Origin: Maylandia zebra
Taxonomy: Eukaryota > Chordata > Actinopteri > Cichliformes > Cichlidae
DNA length: 64,000 nt
Assembly (NCBI RefSeq): GCF_041146795.1
Contig: NC_135175.1
Coordinates: 33,108,136-33,172,135, forward strand
Direction: 5' to 3'
How positions within the stretch are numbered: position 1 is the stretch's first letter; each line of letters begins with the position of its first letter. Shown here piece by piece: positions 1-64,000 of the stretch. A program made the position numbers and the translations under genes. The notes under the pieces are model-generated. The model ran no database searches and had not been told where the DNA came from. It saw nothing but the letters and a program-made list of their open reading frames with translations.

Positions 1-13
1 TCCAGCAGCAGTG

Positions 14-3000
14 ATGGCGCATGTCTTCAACCATGGGAAGCTGCTCCTGCAGCGCCTGCACCAGCAGCGGGAGATGGACTTTCTGTGTGACATCACCATA
101 ATGGTGAAGGACGTGGAGTTCAGGGCTCACCGTAACATCCTCGCTGCGTTCAGTGAGTATTTCTCCTCCCATGCTGAAAAGGGGGAAGAGATCACGACTT
201 TGGACCCCGACAAGGTCAGCCGGTACTCGCTGGAGAAGCTCCTGGAGTTCGTCTACACGGGACACATGAACCTCAGCAGGTAAGCGTGAGGGTTTAGAAG
301 CCAGCATCAGCCAAAACACGGATAGCATTTACGCAGGGTCATCCTGTACAGTTCTACATCTGTATACCCAACAACCTGAGTGTACAACATATGAACAGAA
401 TGACAGCAAAGTAGACTTGGATGTGATGAAGCCAACGTCAGATACATACACGTTATGGAAAGTAAATGTTAGTGAGACATCTTTGCTTTGTGCCTCTACG
501 TGATTTACTGATGGCTAAAATGTGCTTATTATTAGTTGTTGTTGTGGTTCACATTAGCTCATTAAGCTTTTGTTTTTTTTAATTAAGAAAGGTAGCTAAA
601 TAGTTTTTCAGACAGTACAGGGTTAAAGTTGGCACACAAGATACAGTTAGCCTGCTAGCTGCGTGAATAAGTTCTTGGTTGTTTTGTGGCGTTAAAGGCT
701 TCTTCATCGCTGCAAATCAAGATGGCGGCTTCGTAGTATGGTGGCTTACCTGTTCGCCAACAAGCCAAAGATCTCAGGAGGACACAAAAAACTATTTATG
801 AAAGGTCTGCAAAATCAAACGTGTGGTGCTACACGCTGTGGAGATCTCTTTTGAAACAAGGACTGAAAGTAGCTTCTTCAAGACAGGATGTTGCTTTGTT
901 AGCTAGGAGAGTTTTGCTAAGTGAGACGTTTGCAGTTTGGTCATTTGAGCAGAGATCTTAGTTTGGTTAATGTTGTCTGCTAATGTTGACTGTAGTTTTT
1001 TCCTGCAGTCACTCCTTTTGACCATATGTGTTAGCTAACGTTAGCTCACCTGCTTGTACAGGCAGACTGCTTGATTAAGCGCAGCACTGAGTTTGAGTTT
1101 TGCCTTGAGCCAGTTGTTTGATGATGTTGGTGATAAGTGGACTCCAGTGAGGGGCATCCGCACAGGAAGCGATCCGTTCGTCATCAGTTTGTTGCTGTTT
1201 CAGGCTCTCGTTGCTGAGTAGCACTCTGCTGCATTATCGCCTTGTCCCATGTCAGGTGTCCGTACTCACTCTCATCAGTTATTGTTTCAACCAGTTGCCT
1301 CTAAATTGACCAATTTTTCACTCCAGACTGACTTTTTGTGGTCACTGGTTGCCATGGCACTGTTAGATACTTGTTCTGCGGACGCCCCTTTAAGGTATTC
1401 ATACCTGACGTTTGGCTAGCTCTGTTGGGTGGTGCTGTTTCCATAACAACAACAAGCAATAACTTACAAGGCGAGTGTTTTAGGTTTATGTACAACGGGG
1501 GGGGGGGGACAACTCCAGGCCTGGAGGGCCGGTGTCCTGCAGCTGATTTAAATGACCTCCTCAACATGTCTTAAGGTTCTTTAGAGCTCTGATAATGAAC
1601 TAATCATTTGACTCAGGGGTGTTGACCCTGAGTGAGATCTAAAACCTGCAGGACACCGGCCCTTGAGGCCTGGAGTTGCCCACCGATTATTCTCTGGAGT
1701 GATCAACTTCTCCAACATTTTAGTGACATACTGCACAAGCAGCCACTTTAGTTTCTAAGGATATGTTTTTAGCGTGATTTCATTGGTTAATGCTGCAGTC
1801 AGTCCACATGATGTTAGATTATGAAAAGGTCATAGGCGTGGGACACTTGTGAACTGAATTTTGAGTTGGTACTTTGAGTAAAATGTTTTTCTTTCTGGTT
1901 CCAGCACCCGACAAGCGGCCGTACGGCGAGCTGCCATCTTCTTAGGAATGGCCGAGGCCACGAAATATCTGGAGGAGTTCCCTCACTGGTCTGAGCTCGG
2001 CGAAACGTCACAGTCGGAGGCAGATAAAGAGACGGGTCTCTCGCCTCCCAGCCCCGCCTCCCCAAGCAGCCCCACCTCCCCAGTCCCACTATCCATAGTC
2101 TCTGTTGCGGGGGAATGGCACGAGGAAGGTAAGGGCAGCAGAGAGCAGGATGATGAGGGCAGAGATATGTTTGTGGAAGACGATGAAGAGTACACCCCAA
2201 GCACACCAAGGAGCACCGGGAGAGTAGGGGGCAGGAAGAGAGGTAGAAAGCCTAAAAGTTTTGGCGACGAGCAGATGGAGGCGAGCAGCTCGGCTGACGG
2301 CATGCCCAAAATCTACAGCTACAGAGGGAGAGGACGAGGGAGAGGCAGGGGCAGGGGCAGGGGGAGAGGAAGAGGAAGAGGAAGAGGGAGCTTAAAAAGT
2401 CAAGAACTCTATTTGGATGACTCTGATACGAGCGTGAAGGACTTTGGAGACACCTCAGCAGACTGGAGCCCCTCACAGGGGGAAGAAGATGAGGAGGAGC
2501 CTGGGATGAAGAGGCCGAGGCTGAGCACCGGAGAGGGGAGGAGAGGGCGAGGCCGCGGGAGAGGGAGAGGCCGCGGGAGAGGCAGGGGCCGAAACAGGGG
2601 ACAGACCGATGAGGAGGAGGAGGAGGAGGCGGGGGATGACAGCATTGGCGGAGGCACAGAGGAGGAGGAGGCGGGGGAGGGAGTGGAAGAGGGCGAGATC
2701 GGGGAGATGGATGCGCTGGCTCTGGGCGAGATGTCGCTGTCGTGCACAGAGTGCAACAAACTGTTTAAAGACGTGAGCAGCCTGCGCCGCCACGAGAAGA
2801 TCCACAAGGGGCTGAAGCCGTTCGCCTGCATCTTCTGCTCCAAAACCTTCAGGCAGGCCACGCAGCTGAAAACACACCTGCGCATACACACAGGTGAGCT
2901 CAGCACTGAGTGTCACGTGTTTTTGTTACTGGGTTTGTGAAGATGTGAGGCTGCTACACACCTTTTCATTTATAATTAAGTGTGTAAAGACAGGAAAATC

Positions 3001-6000
3001 CACCTGCAAGGTTCTTAGTCAGAATCAAACTTCGGTTACTTTGATTTGAATCTCATTAACTTTAACCCCTAATCAGCTAAAGGTTTTTTGTTTTGGTTTT
3101 GTTTGTTTCTTTGCAAAATAAAACAAAACCTCAGTCACTGCTTTCAGATACCATTAAAAGAAAAAAACTTTTGAACTGTTCAGGCCTTTACAGTCGAAAC
3201 ATCTCCTGATGAGTTTCTGGGCTCAGATGCTACTTTGTAGTCTTACTTCCAACAGAGTCATGTTTATTGTTTTAAAAACAGGACTTCTTCCATCATTTAT
3301 ATACAGTCTGTAACCCTACTGCATTGTTTCTAATCAATTCTCTGTAATTTCCTGTCACCTGACTTCGAGTGTGGATGCCTGTGTGCTGGTTTTATTCATC
3401 ATTTCAGTGAAAACTTTGGTTGAAATCAGCTTGATAAACAGAAGAAAAGTTTCTTACACGTATTAAACGTGTCAAACTGGCGCTCCGGTGCTTTTCTGTG
3501 ACATTTAAATGCGTAAGACGTTTGCACATCCTCTGCAGCAGAATCCTCCCTCTGTGTCACAGAGCTGTCCCATACTTTCTGCTTCCTGAGCTGCAAAAAC
3601 AAGCTCCGGAAGCAGGAAGACAAACATAGGATGTTGAGCACAAGCATGAGTTTAAGTTTGGAACAGAAATGCATCGTATCACTCAGCAAACCTTTGAGTT
3701 AAAATGAAAGTATGTGCAACGTGGATGTGAAGACCGGTGTCTGTCACCAGATAAGTGGAAAACCTTTTAACCCATCAGCTGGCAGTGATAATGTAACACA
3801 CGTATAACAAGCGTCCTCCTTGTTTCTCTGTTGCAGGCGAGAAGCCGTTCAATTGTGCCGATTGTGACAAGTGTTTCGCTCAGAAGTGCCAGCTGGTCGC
3901 TCACCGCCGAATGCACCACGGCGAGGAGAAGCCGTACACCTGTGAGCGCTGCGGCTTCAAGTTTGCTACCTCGTCCAATTATAAAATACACATCAGGTAC
4001 GTCAGTGTGGAAGGAGCTGAGGCCAGGAGGGCCAAGAGCTTGCGTATCTGCATGCAACCCACCTTTTATTACATATGACTGACGTAACGATTCAGCTGCT
4101 GCTCTGCTTCCACAGAGGAGCTAGTTAAAGATCTTTATTTTGCTCTCGCACACACGAGGGTGTTTACGAGTGGCAGAACTAATAACATTAACCTATTGTA
4201 GGTTAAACTACCCAGTAGTTTCTATAGTAACAGTTCTGCTGGTCTGAGGGCCACTGAAGAAAAATGTGGTTGCTGGGTGGCACACGTGTGTAGGTGGTTA
4301 TTTAATAATAATAATAATGGATTGGATTTATATAGCGCTTTTCTAGGCTGTTGTTCTATAAATAAAGTTAAATTTTAACACGTTTCCCACAGACTGCACA
4401 GCGGGGAGAAACCGTACGTCTGTGACATCTGCGGCCAGGCGTTCGCTCAGTCCAGCACGCTGACGTACCACAAGCGACGACACACTGGGGAGAAACCGTA
4501 CCAGTGCGACCTGTGTGGCATGTCCTTCTCTGTGTCTTCCTCTCTCATTGCCCACACACGTAAACACACTGGTGAGAGATGTGCAAATGAAAGGATGCGC
4601 TGCTCTGGTTTCCTGCCGCACTGGGCAAATAGACTTTACAGGCATTTTTCTGTATTTCTGTGCGTTTCAGGCGAGACTCCGTACAAATGTTCGCAGCCTA
4701 AATGCGACGCCAAATTTGTCACATCATCTGAACTGAAGAAACACATGCGGCGACTTCACCCAGGTGAGTTTAAAGCTTTGTTTGTTACGCCAAACATTTA
4801 AAGAGTGGTTAGATGGGACTGAAAGTCAGCAGTATCACACCAGGATCCTACTGCTAACTGCGGCTGTCTTTCAGGAGAGCTCATAACCTAAAATGTGCTT
4901 TATTGACATAATGAAACTATTTTAAAAATGTGCCTCAAACGGGTGTGGAAGAGATAATGAAGTGAGTTATAAAGAGCAAGCTCTCAGCTCCACACAGTTT
5001 CTGACCAATCAGGGTATAAACAGAGAGCCAGAAACCGATTGGCTGCAGTATTTAAATGTGTTCTCGTGGTGTTTGCAGAGGGGAACAGCGGCGTGCAGTG
5101 CCTGCTCTGTGGAAACAGATTTGCCAGCGTGAAGAACATGATCAAACACCAGGACAAAGCTCACGCCGACGAAGTGCGGCAACACAAGGAGAGAGCCCGA
5201 GCCGGTGAGCTGTCAGCCTGTTTATTAAAATCCACCGTGTCTTAAAGTGCTGTTAAAGTTTAATTGAATAAGAACCTGAAAGTGTTTTGGGACGTGTTGA
5301 TCTTTTTGCAGCTTCAGTCAGAAAAACCACCCCTCAGTGTCACTGCGTGATTCAGCCCTGAGGCTGGAAGCCCATCTCTGTGTTTACATGTGCATCAGTA
5401 TCCTGGTTCACATTAGCTTTTTGAAGTTTCCATGGCCTGTGCAATAAAGCAGGATGCTGCAGCATGTAAGCATCCCATTGTCTGCAGTGTGCAGGCTACC
5501 TGCAGAGGCACCACTTAGACCAGCAGCAGAAACTTCCTCTCTGGCAACAGAGGAAGTGCCTAATAGAGGAAGTGAATTCAGTGTCTTTTTTGGGGGGCGG
5601 GGGTTGCTGACCAAGTCAACACATTAAAGGCGCCAGTTTCTGGAGATTTTACATCTCTGTGCCTGTACGCTTCAGATATGTGGGGTTATTCTCCATCTTT
5701 AAACCAACGTGGCAGACTTCAGTATGTAGAGTCAGTGGAGAGTTTGAGGTCGAGCTGTGATCCCAGTGAGAATGGAATAGTATTATTGATTGATTGATTT
5801 TTTTTTTTTTTAAGTGGGTGTTCCAGATTTATTAACTCAAAGCCCAGTCCACTGGTGATGGCAAAGTAAAACAGACACACCAGAGCACAAGCTCAAAGTC
5901 AAACAGTGTTGTGAGCCAGGACTATAAATCAGGCTTAACATGGGAGTGTTGGATCTGCCTTTAACAAGTGTGCAGTGCTGCTGCTGCCTTAAAGGCACAA

Positions 6001-6553
6001 CAGCAAAGCTCCCAATTCTGCTTGGGGGCCTTTTAAAGAACAGGCAGTAAAACTGTGTTGTTTCCATGTTGTCTTCTGGCTGTCTGACTGGGTTTTGTGT
6101 GTTTGAGCAGTGGTCCTGCTGTCCACCAGCCATCCCGTGGCCTTCGTCCAGAGCAAGCTCTCCCAGGAGAACAAAGGTTTGGGCTCCATCCCCGAGGGCG
6201 AGCCGGCCAACCCTGAACCGGCCACTCCCAACCCCAAAGCCACCGACCCCGCCGCGGCTGCCTCCGACGTCGCCACCACTGACTCTGCTGCAACCACCGC
6301 CAGCGTGACCGCTGACAGCATCACGGACGCCGCCGCCATCATCCAGGACTTCAAGGCGGAGCCCACGCACACCCCTCTCACCACCACAGAGCAGGTGACC
6401 TTCGACGCCGATCAGGAGCAGACCATCAACTCGGACACGCTGCACGCGCTGGTGGAGCAGCTGCGGCCGCCGCCTTCGCCCGCACAGACGCTGGAGCAGA
6501 TTGTCATCATCAAGACGGTGGACAACATGGACAACATGCCCCCCCAGCAGTGA
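14..6553 (+). CDS. mynn: Myoneurin: BTB/POZ and C2H2 zinc-finger protein, 7 coding exons
   Basis: Coding exons 14-279, 1905-2893, 3837-3996, 4393-4571, 4671-4763, 5079-5204 and 6111-6553 join with consistent phase and GT-AG introns to give 751 aa. Residues 1 to about 115 are a BTB/POZ domain ([20 protein letters not shown] region), normally used for dimerisation and corepressor binding. Residues 198-206 are an AT-hook-like basic stretch, and two Gly-Arg tracts lie at about 229-250 and 301-320 between acidic blocks. Eight C2H2 fingers follow, including the signatures [20 protein letters not shown] and [16 protein letters not shown]. From memory these match mammalian myoneurin finger by finger, and the finger number also agrees. 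The C-terminal exon encodes an Ala/Thr-rich acidic tail. The expected role is a nuclear DNA-binding transcription regulator. The window opens 13 bases before the ATG, so the promoter and any 5' non-coding exon lie outside. The neighbouring lrrc34 supports orthology. Confidence 0.93.
1497..1683. mobile_element. Short inverted-repeat element (MITE-like) in mynn intron 1
   Basis: Two arms of about 42 bases face each other. The left arm begins near 1507 (CAACTCCAGGCCTGGAGGGC) and the right arm ends near 1683 with its near-reverse complement (CTTGAGGCCTGGAGTTGCCC). They enclose roughly 90 bases of unrelated sequence. A run of 12 G precedes the left arm at 1497-1508. This sequence type is scattered through fish genomes. 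I cannot assign a superfamily or a target-site duplication with confidence. Confidence 0.6.
4300..4350. repeat. AAT microsatellite and small dispersed repeat in a mynn intron
   Basis: A short AAT run is followed by GGATTTATATAGCGCTTTTC, a sequence I recognise as a frequent fragment of teleost dispersed repeats. It lies in the intron between the third and fourth coding exons of mynn and has no visible effect on the gene. Confidence 0.4.
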
Positions 6554-9500
6554 GGCCTGAGTAACACTGATCAGAACTAAACTTCAGTTTTAAACAGTCA
6601 CTCGCTGATTGGCATAAAGTCAGTGCTCATGTTCAGGATAAAAAAATCAACATTTGTAAAGATAATCTACAATACAAAGACAATTTGGTCCAACTCGGGC
6701 TTTATTTTCATAGTTTTGACCATCATTTCAACCTGTGGTACAAACAGGAAATGCGAGCAGTCGAGTTAGAAACTAACATCAAGGTTAGACAAAATATTTT
6801 GGACGACGGACGGCAAAATATAATCCAAACTTTTTGTCGCCACATTCAGTTAAATCCAGTAGGACAGACAGTGATGGGAGCGTTTTCAGACTTTTTAGAT
6901 AAATTAATCGCATTATGTGATTATTATTTGTCAAAAAAAGTCTCAAGCAGAATCCTCAGAAGTCTTTTTTTGTCTTCCATACTTCCCAAAACCCAAAGAC
7001 TTTCAGCTCTCTGTGAGTTAAAATGGAGAAAAGCACCAAGTTCTGCATTTCAGAGGCTGAAACTAGAAACATGTGATGTGGTTTCCACAATTTGTACGTG
7101 GAAAAACCAGAATAATGATTCGCCGGCGTGCACACATTTAATATTTTGCAATAATAAAAAAACTTTCCAGTATTTTTTTTTTTTTTTAAATTGTGACGTA
7201 TGAGAAACAGACGATCAGATTCACAGCTCATGGTCTGTATTTTGGTTTATTATCAAAATCACTTAGATTCTAACATATTTACAGACGAGCGTTTCCACCA
7301 AATTAACACTGATGCAAAAAGCATCAAATGAAGCTATAAACCTCCCTCCTCCTCCTCCCAAAACATAAACCCTTAAAGAAGCAGCGTGGCTTCAGTTGAG
7401 TTGGTTTACTGGTCAAAACTATAAGAATAAAACCTGACCCAGTCATCCTTTTAAAAATGCCCATATTTTTAGTAGAAGTGAAATGAAATTCATGATCCAG
7501 CAGGACGATTTACAGCTCCTCAAGGAGAACACGGGTCATATGGCAAACAAAATGCAGTTTAACAGTGTCAGTGGCCGATACTGTTGTGTGACGCCAGTCT
7601 TGAGCTTGAGGAAAAAAAGGAGTGTGATGGAGATCTGAAAGAGGCGAAAAACAGATCAGTTATTTTTCTAATGAAGATTTTTGTTTCCTTGGCAGAGAGG
7701 AGGAAAGAGCGGCAATAAAAGGCAGAATCAAATTATTATAACCTGAAGAATCCCAATAAGATTCTCTCTTTGTGTTCAGCAGTGACGTCATGATCAGCAC
7801 TGATGATTTCATGCTGTTGTGCTTAAACCCGTTTCACTTCTTTGAATGACCTGCTAACTGTTCGTGTGAGTCACAGTTAAACTACATTCTTCCTGTAAAA
7901 TCCACTGTTTGGGTTTACCAGATGTAACCAGTTTTCTCCCAGCATTAACCAGCTGTACACATAAAGGTAACCAGTTTGATTACTTGTGCTGTCTTTTCAA
8001 TCAGCAGATGTCAGAATCAGGAGGGAAGTGAGGGGGGAAAAAGCCCAATCAGCAGATCTGTACAATTTACCGTTGTTCAGATGTCTAACGTTCTGATCCA
8101 AGTTCCTCGTTTCACTTCCCAGCTTAATGGTGAAGTGTGTGAAAAAAGAAACTGATTCTACATTTTCTTCTACTGTAGAAAGTGAAGCTTTGATTCACAG
8201 CGACTGACCTGCTTCAAACCGCTTAAAGGTGCTTTTTGTAAAAACAGCCCGTTGTGTGAAGATGATTTCCAAGTCCAAAGACGAGCGTGTTGGGTTACTG
8301 TGAGCGTGAATTGTTGTATATCTGACCAGAAGAATGATTTCAAGGGTATAAGCAGCAATGAAAAAAGGAGTTTCCTCCTGTGGATTTCTGGGATCTCCAT
8401 TAGAGAGAGGGCGATTAGCTCAGGGTAGGAGGAGTCAGTTTAGGTAGTTCAGCTTCCTCCTTTAGCGAGGTGTTTCAGGACTGTCTGCTGGATTAAGTGG
8501 CTGGAAGAGGAAGGTCTCCTTAGACTGCAGACCCCACAACCGTGATCTGGATACACAGACGGATGGAAATCAACATCTTTGTATTTTGTGGCAGAGATGT
8601 CAGCTAAAGCAAGGCTGAGCTGTACTCCTGTAATACCACTTTGGACCACAAGGTGGAGCAGTGAGTCAGTATAGTGTCCTCTCTGTCACACTGACCTGGC
8701 TCGTTTGGTAGCTAAAAGACTGTGTAGTGTTTTTATAAAGCGAACAGAAACTTTAGATAAGCTAGAGGTCTGATCAGATATCATTTTAAACTTACACAGA
8801 AGAAGGTGGCGCTGTTTGGGGCGGATAACTGTGCTTCCTGGTGAAACACCACCTCCTGGTGGTGAACGTTTGCATTACACTTTTTGTTTCTTTTTCTTTT
8901 TTTACAAAAAGTACCTTTAAAGTCCTCTAACCTCACACAACATTTTCTCCGATGTGGATGTCGTGGCGGCAGTTTTTTGTTTGTTTGTTTGTTTTTTCTA
9001 TTACAGCTTCCTTTTGTTTGATGGAGTAACGCTTGTAAAGAATAACTCTGATACAGTACAACTCCGTTTTAATAGTTAGCGTAGTGAATAGGAGCTTTGG
9101 TATCACAAGATGTAACATCTTTATTTATCAAGCAATAAATGTTCCACCCTGCAGTGACATGTGATAATGGTGGCTTCATTGATGTAATAGAGGCTCTTTT
9201 TATTCTTCTTTTTTCTTTTTTAAGTAAATCAGTTGTTTCAGTGTGAAAGAGTGAAAAATGCATTTCTATTAACATGACTGTAGCTGTTTGTTTATTTCAT
9301 TTGGTTTTTTTGTTTTAGGTAAAATGTCTGCATTACTTGTACAAATTTGTGAATTACATATACAAGTTCACTACTGTATGAAAAATGTACAACAGCAGCA
9401 GGAAAATAAAGACCGACAAAAAAGGGACAATCGGACTGCTGTTTGTCAGTTTATTATGACATTTTTACTTTTTTGTTCTTTATGTCACTGCAGATGTTTT

Positions 9501-10496
9501 TGTTGTTTTTCTCAAGCAGAACCACCTGTTTAGAGGATGTAATTTGATTTATAATCTAATCAGTATGTTCTGAAAGCATCCACATTGCAATAAAACACAG
9601 TTACTGAGCAAAGTGTCTAGAACTCAGTGGATACTATTTAAGGAACTGCAGTTTCTTGTCATAAATAAATGTAATACTTATGATTGGTAATATATAAATA
9701 ACAAGTCTCCGATCAATTAAAAGTATTTTAGGAGTGAGGAAATAACTGGAATTGCTCAAAAATACTGTCTAGCAAAATAATGCAAATAATTTAGATTATA
9801 CATTATATTCAGTGATGATTTTAAAATATTTCATGTAGCTTCTTAAAAACCACAGAACACTGACTTAAAGACAAACTGAGGACAATCCTTTAAAGGATTA
9901 ATTTTTTTTTTAAGTTTTATCGCAATATATTTCATATTTTAAAATACAAAAAATAGACTAAAGCTCAAAATTTGTTTCAATTCTTTTTGACTATTGACTT
10001 TTATTAATTTGTGTTCTTGTAAATGCATCCATTTTGTTTCCTAAAACAATTTATTTTCTTTTACATTTCACTAACTGATCATAAAGATAAAAGCTGTAAT
10101 TAAGTGTTTTGCCATTGATATTTCTTCTTAAAACGTTTTCTCTTAAATTTGAATTTGTGTTCTCCTGAATTTAAAATTGAAACTAATAAATTGGAAATAT
10201 TCTTTTCTCTTAGAATGTTTATTTCTTGTTAATTAGCCACTTTTTCTTTTGATTTTCTATTATTTTTATGATTTTAAACTCAAAAGCTGAAGTTTTTTTC
10301 TTTTAATTCCACTCACATTCACCCATAATCTTTTTTTTTTTATTACATACTGTAATTGTTTACTGAGATGCAAACCTACACGTTCATTTATTGTATTTCT
10401 TTACTACATTAACGTTTATCTTCTGTCAAAAATCCACCTTACGTTAAAATTTCCCTCCCGTTACTTGTTTGTACCTCCGCGGCTGCCGTCCCTCGT
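6554..10496. other. mynn 3' flank and probable long 3' UTR; no gene seen
   Basis: AT-rich sequence after the mynn stop. Open frames here (for example 172 codons at 6685-7203) have no recognisable motif and no splice support. A good poly(A) signal, AATAAA, lies at 9404-9409 and is followed by a GT-rich stretch; another lies near 9590. A 3' UTR of about 2.9 kb ending near 9430 is therefore plausible but unproven. The rest up to the lrrc34 promoter is unremarkable. Confidence 0.35.
9404..9409 (+). terminator. Candidate poly(A) signal for mynn
   Basis: AATAAA on the + strand with T- and GT-rich sequence within 40 bases downstream, at the end of a stretch with no competing gene. It is one of several possible signals between mynn and lrrc34; assignment to mynn is inference. 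Confidence 0.3.
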
Positions 10497-10510
10497 GTTG
10501 CCATAGCGAC
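10497..10510 (+). promoter_or_regulatory. RFX X-box-like site in the lrrc34 promoter
   Basis: GTTGCCATAGCGAC fits the X-box pattern GTNRCC-N(0-3)-RGYAAC at all but one position (G for A in the right half-site). It lies 17 bases before the lrrc34 ATG, inside the only GC-rich patch of this intergenic region. X-boxes bind RFX factors and mark many ciliary and testis promoters. No TATA box is visible here. Confidence 0.5.
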
Positions 10511-10527
10511 TCAAACAGTATCTAGTG

Positions 10528-10908
10528 ATGGCGGCCCAAAGCATGTCAGAGCTTTATAAAGCTGTGCGCGCTGAGAGAAAGGTAAAAGTGAATCCGTACG
10601 TTTCGCAGTCATTGAAGAAGACGCCGTTAACGGGGTAAGCGTTTACACTTTAAACTCCAATGTAACTTTAGGGCACCAAAAATGAAGATTTTAGTGGGTT
10701 AACGTTACCGATTAATACTACTGTGGACTTAAACACATTTAAATCTCTTGGAAAATTCACTCACTCACTTGGCACTTTTTAGAATTATTTTATTACCACT
10801 TGATCCCCATGAAGTGTTTCATATTTCATACTAAGCACACCCAGTATGAAAATAACCACGTGGTTAAAAAAATGTTTGACCAGTTACCTGGTTAAATGTT
10901 GTGAAAAT

Positions 10909-10976
<68 letters not shown>

Positions 10977-11914
10977 TGTTGTAGAGTAACGGAATACATC
11001 TACCGCCGTTACGTATTTAAAATACAAAATATGAGTAACTGTATTCCGTTACAGTTACCGTTTTAAAAGGTGGTATTTAGAATACAGTGCCTTTGTTGAA
11101 ATAAATGGATTACACTGCGGTACTTTCCTGTTTCATATTGTCGCAGGTCAGGACTGTTTAGGTTTTGTTTGACAGCTACGTTCTGTAGTTCCAGGCGGCA
11201 GCGTTACGGTTGCCATGGTTACAGGGTGACGCTCTCTCTCTGCGTGTTTCCTGGGTGAGAGAGCGCCTTTTTGTTGTTGTTGTGCTAAGCTAATAGGCAG
11301 AATGCAGAATGTAGCTTCATGGGCAGTGTAGTCCGTGCTGCAGGGAGAATGGACTGCCATACCCGTTATGTGTCTGTGAGCGAGGGAGGGAGAAAAAGGA
11401 AAAGTACGAGCTGTCATCGAGGAAAAACGGGAGCTGGAAGCATGTAAATATAATAATAACCACTGCTGCCAGGAAGAGTGCCTGACGAGCCCAGTTGTAA
11501 GTACGCTATTAAGACTCGACTGTACACTGCGTTCGTGTTTTCCTCCGAAACAATAAGTTCCGTTGGAGCAGTCTTTCAACGCCTCTCTCTGTCTCTGGCT
11601 AACAAAGTTCACCCACACAACAAAGTAAAGCTAGTTTTAGGCTACGAGCCCCACACGGACCCCGCCGTATTAGTCAGAGGTCCCTTTACTACGGATTCGG
11701 AGCCGCGGACCGTCAGTAACAGTAATAAATCACAGCAATAGTACATTCGCGTAGTTTTAAACAGCATATATTAAGTAATCCAAAGTATTCAGAATACGTT
11801 ACTCTCATCGAGTAACGTAACGGATTACGTTACAGAATACATTTTGGGGCATGTATTCTGTAATCTGTAATGGAATACATTTTTAAAAGTAACCTTCCCA
11901 ACACTGTATGTATG

Positions 11915-11946
<32 letters not shown>

Positions 11947-13780
11947 AAACACCCAGCACGCCCCTGCGGGCGGTTTATCCTTCAAGCTCGGGTCCTCTAC
12001 CAGAGGCCTGGGAGCTTGAGGGTCCTGCGCAGTATCTTAGCTGTTCCCAGGACTGCGCTCTTCTGGACAGAGATCTCCGATGTTATTCCCAGGATCTGCT
12101 GGAGCCACTCGCCTAGCTTGGGAGTCACCGCACCTAGTGCTCCGATTACCACGGGGACCACCGTTACCTTCACCCTCCACATCCTCTCGAGCTCTTCTCT
12201 GAGCCCTTGGTATTTCTCCAGCTTCTCGTGTTCCTTCTTCCTGATATTGCTGTCATTCGGAACCGCTACATCGATCACTACGGCCATCTTCTTCTGTTTG
12301 TCTACCACCACTATGTCCGGTTGGTTAGCCACCACCATTTTGTCCGTCTGTATCTGGAAGTCCCACAGGATCTTAGCTCGGTCATTCTCCACCACCCTTG
12401 GGGGCATCTCCCATTTTGACCTCGGGACTTCCAGGTTATACTCGGCACAGATGTTCCTGTACACTATGCCGGCCACTTGGTTATGGCGTTCCATGTATGC
12501 CTTGCCTGCTAGCATCTTGCACCCTGCTGTTATGTGCTGGATTGTCTCTGGGGCATCTTTACACAGCCTGCACCTGGGGTCTTGCCTGGTGTGATAGACC
12601 CCAGCCTCTATGGATCTTGTACTCAGAGCTTGTTCTTGTGCTGCCATGATTAGTGCCTCTGTGCTGTCTTTCAGTCCAGCTTTGTCCAGCCACTGGTAGG
12701 ATTTCTGGATATCAGCCACCCCCTCTATCTGCCGGTGGTACATACCGTGCAGGGGCCTGTCCTTCCATGATGGTTCCTCGTCTCCCTCCTCTTTCTTGGG
12801 TTTCTGCTGCCTGAGGTATTCACTGAGCACTCGGTCAGTTGGGGCCATCTTCCCAATGTATTCTTGGATGTTCGTTGTCTCATCCTGGACTGTGGTGCTG
12901 ACACTCACCAGTCCCCGGCCCCCTTCCTTCCGCTTAGCGTACAGCCTCAGGGTGCTGGACTTGGGGTGAAACCCTCCATGCATGGTAAGGAGCTTTCTTG
13001 TCTTTATGTCAGTGGCTTCTATCTCCTCCTTTGGCCAGCCTATTACCCCAGCAGGGTACCTGATCACGGGCAGGGCGTACGTGTTGATGGCCCGGATCTT
13101 GTTCTTACCATTCAGCTGACTCCTCAGGACTTGCCTGACCCTCTGCAGGTACTTGGTGGTTGCAGCCTTTCTAGCGGCCTCTTCATGGTTCCCATTTGCC
13201 TGCGGGATCCCCAGGTACTTGTAACTGTCCTCTATGTCTGCAATGTTGCCTTCTGGTAGTTCAATCCCCTCAGTTCTGACTACCTTCCCTCTCTTTGTTA
13301 CCATCCGACTACACTTCTCCAGTCCAAACGACATTCCAATGTCATTGCTGTATAGCCTGGTAGTGTGGATCAGTGAATCGATGTCTCGTTCACTCTTGGC
13401 ATACAGCTTGATGTCATCCATGTACAGGAGGTGGCTGACAACTGCTCCGTTCCGTAGTCGGTATCCGTAGCCAGTCTTGTTAATGATCTCACTGAGGGGG
13501 TTCAGGCCTATGCAGAACAGCAGTGGGGACAGAGCATCTCCTTGGTAGATCCCGCACTTGATGGTGACTTGTGCTATGGGCTTGGAGTTGGCCTCTAGTG
13601 TTGTACGCCACATCCCCATTGAGTTCCTGATGAAGGCTCTTAGGGTCCCATTGATCTTGTACAATTCTAGGCATTCCAGTATCCAGCTGTGGGGCATTGA
13701 GTCATAGGCCTTCTTGTAATCAATCCAGGCAGTGCACAGGTTGGTCAGTCTGGTCTTGCAGTCTCAAGACTGCAAGACCA

Positions 13781-13847
<67 letters not shown>

Positions 13848-16561
13848 AGAGAGAGAGAGATTTATAGATTTCAAATATCAGGTTTTTAGAGATCTATTTG
13901 GGCCTCACATGGCTGGTTAACTAAACTGAGTGTGACAACCCTGGTTTAAAGATGTGTGTTTTTTCCAATGCATTTTCCATATAAACATTGATTCTCTGCT
14001 GGCATGGAAAACTTGTCTGTGTGGCAGGAAGTTCACCCTAAAACTTCCAGGAAATGTCAGACAGGTTCAGAGACTCAGTGACGACGACGTCCTCGCTCTC
14101 TGTAAATGTCTCCAACATAACAAGTGTGTTACAGGTGAGCTGGTGGATTCACGTCAACTGATTCAGACAAGGTGTGTTTAACTGTCTTTAACTACGTGTG
14201 TGTGTGTGTGAGTGACCAGGTCTTGATCTGAGGTACAACAACATAACAAATGAAGGAGTTGAACACCTTGCTAAGCTCCTGCAAGTAGGTAACAAAATGC
14301 AATGGGTGGATCATTTTCTGTAAGTAAAATGTTTCATGTTTGATGTATTTCGTGTTTGTTTTCTCTGAGCAGGAGGAGAAATCATCTCTGAGTTGTTTGG
14401 ATTTAATGTTTAATGACATCCAGGCCAATGGAGCTCAAGTCCTCGCCAGCAGCCTGCAGGTTTAACACTTAATATGTTCTCATATAAACTTTATTCTTAC
14501 TCTTCCTTTAGGAATTAGGTGCTTAACCCCCCACCCCCACGCCCCATGAACTAAAATGAGCTCGATCCTGGCCAGACTCCTCTTCACTCATGAGATCCTT
14601 TTAGATTTTAGCAGAATTCATTTACAGTTGGATTTTCATTCCTTTTAATGTGGCTCCAACGTTTCTAATGTGGAAGCCACGTCCCCGCCTGTCGTTCTCT
14701 CTGCAGGGTAACAGCACCCTGCTCTCTCTCAGGCTGTCAGGTAACAAGATCGGGAGAGGAGGAGGTTTGGAACTGGCCAGCATGCTGCAGGAGAACTGCG
14801 CGCTGCAGGAGCTGGAAGTGGCCGACTGCGACCTGGTAGATGGGCTTCAGTTTTTAAAAAGGTTTGGTGCTGACATCATTCTGTTTCTGAGAGTTTTCTC
14901 GATCCCTACAGGACACCAGCAGTATTATAGCGCTCATCATCATGCTGAAGAAAAACAAGGCTCTTTGCTCTGTCGATATCAGCCGCCCGCTGCTCTTCAG
15001 CCATCAGGTGCAAACACACACCAGGTATAAAACTCAATGGGAGGCAGACTGATCTGAGCCAGCTCTTTGTGTCTCAGGAGGAGTGGGCAGTGCACTGCTC
15101 TAAGATGCTGGCAGTGAATAGCAGCCTGATGGAGCTCCACCTGGGGAGGATGGGGATGACCGACACTGGGATAGAGCAGCTCACTGAAGGCCTGGGGCGG
15201 AACAACAGCCTGCGCTACCTGGACCTGTGCAGGTAGGAAACGAGTCGAGCAGCCAGCAGAGGGCACATTTCCTCCTCTTCATACCATACATTTGTCTTTC
15301 TTGGATTTCTGTAGCAACCGTGTGACCCGTGACGGTGCGTTTCATCTCGCCATGATGCTGAAGCAGAACAGGGCCCTGGAGATTTTAGATCTGTCATCCA
15401 ATCAGATTGGAGATGGTGGAGCTGGGTACCTGAGCAAAGCCATCACCTGTCCGCGCAGCACCCTCAAAGAGTGAGTCCTGCATCAACCCCAGAATCAACC
15501 ACACTCTTTTGGTAAAGAGGTTGCCCAGTTTTGATACACATGGAGGTTTGCAGCAGAGACAGAATCATGTTTTCTGCTTATTTTAATGACATTTTAATGA
15601 CTTTAGAAACCAGAAGCCTGATTGTTTGTTTTTTACATTGAGACAAAGTTTACACAGAAGGACTATATAGGGTCTTTTTTAAAGTGACTTTCAGGGATTT
15701 AGGATCTCTGAAGAAAAACTATCAATTTTTATTACTTAGAGATTTTTCAACATCTAACAAGGACAGACGAGGACAAAGTTAAATTGACCTGATTTTTGCA
15801 TAACTTTAAGAATTTGAATGTGAAGAGAAGAAAAGATCCATGAACGTAATGATTCAAAGGGTTCAAATATCTTTGAATGTTTGTGTTTCAATATATTTTT
15901 CGGACTGAGGAAAACAGAAAAAAGGTTAAGTATTCTGAAGAGCGTAAGATTATGAAAAAACTAGAGATATGAAATATCCAGATTTTAGAGGCCCAGAGAG
16001 GTGAAGAGCAAAGCAGCAAACAGAGAAAGCTTTGTAAAGTAAACAGTTTTAGCTTCATCCTTTTTTAATCCTTTAATCTTGACCTGTTGTCACCAACCTG
16101 CGCTCTGTGCAAGGCTGTCTGTGTGCAGAAACAACATCACATCAGAGGGTTTGCTGTTGTTGGCTCAGGCTGTGAAATCCAGCTCGACTCTGACTCACAT
16201 GTACATCTGGGGAAACCACCTGGAGGACCCCGTATGCCAGGTACAGCCCTCAGATGTCTGTTTCATCTTCTCCTCTAACATCCCATCACCCCTCTGACAG
16301 ATAGACGCTCCCTCCCTGCTTCAGGCCTTCAAGGAGCTGATATCCAGCGGCCGGCTGCATCCAGAACAGACAGATGTAAGCCCCTATGAGGTGGATGGTC
16401 ACGTGTTCCTCGCTGAGGTCTTCCAGAGTTTGAGGAAACCAGTTTACAACATCGACTGTAATGGTACAGATGTGCCTACAAAGACTGCTGCAAGCCCTGA
16501 TTCCACCGCACATCATGGACAACTAAAAGATTATTTAAACTGCAAAGATTTAAGTTTATGA
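10528..16561 (+). CDS. lrrc34: Leucine-rich repeat-containing protein 34, 10 coding exons
   Basis: Exons 10528-10634, 14028-14134, 14220-14284, 14373-14459, 14707-14835, 14912-15007, 15078-15232, 15315-15470, 16114-16240 and 16301-16561 join in frame to 429 aa, with GT-AG sites throughout. Most middle exons encode ribonuclease-inhibitor-type LRRs, for example LDLRYNNITNEGVEHLAKLL, LRLSGNKIGRGGGLELASML and LDLSSNQIGDGGAGYLSKAI. The last exon has the LRRC34-like segment YEVDGHVFLAEVFQSLRK. The length is close to that of mammalian LRRC34, and the gene sits beside mynn as in mammals. The first intron (3.4 kb) is mostly mobile elements. LRR proteins of this type act through protein binding. LRRC34 has been linked to nucleolar and pluripotent or ciliated cells, so a catalytic role is not expected. 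Confidence 0.9.
10908..10973. repeat. (AT)n microsatellite, left of the hAT-like element
   Basis: More than 30 uninterrupted AT dinucleotides in lrrc34 intron 1. It directly abuts the left end of the hAT-like element at 10974. Confidence 0.9.
10974..11906. mobile_element. Non-autonomous hAT-like DNA transposon
   Basis: It starts CAGTGTTG and ends CAACACTG, a perfect 8-base terminal inverted repeat. Further inside both ends are rich in GTTAC and GAATAC motifs on opposite strands. The CAGTGTTG end with GTTACT-rich subtermini is a familiar class of fish hAT elements. It carries no transposase; its open frames (up to 156 codons) look random. Both flanks are TA-rich, so an 8-base target duplication cannot be resolved. 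Confidence 0.7.
11907..11946. repeat. TA/TATG simple repeat
   Basis: Alternating TATG and TA repeats between the hAT-like element and the 3' end of the R4-type retrotransposon. This is probably part of the TA-repeat target into which both elements inserted. Confidence 0.8.
11947..13767 (-). mobile_element. 5'-truncated R4/Dong (Rex6-like) non-LTR retrotransposon
   Basis: A minus-strand element whose 3' end lies at about 11947 and whose 5' end is cut at about 13767. It sits between TA microsatellites, and elements of this clade favour simple-repeat targets. The coding part is described separately. It occupies more than half of lrrc34 intron 1, in antisense orientation to the gene. It could be another REL-endonuclease lineage, since the clade call rests on motif layout only. 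Confidence 0.8.
11997..13766 (-). CDS. Reverse transcriptase with C-terminal restriction-like endonuclease (retrotransposon ORF, 5' partial)
   Basis: One open frame with no stops. From the first ATG (13695-13697) it reads 566 aa, and codons upstream (AWIDYKKAYDS) are clearly still reverse transcriptase, so the true start has been lost. Visible motifs are RT palm GIYQGDALSPLLF, the catalytic YMDD at residues 92-95 (numbered from that Met), a CCHC zinc knuckle C376-C379-H388-C393, and an endonuclease core PD at 460-461 with D476 (PDIVV...VIDVAVP). RT followed by CCHC and a restriction-like nuclease is the architecture of R2/R4-type elements. The ORF is intact to its stop, which suggests a recent insertion, but the N-terminal truncation should leave it unable to move itself. 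Confidence 0.88.
13748..13783. repeat. Perfect 16-bp inverted repeat at the truncated 5' end of the retrotransposon
   Basis: GTCTGGTCTTGCAGTC, a 4-base loop TCAA, then the exact reverse complement. The left arm is retrotransposon coding sequence. The right arm repeats it inverted and is followed at once by the TA repeat. This looks like a fold-back made at the end of target-primed reverse transcription. Confidence 0.8.
13784..13860. repeat. (TA)n then (GA)n microsatellite
   Basis: About 30 TA repeats running into GAGAGAGA, at the 5' flank of the retrotransposon. Together with the TA run at 11907-11946 it is probably the split original target repeat. Confidence 0.85.
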
Positions 16562-17242
16562 AAGTATTTTGTTTGTTCATCACAAACACAATTAGTGGCA
16601 ATCATTTCTAATATTTTAAGACATTGACATGTGCCTCAGGGCACCCCACCCCAGACCCTGGAGATGTAACCCTTCTCTCTGGGGTGGAGGCAAGCAGACC
16701 GCCCCCTTATCTGCAGTAGCAGGGAGGCTCTGCATCCCAGATTCAATGTTTATTCTGTCAATTTATAGTTTAAAGTCACCGAGTGTCAGACGCTGGTCCC
16801 ACCTTTCATGGTGACATCACCAAAGACAGCCCCGCCTACCTCAGAGCCTCCCCTGTCATGTATTGATCGTGATGATTATGACACCAAGCGTAACGAAGAA
16901 TGTAAAAGTCTACGACCAGAATGTTTAAATACTTTCTAATTATTAATGAATATAATATTATTATATTAATAATATAATGAATATAATGAATATTATATTC
17001 ATTATTAATGAATATATTATATTTTTTTTTTTTTTTTCCAGTGCAGAGGAATGGCAACAAAAGGAAAGACTTCACTGAGTGAAAAAGGATGAAGATCCAA
17101 TGCAGCTGGTTTCAGGAGATAATGAAAAAGCCTGAACACCTTCTCTACAAAAACAGGGTGAGTTTAATGTTGTGATTGATTAAGTCTTTGAAGATTTGTG
17201 TGTTACTTTAATTATAAAGTACTTATATTTTAACTGAACTTA
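16562..17242. other. 3' flank of lrrc34, no gene seen
   Basis: It probably includes the lrrc34 3' UTR; I see no strong AATAAA close to the stop. An AT-rich palindromic patch built from TTATTAATGAATATAATA-type words lies at about 16935-17025 and ends in a T run. Nothing coding is supported. Confidence 0.5.
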
Positions 17243-17396
17243 CAGCTCCACCTTCAATACTGTCATCCCACACAAACTCACTCACAAGCTGTTAACACTC
17301 GGCCTGCACCCCACCCTCTGTGACTGGCTACATGACTTTTTGACTGGCAGGCCCCAGACCGTCAGGATCGGCAACAGGACTTCAGCCCGCATTAGG
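17243..17396 (+). mobile_element. LINE reverse-transcriptase fragment
   Basis: The + strand reads FNTVIPHKL then LCDWLHDFLTGRPQTVRIGN, a classic RT segment of fish L2/Rex1-type non-LTR retrotransposons. Only about 50 codons remain. The fragment stops exactly where the inverted lrrc34 exon copy begins, so the two probably share a rearrangement breakpoint. Confidence 0.75.
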
Positions 17397-17710
17397 AAAC
17401 AGACATCTGAGGGGTGTACCTGGCATACGGGCTCCTCCAGGTGATTTCCCCAGATGTACATGTGAGTCAGAGTCGAGCTGGATTTCTCAGCCTGAGCCAA
17501 CAACAGCAGACCCTCTGATGTGATGTTGTTTCCGCACACAGACAGCCTTGCACAGAGCGCAGGTTGGTGACAGCAGGTCAAGATTAAAGGATTAAAAAAG
17601 GATGAAGCTAAAACTGTTTACTTTACAAAGCTTTCTCTGTTTGCTGCTTTGCTCTTCACCTCTCTGGGTCTCTAAAATCTGGATATTTCATATCTGTAGT
17701 TTTTAGTAAT
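17396..17710 (-). pseudogene. Inverted duplicate of lrrc34 exon 9 with flanking introns
   Basis: The minus strand of this stretch matches the + strand of about 15950-16263 nearly base for base, including the 127-base LRR exon and both its splice sites. The copy keeps the frame (NNITSEGLLLLAQA then STLTHMYIWGNHLEEPVCQ). Changes relative to the exon include R to G before NN, V to E and D to E. It lies in the wrong orientation to be used by lrrc34, and the two copies form an inverted repeat about 1.1 kb apart. It is most likely a non-functional rearrangement product. Confidence 0.85.
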
Positions 17711-17896
17711 TATAATAATGTGGCTATATTTTCTTCTCTAGTGATGTAAACGTTACCAAACTGGATAAAATCTGCTCATTTTTGTTATCAGGGACCTAAA
17801 AATCCTTATTATAGGAGAAATTATTCCCACTTCCTGGTGCTTTGATTCTCTAAAGCAGTGGTGGGGACCTCCACAGACTTGCAGCTACAGCAAGTT

Positions 17897-17902
17897 TTTA
17901 TT
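17897..17902 (-). terminator. Candidate poly(A) signal for the 101-aa minus-strand gene
   Basis: AATAAA on the minus strand, about 165 bases after the TGA at 18066-18068. It is the first such signal after that stop codon and fits a terminal exon running from 18224 to roughly 17880. Confidence 0.4.
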
Positions 17903-18065
17903 TTTCGATAAATCACAGAGTGATGGAGCTGTAAAGGCAGGTTTCATCACAGCAGAGGATTTCATTTAATGTGCATTCTTTAGGTTTATATCTGCAACCA
18001 GAACTACTCAGACTGCATTGTGAGGCGGCTGTGCACGACCTGCATTTATGTTAAATTAAAGTACT

Positions 18066-21000
18066 TCATGCGAGCGTGATTTCCCTGTGCGGATATGAAT
18101 GAAACGCTGTACCGGTGTCCAGCACTGGGGGCCAGTTCCTGATGTCCATCGTGGCCATGGCCTCTTTGGAGCGCAGCAGCTTACAGATGACGGCGGTGGT
18201 CATCACACACGCCGAGTGACTCACCTGCACAATTAGAAAGAGAAAGACAGAAGAAGAAATTAAGCTCCCCTTTTTCCCCAGAGGAGATCAGAAGTCATTC
18301 AGAGCCATACGAGTCTGCAATTAGCTGGGAGCGAGAGCTTGAGCCCTGGAGGTCTGACTGAAAGAGAAACCGCATCGGTTTAACAGACAAATTAAGAGTC
18401 TCACCTCTGACCTCTTAACAGTGGGCAGGGTGGTGGAGATGTTCTGAGGGTGAGGCGGTCCTGTGTGGTCTGAGCTCTCCACTGCAAACCTCGGACAGGA
18501 ACAGAAACTGCAAGACAGACATAAACACTTCTTTTACACACACTTTGATGGCCTAACCTCTGTGTTTTTTACATTCATGTGTTTACGTGTGATGTACATG
18601 ACTATTGTGCATCTGGCTCAGTGTTTGATATTGTAAAGCAAAGTCAATAACAGCAAAAATTTAATATTTTACTTTTTATTTCTGTCGCCCTCCTGCATCA
18701 ATCCCAGAATCACCCACACCCTTTACCACATTTGCTTACTTTAGAGACTCCAGACACCAGGAAGTGGGAGAAATTTCTCTTATAATAAGATACGGTAATC
18801 TTTCTGACAATAGGTGAGATTGCTTTTAAATATGGAAACGGGGATAGTCACAAGAAGTTTGAGAGGCACAACTCAGACAGAAGAGCAGACAGAGAAAAGC
18901 CATGTGGATAGGAGCTACTCTCCCGAGCTAAGGTTAGCCACAGAGGGCATGGATGCAGACGAGCCCAGCCTCCTGAACATCCCGAAAGAGCTTCGTGACT
19001 TTAGGAAACACAACAACAAACAATATGCACATATTAGACGAGGGTTAAGAAGAGTTGATGCTAGAATGGAAGAAGCAGAGGGGCGATTCGACGAGACTGA
19101 GACGGTGCTACAGTTGTTTATTTTATTCATAAACTTCACTATTTCATTAATTATTTCATGGTTTCTTTGCATCTTCATCTGTAACCTTTTTTGCGCCACG
19201 GACCGGTTTATGCCCGACAATATTTTCACGGACCGGCCTTTAAGGTGTCACGGATAAATACAACAAAATAAAACTAGTACCGGTACCGAAAAAAAGAAGA
19301 TTTATTCATAACACACGTGAAAAGACCCAGGAAAACCGAGTTAACGACCAAAACGATAACAAAATAACGCTGAAAACCGATAAAAACCTTGAAAACCATA
19401 CATTTCACACCTGAGACTCTACTCTCGCGGCCCGGTACCAAACGACTCACGGACCGGTACTGGTCCGAGGCCCGGGGGTTGGGGACCGCTGATCTGTAGC
19501 ACTTACACATCGGTGTATGTTCCTTGTGTTTGCTTACATTAAAATACCAGCACTAATGACCAGAGCATACAAATGCAGCTTTTCATATTTGACAATATAT
19601 TTTGAAAGCACAAGACAAATCACAAACAGTTTTCAATGTAGGTTTGGTTTTTTATTTTGTTTTATTTTTCAGTTCTTGATTTGATGGTGATGTGATGCTA
19701 TATTACATGTTTTTAAGATTCAGCTGAATTTAATATTTGTAATATAGCATCGAATCACAACCGTCTCCTCAAGTTGCTTTATACTGTAAGATAGAGACCC
19801 TACAGTAGCAGCAAGAAAACCCCAAATATTAATAATCCCTTATGAGCAAGCACTTGGCGACAGTGGGGAGGAAAAACTACCTGTAACAGGCAGAAACCTC
19901 CGGCAGAACCAGGCTCAGAAGGGACGGCCATCTGCCTCGGCCGGTGGGGGGTGATGGTAACGATAATACGAGGAGACACGATGAAGAATATTTCTCAGTC
20001 TAATTAAAGTCGAATGAAATAGTTTTAAAATAAAATATACCTCAGATGTTAACTCTGAGGCCAGACTGCTTTAAGATTTTAAAAGAGGTATTTGAAAAAA
20101 ATCAAGATGACAATTTAGTCATCAGTACTGCCTTTAAAGCAGCAGCTGAACGGCTTCTTCAAAGCTTTTAACACTGCTGAAAAAACCTGGCAAGTTTGGA
20201 TTTCTTTGGAGGATTCACGAAGCCACCGAGATTCTTTCTTATGATCTTCCTAATAATGTTGTCAAAAGATGAATCTTCTGACAACATTACATCGAAGAGC
20301 TTGTCTGCAGATCCAAACTCCTTGATAAGACCTTCAGCTGTGGCCTTGACTAATTCAACCCTGTTAATTTTAAGAATTTCCAGGTTTTCTGTGCATCTCA
20401 CTTCAGAAAGTACCAAATCTATCAGATGGTTGATAGCCAAGTCTAATTTCTTTGGATCCAGAAGATTTCTGGTATTTTTGTGCAAATTTTGTGCGATTCT
20501 TGTGGCTAGAAGAGTACTAAATTGATTGGCAATGAGCTTAGCGTGAATTGACACTGATGTTTCTGACAGCTCTTCCTCTGGGTTTTCAGAGGTTGCTGGC
20601 TGACTTTGACCCTCTGTGGGGTCAGTGTCAGAGACTGATGCCTGATCACTGCTTGTATTTGAAACCAGGTCCGGGTCTTCTGCACTCACACAAACTGGCT
20701 GATTGGTGAGATCAGTAACTGGACTTGACTGTGATGTAAACAGTCTGTCGCTTGTTTCACCAGCATCTGCTCCAATCATAACTTCTTCCTTTGATGGGGT
20801 CAGCACTCTTACTATATCTTCCACGGCACCAGAAATTTTGTCATTTATAATAGTTTGGGTTAAAGTTTCATTCTCCAACCAGAAAAGAAGGTTTTGTAAG
20901 AACCTTTCCACTGAATCTTCTATGAGCACATAGGCCACATCAGGAGCAGAGGGTACATTACAGTTACCCTGTGAAGTCTTAGAGAAGTCAGACTCTGAGA

Positions 21001-22685
21001 GACTTTTACCCATTTGCATCGTGGGGGCTAAATATGTTGACTCGACATGGTCGTACACTTTATCTGTCAACACCATTGAAAACATCTTGATTTCCTTACT
21101 TGTCAGGTCAAGGTGTCCTGCCGAGAATAATTTACTAAACAGCCTATTCATAAGTGGCATAAATTGACTGAAGTTGAGCGGAGAAGAACTTTTAACTGTG
21201 GTTTCTAAGGTTGGTGATTTTCTGGGAACTTCTGAGGGATTCATGTGTTCGCTTTTCCTGGAGTCAGCTCTTTCACTCTCAGGGGAGGTTGCCTGTTGTC
21301 TCTGAAAGGTCAAAAATCCTTTGCTTTTCTTCAAATGATCTTTCAGCTCACTGTTCATTTTTTCAAATTCTATTTTAGCAAACCTGAAGAAGTGTTGTTT
21401 TACTTCATCTGGTTTTATAATTAGGGCGCATGATGCAAAAAAGTCTTTCACCTTTTTGATCACCAGGTCCACGTCAAAAGCAGGCTTGGGTGAGCTACAC
21501 TTCTCACTTAATGTGATATCTTCTGCATCAGGATACTGAATGTTTGCAATTAACACATTTACAATGTCAACTGCAGCTTTATCTGCATGATCTTCATCAT
21601 GTAAATAATTCAGATTGTTGAGGATTCTTTCAACATCCCTTTGAGCTTTCTCCTCAGCTTCTTTAATTGTTCCCATCTCAGAGAGCTTGGATTCAAGACT
21701 CTCATCACTTGAACTAAAAGAAGTGGGTAAAGCCCCCCTCATGCACAGGCCGCTCAGCTTACCTTTATATTTCTTCAGACATGAGAAAGCATGAGAAACC
21801 ATGCATCTGAGGTTTTTTATGTTTGTTATTTTTCTGGTGACATAAATAGAATCCGGGTTTTCTGGGACTAGAACCCAACCCGAGTTGACTTTATTTGAGA
21901 TCTCCTCCTCAATCATCTGTGTCAGCGCCACAGCGCTTTCACACTCCTCATGGGTGACATGAAGAGCAGCAGCAAAGCTGGTTGAGAGAGAGTCTCCCAA
22001 TACGGGGCTTATTTTTGTCACGGCTAACCTAAGGTATGTCTGGGATGATGCATCATTTAATTGGTCCTGACCTCCTAGAAGTAACGTTTTTATGGTGCTT
22101 GCACTAACTGACTGAATGACATCAGTAATCATATCAGCCAGTGCTACTTGGACATCAGAGTCCCAGATCCCATTTTCTATCAAGCGCCACTGTAATCCAG
22201 AGAGCCTATCGAAACACCCGCTGATAGCAGGTGAAATCGCCTCTGAAGTAATGCGGGTAGGGATTCTAATATTGAATAAAGACATTGTCAATGACCTAAT
22301 TTCGCTACAATTACTTTGGAAATCCGTTTTCAGAAAGCTTTCAGAAAGGGAAGATCGCGGTCTGTACATTTAACGCACGACAACTAAAATGCAAAATGCA
22401 AGATTCAGGTCCCGCTGTTTCACCCCTATTTATAGACTCGAGTGGAGGTCACGTGCTGCAAGATCAAAGGCACGTACTGTGACATCAAAGCAGAAAGGAA
22501 CTGAGCTGTGTGACGTCATGCCGCGAGCGTTCACCTACATGCACGTGCACACGTGAGCGATCACTAATAAATCACAGACGCATCAACGTCGGTGTTGTCA
22601 AACTTTCAATCATACCTGCAGCCAGTTCTTTGAAGCTCTCAAATGGGTTGAATGGCGGCTGTTTTCCACCATCATCGCAGAGCAT
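18066..22685 (-). CDS. Candidate small three-exon gene (predicted 101 aa), host of the nested 733-codon ORF
   Basis: Not recognised. Minus-strand exons 22685-22616 (ATG start), 18481-18405 and 18224-18066 (TGA stop) join with matching phases. Donors are GTATG and GTGAGA; acceptors are GTTTGCAG and a strong CTTTCTCTTTCTAATTGTGCAG-type site (pyrimidine tract then AG). The protein starts MLCDDGGKQPPFNPFESFKE, has a middle Ser/Thr/Pro part, then SACVMTTAVICKLLRSKEAM and ends HREITLA. An in-frame TAG lies upstream of the ATG in the same exon. A palindromic RFX-type site sits about 260 bases upstream. Intron 1 holds the 733-codon ORF on the same strand plus a MITE and an L1 fragment. An alternative donor at 18112 could skip the last codons. 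The joins are inferred from sequence only. Confidence 0.5.
18832..19113 (+). mobile_element. L1-type ORF1 N-terminal fragment (unit 1)
   Basis: 94 open codons ending in a charged coiled-coil-like stretch (IPKELRDFRKHNNKQY, then RVDARMEEAEGRFDETETVL). This resembles the start of ORF1 in fish L1/Tx1 elements. The homology stops after the coiled coil, and the frame then runs into a hydrophobic, probably fortuitous, tail and the MITE. Confidence 0.55.
19184..19491. mobile_element. hAT-like MITE lacking its left 13 bases (unit 1)
   Basis: The right end GGGGACCGCTG and the right target duplication ATCTGTAG are intact. The left terminal repeat is gone, so the sequence goes straight from CTGTA to ACCTTTTTTGCGCC. 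Confidence 0.85.
19651..19666 (-). terminator. Candidate poly(A) signals for the 733-codon ORF (unit 1)
   Basis: Two AATAAA words on the minus strand (19661-19666 and 19651-19656), about 500 bases after the ORF stop. Equivalent sites are present in every unit. Confidence 0.3.
19691..19758. repeat. 68-base imperfect palindrome (unit 1)
   Basis: The left arm GATGCTATATTACA and its exact complement TGTAATATAGCATC are joined by a second self-complementary core centred on ATTCAGCTGAAT. The transcript of either strand could form a long hairpin. It is conserved in all units, except that units 4-6 carry C for T in the loop-proximal T run. Confidence 0.7.
20168..22369 (-). CDS. Uncharacterised intronless 733-aa protein, copy 1
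   Basis: I do not recognise the family. The single frame runs from ATG 22367-22369 to the stop at 20168. The protein looks mostly helical, with repeated amphipathic segments (for example LMNRLFSKLFSAGHLDL at 406-422, VLIEDSVERFLQNLLFWLEN at 481-500). Two Ser/Thr/Glu-rich linkers lie at about 360-400 and 535-605, and the C-terminus is basic (PPKKSKLARFFQQC). There is no signal peptide, membrane span, zinc-binding motif or transposase/RT motif. The first ATG has T at -3; Met29 has A at -3 and could be an alternative start. A TATA box lies about 60 bases upstream. Copy-specific residues: T41, A44, I45, L447 and, unique to this copy, I650. Lack of introns suggests a retrocopy or a TE-derived gene, but no poly(A) trace is evident. 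Confidence 0.7.
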   Translation of the reverse strand: MYRPRSSLSESFLKTDFQSNCSEIRSLTMSLFNIRIPTRITSEAISPAISGCFDRLSGLQWRLIENGIWDSDVQVALADMITDVIQSVSASTIKTLLLGGQDQLNDASSQTYLRLAVTKISPVLGDSLSTSFAAALHVTHEECESAVALTQMIEEEISNKVNSGWVLVPENPDSIYVTRKITNIKNLRCMVSHAFSCLKKYKGKLSGLCMRGALPTSFSSSDESLESKLSEMGTIKEAEEKAQRDVERILNNLNYLHDEDHADKAAVDIVNVLIANIQYPDAEDITLSEKCSSPKPAFDVDLVIKKVKDFFASCALIIKPDEVKQHFFRFAKIEFEKMNSELKDHLKKSKGFLTFQRQQATSPESERADSRKSEHMNPSEVPRKSPTLETTVKSSSPLNFSQFMPLMNRLFSKLFSAGHLDLTSKEIKMFSMVLTDKVYDHVESTYLAPTMQMGKSLSESDFSKTSQGNCNVPSAPDVAYVLIEDSVERFLQNLLFWLENETLTQTIINDKISGAVEDIVRVLTPSKEEVMIGADAGETSDRLFTSQSSPVTDLTNQPVCVSAEDPDLVSNTSSDQASVSDTDPTEGQSQPATSENPEEELSETSVSIHAKLIANQFSTLLATRIAQNLHKNTRNLLDPKKLDLAINHLIDLVLSEVRCTENLEILKINRVELVKATAEGLIKEFGSADKLFDVMLSEDSSFDNIIRKIIRKNLGGFVNPPKKSKLARFFQQC
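22427..22555 (-). promoter_or_regulatory. Compact promoter of the 733-codon ORF: TATA, E-boxes, CRE (unit 1)
   Basis: On the minus strand TATAAATAG is at 22427-22435, 58 bases before the ATG. Upstream are CACGTG E-boxes at 22450-22455, 22542-22547 and 22550-22555, and a perfect palindromic CRE TGACGTCA at 22511-22518. CRE-driven promoters are typical of cAMP-responsive and of CREM-controlled germ-cell genes. The tissue is inference. Confidence 0.65.
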
Positions 22686-22943
22686 TCCTCCAGCAGGTCC
22701 AACGCCTGATTCAACAAAACCCGCGACTCCGGCAGCTGTGCTCCGAAGCAGTTTGCTAATGTGATGCTAACTAGCTAATGTGATGCTAACTAGCTAAAGA
22801 ATCCTAACAGGTACTTAAAAAACAAAGGGGACGAAGGAGGAGGAGGAGAAGTGGAGACAGCGACCTGACTGACTGGTTCATCTGAGGCTCTCAGTGGTTC
22901 CCTGTCTCAGCGAGATTCACAACACTTCTTGCAACAAACTCCC

Positions 22944-22957
22944 GTAACCATGGTTAC
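22944..22957. promoter_or_regulatory. Palindromic RFX X-box-like site (unit 1)
   Basis: GTAACCATGGTTAC is a perfect palindrome of two GTNRCC half-sites with 2-base spacing, the geometry RFX dimers prefer. It lies about 260 bases upstream of the ATG of the candidate 101-aa gene and 575 bases upstream of the 733-codon ORF. Confidence 0.45.
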
Positions 22958-23057
22958 AGGAGGACGCTCTGTTTGTGGCAGTCATTATCACAGTATGACT
23001 CACAAAGAGACGTTAATAAATATTAATTCATGCAATTTAAACACATTTTTTATTTTA

Positions 23058-23990
23058 CTAATGAGGTGTATAATGGTTTAATATGGCACGACACCCTCGC
23101 TGATGTTGATGCCTAGGAATCTGAAGCAGCTGACTCTCCACCTCTGCTACTGCTGCTCTCCTGTAACCCACGATGAGCTCCTTGGTTTTGTTGATGTTAA
23201 GCACCAGGTTGTTGTCACGGCACCGTGATGTCACGCCCCTCACCTCTGTCCTGCATGACGTCTCATCTCCATCAGAAATGCATTCAATGAGAAGATTAGA
23301 CTTTATTGATCGACGGCAGGAAAATTTGTGTGTTACCTCAGCTCAGGTAGAGATAGCAGAAGAAAATCCAAAAATCCAAATAAAATATAAACAACTACAA
23401 AATAAATAAGATAATACACTATATACAACAGTAGCATACACAGTATGTGACTATGGATAGAGTGTTGTGGAAATGCAAGAAATACATTTAATTATTCTTA
23501 CATTACTATTACTATTTAAGCAATAGATATCTAAAAGTATCTATAAGTATAGACATGTACTTGCACACACATCTACACACTAAATATACACATGTATACA
23601 TATACATACACATATACCTGCACACCAGGTAAATGTCCAGTGACTCATGACAGCGTGATTGAGGAGTTATAGAGTCTAACTGCTGTTGGGATCAATGATC
23701 TGTGAAAGCGCTCCTTCCTGCAGTGAGGCTGTTTTGGTCTCTGACAAGGATCTGCTCAGCTCACAGACTCATGCAGAGGATGATGTGGGTTGTTCGTGAT
23801 GGATGTCAGCTTTACTAGCATTTTTAGCACACGATCAAAGTTTCTGTGGATGCTTGAAAAATCTTGAAGAACGTTGAATTCACTGAAGGTTTTAAAAATA
23901 ATGCTGTAATCAGTTTCGTTACAGTTGCAGTGTTGTCTTCTGCTACTGTAGGCCACAGCAGCAGCAGACGACAACACAGGTTGAGTAAGT
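23058..23990 (-). mobile_element. Fragments of a Rex1/L2-type LINE (unit 1)
   Basis: Minus-strand RT pieces. One is CRDNNLVLNINKTKELIVGY at 23243-23058, continuing after a frameshift with FRFLGINIS. The other is the C-terminal end NNPHHPLHES, then KERFHRSLIPTAVRLYNSS and a stop, at about 23830-23650, followed by 3' UTR-like sequence. All are broken. They separate the shared promoter region from the next unit to the right. Confidence 0.7.
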
Positions 23991-25174
23991 GGGAGTGGGT
24001 GTTTTCAGACACAGAAGAACAACTTTAGATTAATCAAATAAAAATGTATTCAGTCAGCTTTCCAAATGTGAATGTTTCAGTTGTCTGTGAGTAGGAACTC
24101 AACTCTAATAAACTATAAGTTTATTTAACTATAAAAATAGTATGCTTGTTTGCAAAACGTGATGTGCTTCTGCATCTTCACAGAGTTTCTCTCAGTTTGT
24201 GGTCGAGAGTCCTCCAAATGTAAGCATCGAACCAGAGCTAGAATTTGGCTGCTTAATCTTTATTTCACTTCCTGGATGCTGTTTCTGTTTTCCATCAGGG
24301 TCGTTCTCATGCTTTCTATTCTGATGTAAAGTAACTGGAGGAAAGCAGCTCCCCAGAACAACGATTTGTCTCCAGACATTGGCCACCTCCACCATAGCAG
24401 ATAACCAGGAGTGCTCCAAGGATCAGGAAACACTGGGGACTTGAAAAAAATGCAAAAATTATTTCAGATTAAAGTTAATATAAAACGTCAAACACTGTGT
24501 GCTTCCTAGTCAGTGAGATTTAAATTTGATCCCTCTTTGTTTATTGTATGTTGTATGTTTATTATTAAATAAACATGCACAATTAGAAAGAGAAAGACAG
24601 AAGAAGAAATTAAGCTCCCCTTTTTCCCCAGAGGAGATCAGAAGTCATTCAGAGCCATACGAGTCTGCAATTAGCTGGGAGCGAGAGCTTGAGCCCTGGA
24701 GGTCTGACTGAAAGAGAAACCGCATCGGTTTAACAGACAAATTAAGAGTCTGACCTCTTAACAGTGGGCAGGGTGGTGGAGATGTTCTGAGGGTGAGGCG
24801 GTCCTGTGTGGTCTGAGCTCTCCACTGCAAACCTCGGACAGGAACAGAAACTGCAAGACAGACATAAACACTTCTTTTACACACACTTTGATGGCCTAAC
24901 CTCTGTGTTTTTTACATTCATGTGTTTACGTGTGATGTACATGACTATTGTGCATCTGGCTCAGTGTTTGATATTGTAAAGCAAAGTCAATAACAGCAAA
25001 AATTTAATATTTTACTTTTTATTTCTGTCGCCCTCCTGCATCAATCCCAGAATCACCCACACCCTTTACCACATTTGCTTACTTTAGAGACTCCAGACAC
25101 CAGGAAGTGGGAGAAATTTCTCTTATAATAAGATACGGTAATCTTTCTGACAATAGGTGAGATTGCTTTTAAAT

Positions 25175-25456
25175 ATGGAAACGGGGATAGTCACAAGAAG
25201 TTTGAGAGGCACAACTCAGACAGAAGAGCAGACAGAGAAAAGCCATGTGGATAGGAGCTACTCTCCCGAGCTAAGGTTAGCCACAGAGGGCATGGATGCA
25301 GACGAGCCCAGCCTCCTGAACATCCCGAAAGAGCTTCGTGACTTTAGGAAACACAACAACAAACAATATGCACATATTAGACGAGGGTTAAGAAGAGTTG
25401 ATGCTAGAATGGAAGAAGCAGAGGGGCGATTCGACGAGACTGAGACGGTGCTACAG
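25175..25456 (+). mobile_element. L1-type ORF1 fragment (unit 2)
   Basis: Identical in reading to the unit 1 copy; the frame again runs into the MITE. Confidence 0.55.
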
Positions 25457-25526
25457 TTGTTTATTTTATTCATAAACTTCACTATTTCATTAATTATTTC
25501 ATGGTTTCTTTGCATCTTCATCTGTA

Positions 25527-25834
25527 ACCTTTTTTGCGCCACGGACCGGTTTATGCCCGACAATATTTTCACGGACCGGCCTTTAAGGTGTCACGGATAA
25601 ATACAACAAAATAAAACTAGTACCGGTACCGAAAAAAAGAAGATTTATTCATAACACATGTGAAAAGACCCAGGAAAACCGAGTTAACGACCAAAACGAT
25701 AACAAAATAACGCTGAAAACCGATAAAAACCTTGAAAACCATACATTTCACACCTGAGACTCTACTCTCGCGGCCCGGTACCAAACGACTCACGGACCGG
25801 TACTGGTCCGAGGCCCGGGGGTTGGGGACCGCTG
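25527..25834. mobile_element. hAT-like MITE lacking its left 13 bases (unit 2)
   Basis: Same deletion breakpoint as unit 1, so the loss happened once and was copied with the unit. Confidence 0.85.
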
Positions 25835-26510
25835 ATCTGTAGCACTTACACATCGGTGTATGTTCCTTGTGTTTGCTTACATTAAAATACCAGCACTAAT
25901 GACCAGAGCATACAAATGCAGCTTTTCATATTTGACAATATATTTTGAAAGCACAAGACAAATCACAAACAGTTTTCAATGTAGGTTTGGTTTTTTATTT
26001 TGTTTTATTTTTCAGTTCTTGATTTGATGGTGATGTGATGCTATATTACATGTTTTTAAGATTCAGCTGAATTTAATATTTGTAATATAGCATCGAATCA
26101 CAACCGTCTCCTCAAGTTGCTTTATACTGTAAGATAGAGACCCTACAGTAGCAGCAAGAAAACCCCAAATATTAATAATCCCTTATGAGCAAGCACTTGG
26201 CGACAGTGGGGAGGAAAAACTACCTGTAACAGGCAGAAACCTCCGGCAGAACCAGGCTCAGAAGGGACGGCCATCTGCCTCGGCCGGTGGGGGGTGATGG
26301 TAACGATAATACGAGGAGACACGATGAAGAATATTTCTCAGTCTAATTAAAGTCGAATGAAATAGTTTTAAAATAAAATATACCTCAGATGTTAACTCTG
26401 AGGCCAGACTGCTTTAAGATTTTAAAAGAGGTATTTGAAAAAAATCAAGATGACAATTTAGTCATCAGTACTGCCTTTAAAGCAGCAGCTGAACGGCTTC
26501 TTCAAAGCTT

Positions 26511-28712
26511 TTAACACTGCTGAAAAAACCTGGCAAGTTTGGATTTCTTTGGAGGATTCACGAAGCCACCGAGATTCTTTCTTATGATCTTCCTAATAAT
26601 GTTGTCAAAAGATGAATCTTCTGACAACATTACATCGAAGAGCTTGTCTGCAGATCCAAACTCCTTGATAAGACCTTCAGCTGTGGCCTTGACTAATTCA
26701 ACCCTGTTAATTTTAAGAATTTCCAGGTTTTCTGTGCATCTCACTTCAGAAAGTACCAAATCTGTCAGATGGTTGATAGCCAAGTCTAATTTCTTTGGAT
26801 CCAGAAGATTTCTGGTATTTTTGTGCAAATTTTGTGCGATTCTTGTGGCTAGAAGAGTACTAAATTGATTGGCAATGAGCTTAGCGTGAATTGACACTGA
26901 TGTTTCTGACAGCTCTTCCTCTGGGTTTTCAGAGGTTGCTGGCTGACTTTGACCCTCTGTGGGGTCAGTGTCAGAGACTGATGCCTGATCACTGCTTGTA
27001 TTTGAAACCAGGTCCGGGTCTTCTGCACTCACACAAACTGGCTGATTGGTGAGATCAGTAACTGGACTTGACTGTGATGTAAACAGTCTGTCGCTTGTTT
27101 CACCAGCATCTGCTCCAATCATAACTTCTTCCTTTGATGGGGTCAGCACTCTTACTATATCTTCCACGGCACCAGAAATTTTGTCATTTATAATAGTTTG
27201 GGTTAAAGTTTCATTCTCCAACCAGAAAAGAAGGTTTTGTAAGAACCTTTCCACTGAATCTTCTATGAGCACATAGGCCACATCAGGAGCAGAGGGTACA
27301 TTACAGTTACCCTGTGAAGTCTTAGAGAAGTCAGACTCTGAGAGACTTTTACCCATTTGCATCGTGGGGGCTGGATATGTTGACTCGACATGGTCGTACA
27401 CTTTATCTGTCAACACCATTGAAAACATCTTGATTTCCTTACTTGTCAGGTCAAGGTGTCCTGCCGAGAATAATTTACTAAACAGCCTATTCATAAGTGG
27501 CATAAATTGACTGAAGTTGAGCGGAGAAGAACTTTTAACTGTGGTTTCTAAGGTTGGTGATTTTCTGGGAACTTCTGAGGGATTCATGTGTTCGCTTTTC
27601 CTGGAGTCAGCTCTTTCACTCTCAGGGGAGGTTGCCTGTTGTCTCTGAAAGGTCAAAAATCCTTTGCTTTTCTTCAAATGATCTTTCAGCTCACTGTTCA
27701 TTTTTTCAAATTCTATTTTAGCAAACCTGAAGAAGTGTTGTTTTACTTCATCTGGTTTTATAATTAGGGCGCATGATGCAAAAAAGTCTTTCACCTTTTT
27801 GATCACCAGGTCCACGTCAAAAGCAGGCTTGGGTGAGCTACACTTCTCACTTAATGTGATATCTTCTGCATCAGGATACTGAATGTTTGCAATTAACACA
27901 TTTACAATGTCAACTGCAGCTTTATCTGCATGATCTTCATCATGTAAATAATTCAGATTGTTGAGGATTCTTTCAACATCCCTTTGAGCTTTCTCCTCAG
28001 CTTCTTTAATTGTTCCCATCTCAGAGAGCTTGGATTCAAGACTCTCATCACTTGAACTAAAGGAAGTGGGTAAAGCCCCCCTCATGCACAGGCCGCTCAG
28101 CTTACCTTTATATTTCTTCAGACATGAGAAAGCATGAGAAACCATGCATCTGAGGTTTTTTATGTTTGTTATTTTTCTGGTGACATAAATAGAATCCGGG
28201 TTTTCTGGGACTAGAACCCAACCCGAGTTGACTTTATTTGAGATCTCCTCCTCAATCATCTGTGTCAGCGCCACAGCGCTTTCACACTCCTCATGGGTGA
28301 CATGAAGAGCAGCAGCAAAGCTGGTTGAGAGAGAGTCTCCCAATACGGGGCTTATTTTTGTCACGGCTAACCTAAGGTATGTCTGGGATGATGCATCATT
28401 TAATTGGTCCTGACCTCCTAGAAGTAACGTTTTTATGGTGCTTGCACTAACTGACTGAATGACATCAGTAATCATATCAGCCAGTGCTACTTGGACATCA
28501 GAGTCCCAGATCCCATTTTCTATCAAGCGCCACTGTAATCCAGAGAGCCTATCGAAACACCCGCTGATAGCAGGTGAAAAAGGCTCTGAATTAATGCGGG
28601 TAGGGATTCTAATATTGAATAAAGACATTGTCAATGACCTAATTTCGCTACAATTACTTTGGAAATCCGTTTTCAGAAAGCTTTCAGAAAGGGAAGATCG
28701 CGGTCTGTACAT
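26511..28712 (-). CDS. Uncharacterised 733-aa protein, copy 2
   Basis: Intact full-length frame. It differs from copy 1 at residues 41-45 (NSEPF instead of TSEAI), P447 for L and T650 for I. The 41-45 change is a block of neighbouring substitutions shared only with copy 3, which looks more like conversion or one local event than separate point mutations. Confidence 0.7.
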   Translation of the reverse strand: MYRPRSSLSESFLKTDFQSNCSEIRSLTMSLFNIRIPTRINSEPFSPAISGCFDRLSGLQWRLIENGIWDSDVQVALADMITDVIQSVSASTIKTLLLGGQDQLNDASSQTYLRLAVTKISPVLGDSLSTSFAAALHVTHEECESAVALTQMIEEEISNKVNSGWVLVPENPDSIYVTRKITNIKNLRCMVSHAFSCLKKYKGKLSGLCMRGALPTSFSSSDESLESKLSEMGTIKEAEEKAQRDVERILNNLNYLHDEDHADKAAVDIVNVLIANIQYPDAEDITLSEKCSSPKPAFDVDLVIKKVKDFFASCALIIKPDEVKQHFFRFAKIEFEKMNSELKDHLKKSKGFLTFQRQQATSPESERADSRKSEHMNPSEVPRKSPTLETTVKSSSPLNFSQFMPLMNRLFSKLFSAGHLDLTSKEIKMFSMVLTDKVYDHVESTYPAPTMQMGKSLSESDFSKTSQGNCNVPSAPDVAYVLIEDSVERFLQNLLFWLENETLTQTIINDKISGAVEDIVRVLTPSKEEVMIGADAGETSDRLFTSQSSPVTDLTNQPVCVSAEDPDLVSNTSSDQASVSDTDPTEGQSQPATSENPEEELSETSVSIHAKLIANQFSTLLATRIAQNLHKNTRNLLDPKKLDLAINHLTDLVLSEVRCTENLEILKINRVELVKATAEGLIKEFGSADKLFDVMLSEDSSFDNIIRKIIRKNLGGFVNPPKKSKLARFFQQC

Positions 28713-28769
28713 TTAACGCACGACAACTAAAATGCAAAATGCAAGATTCAGGTCCCGCTGTTTCACCCC

Positions 28770-28898
28770 TATTTATAGACTCGAGTGGAGGTCACGTGCT
28801 GCAAGATCAAAGGCACGTACTGTGACATCAAAGCAGAAAGGAACTGAGCTGTGTGACGTCATGCCGCGAGCGTTCACCTACATGCACGTGCACACGTG
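28770..28898 (-). promoter_or_regulatory. TATA, E-box and CRE promoter (unit 2)
   Basis: TATA at 28770-28778 and CRE TGACGTCA at 28854-28861, in the same spacing as unit 1 with no change in the motifs. Confidence 0.6.
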
Positions 28899-28958
28899 AG
28901 CGATCACTAATAAATCACAGACGCATCAACGTCGGTGTTGTCAAACTTTCAATCATAC

Positions 28959-29028
28959 CTGCAGCCAGTTCTTTGAAGCTCTCAAATGGGTTGAATGGCG
29001 GCTGTTTTCCACCATCATCGCAGAGCAT
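28959..29028 (-). pseudogene. Duplicate first exon of the 101-aa candidate gene (unit 2)
   Basis: The ATG exon and its GTATG donor are intact, but the downstream exon 2 of this unit lacks its normal donor and no exon 3 follows within the unit. A transcript from here would have to splice past the neighbouring unit, so the copy is probably non-coding. The same state holds for the exon copies at 35315-35384, 41671-41740, 48027-48096 and 58286-58355. Confidence 0.5.
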
Positions 29029-29400
29029 TCCTCCAGCAGGTCCAACGCCTGATTCAACAAAACCCGCGACTCCGGCAGCTGTGCTCCGAAGCAGTTTGCT
29101 AATGTGATGCTAACTAGCTAATGTGATGCTAACTAGCTAAAGAATCCTAACAGGTACTTAAAAAACAAAGGGGACGAAGGAGGAGGAGGAGAAGTGGAGA
29201 CAGCGACCTGACTGACTGGTTCATCTGAGGCTCTCAGTGGTTCCCTGTCTCAGCGAGATTCACAACACTTCTTGCAACAAACTCCCGTAACCATGGTTAC
29301 AGGAGGACGCTCTGTTTGTGGCAGTCATTATCACAGTATGACTCACAAAGAGACGTTAATAAATATTAATTCATGCAATTTAAACACATTTTTTATTTTA

Positions 29401-30333
29401 CTAATGAGGTGTATAATGGTTTAATATGGCACGACACCCTCGCTGATGTTGATGCCTAGGAATCTGAAGCAGCTGACTCTCCACCTCTGCTACTGCTGCT
29501 CTCCTGTAACCCACGATGAGCTCCTTGGTTTTGTTGATGTTAAGCACCAGGTTGTTGTCACGGCACCGTGATGTCACGCCCCTCACCTCTGTCCTGCATG
29601 ACGTCTCATCTCCATCAGAAATGCATTCAATGAGAAGATTAGACTTTATTGATCGACGGCAGGAAAATTTGTGTGTTACCTCAGCTCAGGTAGAGATAGC
29701 AGAAGAAAATCCAAAAATCCAAATAAAATATAAACAACTACAAAATAAATAAGATAATACACTATATACAACAGTAGCATACACAGTATGTGACTATGGA
29801 TAGAGTGTTGTGGAAATGCAAGAAATACATTTAATTATTCTTACATTACTATTACTATTTAAGCAATAGATATCTAAAAGTATCTATAAGTATAGACATG
29901 TACTTGCACACACATCTACACACTAAATATACACATGTATACATATACATACACATATACCTGCACACCAGGTAAATGTCCAGTGACTCATGACAGCGTG
30001 ATTGAGGAGTTATAGAGTCTAACTGCTGTTGGGATCAATGATCTGTGAAAGCGCTCCTTCCTGCAGTGAGGCTGTTTTGGTCTCTGACAAGGATCTGCTC
30101 AGCTCACAGACTCATGCAGAGGATGATGTGGGTTGTTCGTGATGGATGTCAGCTTTACTAGCATTTTTAGCACACGATCAAAGTTTCTGTGGATGCTTGA
30201 AAAATCTTGAAGAACGTTGAATTCACTGAAGGTTTTAAAAATAATGCTGTAATCAGTTTCGTTACAGTTGCAGTGTTGTCTTCTGCTACTGTAGGCCACA
30301 GCAGCAGCAGACGACAACACAGGTTGAGTAAGT
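29401..30333 (-). mobile_element. Rex1/L2-type LINE fragments (unit 2)
   Basis: Same broken RT pieces as in unit 1; no additional lesions noticed. Confidence 0.65.
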
Positions 30334-31517
30334 GGGAGTGGGTGTTTTCAGACACAGAAGAACAACTTTAGATTAATCAAATAAAAATGTATTCAGTCAG
30401 CTTTCCAAATGTGAATGTTTCAGTTGTCTGTGAGTAGGAACTCAACTCTAATAAACTATAAGTTTAGTTAACTATAAAAATAGTATGCTTGTTTGCAAAA
30501 CGTGATGTGCTTCTGCATCTTCACAGAGTTTCTCTCAGTTTGTGGTCGAGAGTCCTCCAAATGTAAGCATCGAACCAGAGCTAGAATTTGGCTGCTTAAT
30601 CTTTATTTCACTTCCTGGATGCTGTTTCTGTTTTCCATCAGGGTCGTTCTCATGCTTTCTATTCTGATGTAAAGTAACTGGAGGAAAGCAGCTCCCCAGA
30701 ACAACGATTTGTCTCCAGACATTGGCCACCTCCACCATAGCAGATAACCAGGAGTGCTCCAAGGATCAGGAAACACTGGGGACTTGAAAAAAATGCAAAA
30801 ATTATTTCAGATTAAAGTTAATATAAAACGTCAAACACTGTGTGCTTCCTAGTCAGTGAGATTTAAATTTGATCCCTCTTTGTTTATTGTATGTTGTATG
30901 TTTATTATTAAATAAACATGCACAATTAGAAAGAGAAAGACAGAAGAAGAAATTAAGCTCCCCTTTTTCCCCAGAGGAGATCAGAAGTCATTCAGAGCCA
31001 TACGAGTCTGCAATTAGCTGGGAGCGAGAGCTTGAGCCCTGGAGGTCTGACTGAAAGAGAAACCGCATCGGTTTAACAGACAAATTAAGAGTCTGACCTC
31101 TTAACAGTGGACAGGGTGGTGGAGATGTTCTGAGGGTGAGGCGGTCCTGTGTGGTCTGAGCTCTCCACTGCAAACCTCGGACAGGAACAGAAACTGCAAG
31201 ACAGACATAAACACTTCTTTTACACACACTTTGATGGCCTAACCTCTGTGTTTTTTACATTCATGTGTTTACGTGTGATGTACATGACTATTGTGCATCT
31301 GGCTCAGTGTTTGATATTGTAAAGCAAAGTCAATAACAGCAAAAATTTAATATTTTACTTTTTATTTCTGTCGCCCTCCTGCATCAATCCCAGAATCACC
31401 CACACCCTTTACCACATTTGCTTACTTTAGAGACTCCAGACACCAGGAAGTGGGAGAAATTTCTCTTATAATAAGATACGGTAATCTTTCTGACAATAGG
31501 TGAGATTGCTTTTAAAT

Positions 31518-31799
31518 ATGGAAACGGGGATAGTCACAAGAAGTTTGAGAGGCACAACTCAGACAGAAGAGCAGACAGAGAAAAGCCATGTGGATAGGAG
31601 CTACTCTCCCGAGCTAAGGTTAGCCACAGAGGGCATGGATGCAGACGAGCCCAGCCTCCTGAACATCCCGAAAGAGCTTCGTGACTTTAGGAAACACAAC
31701 AACAAACAATATGCACATATTAGACGAGGGTTAAGAAGAGTTGATGCTAGAATGGAAGAAGCAGAGGGGCGATTCGACGAGACTGAGACGGTGCTACAG
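31518..31799 (+). mobile_element. L1-type ORF1 fragment (unit 3)
   Basis: Same coding stretch as in unit 1. Because the MITE is complete here, the open frame beyond it reads a different tail and extends to 31970. Confidence 0.55.
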
Positions 31800-31870
31800 T
31801 TGTTTATTTTATTCATAAACTTCACTATTTCATTAATTATTTCATGGTTTCTTTGCATCTTCATCTGTAG

Positions 31871-32190
31871 CAGCGGTCTCCAACCTTTTTTGCGCCACGG
31901 ACCGGTTTATGCCCGACAATATTTTCACGGACCGGCCTTTAAGGTGTCACGGATAAATACAACAAAATAAAACTAGTACCGGTACCGAAAAAAAGAAGAT
32001 TTATTCATAACACATGTGAAAAGACCCAGGAAAACCGAGTTAACGACCAAAACGATAACAAAATAACGCTGAAAACCGATAAAAACCTTGAAAACCATAC
32101 ATTTCACACCTGAGACTCTACTCTCGCGGCCCGGTACCAAACGACTCACGGACCGGTACTGGTCCGAGGCCCGGGGGTTGGGGACCGCTG
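31871..32190. mobile_element. Complete hAT-like MITE, 320 bp, with target duplication (unit 3)
   Basis: It begins CAGCGGTCTCCAACC and ends GGTTGGGGACCGCTG, imperfect terminal inverted repeats. It is flanked by the 8-base direct repeat ATCTGTAG at 31863-31870 and 32191-32198. CAG...CTG ends plus an 8-base duplication identify the hAT superfamily. It has no coding capacity. Confidence 0.92.
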
Positions 32191-32866
32191 ATCTGTAGCA
32201 CTTACACATCGGTGTATGTTCCTTGTGTTTGCTTACATTAAAATACCAGCACTAATGACCAGAGCATACAAATGCAGCTTTTCATATTTGACAATATATT
32301 TTGAAAGCACAAGACAAATCACAAACAGTTTTCAATGTAGGTTTGGTTTTTTATTTTGTTTTATTTTTCAGTTCTTGATTTGATGGTGATGTGATGCTAT
32401 ATTACATGTTTTTAAGATTCAGCTGAATTTAATATTTGTAATATAGCATCGAATCACAACCGTCTCCTCAAGTTGCTTTATACTGTAAGATGGAGACCCT
32501 ACAGTAGCAGCAAGAAAACCCCAAATATTAATAATCCCTTATGAGCAAGCACTTGGCGACAGTGGGGAGGAAAAACTACCTGTAACAGGCAGAAACCTCC
32601 GGCAGAACCAGGCTCAGAAGGGACGGCCATCTGCCTCGGCCGGTGGGGGGTGATGGTAACGATAATACGAGGAGACACGATGAAGAATATTTCTCAGTCT
32701 AATTAAAGTCGAATGAAATAGTTTTAAAATAAAATATACCTCAGATGTTAACTCTGAGGCCAGACTGCTTTAAGATTTTAAAAGAGGTATTTGAAAAAAA
32801 TCAAGATGACAATTTAGTCATCAGTACTGCCTTTAAAGCAGCAGCTGAACGGCTTCTTCAAAGCTT

Positions 32867-35068
32867 TTAACACTGCTGAAAAAACCTGGCAAGTTTGGAT
32901 TTCTTTGGAGGATTCACGAAGCCACCGAGATTCTTTCTTATGATCTTCCTAATAATGTTGTCAAAAGATGAATCTTCTGACAACATTACATCGAAGAGCT
33001 TGTCTGCAGATCCAAACTCCTTGATAAGACCTTCAGCTGTGGCCTTGACTAATTCAACCCTGTTAATTTTAAGAATTTCCAGGTTTTCTGTGCATCTCAC
33101 TTCAGAAAGTACCAAATCTGTCAGATGGTTGATAGCCAAGTCTAATTTCTTTGGATCCAGAAGATTTCTGGTATTTTTGTGCAAATTTTGTGCGATTCTT
33201 GTGGCTAGAAGAGTACTAAATTGATTGGCAATGAGCTTAGCGTGAATTGACACTGATGTTTCTGACAGCTCTTCCTCTGGGTTTTCAGAGGTTGCTGGCT
33301 GACTTTGACCCTCTGTGGGGTCAGTGTCAGAGACTGATGCCTGATCACTGCTTGTATTTGAAACCAGGTCCGGGTCTTCTGCACTCACACAAACTGGCTG
33401 ATTGGTGAGATCAGTAACTGGACTTGACTGTGATGTAAACAGTCTGTCGCTTGTTTCACCAGCATCTGCTCCAATCATAACTTCTTCCTTTGATGGGGTC
33501 AGCACTCTTACTATATCTTCCACGGCACCAGAAATTTTGTCATTTATAATAGTTTGGGTTAAAGTTTCATTCTCCAACCAGAAAAGAAGGTTTTGTAAGA
33601 ACCTTTCCACTGAATCTTCTATGAGCACATAGGCCACATCAGGAGCAGAGGGTACATTACAGTTACCCTGTGAAGTCTTAGAGAAGTCAGACTCTGAGAG
33701 ACTTTTACCCATTTGCATCGTGGGGGCTGGATATGTTGACTCGACATGGTCGTACACTTTATCTGTCAACACCATTGAAAACATCTTGATTTCCTTACTT
33801 GTCAGGTCAAGGTGTCCTGCCGAGAATAATTTACTAAACAGCCTATTCATAAGTGGCATAAATTGACTGAAGTTGAGCGGAGAAGAACTTTTAACTGTGG
33901 TTTCTAAGGTTGGTGATTTTCTGGGAACTTCTGAGGGATTCATGTGTTCGCTTTTCCTGGAGTCAGCTCTTTCACTCTCAGGGGAGGTTGCCTGTTGTCT
34001 CTGAAAGGTCAAAAATCCTTTGCTTTTCTTCAAATGATCTTTCAGCTCACTGTTCATTTTTTCAAATTCTATTTTAGCAAACCTGAAGAAGTGTTGTTTT
34101 ACTTCATCTGGTTTTATAATTAGGGCGCATGATGCAAAAAAGTCTTTCACCTTTTTGATCACCAGGTCCACGTCAAAAGCAGGCTTGGGTGAGCTACACT
34201 TCTCACTTAATGTGATATCTTCTGCATCAGGATACTGAATGTTTGCAATTAACACATTTACAATGTCAACTGCAGCTTTATCTGCATGATCTTCATCATG
34301 TAAATAATTCAGATTGTTGAGGATTCTTTCAACATCCCTTTGAGCTTTCTCCTCAGCTTCTTTAATTGTTCCCATCTCAGAGAGCTTGGATTCAAGACTC
34401 TCATCACTTGAACTAAAGGAAGTGGGTAAAGCCCCCCTCATGCACAGGCCGCTCAGCTTACCTTTATATTTCTTCAGACATGAGAAAGCATGAGAAACCA
34501 TGCATCTGAGGTTTTTTATGTTTGTTATTTTTCTGGTGACATAAATAGAATCCGGGTTTTCTGGGACTAGAACCCAACCCGAGTTGACTTTATTTGAGAT
34601 CTCCTCCTCAATCATCTGTGTCAGCGCCACAGCGCTTTCACACTCCTCATGGGTGACATGAAGAGCAGCAGCAAAGCTGGTTGAGAGAGAGTCTCCCAAT
34701 ACGGGGCTTATTTTTGTCACGGCTAACCTAAGGTATGTCTGGGATGATGCATCATTTAATTGGTCCTGACCTCCTAGAAGTAACGTTTTTATGGTGCTTG
34801 CACTAACTGACTGAATGACATCAGTAATCATATCAGCCAGTGCTACTTGGACATCAGAGTCCCAGATCCCATTTTCTATCAAGCGCCACTGTAATCCAGA
34901 GAGCCTATCGAAACACCCGCTGATAGCAGGTGAAAAAGGCTCTGAATTAATGCGGGTAGGGATTCTAATATTGAATAAAGACATTGTCAATGACCTAATT
35001 TCGCTACAATTACTTTGGAAATCCGTTTTCAGAAAGCTTTCAGAAAGGGAAGATCGCGGTCTGTACAT
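32867..35068 (-). CDS. Uncharacterised 733-aa protein, copy 3
   Basis: Intact; the predicted protein is the same as copy 2 (NSEPF at 41-45, P447, T650). Confidence 0.7.
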   Translation of the reverse strand: MYRPRSSLSESFLKTDFQSNCSEIRSLTMSLFNIRIPTRINSEPFSPAISGCFDRLSGLQWRLIENGIWDSDVQVALADMITDVIQSVSASTIKTLLLGGQDQLNDASSQTYLRLAVTKISPVLGDSLSTSFAAALHVTHEECESAVALTQMIEEEISNKVNSGWVLVPENPDSIYVTRKITNIKNLRCMVSHAFSCLKKYKGKLSGLCMRGALPTSFSSSDESLESKLSEMGTIKEAEEKAQRDVERILNNLNYLHDEDHADKAAVDIVNVLIANIQYPDAEDITLSEKCSSPKPAFDVDLVIKKVKDFFASCALIIKPDEVKQHFFRFAKIEFEKMNSELKDHLKKSKGFLTFQRQQATSPESERADSRKSEHMNPSEVPRKSPTLETTVKSSSPLNFSQFMPLMNRLFSKLFSAGHLDLTSKEIKMFSMVLTDKVYDHVESTYPAPTMQMGKSLSESDFSKTSQGNCNVPSAPDVAYVLIEDSVERFLQNLLFWLENETLTQTIINDKISGAVEDIVRVLTPSKEEVMIGADAGETSDRLFTSQSSPVTDLTNQPVCVSAEDPDLVSNTSSDQASVSDTDPTEGQSQPATSENPEEELSETSVSIHAKLIANQFSTLLATRIAQNLHKNTRNLLDPKKLDLAINHLTDLVLSEVRCTENLEILKINRVELVKATAEGLIKEFGSADKLFDVMLSEDSSFDNIIRKIIRKNLGGFVNPPKKSKLARFFQQC

Positions 35069-35125
35069 TTAACGCACGACAACTAAAATGCAAAATGCAA
35101 GATTCAGGTCCCGCTGTTTCACCCC

Positions 35126-35254
35126 TATTTATAGACTCGAGTGGAGGTCACGTGCTGCAAGATCAAAGGCACGTACTGTGACATCAAAGCAGAAAGGAAC
35201 TGAGCTGTGTGACGTCATGCCGCGAGCGTTCACCTACATGCACGTGCACACGTG
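35126..35254 (-). promoter_or_regulatory. TATA, E-box and CRE promoter (unit 3)
   Basis: TATA at 35126-35134; E-boxes and CRE preserved at the same spacing as in unit 1. Confidence 0.6.
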
Positions 35255-35756
35255 AGCGATCACTAATAAATCACAGACGCATCAACGTCGGTGTTGTCAA
35301 ACTTTCAATCATACCTGCAGCCAGTTCTTTGAAGCTCTCAAATGGGTTGAATGGCGGCTGTTTTCCACCATCATCGCAGAGCATTCCTCCAGCAGGTCCA
35401 ACGCCTGATTCAACAAAACCCGCGACTCCGGCAGCTGTGCTCCGAAGCAGTTTGCTAATGTGATGCTAACTAGCTAATGTGATGCTAACTAGCTAAAGAA
35501 TCCTAACAGGTACTTAAAAAACAAAGGGGACGAAGGAGGAGGAGGAGAAGTGGAGACAGCGACCTGACTGACTGGTTCATCTGAGGCTCTCAGTGGTTCC
35601 CTGTCTCAGCGAGATTCACAACACTTCTTGCAACAAACTCCCGTAACCATGGTTACAGGAGGACGCTCTGTTTGTGGCAGTCATTATCACAGTATGACTC
35701 ACAAAGAGACGTTAATAAATATTAATTCATGCAATTTAAACACATTTTTTATTTTA

Positions 35757-36689
35757 CTAATGAGGTGTATAATGGTTTAATATGGCACGACACCCTCGCT
35801 GATGTTGATGCCTAGGAATCTGAAGCAGCTGACTCTCCACCTCTGCTACTGCTGCTCTCCTGTAACCCACGATGAGCTCCTTGGTTTTGTTGATGTTAAG
35901 CACCAGGTTGTTGTCACGGCACCGTGATGTCACGCCCCTCACCTCTGTCCTGCATGACGTCTCATCTCCATCAGAAATGCATTCAATGAGAAGATTAGAC
36001 TTTATTGATCGACGGCAGGAAAATTTGTGTGTTACCTCAGCTCAGGTAGAGATAGCAGAAGAAAATCCAAAAATCCAAATAAAATATAAACAACTACAAA
36101 ATAAATAAGATAATACACTATATACAACAGTAGCATACACAGTATGTGACTATGGATAGAGTGTTGTGGAAATGCAAGAAATACATTTAATTATTCTTAC
36201 ATTACTATTACTATTTAAGCAATAGATATCTAAAAGTATCTATAAGTATAGACATGTACTTGCACACACATCTACACACTAAATATACACATGTATACAT
36301 ATACATACACATATACCTGCACACCAGGTAAATGTCCAGTGACTCATGACAGCGTGATTGAGGAGTTATAGAGTCTAACTGCTGTTGGGATCAATGATCT
36401 GTGAAAGCGCTCCTTCCTGCAGTGAGGCTGTTTTGGTCTCTGACAAGGATCTGCTCAGCTCACAGACTCATGCAGAGGATGATGTGGGTTGTTCGTGATG
36501 GATGTCAGCTTTACTAGCATTTTTAGCACACGATCAAAGTTTCTGTGGATGCTTGAAAAATCTTGAAGAACGTTGAATTCACTGAAGGTTTTAAAAATAA
36601 TGCTGTAATCAGTTTCGTTACAGTTGCAGTGTTGTCTTCTGCTACTGTAGGCCACAGCAGCAGCAGACGACAACACAGGTTGAGTAAGT
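35757..36689 (-). mobile_element. Rex1/L2-type LINE fragments (unit 3)
   Basis: Same broken RT pieces as unit 1. Confidence 0.65.
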
Positions 36690-37873
36690 GGGAGTGGGTG
36701 TTTTCAGACACAGAAGAACAACTTTAGATTAATCAAATAAAAATGTATTCAGTCAGCTTTCCAAATGTGAATGTTTCAGTTGTCTGTGAGTAGGAACTCA
36801 ACTCTAATAAACTATAAGTTTAGTTAACTATAAAAATAGTATGCTTGTTTGCAAAACGTGATGTGCTTCTGCATCTTCACAGAGTTTCTCTCAGTTTGTG
36901 GTCGAGAGTCCTCCAAATGTAAGCATCGAACCAGAGCTAGAATTTGGCTGCTTAATCTTTATTTCACTTCCTGGATGCTGTTTCTGTTTTCCATCAGGGT
37001 CGTTCTCATGCTTTCTATTCTGATGTAAAGTAACTGGAGGAAAGCAGCTCCCCAGAACAACGATTTGTCTCCAGACATTGGCCACCTCCACCATAGCAGA
37101 TAACCAGGAGTGCTCCAAGGATCAGGAAACACTGGGGACTTGAAAAAAATGCAAAAATTATTTCAGATTAAAGTTAATATAAAACGTCAAACACTGTGTG
37201 CTTCCTAGTCAGTGAGATTTAAATTTGATCCCTCTTTGTTTATTGTATGTTGTATGTTTATTATTAAATAAACATGCACAATTAGAAAGAGAAAGACAGA
37301 AGAAGAAATTAAGCTCCCCTTTTTCCCCAGAGGAGATCAGAAGTCATTCAGAGCCATACGAGTCTGCAATTAGCTGGGAGCGAGAGCTTGAGCCCTGGAG
37401 GTCTGACTGAAAGAGAAACCGCATCGGTTTAACAGACAAATTAAGAGTCTGACCTCTTAACAGTGGACAGGGTGGTGGAGATGTTCTGAGGGTGAGGCGG
37501 TCCTGTGTGGTCTGAGCTCTCCACTGCAAACCTCGGACAGGAACAGAAACTGCAAGACAGACATAAACACTTCTTTTACACACACTTTGATGGCCTAACC
37601 TCTGTGTTTTTTACATTCATGTGTTTACGTGTGATGTACATGACTATTGTGCATCTGGCTCAGTGTTTGATATTGTAAAGCAAAGTCAATAACAGCAAAA
37701 ATTTAATATTTTACTTTTTATTTCTGTCGCCCTCCTGCATCAATCCCAGAATCACCCACACCCTTTACCACATTTGCTTACTTTAGAGACTCCAGACACC
37801 AGGAAGTGGGAGAAATTTCTCTTATAATAAGATACGGTAATCTTTCTGACAATAGGTGAGATTGCTTTTAAAT

Positions 37874-38155
37874 ATGGAAACGGGGATAGTCACAAGAAGT
37901 TTGAGAGGCACAACTCAGACAGAAGAGCAGACAGAGAAAAGCCATGTGGATAGGAGCTACTCTCCCGAGCTAAGGTTAGCCACAGAGGGCATGGATGCAG
38001 ACGAGCCCAGCCTCCTGAACATCCCGAAAGAGCTTCGTGACTTTAGGAAACACAACAACAAACAATATGCACATATTAGACGAGGGTTAAGAAGAGTTGA
38101 TGCTAGAATGGAAGAAGCAGAGGGGCGATTCGACGAGACTGAGACGGTGCTACAG
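37874..38155 (+). mobile_element. L1-type ORF1 fragment (unit 4)
   Basis: Same as unit 3. Confidence 0.55.
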
Positions 38156-38226
38156 TTGTTTATTTTATTCATAAACTTCACTATTTCATTAATTATTTCA
38201 TGGTTTCTTTGCATCTTCATCTGTAG

Positions 38227-38546
38227 CAGCGGTCTCCAACCTTTTTTGCGCCACGGACCGGTTTATGCCCGACAATATTTTCACGGACCGGCCTTTAAGG
38301 TGTCACGGATAAATACAACAAAATAAAACTAGTACCGGTACCGAAAAAAAGAAGATTTATTCATAACACATGTGAAAAGACCCAGGAAAACCGAGTTAAC
38401 GACCAAAACGATAACAAAATAACGCTGAAAACCGATAAAAACCTTGAAAACCATACATTTCACACCTGAGACTCTACTCTCGCGGCCCGGTACCAAACGA
38501 CTCACGGACCGGTACTGGTCCGAGGCCCGGGGGTTGGGGACCGCTG
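38227..38546. mobile_element. Complete hAT-like MITE (unit 4)
   Basis: Both terminal repeats and both ATCTGTAG target copies present. Confidence 0.9.
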
Positions 38547-39222
38547 ATCTGTAGCACTTACACATCGGTGTATGTTCCTTGTGTTTGCTTACATTAAAAT
38601 ACCAGCACTAATGACCAGAGCATACAAATGCAGCTTTTCATATTTGACAATATATTTTGAAAGCACAAGACAAATCACAAACAGTTTTCAATGTAGGTTT
38701 GGTTTTTTATTTTGTTTTATTTTTCAGTTCTTGATTTGATGGTGATGTGATGCTATATTACATGTTTCTAAGATTCAGCTGAATTTAATATTTGTAATAT
38801 AGCATCGAATCACAACCGTCTCCTCAAGTTGCTTTATACTGTAAGATGGAGACCCTACAGTAGCAGCAAGAAAACCCCAAATATTAATAATCCCTTATGA
38901 GCAAGCACTTGGCGACAGTGGGGAGGAAAAACTACCTGTAACAGGCAGAAACCTCCGGCAGAACCAGGCTCAGAAGGGACGGCCATCTGCCTCGGCCGGT
39001 GGGGGGTGATGGTAACGATAATACGAGGAGACACGATGAAGAATATTTCTCAGTCTAATTAAAGTCGAATGAAATAGTTTTAAAATAAAATATACCTCAG
39101 ATGTTAACTCTGAGGCCAGACTGCTTTAAGATTTTAAAAGAGGTATTTGAAAAAAATCAAGATGACAATTTAGTCATCAGTACTGCCTTTAAAGCAGCAG
39201 CTGAACGGCTTCTTCAAAGCTT

Positions 39223-41424
39223 TTAACACTGCTGAAAAAACCTGGCAAGTTTGGATTTCTTTGGAGGATTCACGAAGCCACCGAGATTCTTTCTTATGAT
39301 CTTCCTAATAATGTTGTCAAAAGATGAATCTTCTGACAACATTACATCGAAGAGCTTGTCTGCAGATCCAAACTCCTTGATAAGACCTTCAGCTGTGGCC
39401 TTGACTAATTCAACCCTGTTAATTTTAAGAATTTCCAGGTTTTCTGTGCATCTCACTTCAGAAAGTACCAAATCTGTCAGATGGTTGATAGCCAAGTCTA
39501 ATTTCTTTGGATCCAGAAGATTTCTGGTATTTTTGTGCAAATTTTGTGCGATTCTTGTGGCTAGAAGAGTACTAAATTGATTGGCAATGAGCTTAGCGTG
39601 AATTGACACTGATGTTTCTGACAGCTCTTCCTCTGGGTTTTCAGAGGTTGCTGGCTGACTTTGACCCTCTGTGGGGTCAGTGTCAGAGACTGATGCCTGA
39701 TCACTGCTTGTATTTGAAACCAGGTCCGGGTCTTCTGCACTCACACAAACTGGCTGATTGGTGAGATCAGTAACTGGACTTGACTGTGATGTAAACAGTC
39801 TGTCGCTTGTTTCACCAGCATCTGCTCCAATCATAACTTCTTCCTTTGATGGGGTCAGCACTCTTACTATATCTTCCACGGCACCAGAAATTTTGTCATT
39901 TATAATAGTTTGGGTTAAAGTTTCATTCTCCAACCAGAAAAGAAGGTTTTGTAAGAACCTTTCCACTGAATCTTCTATGAGCACATAGGCCACATCAGGA
40001 GCAGAGGGTACATTACAGTTACCCTGTGAAGTCTTAGAGAAGTCAGACTCTGAGAGACTTTTACCCATTTGCATCGTGGGGGCTGGATATGTTGACTCGA
40101 CATGGTCGTACACTTTATCTGTCAACACCATTGAAAACATCTTGATTTCCTTACTTGTCAGGTCAAGGTGTCCTGCCGAGAATAATTTACTAAACAGCCT
40201 ATTCATAAGTGGCATAAATTGACTGAAGTTGAGCGGAGAAGAACTTTTAACTGTGGTTTCTAAGGTTGGTGATTTTCTGGGAACTTCTGAGGGATTCATG
40301 TGTTCGCTTTTCCTGGAGTCAGCTCTTTCACTCTCAGGGGAGGTTGCCTGTTGTCTCTGAAAGGTCAAAAATCCTTTGCTTTTCTTCAAATGATCTTTCA
40401 GCTCACTGTTCATTTTTTCAAATTCTATTTTAGCAAACCTGAAGAAGTGTTGTTTTACTTCATCTGGTTTTATAATTAGGGCGCATGATGCAAAAAAGTC
40501 TTTCACCTTTTTGATCACCAGGTCCACGTCAAAAGCAGGCTTGGGTGAGCTACACTTCTCACTTAATGTGATATCTTCTGCATCAGGATACTGAATGTTT
40601 GCAATTAACACATTTACAATGTCAACTGCAGCTTTATCTGCATGATCTTCATCATGTAAATAATTCAGATTGTTGAGGATTCTTTCAACATCCCTTTGAG
40701 CTTTCTCCTCAGCTTCTTTAATTGTTCCCATCTCAGAGAGCTTGGATTCAAGACTCTCATCACTTGAACTAAAGGAAGTGGGTAAAGCCCCCCTCATGCA
40801 CAGGCCGCTCAGCTTACCTTTATATTTCTTCAGACATGAGAAAGCATGAGAAACCATGCATCTGAGGTTTTTTATGTTTGTTATTTTTCTGGTGACATAA
40901 ATAGAATCCGGGTTTTCTGGGACTAGAACCCAACCCGAGTTGACTTTATTTGAGATCTCCTCCTCAATCATCTGTGTCAGCGCCACAGCGCTTTCACACT
41001 CCTCATGGGTGACATGAAGAGCAGCAGCAAAGCTGGTTGAGAGAGAGTCTCCCAATACGGGGCTTATTTTTGTCACGGCTAACCTAAGGTATGTCTGGGA
41101 TGATGCATCATTTAATTGGTCCTGACCTCCTAGAAGTAACGTTTTTATGGTGCTTGCACTAACTGACTGAATGACATCAGTAATCATATCAGCCAGTGCT
41201 ACTTGGACATCAGAGTCCCAGATCCCATTTTCTATCAAGCGCCACTGTAATCCAGAGAGCCTATCGAAACACCCGCTGATAGCAGGTGAAATCGCCTCTG
41301 AAGTAATGCGGGTAGGGATTCTAATATTGAATAAAGACATTGTCAATGACCTAATTTCGCTACAATTACTTTGGAAATCCGTTTTCAGAAAGCTTTCAGA
41401 AAGGGAAGATCGCGGTCTGTACAT
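39223..41424 (-). CDS. Uncharacterised 733-aa protein, copy 4
   Basis: Intact. TSEAI at 41-45, P447, T650: a recombinant type between copies 1 and 2 at the residues that vary. Confidence 0.7.
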   Translation of the reverse strand: MYRPRSSLSESFLKTDFQSNCSEIRSLTMSLFNIRIPTRITSEAISPAISGCFDRLSGLQWRLIENGIWDSDVQVALADMITDVIQSVSASTIKTLLLGGQDQLNDASSQTYLRLAVTKISPVLGDSLSTSFAAALHVTHEECESAVALTQMIEEEISNKVNSGWVLVPENPDSIYVTRKITNIKNLRCMVSHAFSCLKKYKGKLSGLCMRGALPTSFSSSDESLESKLSEMGTIKEAEEKAQRDVERILNNLNYLHDEDHADKAAVDIVNVLIANIQYPDAEDITLSEKCSSPKPAFDVDLVIKKVKDFFASCALIIKPDEVKQHFFRFAKIEFEKMNSELKDHLKKSKGFLTFQRQQATSPESERADSRKSEHMNPSEVPRKSPTLETTVKSSSPLNFSQFMPLMNRLFSKLFSAGHLDLTSKEIKMFSMVLTDKVYDHVESTYPAPTMQMGKSLSESDFSKTSQGNCNVPSAPDVAYVLIEDSVERFLQNLLFWLENETLTQTIINDKISGAVEDIVRVLTPSKEEVMIGADAGETSDRLFTSQSSPVTDLTNQPVCVSAEDPDLVSNTSSDQASVSDTDPTEGQSQPATSENPEEELSETSVSIHAKLIANQFSTLLATRIAQNLHKNTRNLLDPKKLDLAINHLTDLVLSEVRCTENLEILKINRVELVKATAEGLIKEFGSADKLFDVMLSEDSSFDNIIRKIIRKNLGGFVNPPKKSKLARFFQQC

Positions 41425-41481
41425 TTAACGCACGACAACTAAAATGCAAAATGCAAGATTCAGGTCCCGCTGTTTCACCCC

Positions 41482-41610
41482 TATTTATAGACTCGAGTGG
41501 AGGTCACGTGCTGCAAGATCAAAGGCACGTACTGTGACATCAAAGCAGAAAGGAACTGAGCTGTGTGACGTCATGCCGCGAGCGTTCACCTACATGCACG
41601 TGCACACGTG
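41482..41610 (-). promoter_or_regulatory. TATA, E-box and CRE promoter (unit 4)
   Basis: TATA at 41482-41490; motifs unchanged. Confidence 0.6.
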
Positions 41611-42112
41611 AGCGATCACTAATAAATCACAGACGCATCAACGTCGGTGTTGTCAAACTTTCAATCATACCTGCAGCCAGTTCTTTGAAGCTCTCAAATG
41701 GGTTGAATGGCGGCTGTTTTCCACCATCATCGCAGAGCATTCCTCCAGCAGGTCCAACGCCTGATTCAACAAAACCCGCGACTCCGGCAGCTGTGCTCCG
41801 AAGCAGTTTGCTAATGTGATGCTAACTAGCTAATGTGATGCTAACTAGCTAAAGAATCCTAACAGGTACTTAAAAAACAAAGGGGACGAAGGAGGAGGAG
41901 GAGAAGTGGAGACAGCGACCTGACTGACTGGTTCATCTGAGGCTCTCAGTGGTTCCCTGTCTCAGCGAGATTCACAACACTTCTTGCAACAAACTCCCGT
42001 AACCATGGTTACAGGAGGACGCTCTGTTTGTGGCAGTCATTATCACAGTATGACTCACAAAGAGACGTTAATAAATATTAATTCATGCAATTTAAACACA
42101 TTTTTTATTTTA

Positions 42113-43045
42113 CTAATGAGGTGTATAATGGTTTAATATGGCACGACACCCTCGCTGATGTTGATGCCTAGGAATCTGAAGCAGCTGACTCTCCACCTCT
42201 GCTACTGCTGCTCTCCTGTAACCCACGATGAGCTCCTTGGTTTTGTTGATGTTAAGCACCAGGTTGTTGTCACGGCACCGTGATGTCACGCCCCTCACCT
42301 CTGTCCTGCATGACGTCTCATCTCCATCAGAAATGCATTCAATGAGAAGATTAGACTTTATTGATCGACGGCAGGAAAATTTGTGTGTTACCTCAGCTCA
42401 GGTAGAGATAGCAGAAGAAAATCCAAAAATCCAAATAAAATATAAACAACTACAAAATAAATAAGATAATACACTATATACAACAGTAGCATACACAGTA
42501 TGTGACTATGGATAGAGTGTTGTGGAAATGCAAGAAATACATTTAATTATTCTTACATTACTATTACTATTTAAGCAATAGATATCTAAAAGTATCTATA
42601 AGTATAGACATGTACTTGCACACACATCTACACACTAAATATACACATGTATACATATACATACACATATACCTGCACACCAGGTAAATGTCCAGTGACT
42701 CATGACAGCGTGATTGAGGAGTTATAGAGTCTAACTGCTGTTGGGATCAATGATCTGTGAAAGCGCTCCTTCCTGCAGTGAGGCTGTTTTGGTCTCTGAC
42801 AAGGATCTGCTCAGCTCACAGACTCATGCAGAGGATGATGTGGGTTGTTCGTGATGGATGTCAGCTTTACTAGCATTTTTAGCACACGATCAAAGTTTCT
42901 GTGGATGCTTGAAAAATCTTGAAGAACGTTGAATTCACTGAAGGTTTTAAAAATAATGCTGTAATCAGTTTCGTTACAGTTGCAGTGTTGTCTTCTGCTA
43001 CTGTAGGCCACAGCAGCAGCAGACGACAACACAGGTTGAGTAAGT
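42113..43045 (-). mobile_element. Rex1/L2-type LINE fragments (unit 4)
   Basis: Same broken RT pieces. The sequence near 42457-42474 is the empty site for the insertion seen in unit 5. Confidence 0.65.
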
Positions 43046-44229
43046 GGGAGTGGGTGTTTTCAGACACAGAAGAACAACTTTAGATTAATCAAATAAAAAT
43101 GTATTCAGTCAGCTTTCCAAATGTGAATGTTTCAGTTGTCTGTGAGTAGGAACTCAACTCTAATAAACTATAAGTTTAGTTAACTATAAAAATAGTATGC
43201 TTGTTTGCAAAACGTGATGTGCTTCTGCATCTTCACAGAGTTTCTCTCAGTTTGTGGTCGAGAGTCCTCCAAATGTAAGCATCGAACCAGAGCTAGAATT
43301 TGGCTGCTTAATCTTTATTTCACTTCCTGGATGCTGTTTCTGTTTTCCATCAGGGTCGTTCTCATGCTTTCTATTCTGATGTAAAGTAACTGGAGGAAAG
43401 CAGCTCCCCAGAACAACGATTTGTCTCCAGACATTGGCCACCTCCACCATAGCAGATAACCAGGAGTGCTCCAAGGATCAGGAAACACTGGGGACTTGAA
43501 AAAAATGCAAAAATTATTTCAGATTAAAGTTAATATAAAACGTCAAACACTGTGTGCTTCCTAGTCAGTGAGATTTAAATTTGATCCCTCTTTGTTTATT
43601 GTATGTTGTATGTTTATTATTAAATAAACATGCACAATTAGAAAGAGAAAGACAGAAGAAGAAATTAAGCTCCCCTTTTTCCCCAGAGGAGATCAGAAGT
43701 CATTCAGAGCCATACGAGTCTGCAATTAGCTGGGAGCGAGAGCTTGAGCCCTGGAGGTCTGACTGAAAGAGAAACCGCATCGGTTTAACAGACAAATTAA
43801 GAGTCTGACCTCTTAACAGTGGACAGGGTGGTGGAGATGTTCTGAGGGTGAGGCGGTCCTGTGTGGTCTGAGCTCTCCACTGCAAACCTCGGACAGGAAC
43901 AGAAACTGCAAGACAGACATAAACACTTCTTTTACACACACTTTGATGGCCTAACCTCTGTGTTTTTTACATTCATGTGTTTACGTGTGATGTACATGAC
44001 TATTGTGCATCTGGCTCAGTGTTTGATATTGTAAAGCAAAGTCAATAACAGCAAAAATTTAATATTTTACTTTTTATTTCTGTCGCCCTCCTGCATCAAT
44101 CCCAGAATCACCCACACCCTTTACCACATTTGCTTACTTTAGAGACTCCAGACACCAGGAAGTGGGAGAAATTTCTCTTATAATAAGATACGGTAATCTT
44201 TCTGACAATAGGTGAGATTGCTTTTAAAT

Positions 44230-44511
44230 ATGGAAACGGGGATAGTCACAAGAAGTTTGAGAGGCACAACTCAGACAGAAGAGCAGACAGAGAAAAGCCA
44301 TGTGGATAGGAGCTACTCTCCCGAGCTAAGGTTAGCCACAGAGGGCATGGATGCAGACGAGCCCAGCCTCCTGAACATCCCGAAAGAGCTTCGTGACTTT
44401 AGGAAACACAACAACAAACAATATGCACATATTAGACGAGGGTTAAGAAGAGTTGATGCTAGAATGGAAGAAGCAGAGGGGCGATTCGACGAGACTGAGA
44501 CGGTGCTACAG
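44230..44511 (+). mobile_element. L1-type ORF1 fragment (unit 5)
   Basis: Same as unit 3. Confidence 0.55.
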
Positions 44512-44582
44512 TTGTTTATTTTATTCATAAACTTCACTATTTCATTAATTATTTCATGGTTTCTTTGCATCTTCATCTGTAG

Positions 44583-44902
44583 CAGCGGTCTCCAACCTTT
44601 TTTGCGCCACGGACCGGTTTATGCCCGACAATATTTTCACGGACCGGCCTTTAAGGTGTCACGGATAAATACAACAAAATAAAACTAGTACCGGTACCGA
44701 AAAAAAGAAGATTTATTCATAACACATGTGAAAAGACCCAGGAAAACCGAGTTAACGACCAAAACGATAACAAAATAACGCTGAAAACCGATAAAAACCT
44801 TGAAAACCATACATTTCACACCTGAGACTCTACTCTCGCGGCCCGGTACCAAACGACTCACGGACCGGTACTGGTCCGAGGCCCGGGGGTTGGGGACCGC
44901 TG
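44583..44902. mobile_element. Complete hAT-like MITE (unit 5)
   Basis: Both ends and both target copies present. Confidence 0.9.
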
Positions 44903-45578
44903 ATCTGTAGCACTTACACATCGGTGTATGTTCCTTGTGTTTGCTTACATTAAAATACCAGCACTAATGACCAGAGCATACAAATGCAGCTTTTCATATT
45001 TGACAATATATTTTGAAAGCACAAGACAAATCACAAACAGTTTTCAATGTAGGTTTGGTTTTTTATTTTGTTTTATTTTTCAGTTCTTGATTTGATGGTG
45101 ATGTGATGCTATATTACATGTTTCTAAGATTCAGCTGAATTTAATATTTGTAATATAGCATCGAATCACAACCGTCTCCTCAAGTTGCTTTATACTGTAA
45201 GATGGAGACCCTACAGTAGCAGCAAGAAAACCCCAAATATTAATAATCCCTTATGAGCAAGCACTTGGCGACAGTGGGGAGGAAAAACTACCTGTAACAG
45301 GCAGAAACCTCCGGCAGAACCAGGCTCAGAAGGGACGGCCATCTGCCTCGGCCGGTGGGGGGTGATGGTAACGATAATACGAGGAGACACGATGAAGAAT
45401 ATTTCTCAGTCTAATTAAAGTCGAATGAAATAGTTTTAAAATAAAATATACCTCAGATGTTAACTCTGAGGCCAGACTGCTTTAAGATTTTAAAAGAGGT
45501 ATTTGAAAAAAATCAAGATGACAATTTAGTCATCAGTACTGCCTTTAAAGCAGCAGCTGAACGGCTTCTTCAAAGCTT

Positions 45579-47780
45579 TTAACACTGCTGAAAAAACCTG
45601 GCAAGTTTGGATTTCTTTGGAGGATTCACGAAGCCACCGAGATTCTTTCTTATGATCTTCCTAATAATGTTGTCAAAAGATGAATCTTCTGACAACATTA
45701 CATCGAAGAGCTTGTCTGCAGATCCAAACTCCTTGATAAGACCTTCAGCTGTGGCCTTGACTAATTCAACCCTGTTAATTTTAAGAATTTCCAGGTTTTC
45801 TGTGCATCTCACTTCAGAAAGTACCAAATCTGTCAGATGGTTGATAGCCAAGTCTAATTTCTTTGGATCCAGAAGATTTCTGGTATTTTTGTGCAAATTT
45901 TGTGCGATTCTTGTGGCTAGAAGAGTACTAAATTGATTGGCAATGAGCTTAGCGTGAATTGACACTGATGTTTCTGACAGCTCTTCCTCTGGGTTTTCAG
46001 AGGTTGCTGGCTGACTTTGACCCTCTGTGGGGTCAGTGTCAGAGACTGATGCCTGATCACTGCTTGTATTTGAAACCAGGTCCGGGTCTTCTGCACTCAC
46101 ACAAACTGGCTGATTGGTGAGATCAGTAACTGGACTTGACTGTGATGTAAACAGTCTGTCGCTTGTTTCACCAGCATCTGCTCCAATCATAACTTCTTCC
46201 TTTGATGGGGTCAGCACTCTTACTATATCTTCCACGGCACCAGAAATTTTGTCATTTATAATAGTTTGGGTTAAAGTTTCATTCTCCAACCAGAAAAGAA
46301 GGTTTTGTAAGAACCTTTCCACTGAATCTTCTATGAGCACATAGGCCACATCAGGAGCAGAGGGTACATTACAGTTACCCTGTGAAGTCTTAGAGAAGTC
46401 AGACTCTGAGAGACTTTTACCCATTTGCATCGTGGGGGCTGGATATGTTGACTCGACATGGTCGTACACTTTATCTGTCAACACCATTGAAAACATCTTG
46501 ATTTCCTTACTTGTCAGGTCAAGGTGTCCTGCCGAGAATAATTTACTAAACAGCCTATTCATAAGTGGCATAAATTGACTGAAGTTGAGCGGAGAAGAAC
46601 TTTTAACTGTGGTTTCTAAGGTTGGTGATTTTCTGGGAACTTCTGAGGGATTCATGTGTTCGCTTTTCCTGGAGTCAGCTCTTTCACTCTCAGGGGAGGT
46701 TGCCTGTTGTCTCTGAAAGGTCAAAAATCCTTTGCTTTTCTTCAAATGATCTTTCAGCTCACTGTTCATTTTTTCAAATTCTATTTTAGCAAACCTGAAG
46801 AAGTGTTGTTTTACTTCATCTGGTTTTATAATTAGGGCGCATGATGCAAAAAAGTCTTTCACCTTTTTGATCACCAGGTCCACGTCAAAAGCAGGCTTGG
46901 GTGAGCTACACTTCTCACTTAATGTGATATCTTCTGCATCAGGATACTGAATGTTTGCAATTAACACATTTACAATGTCAACTGCAGCTTTATCTGCATG
47001 ATCTTCATCATGTAAATAATTCAGATTGTTGAGGATTCTTTCAACATCCCTTTGAGCTTTCTCCTCAGCTTCTTTAATTGTTCCCATCTCAGAGAGCTTG
47101 GATTCAAGACTCTCATCACTTGAACTAAAGGAAGTGGGTAAAGCCCCCCTCATGCACAGGCCGCTCAGCTTACCTTTATATTTCTTCAGACATGAGAAAG
47201 CATGAGAAACCATGCATCTGAGGTTTTTTATGTTTGTTATTTTTCTGGTGACATAAATAGAATCCGGGTTTTCTGGGACTAGAACCCAACCCGAGTTGAC
47301 TTTATTTGAGATCTCCTCCTCAATCATCTGTGTCAGCGCCACAGCGCTTTCACACTCCTCATGGGTGACATGAAGAGCAGCAGCAAAGCTGGTTGAGAGA
47401 GAGTCTCCCAATACGGGGCTTATTTTTGTCACGGCTAACCTAAGGTATGTCTGGGATGATGCATCATTTAATTGGTCCTGACCTCCTAGAAGTAACGTTT
47501 TTATGGTGCTTGCACTAACTGACTGAATGACATCAGTAATCATATCAGCCAGTGCTACTTGGACATCAGAGTCCCAGATCCCATTTTCTATCAAGCGCCA
47601 CTGTAATCCAGAGAGCCTATCGAAACACCCGCTGATAGCAGGTGAAATCGCCTCTGAAGTAATGCGGGTAGGGATTCTAATATTGAATAAAGACATTGTC
47701 AATGACCTAATTTCGCTACAATTACTTTGGAAATCCGTTTTCAGAAAGCTTTCAGAAAGGGAAGATCGCGGTCTGTACAT
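45579..47780 (-). CDS. Uncharacterised 733-aa protein, copy 5
   Basis: Intact; the predicted protein is the same as copy 4. The 3.9-kb insertion lies about 1.0 kb upstream of its ATG, beyond the promoter motifs, so it does not break the gene but might alter its control. Confidence 0.7.
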   Translation of the reverse strand: MYRPRSSLSESFLKTDFQSNCSEIRSLTMSLFNIRIPTRITSEAISPAISGCFDRLSGLQWRLIENGIWDSDVQVALADMITDVIQSVSASTIKTLLLGGQDQLNDASSQTYLRLAVTKISPVLGDSLSTSFAAALHVTHEECESAVALTQMIEEEISNKVNSGWVLVPENPDSIYVTRKITNIKNLRCMVSHAFSCLKKYKGKLSGLCMRGALPTSFSSSDESLESKLSEMGTIKEAEEKAQRDVERILNNLNYLHDEDHADKAAVDIVNVLIANIQYPDAEDITLSEKCSSPKPAFDVDLVIKKVKDFFASCALIIKPDEVKQHFFRFAKIEFEKMNSELKDHLKKSKGFLTFQRQQATSPESERADSRKSEHMNPSEVPRKSPTLETTVKSSSPLNFSQFMPLMNRLFSKLFSAGHLDLTSKEIKMFSMVLTDKVYDHVESTYPAPTMQMGKSLSESDFSKTSQGNCNVPSAPDVAYVLIEDSVERFLQNLLFWLENETLTQTIINDKISGAVEDIVRVLTPSKEEVMIGADAGETSDRLFTSQSSPVTDLTNQPVCVSAEDPDLVSNTSSDQASVSDTDPTEGQSQPATSENPEEELSETSVSIHAKLIANQFSTLLATRIAQNLHKNTRNLLDPKKLDLAINHLTDLVLSEVRCTENLEILKINRVELVKATAEGLIKEFGSADKLFDVMLSEDSSFDNIIRKIIRKNLGGFVNPPKKSKLARFFQQC

Positions 47781-47837
47781 TTAACGCACGACAACTAAAA
47801 TGCAAAATGCAAGATTCAGGTCCCGCTGTTTCACCCC

Positions 47838-47966
47838 TATTTATAGACTCGAGTGGAGGTCACGTGCTGCAAGATCAAAGGCACGTACTGTGACATCAAA
47901 GCAGAAAGGAACTGAGCTGTGTGACGTCATGCCGCGAGCGTTCACCTACATGCACGTGCACACGTG
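47838..47966 (-). promoter_or_regulatory. TATA, E-box and CRE promoter (unit 5)
   Basis: TATA at 47838-47846; motifs unchanged. Confidence 0.6.
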
Positions 47967-48468
47967 AGCGATCACTAATAAATCACAGACGCATCAACGT
48001 CGGTGTTGTCAAACTTTCAATCATACCTGCAGCCAGTTCTTTGAAGCTCTCAAATGGGTTGAATGGCGGCTGTTTTCCACCATCATCGCAGAGCATTCCT
48101 CCAGCAGGTCCAACGCCTGATTCAACAAAACCCGCGACTCCGGCAGCTGTGCTCCGAAGCAGTTTGCTAATGTGATGCTAACTAGCTAATGTGATGCTAA
48201 CTAGCTAAAGAATCCTAACAGGTACTTAAAAAACAAAGGGGACGAAGGAGGAGGAGGAGAAGTGGAGACAGCGACCTGACTGACTGGTTCATCTGAGGCT
48301 CTCAGTGGTTCCCTGTCTCAGCGAGATTCACAACACTTCTTGCAACAAACTCCCGTAACCATGGTTACAGGAGGACGCTCTGTTTGTGGCAGTCATTATC
48401 ACAGTATGACTCACAAAGAGACGTTAATAAATATTAATTCATGCAATTTAAACACATTTTTTATTTTA

Positions 48469-48818
48469 CTAATGAGGTGTATAATGGTTTAATATGGCAC
48501 GACACCCTCGCTGATGTTGATGCCTAGGAATCTGAAGCAGCTGACTCTCCACCTCTGCTACTGCTGCTCTCCTGTAACCCACGATGAGCTCCTTGGTTTT
48601 GTTGATGTTAAGCACCAGGTTGTTGTCACGGCACCGTGATGTCACGCCCCTCACCTCTGTCCTGCATGACGTCTCATCTCCATCAGAAATGCATTCAATG
48701 AGAAGATTAGACTTTATTGATCGACGGCAGGAAAATTTGTGTGTTACCTCAGCTCAGGTAGAGATAGCAGAAGAAAATCCAAAAATCCAAATAAAATATA
48801 AACAACTACAAAATAAAT
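48469..48818 (-). mobile_element. Rex1/L2-type LINE fragment, left of the insertion (unit 5)
   Basis: The RT piece and part of the 3' UTR-like sequence are interrupted after AAATAAAT at 48818. The remainder continues at 52725 to about 53307. Confidence 0.65.
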
Positions 48819-48978
48819 TAAAGCTGCAAGCAGCGTTATGAGGGCCCTCGCACCCCATCGCGTCGAGCCACGCCCAACACCTACAACCAGCACCTCCGAT
48901 CTGATGTCACATTGATGGAATTCATGCATTTAACCACCAGCTAACATTTCATCTCATTCAATCATCATTATAGTCCTC

Positions 48979-48992
48979 CCACTAGGTGGCGC
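48979..48992 (+). promoter_or_regulatory. CTCF core-like motif A1
   Basis: CCACTAGGTGGCGC matches the published core CCASYAGRKGGCRS at all 14 positions. Confidence 0.5.
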
Positions 48993-49754
48993 TCTAACCA
49001 TTACTGACAAATGGCATAACAAACACTTCCAAGCTCGAGTCTCATCACACCTGAGACGTTTGGGAGAGATTGGACATTGTGTTTTTGAGTGACAGCAGAT
49101 TACTGCTTTTTGGCGAGTGATTGAAACTCTAAGTGCCGCCATAACCACCCCGTTTCCCTGGACGTAAAAAGCTTCGCAATTTAACATCACAAAGGTCTTT
49201 AGATTCCACAAACTGCAGATCGGTCCAATCTGATGAAATCCCTTGGAGGAGTTCGTCAAAGTACGGTGCCTGAAAAGATGGGAAAATGTCGCCAAAATTA
49301 CACATTAACTTTAAAATGGCTGACTTCCTGTTGGATTTGGGATATTGCTCCAAGAGACTTTTTTGTACATCTTGATATCTTACACAAGCTTACCAAGTGT
49401 CAGACTCATAGATGAAACACAGAGCAGGGGCTGATGTTTTGAAATATTGTAGGGGGCGCTGTGGAGCCATTTTGCGCTATTCAAGGAAAATGGTTACATA
49501 ACAACAATGCCTTCATCCATTTGGAGGTGTGTGCCAAATTTCAAGCCTCTATAAACTTTCCAAGCCCCTCAAAAGCCACTTCATCTTTCATGATGAACCG
49601 CGTTGCCACCAGGGTGCGCCGTTTAGTTTAAAGTCACAATTTTTGCACTGAAGCATCACGAGGGACTGATGGTGATATTCACCGCTTTTGAGGTGGCCAC
49701 GATGAACCTGTGAAAATCAGTACAACAAAGTTAAAGCCATGACATTTCCTGTTG

Positions 49755-49768
49755 CCACTAGGTGGCGC
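49755..49768 (+). promoter_or_regulatory. CTCF core-like motif A2
   Basis: Exact consensus match, same orientation as the first. A one-mismatch relative (CCACCAGGGTGCGC) lies at 49606-49619. Confidence 0.5.
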
Positions 49769-50061
49769 TGTCCGTATTTCCGACAATGGGCACATCAATC
49801 TGTTCAGGGCGGGTCTGACATCATGCCTGTAAAGTCTGGTACTGATCAGACTGGATTTCATTGAGTTATACTAATTTGTTTCTTCATGGCGTGACATCAA
49901 AGTTCGCCATGCTGCTGGGGTCACACCCTTTCGCGAAAACTCACAGTTTTCACTGTAACCCAAGACCAACTCCTTAAGGCTTTCCTGGAGAAATTTGAGG
50001 CTGCAGATGTCACCCATCACAATACTGTACCCCAAAGTGTAAAACATGACATTTCCTGTTC

Positions 50062-50075
50062 CCACTAGGTGGCGC
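50062..50075 (+). promoter_or_regulatory. CTCF core-like motif A3
   Basis: Exact consensus match, 307 bases after A2. A weaker relative lies near 50529-50542. Confidence 0.5.
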
Positions 50076-50860
50076 TGTCCCTGGTGTCAAATATGGCAGT
50101 TGAAATATGTTCAGGGGTGGAGCCTTATCATATGTGTTCACTTTGGTCAAGGTCAGAAAATGTATGACAAAATGAGAGGCAATAAGATTTTCATGGCGAG
50201 TCATCGAAATTCGCCGTGGCGCCACGGCCTCATGGTATTGTGAAAACTCAAAAGCTCCGCAATTTAACATGGCACAAGGGTGTAGTTGGCACTGACCAAA
50301 TATGAAGGTTATGAAATCAAACCCCAAGGAGGAGTTCGTTAAAGTTCGAGGCATGGAAACGGTAAAATCAGAGCCAAAATGTCACCTTCTCTTCCAAATG
50401 GCGGACTTCCTGTTGGGTTTGCGTCAATGGGCCCACAGACTTTTTTGTTCGTCTTGGCATGATACACATGTGTGCCAAATTTCATACATGTAGCTCAAAC
50501 GATGTGGTCGTAGGGCTGCATTTAACAAGGCATAGGTGGCGCTGTAGAGCCATTTCCCAGTGCTCATATGTAAAACCATTAAAATACAAAATTTTTCACC
50601 AGACCTGGCATGTGTGCAAAATTTCATGAGTTTTTGAGCATGTTTAGGCCCTCAAAAAGGCCCTTGTTTGGGGTGAATAATAATAATAATAATAATAATT
50701 AAAGCTGCAAGCAGCGTTATGAGGGCCCTCGCACCCCCGGCACGTCGAGCCACTGCCAACACCTCAAACCGGCACGTCCGATGTGATGTCACATTGATGG
50801 ATTTCATGCTTTTAATCACCAGCTAACATTTCATCTTATTCAACCAGGATTATAGTCATG

Positions 50861-50874
50861 CCACTAGGTGGCGC
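50861..50874 (+). promoter_or_regulatory. CTCF core-like motif B1
   Basis: Exact consensus match; the counterpart of A1 in the second repeat copy. Confidence 0.5.
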
Positions 50875-51636
50875 TCTAACCATTATTGACAAATAGCATA
50901 ACAAACATTTCCAAGCTCGAGTCTCATCACACCTGCGACCTTTGGGAGAGATTGGACATTGTGTTTTTGAGTGACAGCAGATTACTGCTTTTTGGCGAGT
51001 GATTCAAACTCTAAGTGCCGCCATAACCACCCCGTTTCACTGAACGTAAAAAGCTTCGCAATTTAACATCACAAAGGTCTTTAGATTCCACACACTGGAG
51101 ATTGGTTCAATATGATGAAATCCCTTGGAGGAGTTCGTCAAAGAACGGTGCCTGGAAAGAGGGGAAAATGTTGCCAAAATTACACATTAATATTAAAATG
51201 GCTGACTTCCTGTTGGATTTGGGATATTGCACCAAGAGACTTTTTTGTACATCTTGATATCTCCTATAAGCTTACCAGGTTTCAGAATCATACATAGAAC
51301 ACAGAGCAGGGGCTGTGGTTTTGAAATTTTGTAGGGGGCGCTGTGGAGCAATTTCGCGCTATTCAATGAAAATGATCACATGCCAACAAAGCCTTCATCC
51401 ATTTGGAGGTGTGTGCCAAATTTCAAGCCTCTATAAACTTGCCAAGACCCTCAAAAGCCACTTCATCTTTCATGTTGAACAGCGTTGCCACCAGGGTGCG
51501 CCGTTCAGTTTAAAGTCACAATTTTTGCACTGAAGCATCACGAGGGACTGATGGTGATATTCACCGCTTTTGAGGTGGCCAAGATGAACCTGTGAAAATC
51601 AGTACAACAAAATTAAAGCCATGACATTTCCTGTTG

Positions 51637-51650
51637 CCACTAGGTGGCGC
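51637..51650 (+). promoter_or_regulatory. CTCF core-like motif B2
   Basis: Exact consensus match; counterpart of A2, with the one-mismatch relative at 51488-51501. Confidence 0.5.
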
Positions 51651-51943
51651 TGTCCGTATTTCCGACAATGGGCACATCAATCTGTTCAGGGCGGGTCTGA
51701 CATCATGCCTGTAAAGTCTGGTACTGATCAGACTGGATTTCATTGAGTTATACTAATTTGTTTCTTCATGGCGTGACATCAAAGTTCGCCATGCTGCTGG
51801 GGTCACACCCTTTCGCGAAAACTCACAGTTTTCACTGTAACCCAAGACCAACTCCTTAAGGCTTTCCTGGAGAAATTTGAGGCTGCAGATGTCACCCTTC
51901 ACTATACTGTACCCCAAAGTGTAAAACATGACATTTCCTGTTC

Positions 51944-51957
51944 CCACTAGGTGGCGC
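51944..51957 (+). promoter_or_regulatory. CTCF core-like motif B3
   Basis: Exact consensus match; counterpart of A3. Confidence 0.5.
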
Positions 51958-52555
51958 TGTCCTTGATGTCAAATATGGCAGTTGAAATATGTTCAGGGGT
52001 GGAGCCTTATCATATGTGTGCTCTTTGGTCCAGATCGGAACATGTATGACAGAATGAGAGGCAATAAGATTTTCATGGCGAGTCATCGAAATTCGCCATG
52101 GCGCCACGGCCTCATAGTATTGTGAAAACTCAAAAGCTCCGCAATTTAACATGGCACAAGGGTGTAGTTGACACTGTCCAAATTTGAAGCTTATACGACC
52201 AAATCCCAAGGAGGAGTTCGAAAAAGTTCGAGGCATGGAAACGGTAAAATCAGAGCCAAAATGTCACCTTCAATCCAAAATGGCGGACTTCCTGTTGGGT
52301 TTGCGTCAATGGGCCCCCAGACTTTTTTGTTCGTCTTGGCATGATACACATGTGTGTCAAATTTCATACATGTAGCTCAAACCATGTGGTCGTAGGGCTG
52401 CATTTAACAAGGCATAGGTGGCGCTGTAGAGCCATTTCCCAGTGCTCATATGTAAAACCATTAAAATACAAAATTTTTCACCAGACCTGGCATGTGTGCA
52501 AAATTTCATGAGTTTTTGAGCATGTTTAGGCCCTCAAAAAGGCCCTTGTTTGGGG

Positions 52556-52586
<31 letters not shown>

Positions 52587-52635
52587 GAAACGGAGCAGAT
52601 ACAATAGGGCCTTCGCACTCTCGGTGCTCGGGCCC

Positions 52636-52671
<36 letters not shown>

Positions 52672-54491
52672 GAAACGGAGCAGATACAATAGGGCCTTCG
52701 CACTCTCGGTGCTCGGGCCCTAATAAGATAATACACTATATACAACAGTAGCATACACAGTATGTGACTATGGATAGAGTGTTGTGGAAATGCAAGAAAT
52801 ACATTTAATTATTCTTACATTACTATTACTATTTAAGCAATAGATATCTAAAAGTATCTATAAGTATAGACATGTACTTGCACACACATCTACACACTAA
52901 ATATACACATGTATACATATACATACACATATACCTGCACACCAGGTAAATGTCCAGTGACTCATGACAGCGTGATTGAGGAGTTATAGAGTCTAACTGC
53001 TGTTGGGATCAATGATCTGTGAAAGCGCTCCTTCCTGCAGTGAGGCTGTTTTGGTCTCTGACAAGGATCTGCTCAGCTCACAGACTCATGCAGAGGATGA
53101 TGTGGGTTGTTCGTGATGGATGTCAGCTTTACTAGCATTTTTAGCACACGATCAAAGTTTCTGTGGATGCTTGAAAAATCTTGAAGAACGTTGAATTCAC
53201 TGAAGGTTTTAAAAATAATGCTGTAATCAGTTTCGTTACAGTTGCAGTGTTGTCTTCTGCTACTGTAGGCCACAGCAGCAGCAGACGACAACACAGGTTG
53301 AGTAAGTGGGAGTGGGTGTTTTCAGACACAGAAGAACAACTTTAGATTAATCAAATAAAAATGTATTCAGTCAGCTTTCCAAATGTGAATGTTTCAGTTG
53401 TCTGTGAGTAGGAACTCAACTCTAATAAACTATAAGTTTAGTTAACTATAAAAATAGTATGCTTGTTTGCAAAACGTGATGTGCTTCTGCATCTTCACAG
53501 AGTTTCTCTCAGTTTGTGGTCGAGAGTCCTCCAAATGTAAGCATCGAACCAGAGCTAGAATTTGGCTGCTTAATCTTTATTTCACTTCCTGGATGCTGTT
53601 TCTGTTTTCCATCAGGGTCGTTCTCATGCTTTCTATTCTGATGTAAAGTAACTGGAGGAAAGCAGCTCCCCAGAACAACGATTTGTCTCCAGACATTGGC
53701 CACCTCCACCATAGCAGATAACCAGGAGTGCTCCAAGGATCAGGAAACACTGGGGACTTGAAAAAAATGCAAAAATTATTTCAGATTAAAGTTAATATAA
53801 AACGTCAAACACTGTGTGCTTCCTAGTCAGTGAGATTTAAATTTGATCCCTCTTTGTTTATTGTATGTTGTATGTTTATTATTAAATAAACATGCACAAT
53901 TAGAAAGAGAAAGACAGAAGAAGAAATTAAGCTCCCCTTTTTCCCCAGAGGAGATCAGAAGTCATTCAGAGCCATACGAGTCTGCAATTAGCTGGGAGCG
54001 AGAGCTTGAGCCCTGGAGGTCTGACTGAAAGAGAAACCGCATCGGTTTAACAGACAAATTAAGAGTCTGACCTCTTAACAGTGGACAGGGTGGTGGAGAT
54101 GTTCTGAGGGTGAGGCGGTCCTGTGTGGTCTGAGCTCTCCACTGCAAACCTCGGACAGGAACAGAAACTGCAAGACAGACATAAACACTTCTTTTACACA
54201 CACTTTGATGGCCTAACCTCTGTGTTTTTTACATTCATGTGTTTACGTGTGATGTACATGACTATTGTGCATCTGGCTCAGTGTTTGATATTGTAAAGCA
54301 AAGTCAATAACAGCAAAAATTTAATATTTTACTTTTTATTTCTGTCGCCCTCCTGCATCAATCCCAGAATCACCCACACCCTTTACCACATTTGCTTACT
54401 TTAGAGACTCCAGACACCAGGAAGTGGGAGAAATTTCTCTTATAATAAGATACGGTAATCTTTCTGACAATAGGTGAGATTGCTTTTAAAT

Positions 54492-54773
54492 ATGGAAACG
54501 GGGATAGTCACAAGAAGTTTGAGAGGCACAACTCAGACAGAAGAGCAGACAGAGAAAAGCCATGTGGATAGGAGCTACTCTCCCGAGCTAAGGTTAGCCA
54601 CAGAGGGCATGGATGCAGACGAGCCCAGCCTCCTGAACATCCCGAAAGAGCTTCGTGACTTTAGGAAACACAACAACAAACAATATGCACATATTAGACG
54701 AGGGTTAAGAAGAGTTGATGCTAGAATGGAAGAAGCAGAGGGGCGATTCGACGAGACTGAGACGGTGCTACAG
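54492..54773 (+). mobile_element. L1-type ORF1 fragment (unit 6)
   Basis: Same as unit 3. Confidence 0.55.
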
Positions 54774-54844
54774 TTGTTTATTTTATTCATAAACTTCACT
54801 ATTTCATTAATTATTTCATGGTTTCTTTGCATCTTCATCTGTAG

Positions 54845-55164
54845 CAGCGGTCTCCAACCTTTTTTGCGCCACGGACCGGTTTATGCCCGACAATATTTTC
54901 ACGGACCGGCCTTTAAGGTGTCACGGATAAATACAACAAAATAAAACTAGTACCGGTACCGAAAAAAAGAAGATTTATTCATAACACACGTGAAAAGACC
55001 CAGGAAAACCGAGTTAACGACCAAAACGATAACAAAATAACGCTGAAAACCGATAAAAACCTTGAAAACCATACATTTCACACCTGAGACTCTACTCTCG
55101 CGGCCCGGTACCAAACGACTCACGGACCGGTACTGGTCCGAGGCCCGGGGGTTGGGGACCGCTG
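54845..55164. mobile_element. Complete hAT-like MITE (unit 6)
   Basis: Both ends and both target copies present. This is the rightmost unit with an intact left end. Confidence 0.9.
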
Positions 55165-55840
55165 ATCTGTAGCACTTACACATCGGTGTATGTTCCTTGT
55201 GTTTGCTTACATTAAAATACCAGCACTAATGACCAGAGCATACAAATGCAGCTTTTCATATTTGACAATATATTTTGAAAGCACAAGACAAATCACAAAC
55301 AGTTTTCAATGTAGGTTTGGTTTTTTATTTTGTTTTATTTTTCAGTTCTTGATTTGATGGTGATGTGATGCTATATTACATGTTTCTAAGATTCAGCTGA
55401 ATTTAATATTTGTAATATAGCATCGAATCACAACCGTCTCCTCAAGTTGCTTTATACTGTAAGATGGAGACCCTACAGTAGCAGCAAGAAAACCCCAAAT
55501 ATTAATAATCCCTTATGAGCAAGCACTTGGCGACAGTGGGGAGGAAAAACTACCTGTAACAGGCAGAAACCTCCGGCAGAACCAGGCTCAGAAGGGACGG
55601 CCATCTGCCTCGGCCGGTGGGGGGTGATGGTAACGATAATACGAGGAGACACGATGAAGAATATTTCTCAGTCTAATTAAAGTCGAATGAAATAGTTTTA
55701 AAATAAAATATACCTCAGATGTTAACTCTGAGGCCAGACTGCTTTAAGATTTTAAAAGAGGTATTTGAAAAAAATCAAGATGACAATTTAGTCATCAGTA
55801 CTGCCTTTAAAGCAGCAGCTGAACGGCTTCTTCAAAGCTT

Positions 55841-58039
55841 TTAACACTGCTGAAAAAACCTGGCAAGTTTGGATTTCTTTGGAGGATTCACGAAGCCACC
55901 GAGATTCTTTCTTATGATCTTCCTAATAATGTTGTCAAAAGATGAATCTTCTGACAACATTACATCGAAGAGCTTGTCTGCAGATCCAAACTCCTTGATA
56001 AGACCTTCAGCTGTGGCCTTGACTAATTCAACCCTGTTAATTTTAAGAATTTCCAGGTTTTCTGTGCATCTCACTTCAGAAAGTACCAAATCTGTCAGAT
56101 GGTTGATAGCCAAGTCTAATTTCTTTGGATCCAGAAGATTTCTGGTATTTTTGTGCAAATTTTGTGCGATTCTTGTGGCTAGAAGAGTACTAAATTGATT
56201 GGCAATGAGCTTAGCGTGAATTGACACTGATGTTTCTGACAGCTCTTCCTCTGGGTTTTCAGAGGTTGCTGGCTGACTTTGACCCTCTGTGGGGTCAGTG
56301 TCAGAGACTGATGCCTGATCACTGCTTGTATTTGAAACCAGGTCCGGGTCTTCTGCACTCACACAAACTGGCTGATTGGTGAGATCAGTAACTGGACTTG
56401 ACTGTGATGTAAACAGTCTGTCGCTTGTTTCACCAGCATCTGCTCCAATCATAACTTCTTCCTTTGATGGGGTCAGCACTCTTACTATATCTTCCACGGC
56501 ACCAGAAATTTTGTCATTTATAATAGTTTGGGTTAAAGTTTCATTCTCCAACCAGAAAAGAAGGTTTTGTAAGAACCTTTCCACTGAATCTTCTATGAGC
56601 ACATAGGCCACATCAGGAGCAGAGGGTACATTACAGTTACCCTGTGAAGTCTTAGAGAAGTCAGACTCTGAGAGACTTTTACCCATTTGCATCGTGGGGG
56701 CTAAATATGTTGACTCGACATGGTCGTACACTTTATCTGTCAACACCATTGAAAACATCTTGATTTCCTTACTTGTCAGGTCAAGGTGTCCTGCCGAGAA
56801 TAATTTACTAAACAGCCTATTCATAAGTGGCATAAATTGACTGAAGTTGAGCGGAGAAGAACTTTTAACTGTGGTTTCTAAGGTTGGTGATTTTCTGGGA
56901 ACTTCTGAGGGATTCATGTGTTCGCTTTTCCTGGAGTCAGCTCTTTCACTCTCAGGGGAGGTTGCCTGTTGTCTCTGAAAGGTCAAAAATCCTTTGCTTT
57001 TCTTCAAATGATCTTTCAGCTCACTGTTCATTTTTTCAAATTCTATTTTAGCAAACCTGAAGAAGTGTTGTTTTACTTCATCTGGTTTTATAATTAGGGC
57101 GCATGATGCAAAAAAGTCTTTCACCTTTTTGATCACCAGGTCCACGTCAAAAGCAGGCTTGGGTGAGCTACACTTCTCACTTAATGTGATATCTTCTGCA
57201 TCAGGATACTGAATGTTTGCAATTAACACATTTACAATGTCAACTGCAGCTTTATCTGCATGATCTTCATCATGTAAATAATTCAGATTGTTGAGGATTC
57301 TTTCAACATCCCTTTGAGCTTTCTCCTCAGCTTCTTTAATTGTTCCCATCTCAGAGAGCTTGGATTCAAGACTCTCATCACTTGAACTAAAAGAAGTGGG
57401 TAAAGCCCCCCTCATGCACAGGCCGCTCAGCTTACCTTTATATTTCTTCAGACATGAGAAAGCATGAGAAACCATGCATCTGAGGTTTTTTATGTTTGTT
57501 ATTTTTCTGGTGACATAAATAGAATCCGGGTTTTCTGGGACTAGAACCCAACCCGAGTTGACTTTATTTGAGATCTCCTCCTCAATCATCTGTGTCAGCG
57601 CCACAGCGCTTTCACACTCCTCATGGGTGACATGAAGAGCAGCAGCAAAGCTGGTTGAGAGAGAGTCTCCCAATACGGGGCTTATTTTTGTCACGGCTAT
57701 CCTAAGGTATGTCTGGGATGCATCATTTAATTGGTCCTGACCTCCTAGAAGTAACGTTTTTATGGTGCTTGCACTAACTGACTGAATGACATCAGTAATC
57801 ATATCAGCCAGTGCTACTTGGACATCAGAGTCCCAGATCCCATTTTCTATCAAGCGCCACTGTAATCCAGAGAGCCTATCGAAACACCCGCTGATAGCAG
57901 GTGAAATCGCCTCTGAAGTAATGCGGGTAGGGATTCTAATATTGAATAAAGACATTGTCAATGACCTAATTTCGCTACAATTACTTTGGAAATCCGTTTT
58001 CAGAAAGCTTTCAGAAAGGGAAGATCGCGGTCTGTACAT
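55841..58039 (-). CDS. Uncharacterised protein, copy 6 (732 aa)
   Basis: Intact frame despite a 3-base loss: one of the two serines in NDASSQ (108-109) is missing and the nearby Leu is Ile (TYLRIAV). TSEAI block, L447, T650. This is the most diverged copy, and its change keeps the frame. Confidence 0.7.
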   Translation of the reverse strand: MYRPRSSLSESFLKTDFQSNCSEIRSLTMSLFNIRIPTRITSEAISPAISGCFDRLSGLQWRLIENGIWDSDVQVALADMITDVIQSVSASTIKTLLLGGQDQLNDASQTYLRIAVTKISPVLGDSLSTSFAAALHVTHEECESAVALTQMIEEEISNKVNSGWVLVPENPDSIYVTRKITNIKNLRCMVSHAFSCLKKYKGKLSGLCMRGALPTSFSSSDESLESKLSEMGTIKEAEEKAQRDVERILNNLNYLHDEDHADKAAVDIVNVLIANIQYPDAEDITLSEKCSSPKPAFDVDLVIKKVKDFFASCALIIKPDEVKQHFFRFAKIEFEKMNSELKDHLKKSKGFLTFQRQQATSPESERADSRKSEHMNPSEVPRKSPTLETTVKSSSPLNFSQFMPLMNRLFSKLFSAGHLDLTSKEIKMFSMVLTDKVYDHVESTYLAPTMQMGKSLSESDFSKTSQGNCNVPSAPDVAYVLIEDSVERFLQNLLFWLENETLTQTIINDKISGAVEDIVRVLTPSKEEVMIGADAGETSDRLFTSQSSPVTDLTNQPVCVSAEDPDLVSNTSSDQASVSDTDPTEGQSQPATSENPEEELSETSVSIHAKLIANQFSTLLATRIAQNLHKNTRNLLDPKKLDLAINHLTDLVLSEVRCTENLEILKINRVELVKATAEGLIKEFGSADKLFDVMLSEDSSFDNIIRKIIRKNLGGFVNPPKKSKLARFFQQC

Positions 58040-58096
58040 TTAACGCACGACAACTAAAATGCAAAATGCAAGATTCAGGTCCCGCTGTTTCACCCC

Positions 58097-58225
58097 TATT
58101 TATAGACTCGAGTGGAGGTCACGTGCTGCAAGATCAAAGGCACGTACTGTGACATCAAAGCAGAAAGGAACTGAGCTGTGTGACGTCATGCCGCGAGCGT
58201 TCACCTACATGCACGTGCACACGTG
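58097..58225 (-). promoter_or_regulatory. TATA, E-box and CRE promoter (unit 6)
   Basis: TATA at 58097-58105; motifs unchanged. Confidence 0.6.
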
Positions 58226-58708
58226 AGCGATCACTAATAAATCACAGACGCATCAACGTCGGTGTTGTCAAACTTTCAATCATACCTGCAGCCAGTTCTT
58301 TGAAGCTCTCAAATGGGTTGAATGGCGGCTGTTTTCCACCATCATCGCAGAGCATTCCTCCAGCAGGTCCAACGCCTGATTCAACAAAACCCGCGACTCC
58401 GGCAGCTGTGCTCCGAAGCAGTTTGCTAATGTGATGCTAACTAGCTAAAGAATCCTAACAGGTACTTAAAAAACAAAGGGGGCGAAGGAGGAGGAGGAGA
58501 AGTGGAGACAGCGACCTGACTGACTGGTTCATCTGAGGCTCTCAGTGGTTCCCTGTCTCAGCGAGATTCACAACACTTCTTGCAACAAACTCCCGTAACC
58601 ATGGTTACAGGAGGACGCTCTGTTTGTGGCAGTCATTATCACAGTATGACTCACAAAGAGACGTTAATAAATATTAATTCATGCAATTTAAACACATTTT
58701 TTATTTTA

Positions 58709-59641
58709 CTAATGAGGTGTATAATGGTTTAATATGGCACGACACCCTCGCTGATGTTGATGCCTAGGAATCTGAAGCAGCTGACTCTCCACCTCTGCTA
58801 CTGCTGCTCTCCTGTAACCCACGATGAGCTCCTTGGTTTTGTTGATGTTAAGCACCAGGTTGTTGTCACGGCACCGTGATGTCACGCCCCTCACCTCTGT
58901 CCTGCATGACGTCTCATCTCCATCAGAAATGCATTCAATGAGAAGATTAGACTTTATTGATCGACGGCAGGAAAATTTGTGTGTTACCTCAGCTCAGGTA
59001 GAGATAGCAGAAGAAAATCCAAAAATCCAAATAAAATATAAACAACTACAAAATAAATAAGATAATACACTATATACAACAGTAGCATACACAGTATGTG
59101 ACTATGGATAGAGTGTTGTGGAAATGCAAGAAATACATTTAATTATTCTTACATTACTATTACTATTTAAGCAATAGATATCTAAAAGTATCTATAAGTA
59201 TAGACATGTACTTGCACACACATCTACACACTAAATATACACATGTATACATATACATACACATATACCTGCACACCAGGTAAATGTCCAGTGACTCATG
59301 ACAGCGTGATTGAGGAGTTATAGAGTCTAACTGCTGTTGGGATCAATGATCTGTGAAAGCGCTCCTTCCTGCAGTGAGGCTGTTTTGGTCTCTGACAAGG
59401 ATCTGCTCAGCTCACAGACTCATGCAGAGGATGATGTGGGTTGTTCGTGATGGATGTCAGCTTTACTAGCATTTTTAGCACACGATCAAAGTTTCTGTGG
59501 ATGCTTGAAAAATCTTGAAGAACGTTGAATTCACTGAAGGTTTTAAAAATAATGCTGTAATCAGTTTCGTTACAGTTGCAGTGTTGTCTTCTGCTACTGT
59601 AGGCCACAGCAGCAGCAGACGACAACACAGGTTGAGTAAGT
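58709..59641 (-). mobile_element. Rex1/L2-type LINE fragments (unit 6)
   Basis: Same broken RT pieces as unit 1. Confidence 0.65.
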
Positions 59642-60825
59642 GGGAGTGGGTGTTTTCAGACACAGAAGAACAACTTTAGATTAATCAAATAAAAATGTAT
59701 TCAGTCAGCTTTCCAAATGTGAATGTTTCAGTTGTCTGTGAGTAGGAACTCAACTCTAATAAACTATAAGTTTATTTAACTATAAAAATAGTATGCTTGT
59801 TTGCAAAACGTGATGTGCTTCTGCATCTTCACAGAGTTTCTCTCAGTTTGTGGTCGAGAGTCCTCCAAATGTAAGCATCGAACCAGAGCTAGAATTTGGC
59901 TGCTTAATCTTTATTTCACTTCCTGGATGCTGTTTCTGTTTTCCATCAGGGTCGTTCTCATGCTTTCTATTCTGATGTAAAGTAACTGGAGGAAAGCAGC
60001 TCCCCAGAACAACGATTTGTCTCCAGACATTGGCCACCTCCACCATAGCAGATAACCAGGAGTGCTCCAAGGATCAGGAAACACTGGGGACTTGAAAAAA
60101 ATGCAAAAATTATTTCAGATTAAAGTTAATATAAAACGTCAAACACTGTGTGCTTCCTAGTCAGTGAGATTTAAATTTGATCCCTCTTTGTTTATTGTAT
60201 GTTGTATGTTTATTATTAAATAAACATGCACAATTAGAAAGAGAAAGACAGAAGAAGAAATTAAGCTCCCCTTTTTCCCCAGAGGAGATCAGAAGTCAGC
60301 CAGAGCCATACGAGTCTGCAATTAGCTGGGAGCGAGAGCTTGAGCCCTGGAGGTCTGACTGAAAGAGAAACCGCATCGGTTTAACAGACAAATTAAGAGT
60401 CTGACCTCTTAACAGTGGACAGGGTGGTGGAGATGTTCTGAGGGTGAGGCGGTCCTGTGTGGTCTGAGCTCTCCACTGCAAACCTCGGACAGGAACAGAA
60501 ACTGCAAGACAGACATAAACACTTCTTTTACACACACTTTGATGGCCTAACCTCTGTGTTTTTTACATTCATGTGTTTACGTGTGATGTACATGACTATT
60601 GTGCATCTGGCTCAGTGTTTGATATTGTAAAGCAAAGTCAATAACAGCAAAAATTTAATATTTTACTTTTTATTTCTGTCGCCCTCCTGCATCAATCCCA
60701 GAATCACCCACACCCTTTACCACATTTGCTTACTTTAGAGACTCCAGACACCAGGAAGTGGGAGAAATTTCTCTTATAATAAGATACGGTAATCTTTCTG
60801 ACAATAGGTGAGATTGCTTTTAAAT

Positions 60826-61107
60826 ATGGAAACGGGGATAGTCACAAGAAGTTTGAGAGGCACAACTCAGACAGAAGAGCAGACAGAGAAAAGCCATGTG
60901 GATAGGAGCTACTCTCCCGAGCTAAGGTTAGCCACAGAGGGCATGGATGCAGACGAGCCCAGCCTCCTGAACATCCCGAAAGAGCTTCGTGACTTTAGGA
61001 AACACAACAACAAACAATATGCACATATTAGACGAGGGTTAAGAAGAGTTGATGCTAGAATGGAAGAAGCAGAGGGGCGATTCGACGAGACTGAGACGGT
61101 GCTACAG
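60826..61107 (+). mobile_element. L1-type ORF1 fragment (unit 7)
   Basis: Same as unit 1. Confidence 0.55.
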
Positions 61108-61177
61108 TTGTTTATTTTATTCATAAACTTCACTATTTCATTAATTATTTCATGGTTTCTTTGCATCTTCATCTGTA

Positions 61178-61485
61178 ACCTTTTTTGCGCCACGGACCGG
61201 TTTATGCCCGACAATATTTTCACGGACCGGCCTTTAAGGTGTCACGGATAAATACAACAAAATAAAACTAGTACCGGTACCGAAAAAAAGAAGATTTATT
61301 CATAACACACGTGAAAAGACCCAGGAAAACCGAGTTAACGACCAAAACGATAACAAAATAACGCTGAAAACCGATAAAAACCTTGAAAACCATACATTTC
61401 ACACCTGAGACTCTACTCTCGCGGCCCGGTACCAAACGACTCACGGACCGGTACTGGTCCGAGGCCCGGGGGTTGGGGACCGCTG
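61178..61485. mobile_element. hAT-like MITE lacking its left 13 bases (unit 7)
   Basis: Same breakpoint as units 1 and 2, although four units with the complete element lie between. Confidence 0.85.
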
Positions 61486-62161
61486 ATCTGTAGCACTTAC
61501 ACATCGGTGTATGTTCCTTGTGTTTGCTTACATTAAAATACCAGCACTAATGACCAGAGCATACAAATGCAGCTTTTCATATTTGACAATATATTTTGAA
61601 AGCACAAGACAAATCACAAACAGTTTTCAATGTAGGTTTGGTTTTTTATTTTGTTTTATTTTTCAGTTCTTGATTTGATGGTGATGTGATGCTATATTAC
61701 ATGTTTTTAAGATTCAGCTGAATTTAATATTTGTAATATAGCATCGAATCACAACCGTCTCCTCAAGTTGCTTTATACTGTAAGATAGAGACCCTACAGT
61801 AGCAGCAAGAAAACCCCAAATATTAATAATCCCTTATGAGCAAGCACTTGGCGACAGTGGGGAGGAAAAACTACCTGTAACAGGCAGAAACCTCCGGCAG
61901 AACCAGGCTCAGAAGGGACGGCCATCTGCCTCGGCCGGTGGGGGGTGATGGTAACGATAATACGAGGAGACACGATGAAGAATATTTCTCAGTCTAATTA
62001 AAGTCGAATGAAATAGTTTTAAAATAAAATATACCTCAGATGTTAACTCTGAGGCCAGACTGCTTTAAGATTTTAAAAGAGGTATTTGAAAAAAATCAAG
62101 ATGACAATTTAGTCATCAGTACTGCCTTTAAAGCAGCAGCTGAACGGCTTCTTCAAAGCTT

Positions 62162-64000
62162 TTAACACTGCTGAAAAAACCTGGCAAGCTTGGATTTCTT
62201 TGGAGGATTCACGAAGCCACCGAGATTCTTTCTTATGATCTTCCTAATAATGTTGTCAAAAGATGAATCTTCTGACAACATTACATCGAAGAGCTTGTCT
62301 GCAGATCCAAACTCCTTGATAAGACCTTCAGCTGTGGCCTTGACTAATTCAACCCTGTTAATTTTAAGAATTTCCAGGTTTTCTGTGCATCTCACTTCAG
62401 AAAGTACCAAATCTGTCAGATGGTTGATAGCCAAGTCTAATTTCTTTGGATCCAGAAGATTTCTGGTATTTTTGTGCAAATTTTGTGCGATTCTTGTGGC
62501 TAGAAGAGTACTAAATTGATTGGCAATGAGCTTAGCGTGAATTGACACTGATGTTTCTGACAGCTCTTCCTCTGGGTTTTCAGAGGTTGCTGGCTGACTT
62601 TGACCCTCTGTGGGGTCAGTGTCAGAGACTGATGCCTGATCACTGCTTGTATTTGAAACCAGGTCCGGGTCTTCTGCACTCACACAAACTGGCTGATTGG
62701 TGAGATCAGTAACTGGACTTGACTGTGATGTAAACAGTCTGTCGCTTGTTTCACCAGCATCTGCTCCAATCATAACTTCTTCCTTTGATGGGGTCAGCAC
62801 TCTTACTATATCTTCCACGGCACCAGAAATTTTGTCATTTATAATAGTTTGGGTTAAAGTTTCATTCTCCAACCAGAAAAGAAGGTTTTGTAAGAACCTT
62901 TCCACTGAATCTTCTATGAGCACATAGGCCACATCAGGAGCAGAGGGTACATTACAGTTACCCTGTGAAGTCTTAGAGAAGTCAGACTCTGAGAGACTTT
63001 TACCCATTTGCATCGTGGGGGCTAAATATGTTGACTCGACATGGTCGTACACTTTATCTGTCAACACCATTGAAAACATCTTGATTTCCTTACTTGTCAG
63101 GTCAAGGTGTCCTGCCGAGAATAATTTACTAAACAGCCTATTCATAAGTGGCATAAATTGACTGAAGTTGAGCGGAGAAGAACTTTTAACTGTGGTTTCT
63201 AAGGTTGGTGATTTTCTGGGAACTTCTGAGGGATTCATGTGTTCGCTTTTCCTGGAGTCAGCTCTTTCACTCTCAGGGGAGGTTGCCTGTTGTCTCTGAA
63301 AGGTCAAAAATCCTTTGCTTTTCTTCAAATGATCTTTCAGCTCACTGTTCATTTTTTCAAATTCTATTTTAGCAAACCTGAAGAAGTGTTGTTTTACTTC
63401 ATCTGGTTTTATAATTAGGGCGCATGATGCAAAAAAGTCTTTCACCTTTTTGATCACCAGGTCCACGTCAAAAGCAGGCTTGGGTGAGCTACACTTCTCA
63501 CTTAATGTGATATCTTCTGCATCAGGATACTGAATGTTTGCAATTAACACATTTACAATGTCAACTGCAGCTTTATCTGCATGATCTTCATCATGTAAAT
63601 AATTCAGATTGTTGAGGATTCTTTCAACATCCCTTTGAGCTTTCTCCTCAGCTTCTTTAATTGTTCCCATCTCAGAGAGCTTGGATTCAAGACTCTCATC
63701 ACTTGAACTAAAGGAAGTGGGTAAAGCCCCCCTCATGCACAGGCCGCTCAGCTTACCTTTATATTTCTTCAGACATGAGAAAGCATGAGAAACCATGCAT
63801 CTGAGGTTTTTTATGTTTGTTATTTTTCTGGTGACATAAATAGAATCCGGGTTTTCTGGGACTAGAACCCAACCCGAGTTGACTTTATTTGAGATCTCCT
63901 CCTCAATCATCTGTGTCAGCGCCACAGCGCTTTCACACTCCTCATGGGTGACATGAAGAGCAGCAGCAAAGCTGGTTGAGAGAGAGTCTCCCAATACGGG
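62162..64000 (-). CDS. Uncharacterised 733-aa protein, copy 7 (N-terminus outside the window)
   Basis: Residues 122-733 are present and open; the first 121 codons lie beyond the right edge. L447 and T650. A silent change (AAGCTT at about 62188) is private to this copy. Confidence 0.7.
   Translation of the reverse strand, partial: PVLGDSLSTSFAAALHVTHEECESAVALTQMIEEEISNKVNSGWVLVPENPDSIYVTRKITNIKNLRCMVSHAFSCLKKYKGKLSGLCMRGALPTSFSSSDESLESKLSEMGTIKEAEEKAQRDVERILNNLNYLHDEDHADKAAVDIVNVLIANIQYPDAEDITLSEKCSSPKPAFDVDLVIKKVKDFFASCALIIKPDEVKQHFFRFAKIEFEKMNSELKDHLKKSKGFLTFQRQQATSPESERADSRKSEHMNPSEVPRKSPTLETTVKSSSPLNFSQFMPLMNRLFSKLFSAGHLDLTSKEIKMFSMVLTDKVYDHVESTYLAPTMQMGKSLSESDFSKTSQGNCNVPSAPDVAYVLIEDSVERFLQNLLFWLENETLTQTIINDKISGAVEDIVRVLTPSKEEVMIGADAGETSDRLFTSQSSPVTDLTNQPVCVSAEDPDLVSNTSSDQASVSDTDPTEGQSQPATSENPEEELSETSVSIHAKLIANQFSTLLATRIAQNLHKNTRNLLDPKKLDLAINHLTDLVLSEVRCTENLEILKINRVELVKATAEGLIKEFGSADKLFDVMLSEDSSFDNIIRKIIRKNLGGFVNPPKKSKLARFFQQC

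Follow-up and report, generated by a model that had tools for sequence, protein, structure and literature searches.

The window analysed here, a stretch of 64,000 nucleotides of Maylandia zebra DNA (C9:33108136-33172135) that contains no N, is occupied from position 18223 to its right edge by a head-to-tail array of long repeats. When the window is compared with itself, the spacing most often seen between shared 30-mers is 6356 bp, and from 18223 up to the right edge BLAST gives long direct matches at 99.4-99.8% identity. Self-comparison, junction sequences and a seven-unit alignment together delimit seven units of about 6.35 kb each, all in one orientation, and bear out both the unit starts and the single orientation given in the first-pass annotation, with the onset of homology lying three bases before the 18226 named there. 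The features are listed below, the units on the strand of their open reading frames (ORFs); units 1 to 6 and the insert rest on self-comparison, alignment and junctions, unit 7 on self-comparison, alignment and a genome search, and the short ORFs of units 1 to 6 on the ORF list.

18226..24575, minus strand: unit 1
24576..30918, minus strand: unit 2
30919..37274, minus strand: unit 3, the reference unit
37275..43630, minus strand: unit 4
43631..53892, minus strand: unit 5, with a 3906-bp insert
48816..52722 (ends approximate), no strand: the insert of unit 5
53893..60226, minus strand: unit 6
60227..64000, minus strand: unit 7, cut by the window edge
20168..22369, minus strand: short ORF of unit 1, 733 aa
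26511..28712, minus strand: short ORF of unit 2, 733 aa
32867..35068, minus strand: short ORF of unit 3, 733 aa (protein P0001)
39223..41424, minus strand: short ORF of unit 4, 733 aa
45579..47780, minus strand: short ORF of unit 5, 733 aa
55841..58039, minus strand: short ORF of unit 6, 732 aa
62162..64000, minus strand: short ORF of unit 7, cut by the window edge, 732 aa when whole (L015)
31871..32190, minus strand: 320-bp inverted-repeat insertion with an 8-bp flanking duplication (unit 3 copy)
32445..32659, minus strand: element downstream of the stop codon, common to the C11, C15, C1 and C20 relatives
35120..35260, minus strand: upstream block of unit 3, a putative promoter

The insert of unit 5 itself contains a direct duplication of 1.89 kb whose copies are 94.7% alike. 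Pieces of LRR genes lie in both flanks of the array (on the left by a match to Pfam LRR_6, on both sides by eye), the left one presumably resembling LRRC34 and the right one LRRC31. The array had been described as seven units ending at 64000, but it continues beyond the window to C9:33229295, where unit homology ends, and extends over about 103 kb in all, with the stretches at about 33.174-33.184 and 33.190-33.199 Mb, between or within its long part, matched in part only. It comprises 12 genes, namely seven short ones (732-733 aa) and, to the right of the window, five longer ones with open frames of 1350, 1208, 1351, 1351 and 1351 aa in this order, the last three of which are spaced at 8150 bp. 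The array is real, and it is larger than first reported.

All seven short and all five long genes on C9 have open single-exon frames, and the proteins of units 2 and 3 are identical, as are those of units 4 and 5. In the long ORFs (1208-1351 aa) a domain of about 141 aa is present in four to five copies toward the C-terminus, four copies having been read out in one of these genes (L018), and the protein ends in a basic tail, as do the aligned relatives with the exception of one cut member. The short form has a single copy of this domain, and in all seven short ORFs a run of T near the 3' end has lost one base, which truncates the basic tail. The earlier description of an intact ORF in every unit is therefore correct as regards the open frames but not as regards the tail, and the short ORFs, being without a part that their relatives keep, could also have lost their function.

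Upstream of the ORF of unit 3 lies a block with, relative to the ATG, two CACGTG motifs, TGACGTCA (which we take to be a CRE) at -149 and CTTTGATC (presumably a TCF/LEF-type site) at -100, followed nearer the ATG by a third CACGTG at -86 and TATAAATA at -65. Among nine upstream regions (C9, C20, C18, C15, C1a, C11a, C19a, C6 and C9:12.36 Mb), which are related to each other, of which those of C18 and C6 precede broken ORFs, and for which the motifs were picked after the sequences had been read, CTTTGATC or its complement occurs in all nine (reached by at most 1.7% of shuffles), a TATA-like box likewise in all nine (at most 3% of shuffles), and TGACGT or its complement in all except C6, exceeding shuffles at the 5% level in five of the nine. 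By comparison, 2520 overlapping 250-bp control windows from flanking DNA contain CTTTGATC in 5 cases, the CRE half in 209 and a TATA-like box in 180, and CTTTGATC together with TGACGT in none. Retention of these motifs between C9, C20, C15 and C11 at a dS of about 1 or above, where neutral sites are near saturation, argues for function; the block would serve as a promoter. The first-pass claim that a whole promoter had been amplified with the gene is supported by this layout, since each unit has TATA-like, CRE-like and CTTTGATC motifs in a block upstream of its ORF, as do distant relatives. Judged by sequence, each unit resembles a complete transcription unit, consisting of upstream block, ORF and 3' element. 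An RFX-type X-box was considered as a family motif and rejected, as a regular expression gave zero matches in 13 upstream stretches. The palindrome GTAACCATGGTTAC is also present in the unit.

With respect to the identity of the protein, searches of Pfam, PHROGs, PDB, phage records, viral contigs and prokaryote genomes, a collection without fish genomes, yielded no convincing relative. PDB profile matches to an LRR protein (E 0.0009) and to pieces of coronavirus spike (E at least 0.0045) cover short, low-scoring stretches and were rejected. So were the scattered and weak Pfam matches obtained with 11 family members, i.e., SLT_4 (seven members, best E 0.029), Phage_connect_1 (four members, E 0.009), DUF4716 (one member, E 0.0024) and Matrix_Filo (one member, E 0.0026), as well as ZapG-like (two members, E 0.016), which lies below the curated cut-off in P0001, and the remaining matches, which are weaker still. 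A relationship to FSIP2-like sperm fibrous-sheath proteins was likewise discarded, as no such model is among the Pfam hits of the 11 members up to E 5; Pfam presumably contains an FSIP2 family model. Comparison of four blocks of the protein with each other gave no convincing homology. A single-sequence AlphaFold model of P0001 (mean pLDDT 34.9, pTM 0.22) suggests helices only, and the protein is probably helical. Neither Rfam at gathering scores nor tRNA scans matched in the window, and among the titles and abstract openings returned by a literature search no paper was recognised as describing the family.

Within the genome, relatives of P0001 were found, among the matches listed, on C1, C6, C9, C11, C15, C18, C19 and C20, and a second query added C3, C7 and C17, so that the family is present on at least 11 chromosomes. 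It forms tandem sets on three of them: besides C9, these are C20, with an array of eight genes of 821 aa in units of 3.93 kb (10 variable columns over seven full units), and C17, where 35 kb contain five or more matches. Open frames are kept by the eight C20 genes as by the 12 on C9. Dispersed copies occur on C15 (four), C1 and C11, some of them in segments of at least 9 kb that are 98-99% alike and in which the copies move together with their upstream DNA, and decayed copies with internal stops are found on C6, C3, C7 and C19 and at C11:8.09 Mb. An intron-bearing parent gene was sought as well; the matches listed by the two protein searches, which use no intron model, are long single-frame copies and decayed pieces. 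In a tree of 29 coding sequences without internal stop (chosen as open, with C17 left out and all but one of the five long C9 sequences cut at locus ends), which comes with a program warning that long branches join at its root, the C9 and the C20 genes each form a separate and fully supported clade.

Six comparisons across deep branches gave dS values of 0.37-1.43 and dN/dS ratios of 0.42-0.58, and Fisher tests on estimated counts for four of the six gave p values from 1e-6 to 8e-14, indicating that the ORFs have in the past been constrained, fast-evolving proteins. Ratios above one were obtained for the recent pairs C11b-C1d (3.2, with 22 vs 2 changes), C1c-C1d (2.9) and C9L_16-C9L_17 (2.5), and may reflect relaxed or changed selection or else errors in repeat-rich parts. 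Changes within the short C9 units and within the C20 array are too scarce for a test of selection.

The alignment of the seven units contains 18 variable columns, 10 in the 2.2-kb ORF and 8 in the remaining 4.15 kb, in addition to indels of 3, 7, 13 and 19 bp and the insert of unit 5, and three unit pairs compared piece by piece differ by 6 to 12 substitutions per approximately 6.3 kb. In the four-gamete test all four combinations turn up in 23 of the 66 informative site pairs, some of the sites being neighbouring columns and so not independent, an outcome that is not expected from one tree unless sites recombine or mutate repeatedly. The units have exchanged sequence with each other and evolve in concert. 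Between the two coding types the differences are unevenly spread: when unit 3 is set against the last long unit, 33 of 2387 sites differ within unit positions 2001-4400, which are nearly all ORF, vs 7 of 3947 sites outside, and for unit 1 and the last long unit there are 41 differences in the ORF region and 5 outside. Most likely, the units share their flanking DNA through exchange and the coding cassette has had a separate history. The first-pass statement that non-coding parts are as similar as coding parts is thus roughly correct among the seven short units, as the counts of variable columns show, but clearly wrong between short and long units. The low number of substitutions, the four-gamete failures and the likeness of the non-coding parts even across the short and long types all support its view of the array as very young or under active homogenisation. 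The 320-bp insertion, presumably of hAT-MITE type, is older than the amplification, since at its position no unit has a gap that large; the gap seen at its edge in units 1, 2 and 7 measures 13 bp.

Taken together, these data make it rather probable that the locus is a young coding array of the macrosatellite type, made up of a single-exon, fast-evolving gene and supplying dosage. The units would be kept alike by unequal crossing-over and gene conversion, and many near-identical genes without introns might permit a fast burst of one protein, dosage being their likeliest use. One regulatory frame would then serve two coding forms, a long one with four to five domains and a basic tail, and a short one with one domain and a truncated tail. 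Use in germ cells or in the early embryo, as the gene plan and the promoter motifs might suggest, can be proposed only tentatively. That the family is amplified on three chromosomes lends plausibility to selection, with no bearing on the tissue; selection for dosage or a multicopy gene of the germ line may be involved, and the separate multiplications elsewhere in the genome hint at repeated selection on copy number.

Head-to-tail units of a few kb with one intron-free ORF each are also characteristic of the RS447/USP17L and D4Z4/DUX4 macrosatellites, for which copy-number polymorphism is known in humans. The C9 array has the same unit plan, but these macrosatellites encode other proteins and the C9 array is known from one assembly. 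In fish, a multicopy SGNH hydrolase gene of platyfish offers a parallel, which is reported to be testis-expressed and to have been captured by a Helitron (PMC4021074); it encodes another protein and is carried by that element, whereas the C9 genes lie in head-to-tail units at which no element ends were seen. In kind, the array is like coding macrosatellites such as the ELOA3 tandem retrogene cluster of primates, which consists of near-identical kb-sized units (12 in one human assembly) with one coding exon each, evolving in concert under modest purifying selection (PMC10664989). Near-identical, homogenised single-exon units of kb size are common to both. ELOA3 differs in being a recognisable homolog of Elongin A, whereas the C9 protein is without a relative in the searched libraries, and in that here several arrays exist in one genome and two coding forms in one array.

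Among the alternatives, neutral amplification, in which unequal exchange expands and contracts arrays of recombination-prone DNA and extra copies bring no benefit, deserves consideration but is unlikely. It is compatible with arrays so young that selection cannot be read from them internally, with the frequent and large segmental copies on C1 and C11 and with the existence of decayed copies; the tandem sets of one family on three chromosomes and the open frames of the 12 C9 and eight C20 genes speak against it, although drift would still be compatible with both. It is also doubtful that the genes belong to an immune or conflict family that diversifies against pathogens or germ-line elements and whose truncated forms act against the long ones. 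Fast protein change (the deep-branch ratios given above and some recent pairs above one), the occurrence of long and truncated forms side by side, and the position of the C15 and C1 copies next to ORFs that we take to be fish NACHT/NLR exons would fit such a role, but Pfam reveals no known immune or toxin domain, an interaction of the two forms is without any sign, and the near-identity of the units argues for dosage over diversity. Disfavoured as very improbable is an origin in a mobile element or an integrated virus, one of whose genes spread and was then tandemly repeated: single-exon ORFs are indeed dispersed over at least 11 chromosomes and share a repeat-type 3' element between branches, but no viral or phage relative was found in Pfam, PHROGs, phage records or viral contigs, inspection of the outer array junctions by eye revealed neither terminal repeats nor a target-site duplication, and the copies move with upstream DNA in segments of at least 9 kb. 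Finally, that one or two real units were written several times in the assembly is very improbable, and that the array is partly an assembly product, as the first reading had allowed, is not favoured, despite the identical proteins of units 2/3 and 4/5, given SNPs, indels and a 3.9-kb insert in mosaic order, long units that differ in structure, a C20 array with differences of its own, and an assembly of 63 contigs for 962 Mb with no N in the window.

The presence of several equally young arrays of one family in one genome constitutes a natural test of copy-number selection. Moreover, the protein has no counterpart in the searched libraries, yet constraint and the layout of its upstream motifs are kept across deep divergence, so that expression data alone could place it. 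A wider reading, which is rather improbable, sees an uncharacterised vertebrate superfamily of single-exon genes in continual genetic conflict, as a germ-line driver or suppressor or in a dosage war. If true, it would entail repeated amplification at new sites, coding cassettes swapped behind a constant promoter, long forms set against truncated ones within one array, and a superfamily recognised less by sequence than by its gene plan of a TATA-like box with clustered CRE sites, a helical body, a basic tail and a common 3' element.

Two further loci may widen the family. At C15:23.979 Mb (L050) there is a single-exon ORF of 453 aa with clustered TGACGT, a TATATATAG box and the 3' element of the family, without CTTTGATC; compared with four family members its protein gave nothing significant by BLAST or phmmer, and a profile match was likewise not significant. 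At C9:12.36 Mb (L054) the upstream DNA of the C9 unit, promoter block included, leads into a coding body of another kind, the end of which matches no family member but does match the protein of L050, at 32% over 103 aa (E 1e-14, one-sequence comparison). Through a shared promoter this would link two subfamilies, which is a lead and not a proof. The upstream block of about 430 bp may be a captured host exon; its other copy, at C9:12.36 Mb, is itself family-derived.

Two loci share features with the family of single-exon ORFs to which the array gene belongs:

L050 5466-6824 (G000:C15, about 23.979 Mb): single-exon ORF of 453 aa
G000:C9:12358500-12359900 (L054): upstream DNA of the C9 array unit, standing before a coding body that differs from the unit's own and resembles L050

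The L050 ORF shares the gene plan of the family and has only small sequence likeness to it, and at L054 a cassette may have been exchanged behind one promoter. Upstream of the putative promoter block there is also an exon-like reading, which occurs a second time at C9:12.36 Mb:

window 35320-35384, minus strand: exon-like ATG reading, about 23 codons long, terminating at a GT donor-like site

With respect to the family elsewhere in the genome assembly, large repeated segments are common to two chromosomes:

G000:C1 39.9-41.3 Mb and C11 37.0-37.8 Mb: segments with 98-99% identity across at least 9 kb

Each of these segments contains a family ORF with SPDQSPKSGS-type internal repeats. At L039, L040, L041 and L046 (G000:C15 and C1), family ORFs are convergent with a 299-aa ORF, which we take to resemble a fish NACHT/NLR exon.

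Within the window, the left flank of the array and its fifth unit contain the following:

window 11997-13697, minus strand: ORF of 566 aa with an RVT_1 (reverse transcriptase) match, E 1.1e-13
window 15956-16264 and 17396-17704: inverted duplicate of 309 bp, 97% alike
window ~48812-52733: insert of unit 5, with a 1.89-kb direct duplication, 94.7% alike

The 566-aa ORF, which also has a weak zf-RVT match under its cut-off, is a non-LTR retrotransposon remnant. The inverted duplicate contains part of a leucine-rich-repeat exon that belongs to the gene flanking the array on the left. The direct duplication in unit 5 ends in AAT-repeat tails, and by eye the insert appears retroposon-like.
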